DNA of 21,043 nucleotides. Origin: a virus. Location of the stretch: the IMG/VR virus record IMGVR_UViG_3300042914_003974, positions 1 through 21,043 of that record; one strand, 5' to 3'. Of the stretch, positions 1 to 21,043 are shown one piece after another. Each line of letters starts with the position of its first letter. The stretch's first letter is position 1. The translations under genes and the position numbers were made by a program. The notes beneath the pieces are model-generated. The model was not told the origin of the DNA and did no database searches. It saw only the letters and a program-made list of their open reading frames with translations.

Positions 1-247
1 TATCTTCCACATATGATTTGACTTCACCCTTATTGTATTGAGCTTTGGCAATCAAATCAACAATCCAATGAGTATGGGATGGTGTTCGTAGTCTTTTACC
101 TTCTTCTTTATATTTGACAATAAAATCCAAATCAGGACGAGCTCCCCTTCCACCCTGATAAATTGCAACAGTATATCGTTTATCGATTTGCCAATATGTA
201 AGCGGAGTGTGGATAACACCTTTCTTTTTAAATGTCAATTCCTTCAT
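1..247 (-). CDS. Hypothetical phage protein, C-terminus beyond the window
   Basis: The ATG at 247..245 opens a frame that stays open to the window edge (82 codons visible). The protein begins MKELTFKKKGVIHTPLTYWQ and contains a charged segment with YKEEGKRLRTPSHTHWIVDL around residues 47-66. I do not recognise a named domain. The RTPSHTHWIVDL segment looks like a conserved core and I think similar proteins occur in other phages, but I cannot name the family. The start is favoured because a complete host-type promoter (TTTG-N19-TATATTTG) ends only 4 bases before the ATG. This is probably an early or host-polymerase-read gene. Confidence 0.7.
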   Translation of the reverse strand, partial: MKELTFKKKGVIHTPLTYWQIDKRYTVAIYQGGRGARPDLDFIVKYKEEGKRLRTPSHTHWIVDLIAKAQYNKGEVKSYVED

Positions 248-251
248 AATA

Positions 252-282
252 CAAATATAATACTATTTATTCTAAAAACAAA
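252..282 (-). promoter_or_regulatory. Bacteroidota-type promoter (TTTG-N19-TATATTTG)
   Basis: On the minus strand, TTTG (282..279), a 19-base spacer and TATATTTG (259..252) match the known Bacteroidota consensus TTTG-N19-21-TAnnTTTG exactly. The ATG of the gene at 247 follows after 4 bases (TATT), so the transcript would be leaderless or nearly so. Confidence 0.75.
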
Positions 283-285
283 ACT

Positions 286-402
286 ATGGCAAAGGCAAGA
301 AAACCAAAAAACAAAACAAGAAACAGAGCAAATTTTGCAAAGAGAATGAAACAAATTAAAAAAAACTTTGAAGTTTTAAAATTAATTAAAAAAGAAATTT
401 AA
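286..402 (+). CDS. Small highly basic protein (38 aa)
   Basis: The ATG at 286 opens a 38-codon frame starting MAKARKPKNKTRNRANFAKR and ending LIKKEI. About a third of the residues are Lys or Arg and there are no Cys, so nucleic-acid binding is plausible but unproven. It lies divergent to the gene ending at 247 and its 5' end is 4 bases from that gene's -33 box. A second small basic protein occurs at 8516..8656. I see no named domain. The high coding density and compatible spacing support a real gene, but a chance frame in A-rich DNA cannot be excluded. Confidence 0.55.
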   Translation: MAKARKPKNKTRNRANFAKRMKQIKKNFEVLKLIKKEI

Positions 403-431
403 TTTTTTAATTAATTAATTATATTGATATT

Positions 432-614
432 ATGAACATGGAACAAAAAGCCCAAAGGTACAGTTACCTATTAGGGGAACACACTAAAATATCTAATCAG
501 ATTCAGTCAATTAAAGGTGAGAGTATTGATTTAAACGCATCTCAAGAACAAAGAATTTCAAGATTAAATAATCAGTTAATGATGATTATGAATGAAATTC
601 AAGGGATGATGTAA
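432..614 (+). CDS. Small coiled-coil-like hypothetical protein (60 aa)
   Basis: Starts MNMEQKAQRYSYLLGEHTKI; a second ATG at 438 is an equally possible start. The sequence is rich in Gln, Ile, Leu, Met and Ser, with no Pro or Cys, and has heptad-like spacing of hydrophobic residues across residues 13-58, so a short helical hairpin or coiled coil is likely. It ends with IQGMM. The last 29 bases overlap the 3' end of the convergent gene 586..1122. No family is recognised. Confidence 0.6.
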   Translation: MNMEQKAQRYSYLLGEHTKISNQIQSIKGESIDLNASQEQRISRLNNQLMMIMNEIQGMM

Positions 615-1122
615 ACCAATTAGGCACTTCTCGATTTTTCCAAACCGCAAAACCTGATTTTGCTTCACGGTAATAGTTTCGGTAAGATTCCACAACATCG
701 GATACTTTGTATTCATCAGGCATTGCTTTGGGTGGCTCAGTGAAACCTTTGTCACAAATGTTTACCTTATTTGTTACACACCACTCAATAACATCTTGGG
801 ATTTATGTCTTTTACCATATCGGTATGTGTATTCCTTACATAACTCAAGACCCAATTCACATAGGTAAAGATAATTACTTAAACTCTCACGAGTCCAAAT
901 AGCACAAGGATGATTTTTGTGTGATAACTTGTACGGTACTTGGTCGTTTACTTGGTCGTTTACTTGGTCGGTACTTGGTGGGTACTTGGTGGGTACTTGG
1001 TGGGTCATATGATGAGCACCACACAATAGTTGAGCCGTTTCCAATATCATTTTAACCACATGTTTATCACAGTGGTATTTTGCGCATTTTTCAGTATCCC
1101 AATCCAAAAAGAAAATATTCAT
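586..1122 (-). CDS. Conserved phage protein (MNIFFLDWD...DKHVVK) with low-complexity repeat insert
   Basis: The ATG at 1122..1120 gives MNIFFLDWDTEKCAKYHCDK. A TTG 15 bases upstream is in frame, but the ATG sits 4 bases after a TATATTTG box and is the better start. Conserved-looking blocks are the N-terminal YHCDKHVVKMILETAQLLCG, the central HKNHPCAIWTRESLSNYLYL, and the C-terminal PPKAMPDEYK and ESYRNYYR. I recall similar uncharacterised proteins in many phages but cannot assign a function. Between the first two blocks lies a segment rich in Val, Pro, Thr, Asp and Gln (about residues 40-61) that is encoded by an 11/12-bp tandem repeat and looks like an insertion. It lies downstream of the FKBP gene's terminator, so it is probably a separate transcript. 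Confidence 0.85.
   Translation of the reverse strand: MNIFFLDWDTEKCAKYHCDKHVVKMILETAQLLCGAHHMTHQVPTKYPPSTDQVNDQVNDQVPYKLSHKNHPCAIWTRESLSNYLYLCELGLELCKEYTYRYGKRHKSQDVIEWCVTNKVNICDKGFTEPPKAMPDEYKVSDVVESYRNYYREAKSGFAVWKNREVPNWFTSSLEFHS
937..1004. repeat. Tandem repeat, six 11/12-bp units inside a CDS
   Basis: On the plus strand the units are TACTTGGTCGTT twice (12 bp), TACTTGGTCGG once (11 bp) and TACTTGGTGGG three times (11 bp). They lie inside the minus-strand gene 586..1122. The 11-bp units are not a multiple of three, so gain or loss of one copy would shift the frame, whereas the 12-bp units would keep it. Confidence 0.95.
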
Positions 1123-1126
1123 ACTG

Positions 1127-1134
1127 CAAATATA
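1127..1134 (-). promoter_or_regulatory. TATATTTG -7 box directly after a terminator
   Basis: The minus strand reads TATATTTG, then CAGT, then the ATG at 1122, the same 4-base spacing as at 252..259. No TTTG is found 19-21 bases upstream because that region is the terminator hairpin. The T-tract of the hairpin (TTTTTTG) abuts the box. Confidence 0.5.
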
Positions 1135-1136
1135 CA

Positions 1137-1163
1137 AAAAACCCCTCCAAGTGAGGGGTTTTT
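1137..1163 (-). terminator. Intrinsic terminator of the FKBP gene
   Basis: The inverted repeat ACCCCTC (1141..1147) and GAGGGGT (1153..1159) with a 5-base loop is extended by A/T pairs. Read on the minus strand it ends in TTTTTTG. It begins 5 bases beyond the stop codon of the gene at 1168..1593. Confidence 0.85.
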
Positions 1164-1167
1164 ATTT

Positions 1168-1593
1168 TTAATTTACTGAAATTACTTCTAAATCAAAAAT
1201 TAATTTTTTTCCTGCTAGTGGGTGATTCATGTCAATCACTACTGTGGATTCTTTAATTTCTGCAATACGGACATTAATTGGTCCATTTTGGCTCATCCCT
1301 TGTAACATGTCATCAACTTTAACATCCTGAGGAACTTGGTCTCTAGAAATTTCCTGAGTTAATGCTGGATTATAATTACCATATGCCATCTCTGGGTCAA
1401 TCTCAACAGTTTTACTTTCACCAATTGTCATTCCGATAAGACCACTTTCAAATCCTGGAATCAACTGATTTTGACCTAAAGTTGCAGTTAATGGTTCACG
1501 ACCTTCTTGCAAAGAAGTATCAAATACTGAACCGTCTTCTAATTTCCCTGTGTAGTTAACGGACACAGTATCTCCGTTTTTAATTATACTCAT
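1168..1593 (-). CDS. SlyD-like FKBP-type peptidyl-prolyl cis-trans isomerase
   Basis: A 141-aa protein that should catalyse cis-trans isomerisation of X-Pro bonds and act as a folding helper in the cytoplasm. The FKBP half shows VSVNYTGKLEDGSVFDTS (about residues 10-27), LIPGFESGLIGMTIGE (44-59) and PEMAYG (67-72). The flap insert follows (about 73-120), and the SlyD-type return strand DMNHPLAGKKLIFDLEV closes the fold at 121-137. The metal-binding His-rich tail of E. coli SlyD is absent. The start is the ATG at 1593, giving MSIIKNGD; an upstream in-frame non-ATG extension would add an atypical hydrophobic stretch. It has no signal peptide. It is divergent to the tagged gene at 1680 and followed by its own terminator. 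Such a protein in a phage may assist virion-protein folding, which is inference. Confidence 0.93.
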   Translation of the reverse strand: MSIIKNGDTVSVNYTGKLEDGSVFDTSLQEGREPLTATLGQNQLIPGFESGLIGMTIGESKTVEIDPEMAYGNYNPALTQEISRDQVPQDVKVDDMLQGMSQNGPINVRIAEIKESTVVIDMNHPLAGKKLIFDLEVISVN

Positions 1594-1657
1594 AATATTT
1601 TTTTTAAAAATGTATAAAAAAATAATTGGTATGTCAATTTTTTTTGTCAATATATGG

Positions 1658-1665
1658 TATTTATA
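1658..1665 (+). promoter_or_regulatory. Candidate phage promoter TATTTATA
   Basis: TATTTATA lies 14 bases before the ATG at 1680. The same octamer, or TATTTATT, precedes many genes in this window (see 3416, 5402, 7469, 8010, 14336). Confidence 0.5.
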
Positions 1666-1679
1666 ATAAAAGAATTAAA

Positions 1680-2147
1680 ATGAAAAAAGTTGTAAGATTA
1701 ACTGAAACTGAATTGACTAGCCTAATTAAAAAGGTTGTAGTTGAATCTAAAAAAACTCAAAATAAAAAAAGGATTAACGAAATGGAAAATTTCATAAATC
1801 CTGAGGCTATGGAAACTGCAGATGCCATCTATACTATAATTGGAACAACAATTGGTTTATTGGGTATTGCGGGTTATGATTATTTGAAATCAATGGCTCA
1901 AGAGTTAATGAAACAAGGTAAAGAGAAAAAAGCTAAGAAAATTTTAGACTTTGTTGAAGCGAATGAACCAAAATCAGGTGAAGAATCTGAAGGTCACTTC
2001 CACGAAGGAGAAATGGATGAAGAATTTGGTAGTAAGAAGCATGAGTATAAGAGAATGGATGGACATAAAATGGGTGACAAAGATGGTCACTACAAAGATT
2101 ATGAAGTTAAAGAATCTATAATCAGAAGAAAAACTAAAAGAAAATAA
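1680..2147 (+). CDS. Tagged small membrane protein with His/Asp/Glu-rich tail
   Basis: A 155-aa protein beginning MKKVVRLTETELTSLIKKVV. The first 22-34 residues form the leader type shared by other genes here, with possible hydrophobic-x-Glu cleavage sites at VVE22 and INE34. A hydrophobic segment (AIYTIIGTTIGLLGIAGYDY, about residues 49-68) could cross a membrane. The C-terminal half is very charged, with HFHEGEMDEEFG and HKMGDKDGHYKDYE, and might bind divalent metal. The chosen start follows TATTTATA by 14 bases; longer upstream starts lack the recurring MKK leader. A terminator follows at 2168. No named family is recognised. Confidence 0.85.
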   Translation: MKKVVRLTETELTSLIKKVVVESKKTQNKKRINEMENFINPEAMETADAIYTIIGTTIGLLGIAGYDYLKSMAQELMKQGKEKKAKKILDFVEANEPKSGEESEGHFHEGEMDEEFGSKKHEYKRMDGHKMGDKDGHYKDYEVKESIIRRKTKRK

Positions 2148-2167
2148 TTTTAACAAATATTTTTTAT

Positions 2168-2193
2168 AAAAACCCTCCGAGTGAGGGTTTTTT
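2168..2193 (+). terminator. Intrinsic terminator after the gene at 1680
   Basis: AAAAACCCTC (2168..2177), a 5-base loop CGAGT, and GAGGGTTTTT (2183..2192), followed by further T. The stem is closely related to that at 1137..1163, and both are followed at once by TATATTTG. Confidence 0.88.
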
Positions 2194-2197
2194 GTTT

Positions 2198-2220
2198 TAT
2201 ATTTGTAGAAATAATTAAAA
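2198..2220 (+). promoter_or_regulatory. TATATTTG promoter box plus shared 5' leader
   Basis: TATATTTG at 2198..2205 and the next 15 bases (TAGAAATAATTAAAA) are identical over 23 bases to the minus-strand region 10286..10264 in front of the CAP-protein gene. No TTTG occurs at the expected -33 distance. The ATG at 2233 follows. Confidence 0.6.
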
Positions 2221-2232
2221 CCCCACACAACT

Positions 2233-2397
2233 ATGAAAAACTTGAAACTTAAAATGACTGCATGTATGATGGCATTGGCGTTAGACACTATTTTGATTGT
2301 AAATGCTCCTAACCAATCAGTATTAACTATTGGAATCATTTTGGGAATCGTTCAAATGTTTTTGTGGGGACGATTGATGTCTGAAATTAAGGAATAA
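2233..2397 (+). CDS. Small two-helix membrane protein (54 aa)
   Basis: The frame starts MKNLKLKMTACMMALALDTI and ends GRLMSEIKE. Two hydrophobic stretches (about residues 9-24 and 31-46) separated by a short NAPNQS turn suggest a hairpin in the inner membrane with both ends in the cytoplasm. It is flanked by its own promoter-like box (2198) and a bidirectional terminator (2400), so it is a monocistronic unit. Function is unknown; a holin-like or superinfection role is possible only as speculation. Confidence 0.72.
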   Translation: MKNLKLKMTACMMALALDTILIVNAPNQSVLTIGIILGIVQMFLWGRLMSEIKE

Positions 2398-2399
2398 AA

Positions 2400-2427
2400 A
2401 AAATCCCCTCTAATTTGAGGGGATTTT
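2400..2427. terminator. Bidirectional terminator between convergent genes
   Basis: AAAATCCCCTC (2400..2410), loop TAATTT, GAGGGGATTTT (2417..2427). It serves the plus gene ending at 2397 and the minus gene ending at 2432. Confidence 0.9.
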
Positions 2428-2431
2428 CATT

Positions 2432-3259
2432 TTAGAATGCTTCTACTTCTTCCATCATTAACTGATAAGCTCTTGCAAGTCTTGTCATTCCGATTCCACC
2501 ACCAAAACGGGGGAAGAAATCATGAGATAGGAATTCTTCTAATTCTTTCTCAACTCTTTCTTTACCGAATAGTTCAAATAGTTTTTCAGAATATTTTCCA
2601 TTTTCAATTGTGTAGAAATTATTTCTCATCTCTTCAACATTTGAACTTCTTTCCGCAGAACCAATTGTTTCTTGTCCGTAAAGAATTACATCGACCTTAT
2701 TGAATATCTTATTTTCACTCTCTTTCATATTCCAAAATGGGTTTGTTCTATATGGGAAATTTTGTAATGATACTACACTGCCTTTTTCTTTCCACATTCT
2801 TGTTTCGTGTTCATCCTCTAAAATTGAGACTCCTCCGTATTCTTCACAAACATCATCATAATTTACCTCAACAGGTTTGTCAAAACCTAAATAATCCAAA
2901 AGTTCTGATTCAAGTTTTAACATTTCTTTCATTCCACCTTTTGATTCAAATTCAAACATTGGGAAGATTAATTCGTGACGACCTGGTATTGGTGTTTTTT
3001 CTTGTCTATAAGATGTTGAAATACAATACACACCATTCCATTCAGGATTTTTAAGAAGTTCATATTCTAACCACATTTGACCTGTTTGTGGTAGTGGCCA
3101 AACTTCTCCTTGATAATTGAATGTTGTAATTGAGTGAGGATTCTCACATGCTGCCAAGATTGATAATCTTGATTGTGTTGGAACTTCTTTAAATCCTTTT
3201 TCTTGAAAGAATGTTCTCATTTTTTGAACTAACTCGTTGTAAGTTTCTGTGTTTTTCAT
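2432..3259 (-). CDS. Stand-alone class II aminoacyl-tRNA synthetase-like catalytic domain (Asx/Lys type)
   Basis: A 275-aa protein with the core of class IIb synthetases (AspRS/AsnRS/LysRS group) and no N-terminal OB-fold anticodon-binding domain. Motif 2 is visible as STSYRQEKTPIPGRHELIFP with FEFE following (about residues 81-105), including the ATP-binding Arg of the RxE motif (R85, E87). Motif 3 is GGGIGMTRLARA (about 253-264) with Arg at 260. WPLPQTGQMWLEYELL (about 53-68) resembles the aspartate/asparagine-site region with its TGQ signature. Proteins of this build include the archaeal asparagine synthetase derived from AspRS and EpmA-type tRNA-synthetase paralogues, so it may activate an amino acid such as aspartate without charging a tRNA. 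The exact substrate cannot be read by eye. Upstream are a terminator-like hairpin and a micro-ORF that may control it. Confidence 0.85.
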   Translation of the reverse strand: MKNTETYNELVQKMRTFFQEKGFKEVPTQSRLSILAACENPHSITTFNYQGEVWPLPQTGQMWLEYELLKNPEWNGVYCISTSYRQEKTPIPGRHELIFPMFEFESKGGMKEMLKLESELLDYLGFDKPVEVNYDDVCEEYGGVSILEDEHETRMWKEKGSVVSLQNFPYRTNPFWNMKESENKIFNKVDVILYGQETIGSAERSSNVEEMRNNFYTIENGKYSEKLFELFGKERVEKELEEFLSHDFFPRFGGGIGMTRLARAYQLMMEEVEAF

Positions 3260-3303
3260 TTTTTTTTATTTTTAGTTTATTGTTAACGTATGGGCAAAAA
3301 AAA

Positions 3304-3321
3304 TCCTGACAATTGTCAGGA
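3304..3321 (-). terminator. Perfect 18-bp palindrome with T8 tract: candidate attenuator
   Basis: TCCTGACAATTGTCAGGA is perfectly self-complementary (7-bp stem, AATT loop). On the minus strand it is followed immediately by eight T (3303..3296), giving a classic intrinsic terminator. It lies only about 45 bases upstream of the synthetase-like gene's ATG, with no full gene upstream on that strand, which suggests attenuation. An alternative is an operator palindrome. Confidence 0.65.
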
Positions 3322-3363
3322 CATTCTTGGTAAATTATATATGTTTCGTAATTTATTTCTCAT
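3316..3363 (-). CDS. Possible 15-codon leader peptide of the synthetase-like gene
   Basis: The ATG at 3363..3361 encodes MRNKLRNIYNLPRMS and stops at a TGA lying inside the 5' arm of the hairpin 3304..3321. Three of 15 codons are Asn. The start lies 9 bases downstream of a near-consensus minus-strand promoter box. A ribosome at the stop would cover the hairpin arm. It is too short for coding statistics, and Asn is common in AT-rich frames, so this is a hypothesis. Confidence 0.3.
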   Translation of the reverse strand: MRNKLRNIYNLPRMS

Positions 3364-3372
3364 ACTTTTAAT

Positions 3373-3403
3373 TAAATATAGTGTAAATTAAAAAACAATC
3401 AAT
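3373..3403 (-). promoter_or_regulatory. Near-consensus host-type promoter (ATTG-N19-TATATTTA)
   Basis: On the minus strand ATTG (3403..3400), a 19-base spacer and TATATTTA (3380..3373) differ by one base in each box from TTTG-N19-TATATTTG. It would drive the micro-ORF, the hairpin and then the synthetase-like gene. Confidence 0.45.
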
Positions 3404-3415
3404 TATTTTTAGTAA

Positions 3416-3423
3416 TATTTATA
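3416..3423 (+). promoter_or_regulatory. Candidate phage promoter TATTTATA
   Basis: TATTTATA followed by TTAT and the ATG at 3428 (4-base gap). If it works as a -10 element the mRNA would start at or near the start codon. Confidence 0.6.
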
Positions 3424-3427
3424 TTAT

Positions 3428-5410
3428 ATGAAAAAATTACTTTCAGAAGTTAACAGATTTAAAAGTCTAATCGGAGTAAACCTAAATGAGGATGTTAAAG
3501 CTGCCGAGGACTATGAGTTTACAATATCAAGTATATTAAAAAACGACAAAGTTTATACAAAACAGATTGAAGTATTGTTGTATGATATACTTGATAAGGG
3601 TTATGAGTCCCCAATTAATTTTGATTTACTTGAGAGAGGTGTTCGTAATGTTTTAATGAAGAAAGGTGATAAGAAAAAAAATATCACAAAGTATTTGCAA
3701 AATGTGTTAAAGGTATTAAAAAAGAGAAATAAACAAGATTTTGATGATGGGGAACCTGAACCTGAAGAATTTACTTTTGAACCACAAGAGCCGTCAATGA
3801 TTAAGAAAAAAGTATATAATAAAGAATTATATTACTTACAAGTTGAGTTACTTAAAATGCAAGAATGGATAAAGAAAACAGGAAAAACTGTTATTATTGT
3901 CTTTGAGGGTAGGGACTCGGCAGGTAAAGGGTCAACAATTAAAAAATTCACAGAAAATTTAAATCCAAGATATTATAACATTATTGCGTTAGGAATTCCA
4001 ACACCTGATGAACGAAAAGCATGGTGGGATAGATACCGTAACCAAATTCAAAAAGGTATGATTAATTTCTTTGATAGAAGTTGGTATAACAGAGGACTTG
4101 TTGAACCTGTTATGGGGTATGGGTCACCTGAAGAATATGAGGACTTTATGAATAATGTTGAAGATTTTGAGAAGGACTTAGTAAAGGATGGGGATTATTT
4201 GTTTAAACTATGGTTCTCAATTGATAAGGAGACTCAGGCAAAGAGATTTCAAATGAGACAACAATCACCTGTCAAATATTGGAAATATTCACCTAATGAC
4301 GAGAAAATGCAAGATATGTGGGACAGGTTCTCAGAGTTCAAACAAAAATTATTTGATAAAACATCTACGGTTAATCACCCTTGGGTAATATTGGACGCAA
4401 ATGATAAAAGAGTATCAGGTCTAAATGCGATTAGATATGTGTTACAAAATATTCCGTATGAAGGTAAGAACAATGAAATATTAGATAAAGATTTTCCTGA
4501 GGCTATGACGGTATTAAAACCTGAGATTGGTGAGTCTAAAAACATAAATGAAACCGAAGGAGCTGACCCAAAAAATCCTGACTCACATCCTGATTTGGAT
4601 GATTTTGGTCCTGACAGTTGGTGGAAATTTGAGGATTGGAAAACATGGTTTAACGCAAGTGTTAAAAAATATGGGTGGGATAGGGCAAAACAAAACTTTG
4701 CAAGATTTTGGATGGCAGTTGAGGAAGGTACTGGAGTTGGAACCACAAATGATTTAGATGTTAATTGGTTAAAACAAAACGGTCTTTGGAATGAAAAAAC
4801 TGGTAAGGTTTATACAAGAGACGAAATGTCTACCCAACTATCAAAATCAGGTGATAAATCATATCCTCCATTTTCTAATAATGAATTAACTGTTTACAAA
4901 TTTTTAAGGGGTAATGGGTTTACCAAAATGGGGACAGCTGCGATTATGGGGAATATATTCCAAGAAACTTCATTTAATGGTGATACAATAACTAAAAAGG
5001 CGGTTAATGACAAAGGAGCTCCATCTTTTGGATTAATTCAATGGAGAGGGCAAAGGTTTTATCCTAATGTAAAAAATGATGTTAAATTTGTTAGTAATAA
5101 AACTCCAAATATTACTACTAATTGTAAGGATAAAGAAAACCCAAGTCGACTGAAACAATTAATGTGTCGTTATCCAAATTCATTTAACTCTATTAACACC
5201 CAACTTAATTTTCTGATGTCCGAATTATCAAAATATGAAACATTACTTGGAGAGTTGAAAAATAAAAAACTTAGTAAAGATGGTGACGGTTCAGTTTCAG
5301 GTGGAAAGGCGTTAGAAATAAATAAAAAATTTATAAGAGGTGAGGAAGGGAATAGATTTAAACATGCGCAATCTTATTTTAATAAAATTAAAAGTGAAAA
5401 GTATTTATAG
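3428..5410 (+). CDS. Tagged polyphosphate kinase 2 - phage tail-lysozyme fusion
   Basis: A 660-aa protein with four parts. (1) An N-terminal leader MKKLLSEVNRFKSLIGVNLN ending at E21, like that of the gene at 16913. (2) A Lys-rich helical region (30-120). (3) A PPK2 domain (about 125-345), which in known members moves phosphate from polyphosphate to nucleotides. It has Walker A GRDSAGKGST (161-170), Walker B FFDRSWYNR (214-222) and a lid with RQQSPVKYWKYSPND (277-291), so the catalytic set looks intact. (4) After an acidic linker (365-395), a Trp-rich segment (398-455) and a phage tail-lysozyme-like domain (about 485-655) with IMGNIFQETSFN (506-517, candidate catalytic Glu513) and SFGLIQWRGQR (533-543). 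That domain type cuts peptidoglycan during entry. Linker sites IGE369/S and INE375/T could be protease sites. The joining of a nucleotide kinase to an entry lysozyme is unusual. Confidence 0.93.
   Translation: MKKLLSEVNRFKSLIGVNLNEDVKAAEDYEFTISSILKNDKVYTKQIEVLLYDILDKGYESPINFDLLERGVRNVLMKKGDKKKNITKYLQNVLKVLKKRNKQDFDDGEPEPEEFTFEPQEPSMIKKKVYNKELYYLQVELLKMQEWIKKTGKTVIIVFEGRDSAGKGSTIKKFTENLNPRYYNIIALGIPTPDERKAWWDRYRNQIQKGMINFFDRSWYNRGLVEPVMGYGSPEEYEDFMNNVEDFEKDLVKDGDYLFKLWFSIDKETQAKRFQMRQQSPVKYWKYSPNDEKMQDMWDRFSEFKQKLFDKTSTVNHPWVILDANDKRVSGLNAIRYVLQNIPYEGKNNEILDKDFPEAMTVLKPEIGESKNINETEGADPKNPDSHPDLDDFGPDSWWKFEDWKTWFNASVKKYGWDRAKQNFARFWMAVEEGTGVGTTNDLDVNWLKQNGLWNEKTGKVYTRDEMSTQLSKSGDKSYPPFSNNELTVYKFLRGNGFTKMGTAAIMGNIFQETSFNGDTITKKAVNDKGAPSFGLIQWRGQRFYPNVKNDVKFVSNKTPNITTNCKDKENPSRLKQLMCRYPNSFNSINTQLNFLMSELSKYETLLGELKNKKLSKDGDGSVSGGKALEINKKFIRGEEGNRFKHAQSYFNKIKSEKYL
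5402..5409 (+). promoter_or_regulatory. Candidate phage promoter TATTTATA
   Basis: TATTTATA overlaps the last codons and stop of the preceding gene and is followed by GTAT and the ATG at 5414, the same 4-base spacing as at 3416. Confidence 0.55.
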
Positions 5411-5413
5411 TAT

Positions 5414-5740
5414 ATGAAAAAGAAGATTATCAATATAACTGAAAGTCAGTTGGAAAGAGTTGTTAAGAATTTAATGAATGAAAATGTTGCAAGATATGTA
5501 ATGTCTCCTGATGAATTTTTCAGAGAGAAAAATAAATCACAACAGTATCATTGTGCATTTGAGAACAAATGTTTTATAGTACATGATGGTAATCACCAAA
5601 TTGATGTTGATGATAAATTCATGGAAAAACACAAAATTCCAAATGGAATTGGTGGAACAATTTATCACGACGCTAAAAACATTTACTTCTGTCCTGATTT
5701 TGGTGACGACAGACCACAAAGAACTATTCAGATTTTTTAA
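5414..5740 (+). CDS. Tagged small hypothetical protein (108 aa)
   Basis: Begins MKKKIINITESQLERVVKNL, the clearest example of the ITESQL-type leader, with a hydrophobic-x-Glu site near MNE23/N. The mature part (about 24-108) is hydrophilic, with CAFENKCFIVHDG and IYFCPDFGDD; the three Cys and several His could bind a metal, but no motif is clear. It starts 4 bases after the stop of the PPK2-lysozyme gene and may share its transcript or use the TATTTATA box. Its 3' end overlaps the convergent gene 5737..6468 by 4 bases. No family is recognised. Confidence 0.8.
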   Translation: MKKKIINITESQLERVVKNLMNENVARYVMSPDEFFREKNKSQQYHCAFENKCFIVHDGNHQIDVDDKFMEKHKIPNGIGGTIYHDAKNIYFCPDFGDDRPQRTIQIF

Positions 5741-6468
5741 TATTGTAAATCAATACTAAATTCATCTTCTACTCTTTCTCCTTTCTCGTAATTCAAACCA
5801 AACTCAAGATAAATTTTTGTTGCGGCACAATCTATAAGAAAATTTCCTTGTGAACCTTCATTAATTTCCCAACCACTTTGTACATTTTCCAATACTCTAT
5901 ACAATTCATCCTCAATTGGTGCCGGAATATCAATTTGAGTATCATCAGAAGTATTACCAGTACTTTCAATATAACCACTATCACCACCACCTGAAAAATC
6001 AACTCTTATTTTGTTATGTCCGTTATCAAATAACTCTCTCATACTTTCAATAACATTAGTATCGGTAACTTCAAATTCGTGAGTGGAGTATTCGGAATCA
6101 ATTACTGTAACGGAACAACTTAAATCTAACTTTTTTGTTTCAAAATTTAAATCAACATAAAAAGAACTACTATGAAATGAGTCATATTTATCTAATTCGT
6201 CTTCAAACAAATCCAATATATCTTCTTGAATTAATTCATATAATGATTCTAAAAATTGTTTTAAGAGACCTGATTTTAATTCTTTAACATCACTTCTACC
6301 TAAATATGGGTCATAATAAAATTCAGGATGGCTATCGCCTTCATAGTAATATAATGTTTGAGATATTTCATCCTCACCATACATTTGAGCGATGACTGAT
6401 AATGACTCTAACGATTGTTTTGCAAAATCGGTTTGTAAAAATTTTTTTATTTTTTCAAGTTGTTCCAT
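5737..6468 (-). CDS. Hypothetical acidic protein, possibly DUF6878-like C-terminus
   Basis: A 243-aa acidic protein starting MEQLEKIKKFLQTDFAKQSL. The C-terminal half has RVDFSGGGDSGYIESTG, then YRVLENVQSGWEINEGSQG and IYLEFGLNYEKGE. The spaced GDSG..GGWE.N.G pattern recalls the uncharacterised DUF6878 family, but I assign this by memory only. It is the last gene of a four-gene minus-strand cluster (7445 to 5737), though a TATTTATT box three bases before its ATG may let it be transcribed alone. No signal peptide or membrane segment is seen. Confidence 0.8.
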   Translation of the reverse strand: MEQLEKIKKFLQTDFAKQSLESLSVIAQMYGEDEISQTLYYYEGDSHPEFYYDPYLGRSDVKELKSGLLKQFLESLYELIQEDILDLFEDELDKYDSFHSSSFYVDLNFETKKLDLSCSVTVIDSEYSTHEFEVTDTNVIESMRELFDNGHNKIRVDFSGGGDSGYIESTGNTSDDTQIDIPAPIEDELYRVLENVQSGWEINEGSQGNFLIDCAATKIYLEFGLNYEKGERVEDEFSIDLQY

Positions 6469-6471
6469 ATC

Positions 6472-6479
6472 AATAAATA
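6472..6479 (-). promoter_or_regulatory. Candidate phage promoter TATTTATT
   Basis: On the minus strand TATTTATT, then GAT, then the ATG at 6468 (3-base gap). It abuts the stop codon of the upstream gene. Confidence 0.5.
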
Positions 6480-6833
6480 TTAGTCTTCAATTTCTAATTT
6501 CATAGTTTTTAACATCCATAATGGTCTCTTAGCACCTGATATACCGTCAACCCATTCTTTTGCGGTTGGGATGTAGTTATTACAATCCTCTTTAACATGT
6601 TGTTCACCAACATAACGAGTATAGACGGTTAAACCATCACTATTTTCAAATGACGGACCAAACCTTTGTTCCATTTCAAATATCCCTTCTGAGTGATGTC
6701 TAAACATTCTATGTAATGAATGTCCATACCATCCCTTTGTTTCATCTAACCATTGATGCAAGTGAATATAATCTTCCCATTTTCCTCCGAACAATTTTGC
6801 CGATGATTTTGCGTGTAGTATTGGATGTGCCAT
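6480..6833 (-). CDS. DUF6915-like conserved protein
   Basis: A 117-aa protein. MAHPILHAKSSAKLFGGKWE, DYIHLHQWLDETKGWYGHSL, HRMFRHHSEGIFEMEQRFG and the later YVGEQHVKEDCNNYIPTAKE form a pattern I associate with the uncharacterised DUF6915 family, found in bacteria and phages. Many His and acidic residues (H7, HLHQW, RMFRHHSEGI, GEQHVKED) suggest a metal-dependent active site, which is inference. It lies 2 bases after the gene 6836..7102 and 11 bases before the gene at 6468, so it is in a tight cluster. Confidence 0.85.
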   Translation of the reverse strand: MAHPILHAKSSAKLFGGKWEDYIHLHQWLDETKGWYGHSLHRMFRHHSEGIFEMEQRFGPSFENSDGLTVYTRYVGEQHVKEDCNNYIPTAKEWVDGISGAKRPLWMLKTMKLEIED

Positions 6834-6835
6834 AA

Positions 6836-7102
6836 TTAGTGGTTCATTGATGTTGTTAAAATATAATTATACTTCGTTGGTAAGCAAACCCAAATGTCGT
6901 GAAATAGTATTTCCAACGCCTCGGGAAACACATCAACCGCAAGTTCGGGATTACAATCAACAAGTTTCAAAGATACATAATAAATCGACTGATAATCCGA
7001 AAAATTAAATCCATCAACAACAATCTTAGCTCCGTCTCCAAAAAGAATTGGAATGTCGGAGTCGTTCATTACATTAATTAATTTTTCAATATCATCCCTC
7101 AT
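6836..7102 (-). CDS. Hypothetical protein (88 aa)
   Basis: Starts at ATG 7102 (MRDDIEKLINVMNDSDIPIL), overlapping the upstream gene's 3' end by 11 bases, which suggests translational coupling. The sequence mixes hydrophobic and acidic residues, with no membrane segment and no motif I recognise. It lies 2 bases before the DUF6915-like gene. Confidence 0.7.
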   Translation of the reverse strand: MRDDIEKLINVMNDSDIPILFGDGAKIVVDGFNFSDYQSIYYVSLKLVDCNPELAVDVFPEALEILFHDIWVCLPTKYNYILTTSMNH

Positions 7103-7445
7103 CTACTATTTCTAAATAAATGTCAAAGTTATGTATCCTATCTGAATATAACATTTTATATAAGTTTTTCAATTCCTCTCTCATTATGTCTAAATCAACA
7201 TTCTTTTGTTTGAGGAGCCACCTAACTGAAAAAATAGTTATTACTTTATTCTCACTAAATAAGTCAGAGTATAAGTCATTACCTATTATGTCTTTAATTT
7301 TATTCTTATTAACTAATATAACTAATGAGACATTATTCCTGTCTTCAATTTTCTGAATTGATAAATCTTTAATACCTTGAGCATAATTGTAATTATCATA
7401 CAAAAACTCAGTTATTAAATTTTTTAAAAATTCTTGTCTATCCAC
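7092..7445 (-). CDS. Hypothetical protein (117 aa), GTG start
   Basis: The frame starts with GTG at 7445 (MDRQEFLKNLITEFLYDNYN); a stop (TAA) lies four codons upstream in frame and no ATG comes before residue 86, so GTG is the likely start. Charged and Asn/Ile/Leu-rich, it is probably an alpha/beta protein. It is the first gene of the minus-strand cluster, divergent to the gene at 7481 across 35 bases. No family is recognised. Confidence 0.65.
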   Translation of the reverse strand: MDRQEFLKNLITEFLYDNYNYAQGIKDLSIQKIEDRNNVSLVILVNKNKIKDIIGNDLYSDLFSENKVITIFSVRWLLKQKNVDLDIMREELKNLYKMLYSDRIHNFDIYLEIVDEG

Positions 7446-7468
7446 TTTAATAAGTTAATTTTTTTTGG

Positions 7469-7476
7469 TATTTATT
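7469..7476 (+). promoter_or_regulatory. Candidate phage promoter TATTTATT
   Basis: TATTTATT, then GTAT, then the ATG at 7481 (4-base gap), after an eight-T run. It lies in the 35-base divergent gap. Confidence 0.55.
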
Positions 7477-7480
7477 GTAT

Positions 7481-7816
7481 ATGGAAGTTAATATAAAGAA
7501 TACCCACCCAAATGTAGATAAAAATATTGAAATTGTCATGCAAGATTTTTTAAAATTTTGTAATATTGCCAATCCTATCAATAGAAAAATTAATACTGTA
7601 ATTTATGATGATGGTAATGGTGGGGAAGTAACTCACGAAAACAAAATTGTTATTAATGTTAATAATAAAACAAATAAAGAAATTTTAAAAGATTTGGCAA
7701 ACCAATGGATGAACATTTTTTCTAAACTGAAAAATGTGAGACTAAATGGTATGGAGAGTGATGTACTAATAACTAAATTCTTAGAAAACAATGAACAATA
7801 CAGAGGACTTTTTTGA
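7481..7816 (+). CDS. Hypothetical protein (111 aa)
   Basis: The ATG at 7481 gives MEVNIKNTHPNVDKNIEIVM. The protein is Asn/Lys/Ile-rich, ends NEQYRGLF, and shows no named motif. VIYDDGNGGEVTHENKIVIN around the middle reads as a beta-hairpin. It is the first of three plus-strand genes with tight spacing and overlaps the next by 26 bases. Confidence 0.7.
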   Translation: MEVNIKNTHPNVDKNIEIVMQDFLKFCNIANPINRKINTVIYDDGNGGEVTHENKIVINVNNKTNKEILKDLANQWMNIFSKLKNVRLNGMESDVLITKFLENNEQYRGLF

Positions 7817-8009
7817 AGTCTCAATTGAAAAGGTTTTAAAATCTATTAAATCTTGTAAAAATTTAAACCATGTTGTATCATGTGAAAAATTTTTAGAATT
7901 ATTTAAAATTAGATTTGAGAACAATTCAGATATAACTGATTTTGATGAAACTTATGATTTTTTAAAATCTCAGTTAATTTTAAAAAAAGATAATTTATTT
8001 GTTGATTAA
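7791..8009 (+). CDS. Small hypothetical protein (72 aa)
   Basis: The ATG at 7791 lies inside the 3' end of the previous gene and gives MNNTEDFFEVSIEKVLKSIK. Lys/Asp/Leu-rich and probably helical, it has two Cys (SCKNLNHVVSCEKF) about 10 residues apart. The overlap with the upstream gene suggests coupling. No family is recognised. Confidence 0.65.
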   Translation: MNNTEDFFEVSIEKVLKSIKSCKNLNHVVSCEKFLELFKIRFENNSDITDFDETYDFLKSQLILKKDNLFVD

Positions 8010-8017
8010 TATTTATT
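8010..8017 (+). promoter_or_regulatory. Candidate phage promoter TATTTATT
   Basis: TATTTATT, then AAT, then the ATG at 8021 (3-base gap), directly after the preceding stop codon. Confidence 0.5.
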
Positions 8018-8020
8018 AAT

Positions 8021-8515
8021 ATGGAAAAATCGAGATTAGAAGAATTGGATGATAAAACATTAATTTACATCTGTCAAGAAATTATAAATGAAAGTTACGA
8101 AGAGAATTATGGTGAAGTTGCGGATGTGTTTGAATATGAATCTATCACAGACATTTACGAAAGTAACCTAAAAATGATAGGTTTAAAAAATATTGAAACA
8201 ATTGATTTAGATTTTATATTAAACTTAATTAAGTTAAATATTGAAAATTTAGTTCAGGAAGGTTTTGATGGAACTCTAAAAAGACCAACGGTTGGGAAAT
8301 ATTTTATTGACGCAAAAGTTAATGAGACCGTGTTTCAAAATGTGTTTTACCGTCATAAAGTAAATTCATATTCTGAAGATACTGTAAGGGAAATTGTCAA
8401 TTATGAGGAACAACAAGGTATTAAATCAGTTTGGGAAGGTAACTATATTCAAACTGATGTGTATGACTCAGAAACTAACGAAATACATTGGGGTAGACCT
8501 TACAAAGACGAATGA
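8021..8515 (+). CDS. Hypothetical acidic protein (164 aa)
   Basis: Starts MEKSRLEELDDKTLIYICQE. The N-terminal half is helical and acidic; the C-terminal half has GTLKRPTVGKYFIDAKVNET and NYIQTDVYDSETNEIHWGRP, and looks beta-rich. No domain is recognised. Its TGA (8513..8515) directly abuts the stop of the convergent gene at 8516 with no space for a terminator. Confidence 0.75.
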   Translation: MEKSRLEELDDKTLIYICQEIINESYEENYGEVADVFEYESITDIYESNLKMIGLKNIETIDLDFILNLIKLNIENLVQEGFDGTLKRPTVGKYFIDAKVNETVFQNVFYRHKVNSYSEDTVREIVNYEEQQGIKSVWEGNYIQTDVYDSETNEIHWGRPYKDE

Positions 8516-8656
8516 TTATCTACCCTGACCTCTATACTGTTTTTTGTAGTTTTTAGACTTCTTATTTGGTGATTGTTTTTTAGAAAATCTTCCTACTTTT
8601 TTTGAGCCAAAATTAATCTTAGCCGACCCTGAACTTTTTGTTGTTTTTGCTGCCAT
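8516..8656 (-). CDS. Small highly basic protein ending YRGQGR (46 aa)
   Basis: The ATG at 8656..8654 encodes MAAKTTKSSGSAKINFGSKK and continues with a Lys/Ser/Asn-rich tail ending KKQYRGQGR. Strong positive charge and few hydrophobic residues point to a disordered nucleic-acid-binding or virion DNA-associated protein. I believe similar small proteins with a terminal YRGQGR occur in related phages, from memory only. It abuts the stop of the gene at 8021..8515. Confidence 0.7.
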   Translation of the reverse strand: MAAKTTKSSGSAKINFGSKKVGRFSKKQSPNKKSKNYKKQYRGQGR

Positions 8657-8700
8657 ATCTTTTATTTAGCAATAAGTATTCCATTTTTAATTTAGTTTAA

Positions 8701-8708
8701 TATTTATT
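8701..8708 (+). promoter_or_regulatory. Candidate phage promoter TATTTATT
   Basis: TATTTATT 15 bases before the ATG at 8724. A second similar octamer, TATTTTAT (8716..8723), directly touches the ATG. Confidence 0.45.
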
Positions 8709-8723
8709 AATAAAATATTTTAT

Positions 8724-9653
8724 ATGAAAAAATTATTTGAAATAGATAATAGTGAAAGACAACGAATTTTAGAGATGCATATTGATGCAACTAAAAGAAA
8801 CTACATCACGGAACAACAAAAAACTGAAGAAATTAAAAAATGGGACAGTGGGATTATCGCCGCATATTTTCCAAATGATAAGGGTCAAATAACAGATTTA
8901 CCAAAAGACCAATTGGATGTGTTAAATAAAAAAGTTGATGAAATGTCTATTTTTTTAAAGAACCCTGATTATAGAAATAAAAAAATAACCATGAAAATTG
9001 AAGTCTCCACATCGACTAGTGGTACTAGACAAAGAAATGAGGAGTTAGCCGATGAGAGATTAGAGTCCGCCAAAAAATACATTAATCAAATTTTAGGGCA
9101 AAAAGTTGACCAGAGTATTCTAAAAAATATGGTTGTTACTGAGGATAAAAAAATACAACAAGGTGAGGATGGTACATACCGATATTTTAGAATACAGTTA
9201 TTTGTTGAAATGAATAAACCAATCAAACCTAGTACTCCTCCTCGTGTTAAAAGTCCATTACAACCAATAACTGTTGAATTAACTGCTGCAGATTGGGAAC
9301 TTACTCCTGTTGAATACCGATACAGAGATAAACCAACTCCCGATACTCGAAATATTGTACTTCATTCAATTAAAGATAGCAGGACTAAACCGGCAACAAT
9401 TTATTATTTGCCAACTCCATCACCTTTAAATCCATTATTCAAATTGATTAACCCAAACACTGGTGAGGTTGTTAATTCACCAAGAGCGTTTGGCCCGAAT
9501 GAAAAAACAATAAAAGAATTAAGTCTTGAAGATTTTAAAGGGGCATTATCTAATCTACCATCATCCGCCCAAAATGTATTTATTCCAAGAGCCGAAGCGA
9601 TTTATAATAATCAAGTAACTCAGACAAAAACTCAAAAAACACCACAACAATAA
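8724..9653 (+). CDS. Tagged protein with OmpA-like domain
   Basis: A 309-aa protein. The leader MKKLFEIDNSERQRILEMHI runs to a hydrophobic-x-Glu site at ITE30/Q. Residues about 65-165 resemble the OmpA/MotB C-terminal fold: ITMKIEVSTSTSGTRQRNEE followed by LADERLESAKKYINQILG, the usual N..L...RA..V..YL pattern, then VVTEDKK. That fold binds peptidoglycan in bacterial homologues; here the conserved Asp/Arg pair is only partly recognisable, so the fold is more certain than the ligand. The C-terminal part (about 170-309) is Pro/Thr-rich. There is no signal peptide, consistent with a virion rather than a host envelope protein. It ends at a strong terminator. Confidence 0.75.
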   Translation: MKKLFEIDNSERQRILEMHIDATKRNYITEQQKTEEIKKWDSGIIAAYFPNDKGQITDLPKDQLDVLNKKVDEMSIFLKNPDYRNKKITMKIEVSTSTSGTRQRNEELADERLESAKKYINQILGQKVDQSILKNMVVTEDKKIQQGEDGTYRYFRIQLFVEMNKPIKPSTPPRVKSPLQPITVELTAADWELTPVEYRYRDKPTPDTRNIVLHSIKDSRTKPATIYYLPTPSPLNPLFKLINPNTGEVVNSPRAFGPNEKTIKELSLEDFKGALSNLPSSAQNVFIPRAEAIYNNQVTQTKTQKTPQQ

Positions 9654-9660
9654 TTAAATA

Positions 9661-9690
9661 AAAAAAGGGGGGATTTAAATCCCCTTTTTT
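9661..9690. terminator. Bidirectional terminator
   Basis: AAAAAAGG, then GGGGATTTAAATCCCC, then TTTTTT, with A- and T-tracts on both sides. It lies between the convergent genes ending at 9653 and 9689. Confidence 0.9.
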
Positions 9691-10252
9691 ATTTATAAAG
9701 AACTAATACAGGGTCACTACCGTGAGGATTAAGTCCATCGCTAAAATGATATGTAATATCTAAGATTGAAACTGCGAAATATTTATATTCACGGTCTAAG
9801 ATGATTGCTCTGTGAGGAGGGGAGTTCATCCAACTTTTTACAATTGATTTAGTGATTTTATTATCCCAATCAGATTCGTTATTCCAGTTTGTTAAACACT
9901 CACTTTGAGCACACTCACCAACATAATATTTACCAGGTAAGAACTTTTCCATTCTTTGAGAATAACTCAATTCAACAAAGTCTTTAAAGTCCATACTTTC
10001 CTCATGCTCCAATTCTGATTCATAGTGGGACAAGTAAATTGCATGATACTTAGCCATTTCTTTCGCCTTTGGGCAAAATGACAATTGAGACAAACCATGT
10101 TTTGCTCTTTCAGAGTTTACTTCTTTTAAAACCAACTGCTCAATTTTAGTTGCCTCAACATAGGTAGTTTTAACTAAGGTTGGTTTTACATACTGAGAAA
10201 AAGATACTAAACTAATTAAAACAAAGGTGATTGTTAAGATTAAGTTTTTCAT
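9689..10252 (-). CDS. Secreted CAP (SCP/PR-1-like) domain protein
   Basis: A 187-aa protein starting MKNLILTITFVLISLVSFSQ, a typical flavobacterial signal peptide with cleavage near residue 20, so it should be exported to the periplasm or beyond. The CAP domain spans about 36-185: NSERAKHGLSQLSFCPKAKE (helix 1), a His-rich stretch with LEHEES (81-86), VGECAQ (the GEN-like motif, E113) and KSWMNSPPHRAIIL (139-152, with the W..SP.H signature). The four Cys may form disulfides. I chose the ATG at 10252 because it starts the signal peptide and follows a host-type promoter and a 5' leader. A secreted CAP protein in a phage is unusual; it could modify the envelope of the infected cell. Confidence 0.9.
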   Translation of the reverse strand: MKNLILTITFVLISLVSFSQYVKPTLVKTTYVEATKIEQLVLKEVNSERAKHGLSQLSFCPKAKEMAKYHAIYLSHYESELEHEESMDFKDFVELSYSQRMEKFLPGKYYVGECAQSECLTNWNNESDWDNKITKSIVKSWMNSPPHRAIILDREYKYFAVSILDITYHFSDGLNPHGSDPVLVLYK

Positions 10253-10263
10253 AGTGGTTGACT

Positions 10264-10309
10264 TTTTAATTATTTCTACAAATATATATAAAATATTCAT
10301 TCGCACAAA
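10264..10309 (-). promoter_or_regulatory. Bacteroidota promoter and 5' leader of the CAP gene
   Basis: On the minus strand TTTG (10309..10306), a 19-base spacer and TATATTTG (10286..10279) match the consensus exactly. The leader that follows is identical to that at 2206..2220, and the ATG comes 26 bases after the box. Confidence 0.75.
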
Positions 10310-10376
10310 ATATTTATGAAAAAGAATTTGATTTTTTTCAAATTCATAAACTTTAAACCCAAATAAATGGATAGTG

Positions 10377-10583
10377 ATGACTTGGAGACAAATATTCCGC
10401 AAAAACATAGCAACTTTCTGTCTAATGGCTGGAATGTTTTTCAACCCCTTAGGATTCGACATCATTTTCAAGATGATTTTAGATGCAACAAGTTCCTATT
10501 GGATTACCACAAGTATTTTCTATGGTATTGCACTATCATTCTTTGGATTGTATTTCTTATTTCGTGAAAAAAATGAAAATTGA
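10377..10583 (+). CDS. Small two-helix membrane protein (68 aa)
   Basis: The ATG at 10377 gives MTWRQIFRKNIATFCLMAGM; a GTG one codon earlier is possible. Two hydrophobic segments (about 10-35 and 45-62) are followed by a basic tail FREKNEN, a two-helix inner-membrane topology. The last 11 bases overlap the ATG of the DUF5872-like gene, suggesting coupling. A competing frame from 10367 encodes an implausible His/Trp-rich sequence. Function is unknown; it resembles the small membrane protein at 2233 in layout only. Confidence 0.6.
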   Translation: MTWRQIFRKNIATFCLMAGMFFNPLGFDIIFKMILDATSSYWITTSIFYGIALSFFGLYFLFREKNEN

Positions 10584-11175
10584 AAAGATATTAAAAAAAG
10601 TATTATTGGAACATTCTAATAATAATGTCATGGTTTCTGAAAATTTACAGTACCATTTAGATAATGAATTATCATTAATGGAAAATGTGTTTAGACCGCA
10701 TTCTCAAAAGTTTTTTGACTTAATTAATGAAGTTAGAGAATTATATATTTCAGGTGAAATGGAATTAACCGAAGAAGAGGTTGAGATTGTTGAGTCTGAT
10801 TTGGGAAAGAAAATTAAATTATCAAGTGGTAAAGAAGTTTACTTGGATATACCTATGTCTGAAGAATTTATAAATGAGGCTGAGTATAATGGTAAGAAAG
10901 TTGAGATTGGAAAACCAAGAAGAAATACGGGTGGCGGTAAAAAGTATGTTGTATATGTAAAAAACCCATCAACAGGAAGAGTTAAGAAAATTTCTTTTGG
11001 TGATGTTAAAGGTGGATTAACTGCAAAAGTGTCAAACCCTAAAGCTCGAAAAGCATTTGCATCAAGACACAACTGTAAAGATAAAAAAGACAGAATGAAA
11101 GCAGGTTATTGGGCGTGTCGTTTAAATAGATTTGGTCATTTGTGGGGAGGAAAAACATATCCAGGTTTTTGGTAA
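10573..11175 (+). CDS. Tagged DUF5872-like protein
   Basis: A 200-aa protein beginning MKIEKILKKVLLEHSNNN, a short leader with LLE13/H as a candidate cleavage site. An acidic helical middle (about 20-90) leads to a basic C-terminal domain (about 115-200) with KKYVVYVKNPSTGRVKKISF, KARKAFASRHNC, RMKAGYWACRLNRFGHLWGG and the end TYPGFW. The arrangement FGD..., arKaFasRHnC, KagYWaCRL is the pattern I recall for DUF5872, common in phage proteins. Conserved Cys and His could bind a metal. Function is unknown, though it is usually met near head-morphogenesis genes in my recollection. The ATG is 14 codons after the previous gene's end region and overlaps it by 11 bases. Confidence 0.85.
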   Translation: MKIEKILKKVLLEHSNNNVMVSENLQYHLDNELSLMENVFRPHSQKFFDLINEVRELYISGEMELTEEEVEIVESDLGKKIKLSSGKEVYLDIPMSEEFINEAEYNGKKVEIGKPRRNTGGGKKYVVYVKNPSTGRVKKISFGDVKGGLTAKVSNPKARKAFASRHNCKDKKDRMKAGYWACRLNRFGHLWGGKTYPGFW

Positions 11176-11176
11176 T

Positions 11177-11443
11177 ATGAAACCATACAAAGATTCCGAA
11201 GTTACTGAAAAATCAAAAATTAGAGTGTTTGAGTCAAATGTCGATTCAGGTGAACTGCATTGGCATAGAGACCGAGAAAACCGACTTATTGAAGTTTTGG
11301 AAGGTAATGGATGGATGTTACAATTGGATGAAGAATTACCCGTTAAAATGGAAGTGGGGAAGAAATATCTTATTCCCGAAGGAGTATATCATAGAACAAT
11401 AAAAGGTGACGGAGATTTAAAAATTAAGATTGAGTTTGTTTAA
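11177..11443 (+). CDS. Small cupin-domain protein
   Basis: An 88-aa protein starting MKPYKDSEVTEKSKIRVFES. The cupin pattern is visible: LHWHRDRENRLIEVLEGNGW gives motif 1 with two His (HWH) and a Glu, and LIPEGVYHRTIKGDG gives motif 2 with the third His. A metal site (2 His, Glu, His) is likely, but the substrate is unknown; it may be a dioxygenase-like or sugar-binding cupin. The ATG comes one base after the stop of the previous gene (TAATATG), so it is translationally coupled to the DUF5872-like gene. Its 3' end overlaps the convergent gene by 20 bases. Confidence 0.85.
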   Translation: MKPYKDSEVTEKSKIRVFESNVDSGELHWHRDRENRLIEVLEGNGWMLQLDEELPVKMEVGKKYLIPEGVYHRTIKGDGDLKIKIEFV

Positions 11444-12059
11444 TTCTTTCAACAATCTTAGTCAATATTACTTTTAATAAATTAGCGCTTAACGCAACTC
11501 CTCCTGACGATAGAAGACTTTTAACCAATTTATTTACAAGAAGTGAAGTATCGGCATCACTATTAGTTGATAAGATGATTAACATAGGAATAGTAGGTAT
11601 TAGAAATGCGTAAGATATAATATTACCAACTTGTCCAACTGTAATTCCTACCGAGCTAATAAAATCTGATAAAGTATTTTTAAGCTCTTTTGTTTTTTCT
11701 AATACATCACTAAAAACATCACTTAATCCTTTTTCTTTAATGTCCTCAATTACTTTTCTAATTTGTATTTCATTATTATAGAAAACAATACTGACCGCTC
11801 CAACAATTAAAGAATAAACTGACGCTTCATCTATTTCAGGATAATTTCCATTAATGTAATCTGATAAAGGTCCCATTAAACCACCAATCGATGCTCCCCA
11901 AGTTAATAAGAATTTTAAATCCATATTTAATTGTTTCGCAGTTGATTTAATTGCCATAATCGCAACTTCCTTTGCGGACATTAATTTATCTTTAATATCA
12001 TTTAATACCGATTCTGTCAGTATCATTTTGTTTGAAGATTCAGAAATTAAGATTTTCAT
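11424..12059 (-). CDS. Tagged multi-pass membrane protein (211 aa)
   Basis: Starts MKILISESSNKMILTESVLN, a variant of the shared leader with LTE16/S as a possible site. Hydrophobic segments fall at about residues 50-65, 80-95, 145-163 and 181-198, so three or four membrane helices are likely. There is an amphipathic helical stretch with KTKELKNTLSDF between them. No named domain is recognised; it could be a virion protein that forms a channel at entry, or a holin-like protein. A short AT-rich stretch at 12060..12075 separates it from the divergent gene at 12076. Confidence 0.8.
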   Translation of the reverse strand: MKILISESSNKMILTESVLNDIKDKLMSAKEVAIMAIKSTAKQLNMDLKFLLTWGASIGGLMGPLSDYINGNYPEIDEASVYSLIVGAVSIVFYNNEIQIRKVIEDIKEKGLSDVFSDVLEKTKELKNTLSDFISSVGITVGQVGNIISYAFLIPTIPMLIILSTNSDADTSLLVNKLVKSLLSSGGVALSANLLKVILTKIVERIKQTQS

Positions 12060-12075
12060 AATATTTAATAAATAT
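12060..12075. promoter_or_regulatory. Candidate bidirectional promoter in a 16-base divergent gap
   Basis: On the minus strand TATTTATT (12074..12067) lies 7 bases before the ATG at 12059. On the plus strand TATTTAAT (12062..12069) lies 6 bases before the ATG at 12076. Two divergent genes therefore share one AT-only 16-base spacer with overlapping candidate promoters, leaving no room for conventional 5' leaders. Confidence 0.5.
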
Positions 12076-12723
12076 ATGGAACAAGGTATTAATATTAGTC
12101 CAAAAGTAAAAAAGGGTGATAGAATAGTCTGTGTGATTATGGGAGATGAGTCATCAATTTCATTTGGAGATGCAGGTACAGTTACGGCATGGGAAAATGT
12201 AGGGAATTGGACTCAAATAAGGGTTAAGTGGGATAATGGTAGTCAGTTGTCATTAATACTTGAAGACGACCCCAAACAACAAAAAGATGTATGGATGTTA
12301 GAAGAAGATTTTATAAATAAGTTTGGTAAAGAAATGATTAATGAGTCTATGGAACTTGGTGATATGGAAAAATTATCAGATATCTATGGATATTTTGGTG
12401 GAGAAAGTATGGATTTTTTTTATGAATATCTCGAAAAATTAAGAGAATCTGGTATTGTTAATATGTTCCAAGCTGCACCATATCTGTGGATGGGTAAACC
12501 AAGAATTGAAAATGAACAAAAATATCGAGAAACCAACGATGCATTTGATGAACTCTTGGATATGGCCGATGAGTCACAAAGAAGAATGGTAAATGGTGTT
12601 ATTAATTATTTGAATGGTAATAATAAAGAAGTGAGCGTTGAGAATATTAACAGATTTCTTAACAGATTAGATGGTGATATTATTTCATTTTGGATGAGAC
12701 ACGACAGAGACATGTTTAGATAA
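12076..12723 (+). CDS. DUF4314-like domain protein
   Basis: A 215-aa protein starting MEQGINISPKVKKGDRIVCV. Residues about 12-62 match the small beta-barrel pattern of DUF4314: KKGDRIVCVIMGDE, FGDAGTVTAWENVG, then IRVKWDNGSQLSLILEDD. The rest is acidic and helical, with LWMGKPRIENEQKYRETNDA and a C-terminus ISFWMRHDRDMFR. The role is unknown; DUF4314 resembles domains that bind nucleic acids or partner proteins, which is inference. It overlaps the convergent gene 12716..12952 by 8 bases. Confidence 0.8.
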   Translation: MEQGINISPKVKKGDRIVCVIMGDESSISFGDAGTVTAWENVGNWTQIRVKWDNGSQLSLILEDDPKQQKDVWMLEEDFINKFGKEMINESMELGDMEKLSDIYGYFGGESMDFFYEYLEKLRESGIVNMFQAAPYLWMGKPRIENEQKYRETNDAFDELLDMADESQRRMVNGVINYLNGNNKEVSVENINRFLNRLDGDIISFWMRHDRDMFR

Positions 12724-12952
12724 GGAAGATTGGATTTTGTTCTCCAAAGTATCCACCAATAATATTAAAATCAAAATACTCCAAAGACTCTTCCTCACTC
12801 ATATCTTCCATTAATTTATTAATGATTTTTTCTTTTGAGTATAATATACGAGGACCATTACCAAATTCTTCGGTTATCCCAATAATACAATCATCAAATC
12901 CATCTAATAGAATCGCACCTTCTGCTAATTCATTAATTTCGTCTCTTGTCAT
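12716..12952 (-). CDS. Conserved small phage protein (78 aa)
   Basis: Starts MTRDEINELAEGAILLDGFD. The blocks LDGFDDCIIGITEEFGNGPR and ILYSKEKIINKLMEDMSEEE followed by EYFDFNIIGGYFG look conserved, and I recall similar proteins in diverse phages, uncharacterised. The ATG overlaps the stop of rmlC (ATGA, 12949..12952), so the two genes are translationally coupled. No catalytic motif is evident. Confidence 0.82.
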   Translation of the reverse strand: MTRDEINELAEGAILLDGFDDCIIGITEEFGNGPRILYSKEKIINKLMEDMSEEESLEYFDFNIIGGYFGEQNPIFLI

Positions 12953-13449
12953 ACCAAATCTGTAAAATGAATACCTTCGTTATCTTTATCACTCATTTTA
13001 AGTTTGAATGTAAACCCTGATGTTAGTTTTGTGATAGTCTCCCTAACCTCCTCAACCGAATCCCATTTAATAGATAATTCATGTTCGGGAGAATACATTT
13101 CATCAACCAAGTAATTTACAACTGTTCCACTTTGAAGAGTTAGGAACCCGTGAGCATATCCGTGAGGAACGTATAGGACATCACCTTCATCCATAGAGTA
13201 CTCAAAGACTTTTCCAAAATTTGGGTCTAATTTATCTACACAAACACAAAAATCAATTATTTTTCCTTGAATCACCATAACTTGTTTGGCTTGTGACTTT
13301 GGGTATTTCTGTAAATGTAATCCTCTGAAAACAAAAATATCATCGTTAATACTAATGTTAGATTGAACCCATTTGTCAGATAATTTAATAGGTGTAAAAG
13401 AACCTCTATGGTCTTTAAATATTGGTTGTTTTTTTAATTCAGGTGTCAT
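12949..13449 (-). CDS. rmlC: dTDP-4-dehydrorhamnose 3,5-epimerase family (RmlC-like)
   Basis: A 166-aa cupin-fold sugar epimerase. RmlC epimerises dTDP-4-dehydro-6-deoxyglucose at C3 and C5 on the way to dTDP-rhamnose. Seen here: FKDHRGSF (11-18), FRGLHLQKYPKSQAKQVMVI (41-60) with the active-site His45, then PHGYAHGFLTLQSGTVVNYL (95-114) and the PEHELSIKWD block (131-140) containing a candidate Asp140. The protein is slightly shorter than the usual 180-185 aa, and ends GIHFTDLV. No other rhamnose gene lies in the window, so it may act on a host pool or belong to an epimerase subfamily with another substrate. An upstream in-frame region lacks ATG, so the start is 13449. Confidence 0.9.
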   Translation of the reverse strand: MTPELKKQPIFKDHRGSFTPIKLSDKWVQSNISINDDIFVFRGLHLQKYPKSQAKQVMVIQGKIIDFCVCVDKLDPNFGKVFEYSMDEGDVLYVPHGYAHGFLTLQSGTVVNYLVDEMYSPEHELSIKWDSVEEVRETITKLTSGFTFKLKMSDKDNEGIHFTDLV

Positions 13450-13500
13450 AAGACTAAATTTAATAATAATACTTTTTTTTGTCAAATAGTATTGACAACA

Positions 13501-13508
13501 TATTTATA
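13501..13508 (+). promoter_or_regulatory. Candidate phage promoter TATTTATA
   Basis: TATTTATA lies 13 bases before the ATG at 13522. It follows TTGACA (13492..13497) and, further upstream, a 13-base element TTTTTTTTGTCAA (13473..13485) also found at 1638..1650. Confidence 0.45.
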
Positions 13509-13521
13509 AGAAAATTGAATT

Positions 13522-13980
13522 ATGAAGGCTTATTTTTTGAATATTTCGGAAGACGAAAAAAAATCAATCACTGAAAAACATAGAGAATTATATAACGGTT
13601 ATCAAGTACAACAACCAAAAGGTAATATGACACCTTTACAAGTTGAGAATTTAGCTCAAGATGGTGACGGGGTTACTGTTAATTCTAGAGGTGATGTTAC
13701 CGGATATAAAAACACAGGAATTAATCAACCTATGAAAACTGTTTGTGAAGAGTGTGGTAATATGTATGAAGGTGAAATGTGTGAATGTGGAACAGGAAAT
13801 ATGTATGAGGATAATGTATGTGAATGTGGTTCAGGTATGAACGAAGGGGAATGTAATGAGTGTGGAACTAAAATGTATACTGAAGAACAAATTGAAGAAA
13901 GTATTAAATTAAAAAGTAAGAAAGATTCAGTTCTCAAAGAGATTAATGAGTCTTTGAATTGGTTTAAAAAACTAATCTGA
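13522..13980 (+). CDS. Cys-rich protein with zinc-knuckle-like repeats
   Basis: A 152-aa protein starting MKAYFLNISEDEKKSITEKH, a leader of the same type as that at 8724 (ISxxEKxxI..KH). The middle (about 74-116) holds four degenerate repeats with CxxCG or CxCG knuckles: CEECGNMYEGEMCECG, then MYEDNVCECG, MNEGECNECG and KMYTEE. Nine Cys suggest one or two structural zinc sites. The C-terminus has a helical stretch SIKLKSKKDSVLKEINESLN. Its TGA overlaps the ATG of the next gene (TGATG). No named family is recognised. Confidence 0.78.
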   Translation: MKAYFLNISEDEKKSITEKHRELYNGYQVQQPKGNMTPLQVENLAQDGDGVTVNSRGDVTGYKNTGINQPMKTVCEECGNMYEGEMCECGTGNMYEDNVCECGSGMNEGECNECGTKMYTEEQIEESIKLKSKKDSVLKEINESLNWFKKLI

Positions 13981-14309
13981 TGTTAATCAAAGAAATAGTT
14001 GATTATTATTATAACAGTAAATCAGACACTGTTAAAGTTTCATTTAGAATTAAAGGTGACTCTGATGAATATATTAGAGAAAGTGAATTTGAATTATCCG
14101 TAGCAGAAGACTACGGATTTTTACTTTTGGAAAGTGGTGATTTTGAGTCTGAAGATTTTAAGTATCTATACGAGGAAGATACCGATGAATATATATTTGA
14201 AGACGAATTACCTAATGAGGATGTAATAGATGAAATGGAATTAAAACTATTCCTTAATGAGTTTTATAGTACAGGTAATAATCAATTACCTAAAACTCAA
14301 ATATTTTAA
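13980..14309 (+). CDS. Acidic hypothetical protein (109 aa)
   Basis: Starts MLIKEIVDYYYNSKSDTVKV; the ATG overlaps the previous stop by one base. It is very acidic (many Asp and Glu), with a beta-rich first half and a run LESGDFESEDFKYLYEEDTD. The end is NNQLPKTQIF. No known domain is recognised. Its strong acidity and coupling to the Cys-rich gene suggest the two may work together, which is inference. Confidence 0.7.
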   Translation: MLIKEIVDYYYNSKSDTVKVSFRIKGDSDEYIRESEFELSVAEDYGFLLLESGDFESEDFKYLYEEDTDEYIFEDELPNEDVIDEMELKLFLNEFYSTGNNQLPKTQIF

Positions 14310-14335
14310 ATCTACGAGTTTTTACATTTATTAAG

Positions 14336-14343
14336 TATTTATA
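14336..14343 (+). promoter_or_regulatory. Candidate phage promoter TATTTATA
   Basis: TATTTATA, then TTATA, then the ATG at 14349 (5-base gap). It heads the large plus-strand cluster. Confidence 0.55.
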
Positions 14344-14348
14344 TTATA

Positions 14349-14600
14349 ATGAAATTTGATATTGATTTATATATAAACTTAATGCGTTCATTGTCATTTA
14401 CTGATAGTAAAAACGAGGAATTATCTGAACAAGGTGAATCTGCCCCATCAGGAGGTGGAGGTTCGACAGAAGGGTATCCAAAAGTTCCAAAGTGGGAAGA
14501 GTTTTACCAAACAAAAAGAGGTAAAGCAAATATGCTCGGTAAAGCAGGTGAGAAATGGACAACAGGGCTAACTAGAGGGGTGGCAAACCAAGTTTGGTAA
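14349..14600 (+). CDS. Small tagged protein with RGKANMLGKAGEKW motif (83 aa)
   Basis: Starts MKFDIDLYINLMRSLSFTDS; the leader seems to end at LSE27/Q. A Gly/Ser linker (SAPSGGGGSTEG) leads to a conserved-looking end VPKWEEFYQTKRGKANMLGK and AGEKWTTGLTRGVANQVW. I think this C-terminal pattern recurs in small phage virion-associated proteins, from memory. The next gene starts one base after its stop (TAATATG), so they are coupled. Function is unknown. Confidence 0.78.
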   Translation: MKFDIDLYINLMRSLSFTDSKNEELSEQGESAPSGGGGSTEGYPKVPKWEEFYQTKRGKANMLGKAGEKWTTGLTRGVANQVW

Positions 14601-14601
14601 T

Positions 14602-16887
14602 ATGAAAAAACAACAACTAATAGAAAGGATTTTGTTGAATATGAATTACAATTCGAGTAAGACATATTCTGAAAATTTAGAAGTCATTCAGGAACAAACA
14701 CAAACAACGATAGGTGCTGCAAAACCAAAAAATGTTAGAAAATCTTACGAAGATTACTTAAAGGAAGTACCACAGTTACCACCATCAAGACTATCAATCA
14801 AAGTCAAAAACGACATATATTTCTGTGCGTACCCAAGAAATTATGATTTTTATAAAATTACAACAAATTTAACAAGAAACGATGGGGATATTTTCTTTAA
14901 TAGAAATGATAATAATATAGATGTATACTGTAATAAATTACAAAACCTATATCCTGACGATTTCAGTTCTATTCAAAATGTAAAAAACAAACCAAAAAAT
15001 CAAAAAACAAATATACCATTAGATGACTCATTTAGGAATAAATGGTATGATGAAAATGGTAATGTTTTAGTATATACTGACAATTCAAAATCAAAAACTG
15101 AATACCAAAAACCTACAATTAAAAATGCTAATTTAAGAGTTTGTGGAGCACCTAGAGGGTATACTTGTGAAGGATGGAAAGAGTTTAATGAAATTAAAAA
15201 ACAATTACAAGACAGTTATCAAAAATGTAAAACATCAAATAAGGGAAAATTTATTTTACCAGCATCGGTAAAAAATATGTTACCTAAACAAAAAATTGAA
15301 CTTTATGAGTCAGGTATGTCCGATGAAAATTCAATACAAAATATTTGTCAGAGTAAATTTACAAGTTTGAACGATTTTGTTAAATCTATTTTTTATAACT
15401 ACGAATTTCCTCATGGTATCGAGGTTCAAAATATGACCGCATATAAAGAACTGTATGGAGAAATCAACAGTAAGTTTAATAGTGAAATATCTTCACTGCA
15501 ACAACAAGATAACTATGATGCAGAAGATAATCCATATGCGTTACCCACAGATAGATTAGACCCAAATAGAGATACTGAAAGATTAAAACAGAGTGAGATT
15601 GGTAAATTACAAAGTAGTAAAAACATTTTATTACAAGGGTTAGATTTAACATTTGGATTTGATGATTCTGAGTCACCTGAAAGTTTAACTTGGTATCAAA
15701 ATTTTTACAAGGAAAACCAATTGGTAGTTGACTTAGCCGGTTTCCTTGCAACTGAGGTGGCGTTGGCGGCAATAACTAGAGGTATGAGTTTAGAGTCAAC
15801 TGCGATGAGAGCTCCAGCAGTAATAGGTAGACAAGCATTTTTAGAGTCATCCAAATTTGTTGCGTCTCAGTCTTTGAAACAAAAATTAAAAAGTGTTGCA
15901 ACACCATTGGCATCATCATTAATTTGGTTTGGAGGAGTGGTTAACGGAGTTTTATTACCAAAAAGTGAGAACGAAGCAAAACAAATGAATTGGATTTTAG
16001 CATTTTTTCCATTATTTAAAATGTTTCCCGGTATTGATTGGTTGTATAAAGGAATTGGAAAATCATTACAGGAATCTGTTAGAAAATCAATATTAAAAAA
16101 GGCTCAAACTTATTTATCAACAGGTGCGGGACAAACAGAATGGGTTACTTTTTTCAGTAAATTAAATAAACCTGAAAAACTTGTAATGATTAATTTATTA
16201 AAGGCAAATGTTACAAATCCTGATGCAGTTAGTAATATTATAAAACAAGTATCATTAGGGGCAACAAAAAACATTGAATCTAAACAAGGGTTTAGTAAGA
16301 TTTTATCAATAATTCAAAACTCGGCAAAGGGTAATTTAGCTGCAAGTGAAAATCAAATGTTATTAGACACTCAAAAGGTGTTTAATGCTGTCGGAGGAGC
16401 CGCTGGAAAACAAAGAGTCACAAATCTTGTTAAAACATATGGATTAGACAGTTTATTTATATTATCAGGAAGTATTGGAATGAAGGTTAAAAACCATATT
16501 AATGAAATGTTAAAAAATCAATTAGATAACCAAAAAATTGAAAAATTAAATAATTGGTTAATAACTAATTCTAAAATTAATAAAACAACGCCTGTAGAAG
16601 TTGCTAAATCAGATGTTAATGAAGAAATTAAAACTTTAGACGCATCACTATCAAATATTCAAAATGGGACAGCAACTGCTGAGGATATTAAAAATGTTAA
16701 TGACGCATTTGTAAGTATGGGTATTAGAAAAAGTGATATTAAAGACCCCAAAATAGAACTATCACAAGAAGAGGCCAATAAATTAACAGACATGTATTAT
16801 GAAAACTCAGATGAGTTATTTGAAGGTAATGACCCTTCATTTGTATTTACGATTGTAACTGATAAAACAACAATTAAAAAACCATAA
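14602..16887 (+). CDS. Large tagged hypothetical protein (761 aa), likely virion-associated
   Basis: Starts MKKQQLIERILLNMNYNSSK; the leader contains IQE31/Q as a candidate site. Residues 35-340 are hydrophilic with many Asn/Lys and scattered Cys (KVKNDIYFCAYPRNYDFYKI; RVCGAPRGYTCEGWKEF). A hydrophobic section spans about 374-480: LVVDLAGFLATEVALAAI, then SSLIWFGGVVNGVLLP and WILAFFPLFKMFPGIDWLYK, probably membrane-inserting. A helical C-terminal part follows, with LDSLFILSGSIGMKVKNHIN near 614-633. No domain is recognised. Size, leader, and membrane-active middle fit a virion protein delivered at infection, but this is inference. Confidence 0.75.
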   Translation: MKKQQLIERILLNMNYNSSKTYSENLEVIQEQTQTTIGAAKPKNVRKSYEDYLKEVPQLPPSRLSIKVKNDIYFCAYPRNYDFYKITTNLTRNDGDIFFNRNDNNIDVYCNKLQNLYPDDFSSIQNVKNKPKNQKTNIPLDDSFRNKWYDENGNVLVYTDNSKSKTEYQKPTIKNANLRVCGAPRGYTCEGWKEFNEIKKQLQDSYQKCKTSNKGKFILPASVKNMLPKQKIELYESGMSDENSIQNICQSKFTSLNDFVKSIFYNYEFPHGIEVQNMTAYKELYGEINSKFNSEISSLQQQDNYDAEDNPYALPTDRLDPNRDTERLKQSEIGKLQSSKNILLQGLDLTFGFDDSESPESLTWYQNFYKENQLVVDLAGFLATEVALAAITRGMSLESTAMRAPAVIGRQAFLESSKFVASQSLKQKLKSVATPLASSLIWFGGVVNGVLLPKSENEAKQMNWILAFFPLFKMFPGIDWLYKGIGKSLQESVRKSILKKAQTYLSTGAGQTEWVTFFSKLNKPEKLVMINLLKANVTNPDAVSNIIKQVSLGATKNIESKQGFSKILSIIQNSAKGNLAASENQMLLDTQKVFNAVGGAAGKQRVTNLVKTYGLDSLFILSGSIGMKVKNHINEMLKNQLDNQKIEKLNNWLITNSKINKTTPVEVAKSDVNEEIKTLDASLSNIQNGTATAEDIKNVNDAFVSMGIRKSDIKDPKIELSQEEANKLTDMYYENSDELFEGNDPSFVFTIVTDKTTIKKP

Positions 16888-16895
16888 TATTTATA
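16888..16895 (+). promoter_or_regulatory. Candidate phage promoter TATTTATA
   Basis: TATTTATA begins right after the preceding stop codon (TAA at 16885..16887), 17 bases before the ATG at 16913. Confidence 0.45.
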
Positions 16896-16912
16896 TTAAA
16901 TCTCAAATTTAT

Positions 16913-18706
16913 ATGAAAATCACATTAAAAGAAGAACTGAATAGAATAAAAAAAATAATGGGGGTTAAAATACTTTCCGAACAAGATTTACCAAGAGCGG
17001 TTACATCATTTAGTGACGATGCGATAATTAATGCAATTAAAGAATATATACCAAAAATCGCGTCACTTGCGGGAGGGACTTCTCAGGGTTCTTATAATAA
17101 GAATTTGGCTTTAAATCTTCTTAGAGATATTTCAGCGTCATCTGGTAAAAATATAAATAGTTTTGGAAAACCAAATGTTAATTTTTCAAAATATTCTACC
17201 GATAAATTTGGCAATAAAAAAATACAATCGGACACTGCGTTTAACCCTAAAGCTATTGACACAGGTAAATTACTTTCAGGGTTTGAAAATCTAAACGCGG
17301 TACAAAAGGCTGACATTGTAAAAAAATACACAACAGAAATGATTCAACTTGGAATTATTTCTCCAGAAATTGCGGTAGACGCGATGATTGCTCATAATGA
17401 TACCGACTATAAGTGGGTTCGTTGGTGGATGTCTGATGGACAATATCAAGTAATGATAAAAGGTGATGTGGCTAAGGTGGACAACGCTTATTTAGATATG
17501 TCAATTAATGAATTTATGGCGGCTTTAAAGATTCCTCAGTCAATGAGATACACTATGGCGGAAAGAGTCAAATCGTATTTAATGAGAGATGGTATTCAAA
17601 TTAATCCTAAATACACTGCAAAAGAAAAAACTTCGTTACTGGGTAAAGAGACTCAAATAAATAACATGGTTCCTGGAGGATATACGGAGGAGCAAGTTGC
17701 GGAAGCGATTTCTCAACAAGTTATGGATAATTTTGTTACCCGTAATAACAACCCAACAACACTATACAATTATTTTGTAACATCTAACGACCTAAGATTT
17801 ACTGAATTAAAAAAATGGTTAGTTATCCCCAAAAACAAAGAATTATTTATTAAAGCCATGTCACAAAATCCTACTGAAAAACAATGGGATGAGGCGTTTA
17901 ATACTTTAAAACGAGAAGGGTTATTATCTCAAGAACAAATGACTTGGGTTGAAAGGCATCGTAAATTTTGTTACAAAACAGTTAAAGGGTTTAAAGGTGA
18001 TAAAGACTTTATTATTGGTAGTGAAGTTGGAAAGGGTGATGAGTATACCTTAGAAAAAATGACAAGGTTATGTAGAGTATTTCAAACATATATTTTCACA
18101 AAAATATTTGTTGGAGTTATTGGATTAGTGGGTTCGGTAGGACTAGGTTGGATTTTTAGAAATTTCTTTTTTGGTAATGAGGCCATTTCTTTGTATGGGT
18201 GGTTTACAGGATGTGTTAGTAAAGAAGATAGTGATAAATTTTTAAATGGGGATGATGAAATATTTAACGAGGTAAACTGGACAAAAATAGGGATAAGTAG
18301 AGAGGATTTCAAAAATGAATATTTACCAATGATAAAAGCACAGTCTTTATATAACTTTAAAAAATTTAAAGCGTGTGATGAAGATATGTTATACATGTTA
18401 ATACCTCAAAAAACTGCTGATGGTTCATTAGACTTAAATTTGAGTAAACGAGTTTTTTTAACAACTGATTTATCTTCTAATTTTGTATTAAAGAATGTTG
18501 ACAGTGAACAAGGATTGATGGATAACTTAAAAGGTGACTATGATACTTTTATTAATAGAGCTAAAGGTGCAATTGAAGATGCTAAGAAACAGGTCCAAAA
18601 TTTGGGAGGAAATTCAAATGATGCAACAGGACCCATCAAAGACACGACAAACTCATTATCCCCCATCGTCAGCGCAACAGACTCAACAAATATTGTTGAC
18701 AATTGA
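16913..18706 (+). CDS. Large tagged hypothetical protein with membrane segment (597 aa)
   Basis: Starts MKITLKEELNRIKKIMGVKI and continues LSE23/Q. The leader aligns with that of the PPK2-lysozyme protein (E..NR(F/I)K..(I/M)GV...L.E). Residues 24-390 are soluble, with a Met-rich stretch ITEMIQLG and WVRWWMSDGQYQVMIKGD. A hydrophobic segment at about 393-419 (IFTKIFVGVIGLVGSVGLGW) could be one or two membrane helices. The C-terminus is acidic and Ser/Thr/Asn-rich. No named domain is recognised. It stands between two other large genes with small gaps, probably one operon. Confidence 0.75.
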   Translation: MKITLKEELNRIKKIMGVKILSEQDLPRAVTSFSDDAIINAIKEYIPKIASLAGGTSQGSYNKNLALNLLRDISASSGKNINSFGKPNVNFSKYSTDKFGNKKIQSDTAFNPKAIDTGKLLSGFENLNAVQKADIVKKYTTEMIQLGIISPEIAVDAMIAHNDTDYKWVRWWMSDGQYQVMIKGDVAKVDNAYLDMSINEFMAALKIPQSMRYTMAERVKSYLMRDGIQINPKYTAKEKTSLLGKETQINNMVPGGYTEEQVAEAISQQVMDNFVTRNNNPTTLYNYFVTSNDLRFTELKKWLVIPKNKELFIKAMSQNPTEKQWDEAFNTLKREGLLSQEQMTWVERHRKFCYKTVKGFKGDKDFIIGSEVGKGDEYTLEKMTRLCRVFQTYIFTKIFVGVIGLVGSVGLGWIFRNFFFGNEAISLYGWFTGCVSKEDSDKFLNGDDEIFNEVNWTKIGISREDFKNEYLPMIKAQSLYNFKKFKACDEDMLYMLIPQKTADGSLDLNLSKRVFLTTDLSSNFVLKNVDSEQGLMDNLKGDYDTFINRAKGAIEDAKKQVQNLGGNSNDATGPIKDTTNSLSPIVSATDSTNIVDN

Positions 18707-18723
18707 AAAAAATAATTTAAGAT

Positions 18724-20172
18724 ATGACAATACAAATACCTACAAGTTATCCTGATTACGCATTTTTTAGTTCGTATCCTAATGTGTTTACCGGAACTAT
18801 AAAAAGTGACGGAACTCCTAATACAAATACGATTAAATTTAATTATCAAGTAAATAAGTTTTATTATTTTAAAGCTGATACAACTCAAGTTCAAGACTCA
18901 AGTAAAACAGTTGTTGGTTTTTGGGATGTTGATAATGGGAAATTGATAATCAAAAAACAAGACGGAACAGTAATTACTCAGTATGATAAATTAACTTTGA
19001 AAAAAATTAATGATGGGTATAAGTCAAGTCAAAAACCAAAACAACAAGAAAAACAACAAGAAAAATCAAAAGGACAATCTGAAACTCCAAAAGAACAACC
19101 AAAACCAGTTGACACAAAAAGAACTAAACCTGAATTTGATTTTGAGGCTTGGAAAAAACAAAATAATTTATCGGTTCAACCACAGAAACCAAAAGTTGAT
19201 TGTAGTGAGTGGACTGTTAATAACTTATTTGAAATTAACTTCAAACCTGAATTTCAAGAACAAGCGGCTAAAGATTTTATTGATAAATTTTTAACAAAAG
19301 AGCCATATTTTTTGGAACAATATAATGAGGTGTGTGGATTAAGTACTGACGGTACATTTAAAGAAGGAAATATTCATAAAAACGGTTTAGTTAGGTTTAT
19401 GACAAGAGTTATTAATAGGAAACATCCAAGTGGGACTCAATTTGGAAGTTGGATTGAGGAATATAAAAAAACAAATTCAGATAAATTTAAAGATGAAACA
19501 CAAATGAAAGAAAGTATTGTTAAAAAATTAAAATCAATCAAAGAGACAAAAAGTTTAAAAGAATCTTTGGTTAATAAGTTGAATAAAAAGAAAATTGAAA
19601 AAAAGGTTAATGAAGTCAAAGTTGAAAGAAATTTGATAAAATTAAGTGAGTCATATACTTTTAAAAGAGATAATAAATTTTATAGTGAATTAGGTAGAAT
19701 TGTTAAAAATTACAAAAATACTTCTAACTTTTTAACTGAAAATACCGACCAAACTTTCTCAGACGCATTCAAATTTGTTTTCTCAAATGGTGAAGAACAA
19801 ATAAAGAAAGAGACAATAACTAGATTGTTTAAATCATTAGGTATTGAAGAAGGAACCGAAATCGCAAACCAAATCTCTGAAAAGTTGACTGCGATGGAAA
19901 CAACTGAAATTTATTTGAACTGTTTAAAAGTATCTTCAATTATTCTATCAACAATGATAACTGCGATTACTTCAGAATTATCTTCCGAATCGACAGGTAG
20001 TTTGGAAGGAATGGTTAAATCAGTTATTAACTCGTCATTAAATTCTTCTGATAATATGGAAAAATTAAAATATCAAATTAATAATGTGGTATGTCCAGTT
20101 CTTGAAGGATATAAGACAAGAATAGTTGATATGCCAAAAGAAATCAGTAACGCTTTTACAAATATGATTTAA
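18724..20172 (+). CDS. Large hypothetical protein with Lys-rich, leader-like internal segments (482 aa)
   Basis: Starts MTIQIPTSYPDYAFFSSYPN and has no typical leader at its N-terminus. Residues 1-97 look beta-rich. A Gln/Lys/Glu/Pro linker (about 99-135) follows, then a compact part with CSEWTVNNLFEINFKPEFQE and VRFMTRVINRKHPSGTQFG. A Lys-rich segment (about 259-306) resembles leader copies (MKESIVKKLKSIKET, SLKESLVNKLNKKKIEKK), and hydrophobic-x-Glu sites follow (VNE/V, LSE/S, LTE/N). A helical C-terminus has SSIILSTMITAITSEL (about 404-419), possibly membrane-active. No domain is recognised. It ends convergently with the HNH gene, overlapping by 4 bases. Confidence 0.75.
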   Translation: MTIQIPTSYPDYAFFSSYPNVFTGTIKSDGTPNTNTIKFNYQVNKFYYFKADTTQVQDSSKTVVGFWDVDNGKLIIKKQDGTVITQYDKLTLKKINDGYKSSQKPKQQEKQQEKSKGQSETPKEQPKPVDTKRTKPEFDFEAWKKQNNLSVQPQKPKVDCSEWTVNNLFEINFKPEFQEQAAKDFIDKFLTKEPYFLEQYNEVCGLSTDGTFKEGNIHKNGLVRFMTRVINRKHPSGTQFGSWIEEYKKTNSDKFKDETQMKESIVKKLKSIKETKSLKESLVNKLNKKKIEKKVNEVKVERNLIKLSESYTFKRDNKFYSELGRIVKNYKNTSNFLTENTDQTFSDAFKFVFSNGEEQIKKETITRLFKSLGIEEGTEIANQISEKLTAMETTEIYLNCLKVSSIILSTMITAITSELSSESTGSLEGMVKSVINSSLNSSDNMEKLKYQINNVVCPVLEGYKTRIVDMPKEISNAFTNMI

Positions 20173-20660
20173 AAACTGTTCTGATATTCAGACCAAATTT
20201 TCTGTAAATATTGACCCGCAGAATCCGAAAACAAAGTAGGTTCTGTGGGTTTTTTTATCATTGTCATGTTTATCTCATGTAACATCTTATCTCCTTTTTT
20301 CAAATTACAAGGACTACAACAAGTTACAAGGTTTTTCCAAGTATTATCTCCACCTTTTGATTTAGGAATAACATGGTCGATTGTTAAATCCTTTTTACTT
20401 CCACAATAAACACAAGAATATCCATCTCGTCTCATGATTCGATGACGATTAACTCTTATTCTTCTTTTTTGGAAATTGACATAGTTTAAAAGACGAATAA
20501 TAAGAGGTCTCAGATACTTTTTAACACCGCATTGTATTGGCTCTTCGGATGATTTTAAAATCTCCGCCTTTCCCTTATAAACAAGAGCAAATCCTCTATT
20601 AAGACTTGTTATGTTAATTGGGCTAAAATCCGAGTTTAAAACTAATACTGCCTGTGTCAT
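20169..20660 (-). CDS. HNH endonuclease
   Basis: A 163-aa protein starting MTQAVLVLNSDFSPINITSL. The N-terminal VLVLN.D..P..I....A..L...GKAE block is typical of the HNH proteins common in bacteria and phages. The HNH core is YSCVYCGSKKDLTIDHVIPK (81-100) with Cys83, Cys86 and the catalytic Asp95-His96, then NTWKNLVTCCSPCNLKKGD (106-124) with Asn110, Cys115, Cys118 and Asn119. It should be a metal-dependent DNA nuclease; a homing role is possible but no interrupted gene is visible. The ATG is at 20660. There is no other gene on this strand nearby. Confidence 0.93.
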   Translation of the reverse strand: MTQAVLVLNSDFSPINITSLNRGFALVYKGKAEILKSSEEPIQCGVKKYLRPLIIRLLNYVNFQKRRIRVNRHRIMRRDGYSCVYCGSKKDLTIDHVIPKSKGGDNTWKNLVTCCSPCNLKKGDKMLHEINMTMIKKPTEPTLFSDSAGQYLQKIWSEYQNSF

Positions 20661-20727
20661 ATTAAGTAAAAATAAGAATAAATTTATTATTTGACAAATT
20701 TTATTTGAATATTTCTATACTCATAAT

Positions 20728-20735
20728 TATTTATA
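20728..20735 (+). promoter_or_regulatory. Candidate phage promoter TATTTATA
   Basis: TATTTATA in the gap between the HNH gene and the next plus-strand gene, 42 bases before the ATG at 20778. This is farther from the start than the other copies, so it is weaker evidence. Confidence 0.3.
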
Positions 20736-20777
20736 TCTGTAAGTTGACATTAACCAAAAAAATAATCATATTTAATT

Positions 20778-20903
20778 ATGTTTTTCGACGATAAAAATAA
20801 GAACAAAGTTGAGAATAACGAAGAACCAAAATCGCCTGAAAAAATTGAAATTATTTCTTCAGAAGATGCTTGGGATAATTTTAGTGGAACACACTTTATT
20901 TAA
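20778..20903 (+). CDS. Small acidic hypothetical protein (41 aa)
   Basis: The ATG at 20778 encodes MFFDDKNKNKVENNEEPKSP and the rest ends AWDNFSGTHFI. It is hydrophilic and charged, probably disordered apart from a short C-terminal motif EDAWDNFSG. No family is recognised. The next gene begins 6 bases after its stop. Confidence 0.6.
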   Translation: MFFDDKNKNKVENNEEPKSPEKIEIISSEDAWDNFSGTHFI

Positions 20904-20909
20904 AAAAAT

Positions 20910-21043
20910 ATGTATTGTATATTAAAATATATTAAGGTCGACAAAAAAGAATTACCTGTCATAATTCTAAATTCACAAGATGAGATTTTGGAGTTTGATA
21001 GTGAAACTCAAGCTGAGGAGTTCAAACAAATACTCCAAATGAA
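20910..21043 (+). CDS. Hypothetical phage protein, C-terminus beyond the window
   Basis: Starts MYCILKYIKVDKKELPVIIL and continues NSQDEILEFDSETQAEEFKQ. The frame stays open to the window end (44 codons visible). I recall short phage proteins of this type, opening with a (V/C)ILKYI strand followed by LEFD and a helix, uncharacterised. The A-rich spacer TAAAAAAAT before the ATG is typical for Bacteroidota starts, which lack Shine-Dalgarno sequences. Confidence 0.7.
   Translation, partial: MYCILKYIKVDKKELPVIILNSQDEILEFDSETQAEEFKQILQM

Follow-up and report, generated by a model that had tools for sequence, protein, structure and literature searches.

Short interchangeable leaders on unrelated proteins of T4-like phages: probable counterparts of capsid-targeting propeptides

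Phage T4 makes several accessory proteins, IPI, IPII, IPIII and Alt, which are unrelated to each other but start with a short N-terminal leader, the capsid-targeting sequence (CTS) or propeptide. It also encodes an S77 prohead protease, gp21, and the same L/I-x-E cut motif is present in these leaders and in the propeptide of the capsid protein (PMC9026906, PMC9958956; these and the other papers cited here are represented by excerpts only). Cleavage by gp21 occurs after L/I-x-E, and the T4 CTSs are 10–19 residues long (PMC9026906, excerpt). Ip1-3, which share only the leader, are injected inhibitors of type IV restriction (PMC12373910, excerpt). In phiKZ and SPN3US, gp21-like proteases process head and ejection proteins, and many head proteins are relieved of a propeptide behind a short motif whose last residue is E; leaders shared and exchanged among unrelated bodies are not described for these phages in the available parts of PMC9026906 and PMC10052503. 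Polyvalent proteins of phages and conjugative elements, up to 35% of which are predicted to be packaged in capsids, have variable effector parts and occur as multi-domain fusions (PMC5512222, excerpt). Lastly, "Far-T4" viruses of Bacteroidetes have been described around phage RM378 in a survey (PMC7198788, excerpt).

Our analysis concerns a 21,043-base fragment of a virus record (hereafter the window), in which ten ORFs begin with short leaders. All ten, singled out in a preliminary description, are present with the starts proposed there. That description interpreted the leaders as capsid-targeting propeptides, packaging and removal being inferred; our results support this interpretation, and we consider it likely that the leaders work like the T4 CTS in a greatly expanded form, with packaging, cutting, injection and late timing all remaining inferences. 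They resemble the T4 system in being short, N-terminal and attached to unrelated accessory proteins, in their cut motif, in the accompanying S77 protease and in the presence of the same motif in the capsid propeptide. Unlike T4, the clade to which the window belongs has no fewer than eight types of leader, large contigs that each carry dozens of tagged genes (27 to 46 in each of G001, G003 and G004, far above T4), slots at which the cargo can be replaced, sites within proteins and fused cargo, and the cargo has not been shown to be present in virions. No likeness to the T4 leader (MKTYQEFIAE) was detected, since none of 188 called T4 genes (from an incomplete record) matches any of the eight leader profiles described below; the leaders therefore work like a CTS, whereas homology or descent is not shown. 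The hydrophobic-x-E motif differs from the S/A-x-E of phiKZ, and, unlike the large, multidomain polyvalent proteins, the constant part here is a short removable leader. No description of these leaders was found in the open-licence PMC literature.

Two of the ten leaders are of type A (in what follows a slash marks the predicted cut). That of gene 1680 (1680..1781, plus strand) has sites VVVE/S (residue 22) and INE/M (residue 34), both retained in G001_98 and G003_29; VVE/S becomes VKE/S or ISE/N in relatives and INE/M becomes IQE/M, and a TATTTAT box lies upstream at 1658-1664. The leader of gene 5414 (5414..5482, plus) ends in MNE/N (residue 23; VNE/N or LNE/D in relatives) and is preceded by a box at 5402-5408. 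Type E leaders are carried by gene 3428 (3428..3490, plus; LNE/D, residue 21), encoding a PPK2-lysozyme fusion, and by gene 16913 (16913..16981, plus; LSE/Q, residue 23; box 16888-16894), which occupies one of two variable cargo slots. The former site is INE/D in G001_95 and LNE/S in G003_31, the latter ITE/A or LKE/A in relatives. The box of gene 3428 (3416..3422, plus) exemplifies an upstream element common to leader and virion genes, and an internal site of this gene, INE/TEG (4544..4552, plus; residues 373-375), separates the PPK2 and lysozyme domains. The type D leader of gene 8724 (8724..8813, plus; box 8701-8707) ends in ITE/Q (residue 30), replaced by LNE/Q in G001_88. A D-like leader in gene 13522 (13522..13575, plus; box 13501-13507), with possible sites ISE/D and ITE/K, is the weakest of the ten cases, though ISE and ITE are conserved. 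Gene 10573, with a type B leader (10573..10611, plus; LLE/H, residue 13; IKE/E or LKE/A in relatives), is nested in a longer frame (10483), but its relatives begin at the start proposed in the preliminary description. On the minus strand, the type C leader of gene 12059 (12012..12059; box 12068-12074, also minus) has LTE/S at residue 16 and possibly also ISE/S at residue 7, with ITE/S or LLE/N in relatives. The small gene 14349 (14349..14429, plus; box 14336-14342) has a leader of type I, which lies outside the eight profiles; its LSE/Q (residue 27) is conserved in G001_79 and appears as GE/Q of the LGE/Q or MGE/Q type in G003_53 and G008_52. Finally, gene 14602, occupying the other slot, with a replaced body, has a type F leader (14602..14694, plus) ending in IQE/Q (residue 31; LLE/Q, IKE/Q or LNE/Q in relatives). 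Neither 10573 nor 14602 has a box within 40 nt. Among the bodies, PPK2 and phage lysozyme (3428), a weak OmpA match (8724) and phrog_7595 (10573) were identified; those of the other window leader genes gave no match.

The hydrophobic-x-E leader ends reported for the window are thus kept in relatives: the middle residue varies, L, I, M and V interchange and the E is constant. Two details did not survive. Instead of two leader subtypes there are at least eight, and the proposed "ITESQL type" corresponds to the beginning of a leader.

The closest long relative, G001, is a contig of 208,634 bases in which the homolog of gene 8724 is 63% identical; that in G002 (17,995 bases) is 70% identical. The window has no gene for a gp21-like protease. 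The search for such a gene, suggested in the preliminary description, was successful in relatives: G001 encodes, at contig position 52578-53297, a Peptidase_S77 prohead protease (E 9.4e-27) matching the T4 gp21 structure 5jbl (E 3.5e-16), and the capsid protein has the same cut motif as the leaders. The major capsid protein of G001 has at least 599 relatives in viral contigs, of which 80 were kept. An S77 protease is present in all 12 of the largest contigs of this capsid-selected set and in 11 of the 14 contigs longer than 100 kb selected by leader alone. The three remaining contigs also lack a Gp23 match and a T4-type portal match, yet 89/159, 63/141 and 96/181 of their genes match the clade, and we read them as pieces without the head module. 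Two of these three carry a short stretch resembling part of the capsid protein. Among annotated isolates, a distant gp23-like protein occurs for instance in Flavobacterium phage vB_FspM_immuto (NC_055915, from Flavobacterium sp. LMO8; immuto below), in Microcystis phage Mel-JY01 and in Rhodothermus phage RM378. That the clade falls in the Far-T4 group and that its hosts are Bacteroidota are both inferred, without a phylogeny.

To survey the leaders, genes were called with a simple script in 13 sources (the window, G001-G009, G011, G012 and immuto; 1,638 genes), and orthology and body families were defined by BLASTP. Eight profile HMMs were built from leaders only, using one sequence per body family, and a match required E<=0.1 and a start within residue 8. 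In total, 172 proteins belonging to 101 unrelated body families match these profiles: 8 of 26 genes in the window, 37 of 259 in G001, 27 of 311 in G003, 46 of 327 in G004, 21 of 94 in G008 and 7 of 188 in immuto. Three contigs that had not been used in profile building (G015, G022 and G028) contain 9, 27 and 26 leader genes. No match was found among the 193 genes of Mel-JY01. Lys, Glu and hydrophobic residues are common in this AT-rich phage, and the leaders might be ascribed to chance or to ordinary homology of N-terminal domains. This is contradicted by several controls, and we give it practically no credence. Reversed proteins gave only 0-2 matches per profile at E<=0.1, and matches away from the N-terminus numbered 0 to 6 per profile at the same threshold, some of them being true internal leaders (in tandem in G004_140 and as second leaders inside G004_142, G004_146, G004_167 and G003_302). 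When the N-terminal 35-mers of G001 proteins with unrelated bodies were compared, 32 pairs scored at least 40, against 4 for N-terminal versus internal segments, 5 for internal versus internal and 2 for shuffled sequences; for immuto the figures were 13 pairs against 1, 2 and 1. In T4 this test gave 7 pairs against 2, one being the known IPII/IPIII leader and most of the others homing endonucleases with homologous N-terminal domains. The pairwise comparison is therefore unspecific when used alone.

The survey also reveals which genes are not tagged. As had been proposed as a check, a profile search of relatives found leaders on about 100 unrelated bodies and on none of 44 homologs of immuto DNA-replication, nucleotide and DNA-metabolism genes. 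Since they are equally absent from homologs of core structural genes (0/64), the leaders mark accessory cargo and not virion proteins in general. Untagged paralogues also exist: G001_189, 190 and 196 adjoin the tagged G001_195. The possibility that leaders belong to host genes was rejected on a search of 84,980 bacterial and archaeal species genomes, where the type A leader occurs at only 5 loci. Three of these are on contigs of a single MAG, which also bear homologs of genes of these phages, and the other two are not at the start of a leader ORF. In the phage collection, neither a tblastn search with a 23-residue leader consensus nor the whole 14602 protein found a relative, and scanning viral contigs for the 16913 protein alone gave no match.

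Leaders and cargo evolve as separate modules: a single leader type occurs on many unrelated bodies, a single body family swaps leader types, and at syntenic positions the cargo is exchanged behind a leader that is kept. The slots of 14602 and 16913 are also present in G001, G002, G003 and G008. Upstream of the slots, three genes (13522, 13980 and 14349) share 73-83% identity with their counterparts in G001 or G002. The protein encoded by 14602 is 58% identical to G002_14 over residues 1-48, that is, in the leader region only, and 32% identical to G001_78 over approximately the first 70 residues, with no significant similarity to either beyond these segments. Bodies in the 16913 slot resemble each other weakly if at all, and 18724, the next gene downstream, is itself just 28-34% identical, so that the whole end of the window appears to change rapidly. 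Within a single contig, G008_25 and G008_28 share 98 identical nucleotides from the ATG to just beyond their LME/Q site and then continue into unrelated bodies. In G003, PPK2 and lysozyme are encoded by two separately tagged genes, and the lysozyme gene has its own leader, beginning MNLVKILRNIILE/QKSDPKNP; at the matching point the fused proteins have the linker INE/TEGADPKNP (window) or LNE/TEGADPKNP (G001_95 of G001). Such motifs are also found in the linkers of a G004 protein with segments which, on reading the sequence, are metallopeptidase-like and superoxide-dismutase-like.

The putative cut site can be followed in the capsid protein and in two families of tagged proteins. At the end of the capsid propeptide of the clade, LINE/A or LINE/S occurs in 78 of 78 loci read, aligned with FLTE/A (LTE/A) of T4 and IVSE/A of immuto; Mel-JY01 has LISE/A. 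These loci were read by eye, as a one-residue trim kept them outside the script alignment, and the count omits 2 of the 80 loci (L039 and L055), which are N-terminally partial. The cleanest test is the RYMFF family, named for its anchor RYMFFSN, which provided 46 distinct N-termini from 79 of 80 loci with the anchor (one locus was dropped; one N-terminus, L301, is cut by the contig end). Its leaders, of up to 22 residues, are of type A in 15 and type B in 31. Hydrophobic-x-E lies 0-7 residues before the anchor in 44 of the 46 and further upstream in the other two. The body tree of this family requires at least 8 changes of leader type, of which well-supported branches force 3 or more. In the RYVMS family, which includes gene 5414, the motif is present in all 16 distinct N-termini (from 49 of 52 loci, three without the anchor having been dropped).

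These observations bear on whether the leaders are removed at all. They could instead be docking modules which bind scaffold, portal or inner membrane and remain in the virion; they are indeed short, shared and swappable, cleavage has not been observed and in one family member the leader is modelled by AlphaFold, at low confidence, as a helix. Hydrophobic-x-E, however, stays at the body when leaders of other length or type are exchanged, and the capsid propeptide ends in the same motif, which makes permanent docking unlikely. Delivery to the host membrane or envelope, and not to the capsid, could be argued from the amphipathic and often basic character of the leaders and from cargo with lysozyme, peptidoglycan-binding or membrane-like segments, but it is highly improbable: the hydrophobic core of a Sec signal peptide, followed by a signal peptidase site, is not seen in the leaders (by inspection only), many cargos look soluble and the motif fits a prohead protease.

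Over all leader types, the motif is present at the leader end in 101 of 111 body-family entries, whereas the expected number is 30 on the basis of shuffled leaders and 18 on that of internal windows. The hydrophobic position is mainly L or I, although M and V are also found, and the E is followed in most cases by Q, E, S, N, D, A or G. This count is partly circular because the windows were chosen after viewing the leaders and the profiles contain the motif; the RYMFF and RYVMS N-termini, the leader changes on the body tree and the replacement of cargo in slots are cleaner tests. For type D the motif is present in just 14 of 20 body families, while the site in type C implies a leader of only about 7 residues. 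Among ortholog groups, 10 of 13 with leaders have the motif in one column in all members, compared to 24 of 107 others (P 1.7e-4). Of the three failures, those of the 3428 and 10573 groups trace to misplaced starts, the 10573 group also including a leaderless immuto member, and the third is a type C group. A conserved hydrophobic-x-E is not exclusive to leader proteins, as the 24 non-leader groups illustrate.

Leader genes are also characterized by the TATTTAT box, which was counted up to 30 nt upstream of genes with an upstream gap of at least 25 nt. It precedes 65 of 71 leader genes and 138 of 457 others in G001, G003, G004 and G008, 5/5 and 2/8 in the window, and 28/29 and 49/231 in held-out contigs; in immuto the numbers are merely 2/4 and 16/79. 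Its position peaks at -11 to -13 and at -20 to -24 from the ATG. Of the ten leader genes in the window, 10573 and 14602 are without it. The T4 late box is TATAAATA; TATTTAT differs from this sequence, which is rare at leader genes. Homologs of immuto virion genes have the box in 21 of 52 cases and DNA-metabolism homologs in 2 of 24 (P 0.006), and we infer, without expression data, that it is a late-gene signal. The box is not exclusive to leader genes, since untagged virion genes have it too.

The tight placement of this box might suggest that the common beginning serves expression or stability (as a late start region, a translation enhancer or a degron) and has nothing to do with packaging, and the codons of type B leaders, which differ less than expected, could be cited in its favour. 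Codon differences in G001 are those predicted by codon usage for type A (0.51 versus 0.51 expected) and type C (0.49 versus 0.47), so that it is the protein sequence which is conserved. Moreover, the box also precedes untagged virion genes, and an element of this kind would have no need to conserve hydrophobic-x-E where leader and body meet or where two domains are fused. We regard it as distinctly improbable.

If the leaders are capsid-targeting propeptides, a short, mostly amphipathic leader would bring late-expressed cargo into the prohead core. The gp21-like S77 protease would then cut after hydrophobic-x-E at the leader/body junction, as inferred from the shared and conserved motif, and the freed cargo may be ejected into the host with the DNA, by analogy with T4. 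For immuto, the predicted head contents are the products of 1803-2318, 25061-25456, 103366-103806, 103806-104354, 111675-112139, 117631-118632 and 118632-118931, each beginning directly behind a hydrophobic-x-E. Internal sites would allow fused cargo to be cut apart in the prohead; here the site and the split homolog are observed while the cutting is inferred. Polymorphic toxins have variable effector parts. A broader proposal, which we advance tentatively and for which the odds fall a little short of even, is that in these T4-like relatives the capsid is a modular effector-delivery machine. The leader families would form a common address code for dozens of fast-turnover cargos per genome (kinase, lysozyme, peptidoglycan-binding, 2H phosphoesterase with weak Acb1 similarity and fused multi-domain precursors), which would be exchanged in fixed slots while the leader in front stays constant, in the manner of polymorphic toxins, fused cargo being cut in the prohead before injection. 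The leaders would allow proteins probably carried into hosts by many uncultured phages to be listed from sequence alone, covering about 100 body families, most without a Pfam match where scanned. They would turn the question of which proteins are injected into a motif search with predictable mature N-termini, and as natural address tags they could be used to direct chosen proteins into phage heads. A further suggestion is that head proteolysis has driven an expanded store of takeover or counter-defence proteins outside the T4 group.

The nature of the cargo is accessible in a few cases. Pfam matches among the leader proteins scanned are few (PG_binding_1, a CarboxypepD_reg/Ig-like domain and DUF6576), and others, such as a DnaJ domain, Acb1/2H phosphoesterase (G001_153) and further single matches, are weak or below threshold. 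A store of injected counter-defence proteins would be the natural expectation, but only the weak Acb1 match points in this direction. The evidence for it is a single Pfam match below threshold (20.4 bits, cut-off 27) and two HTT motifs in G001_153, a protein without a PDB match. AlphaFold models had a mean pLDDT of 51.5 for a leader family and 38.9 for the Acb1-like protein, both too poor for a fold search. One tagged-looking immuto protein, undetected by the profiles, resembles a nucleotide enzyme (NT5C).

On contig L154, the leader segments of the genes at 17347-18060 and 19189-19872 are identical over 98 nt of DNA and the protein bodies show no relationship. In the window, a TATTTAT box lies near the ATG of leader genes at 1658-1664, 3416-3422, 5402-5408, 8701-8707, 13501-13507, 14336-14342 and 16888-16894 and, on the minus strand, at 12068-12074. 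If this box is a late promoter with the spacing found in T4, late mRNAs would be nearly leaderless. The window's minus-strand genes for an FKBP-type isomerase (1171-1593), a CAP-domain protein (9692-10471) and a dTDP-sugar epimerase (12952-13485) lack a leader. The window also encodes a class II tRNA-synthetase-like protein (PF00152; 2435-3259, minus strand), as does the related phage contig G001.

Leader genes, together with homologs of genes from these phages, are also present on contigs L262, L263 and L265 of a MAG named Alphaproteobacteria UBA3650; these are probably mis-binned phage.

On the related phage contig G004 (C1 240193-241716, minus strand), a single long frame combines a metallopeptidase-like segment, a superoxide-dismutase-like segment and one further unit, and its linkers contain hydrophobic-x-E motifs. 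In Flavobacterium phage vB_FspM_immuto (L117:23366-23803), a type H leader precedes a glycine-rich GxGxxGxV-like stretch which looks like a protein-kinase loop; a Pfam scan of this protein gave no match. A 2H phosphoesterase-like protein with a type B leader and two HTT motifs (L010:13277-13819) shows weak similarity to the anti-CBASS protein Acb1 and has relatives on L403, L405 and L406.

Follow-up and report, generated by a model that had tools for sequence, protein, structure and literature searches.

A single uninterrupted open reading frame, spanning exactly 3428-5410 on the plus strand of the window (the whole 21,043-nucleotide stretch analysed here), encodes a protein composed, in this order, of a leader, a helical domain, a class I polyphosphate kinase 2 (PPK2) and a Phage_lysozyme2 muramidase. 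The PPK2-muramidase fusion is real. A preliminary description had proposed one protein joining PPK2 with a lysozyme domain, and the open reading frame analysis, Pfam matches above cut-off for both domains and the presence of the same fusion at 97% identity in an independent second contig (L002) bear this out. A frameshift or assembly error joining two genes, which that description had named as a possible refutation, is rejected because L002 carries the fusion and the codon changes between the two copies are mostly synonymous (16 synonymous against 5 non-synonymous in the lysozyme part, dN/dS about 0.07-0.1). The product of the gene is, in our view, probably a polyprotein packaged by a large T4-like phage: head cargo imported by its leader, cut into PPK2 and muramidase, and delivered in both parts at infection. 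What the sequences themselves show are the domains, the intact PPK2 residues, the leader module, the [IL]NE motifs, the protease encoded by related contigs and the way in which the fusion arose. The features concerned are as follows.

3428..5410, + strand: PPK2-muramidase fusion gene, 660 aa; identical fusion layout in L002
3428..3490, + strand: leader MKKLLSEVNRFKSLIGVNLNE, residues 1-21, helical, ending in LNE, a putative prohead-protease site (leader profile, model helix 2-15, motif count)
3491..3793, + strand: helical N-terminal domain, residues 22-122, kept in the phage family
3800..4471, + strand: PPK2 domain, class I, residues 125-348 (Pfam, residue comparison, Foldseek)
3908..3937, + strand: Walker A GRDSAGKGST, residues 161-170
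4067..4093, + strand: Walker B with class signature FFDRSWYNR, residues 214-222, including N221
4544..4552, + strand: junction motif INE, residues 373-375, a putative second cleavage site, which lines up with the point where the second leader of unfused relatives ends
4553..4867, + strand: linker domain, residues 376-480; N-terminal part of a separate gene in L016, L321, L323 and L245
4830..5384, + strand: exchanged segment; the flanking DNA aligns with L003, the segment does not, and L003 has a PF00959 lysozyme there
4880..5266, + strand: Phage_lysozyme2 domain, residues 485-613 (Pfam)
4964-4966, + strand: putative catalytic Glu513, aligned with the Glu of the phi29 gp13 GNxxxE motif (weak match)
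5414..5740, + strand: next gene, 108 aa, with its own leader MKKKIINITESQLERVVKNLMNE, kept behind the PPK2 unit in relatives
16913..18706, + strand: unrelated 597-aa protein with a leader of the same class, MKITLKEELNRIKKIMGVKILSE (leader profile, 15.9 bits)

The Pfam PPK2 model matches with 239 bits against a cut-off of 22.3 (E 5.3e-71), and the domain is 45% identical to the PPK2 of Francisella tularensis (FtPPK2). The preliminary description held the Walker A, Walker B and lid elements to be intact; the catalytic residues aligned with FtPPK2 are indeed kept. Among the residues with proposed functions in that enzyme (PMC4748334), D163, K167, D216, R217, R273, R277, K283 and K327 are conserved in the window, and N177, G331 and R328 stand in place of H76, R232 and K229. 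GRD and AGKG of Walker A and DRSWYNR of Walker B are invariant in 33 relatives. The class I signature, an Asn after Walker B (PMC8776046), is present as N221. On these residues the domain is filed as a class I PPK2 with predicted NDP-phosphorylating activity, and synthesis of NTPs from host polyphosphate would be expected because of this class membership. An AlphaFold model contains the leader helix (2-15), the helical domain (26-105), the PPK2 fold, a disordered junction (366-393) and a helical linker. Structure prediction, proposed earlier as a check, succeeded for the PPK2 part, which Foldseek matches to the F. tularensis structures 4yeg and 5llf (E about 4e-21; 4yeg 3.7e-21); the lysozyme part is not resolved in the model because the alignment is too shallow there. 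The helical N-terminal domain is not in the cellular PPK2s found. A quick tree sets the phage PPK2s, except for the long-branched L205, apart from those of cells (99 SH-aLRT). This sequence, from a 44-kb contig of a Verrucomicrobia MAG, lies among mahaphage sequences and may belong to a phage contig binned with the bacterium.

Scans of viral contigs (viral_contigs) returned 162 relative loci, among which some contigs are represented twice, with 75 distinct C-termini. In 71 of the 75 the protein ends shortly after PPK2; the other 4 carry an extension, and the window adds a fifth fused form. At least 71 distinct unfused relatives consist of leader and PPK2, ending near 366 aa, on contigs of up to 321 kb. 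Muramidase coupling is therefore not essential to the PPK2. The fusion is a minor, derived form of a larger, mostly unfused family. A search for the same architecture, also proposed earlier, thus found it recurring in L002, but as a minority form, most relatives having leader and PPK2 alone. Two other fused architectures exist, each on more than one contig: PPK2, linker and a PF00959 lysozyme in L003 (L136 is a fragment holding linker and lysozyme), and, in L005 and L006, PPK2 with a different PF00959 lysozyme. PPK2 is also encoded by huge phages (634-735 kb), with a differing N-terminus; polyphosphate is absent from the main text of a paper covering phages of such sizes (PMC7162821).

The fused forms fall in one subclade of the tree, beside L004 and then L016. 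The two changes of state that the tree program counts for the fusion are no evidence for two origins, because L058, scored as unfused, is the same contig as L005. Inheritance of the fusion from a bacterial gene was rejected: close phage relatives carry both genes side by side. None of the cellular PPK2 loci kept (n=80) has a C-terminal extension of more than 83 aa where measured.

In the close unfused relatives the gene directly after PPK2, abutting it or overlapping it by a few bases, encodes a leader, the linker and a muramidase. The PPK2 stop and the second start have one base in common in G006 (L016), where the second gene consists of the leader MNLVKILRNIILEQ, a linker 33% identical to that of the window (E 2e-11) and a PF00959 lysozyme. 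This arrangement recurs in L321/L322, L245/L246 and L323, where the second gene overlaps the PPK2 gene and its start lies 14 bases within it; the second gene of L324 joins leader and hydrolase without the linker. The catalytic domain varies, being PF00959 in L016, L321 and L245, and resembling PHROG 'tail injection transglycosylase' and 'head and packaging' proteins in L323 and L324. The junctions INE|TEGADPKNP of the window and LNE|TEGADPKNP of L003 align, by eye around a gap, with ILKE|QEGSDPKN, LNE|QNRDPKN and ILE|QKSDPKN of the separate genes. By this alignment, the fusion arose from adjacent leader-bearing genes, with loss of the helix of the second leader and persistence of [IL]NE where the two parts meet. 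In the window, L002 and L003 the strict [IL]NE at this place probably goes back to one evolutionary event. VNE in L005 and L006 was considered as a retained leader end and dropped, because unfused PPK2 tails also end in xNE; it may stem from the PPK2 tail.

The muramidase matches Phage_lysozyme2 with 49.5 bits against a cut-off of 28.2 (E 6.6e-13), and the alignment of Glu513 with phi29 gp13 is a weak match (E 0.014). Because the DNA of L003 aligns on both flanks of 4830-5384 and not inside, this segment is, by the alignment, the site at which the muramidase was exchanged. The muramidases of the slot behind PPK2 resemble virion-entry families in PHROG (tail injection transglycosylase, tape measure and head proteins), the best match of the window lysozyme being a tape measure protein.

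A leader profile built from PPK2 leaders only was run on the window and three large relatives. It finds ten unrelated proteins in them, with matches at or within ten residues of the N-terminus and scores of 9.6-21.3 bits; the best decoys score 4.4 bits (internal) and 6.5 bits (reversed). These scores mark the leader as a true N-terminal module common to unrelated proteins, and no chance resemblance. It is kept in nearly the whole PPK2 family and ends in [ILVM]xE in 28 of 39 relatives by strict pattern and in several more by eye. The [ILV]xE motif is short and chance occurrences are expected; [ILV][NSTKQ]E at residues 5-14 is found 41, 54 and 66 times in G001, G006 and G009, against 14.3, 17.6 and 13.5 expected. 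Within the fusion protein, [ILVM]NE occurs only at residues 19-21 and 373-375. The PPK2s of the 634-735 kb phages (mahaphages) have an unlike type of leader, likewise ending in INE or MNE, whose pattern is enriched at the N-termini of a 642 kb genome (27 versus 7.5 expected), and L059 and L061 have a third type (MSYLKQIIKKELISE). In our view, the best reason to think that the leader has a role for PPK2 is that one PPK2 cargo stands behind three unlike leaders with one type of ending.

These observations bear on the view that the gene is an ordinary auxiliary metabolic gene, its PPK2 made in the infected cell for NTP and polyphosphate pools and its muramidase a lysis enzyme joined by accident. 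Most relatives do have PPK2 without a muramidase, and two papers report ppk2 on viral contigs as an auxiliary metabolic gene and treat it as intracellular (PMC9636769, PMC13188868). This view is made unlikely by the persistence of the leader in nearly the whole family and its occurrence on unrelated N-termini, including one M23 peptidase protein, and by the slot muramidases, which bear leaders of their own and match virion-entry families, whereas the PG-binding, endolysin-like genes that lie close to PPK2 in other relatives begin, as read by eye, without a leader.

Several other leader-bearing proteins were observed. A Class A leader precedes an M23 peptidase-domain protein, another wall hydrolase, at G006:48148-49728 (L082:8148-9725; E 2.5e-9). 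Two leader proteins of G009 have weak matches below cut-off, to a dual-specificity phosphatase and a PG-binding domain (L106:3773-5107) and to a chloramphenicol phosphotransferase-like kinase (L105:9577-10470). Flavobacterium phage immuto (NC_055915.1; L112-L115) has similar leaders, for example MKKQILSEQFKRMQFLAGIITESE and MKKSQLREIIRKE, many of them in the stretch before the terminase gene and one on a predicted deoxyribonucleotidase (109856); its genome yielded no PPK2, and no proteomics of this phage was found in the literature searched. G001 encodes a multi-copy small protein with the motif '(V/I)FxYLDxQDF' (for example at 102034-102696, 154889-155951 and 158716-159685), some copies of which have a leader-like start. 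Elsewhere in the window, a class II tRNA-synthetase-like protein (2432-3259, minus strand; PF00152, E 5.6e-14) is encoded divergently from the PPK2 gene, which it adjoins also in L002, L003, L004, L006 and L016. A match to pyrimidine dimer DNA glycosylase (586-1137, minus strand; PF03013) lies just under the cut-off, and a CAP-domain protein (9689-10471, minus strand; PF00188, E 1.3e-9) has a signal-like N-terminus from an internal Met.

Six related contigs encode a gp21-type prohead protease that scores above the Pfam cut-off, at 90.6 bits in G001 and at 77-88 bits in G006-G009 and G013. No head genes lie in the 21 kb fragment that makes up the window, and its protease is therefore extrapolated from these relatives. 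In G001, G006 and G009 the gp23-type capsid protein retains the sequence ENQASHLINE, followed by S or A. In T4, gp23 loses a 65-residue propeptide (PMC9958956), the leaders are capsid-targeting propeptides removed by gp21 (PMC5694885, PMC9958956), and Alt is cut at both ends, at ITE-6 and LTE-619 (PMC5694885). The gp21-type motif in the fusion protein favours the head over the tail, and the protein may work like T4 head cargo, an analogy that does not claim it to be such cargo. The packaging leader proposed in the preliminary description has thereby gained comparative support from its occurrence on unrelated proteins, the capsid-propeptide motif and the protease of the large relatives, packaging itself being deduced from these; its term 'tail-lysozyme' is only the name of a Pfam family, and the motif favours the head.

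Placement at the tail tip or baseplate, where the muramidase would drill the wall and PPK2 would be a structural passenger or active during entry, would suit a lysozyme family found in tail proteins, phi29 gp13 (a weak match) among them, and the tape measure protein as best PHROG match. It appears very improbable, given a leader and [IL]NE ending that resemble head cargo and a capsid propeptide, and an intact PPK2 active site, unlike that of a structural passenger. Hardly more probable is sorting by the leader to a place other than the head, such as a membrane or an infection compartment. The leaders are charged helices, lack a hydrophobic core and have an ending that agrees with the capsid propeptide and with the gp21 rule. 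Some leaders may nevertheless serve another purpose, because they are numerous, of several classes, and exceed the few internal proteins of T4.

In the packaged polyprotein that we favour, residues 1-21 would act like a T4 capsid-targeting sequence and draw the fusion protein into the prohead. A gp21-type protease would cut after LNE-21 and probably also after INE-375, and as a result of these cuts the mature head would hold free class I PPK2 and free linker-muramidase; the two may well be cut apart after packaging. Both would exit the head together with the DNA at infection, the muramidase opening the peptidoglycan and the PPK2 converting host polyphosphate and NDPs (ADP, GDP) into NTPs ahead of phage gene expression. 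Alternatively, the PPK2 might remove polyphosphate as a host stress signal. We infer from the likenesses described above that the protein is packaged, cleaved, ejected and active, and likewise what its PPK2 is for. To a wider proposal we give slightly less than an even chance: that PPK2 is injected by large T4-like phages along with the DNA, letting host polyphosphate fuel or protect the supply of NTPs as soon as infection begins, and that in the lineage of the window the imported protein is a single polyprotein of the kinase and an exchangeable muramidase, which the prohead protease then splits. No Ppx-GppA polyphosphatase partner was found in six genomes, and no proteomics of virions of such phages in the literature searched.

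Packaged and injected phage enzymes are known, for example T4 Alt, and we know of no injected phage enzyme that uses the host polyphosphate store. The preliminary description knew of no example of the fusion, and the papers searched, few of them subscription papers, likewise yielded no leader-tagged or virion-borne PPK2 and no PPK2-muramidase fusion. If the proposal is true, a widespread group of large phages injects a core metabolic enzyme as a take-over factor. The leader offers a sequence handle by which many further injected proteins of uncultured phages could be predicted, and in the slot behind PPK2 wall-cutting domains are seen to be swapped within one unit.

The viral ppk2 genes described as auxiliary metabolic genes resemble this one as PPK2 on viral contigs; no leader, packaging or muramidase fusion is reported in the accessible parts of those papers (PMC9636769, PMC13188868). 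With the class I PPK2s of F. tularensis (4YEG/5LL0) and S. meliloti (3CZQ) the phage protein has the fold, the catalytic residues and the class I Asn in common; it differs by its helical N-terminal domain and leader, in a few phage members by the C-terminal muramidase, and from cellular class I PPK2s in general by the separate branch of the phage proteins in the quick tree. With T4 Alt and the internal proteins IPI-III it has in common a short N-terminal leader ending in [IL]xE, a gp21-type protease (here in related contigs) and enzymatic cargo, and with Alt also possible cuts at two places in one protein, putative in the phage fusion. Here, however, the cargo would be PPK2 and muramidase, and homology to T4 leader sequences is not claimed. 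The ejected or virion-entry muramidases, such as phi29 gp13 and the PHROG tail injection transglycosylase, likewise have a wall-cutting domain of a virion-entry family, which here is an exchangeable domain behind a leader and linker, adjoining PPK2 or fused to it.
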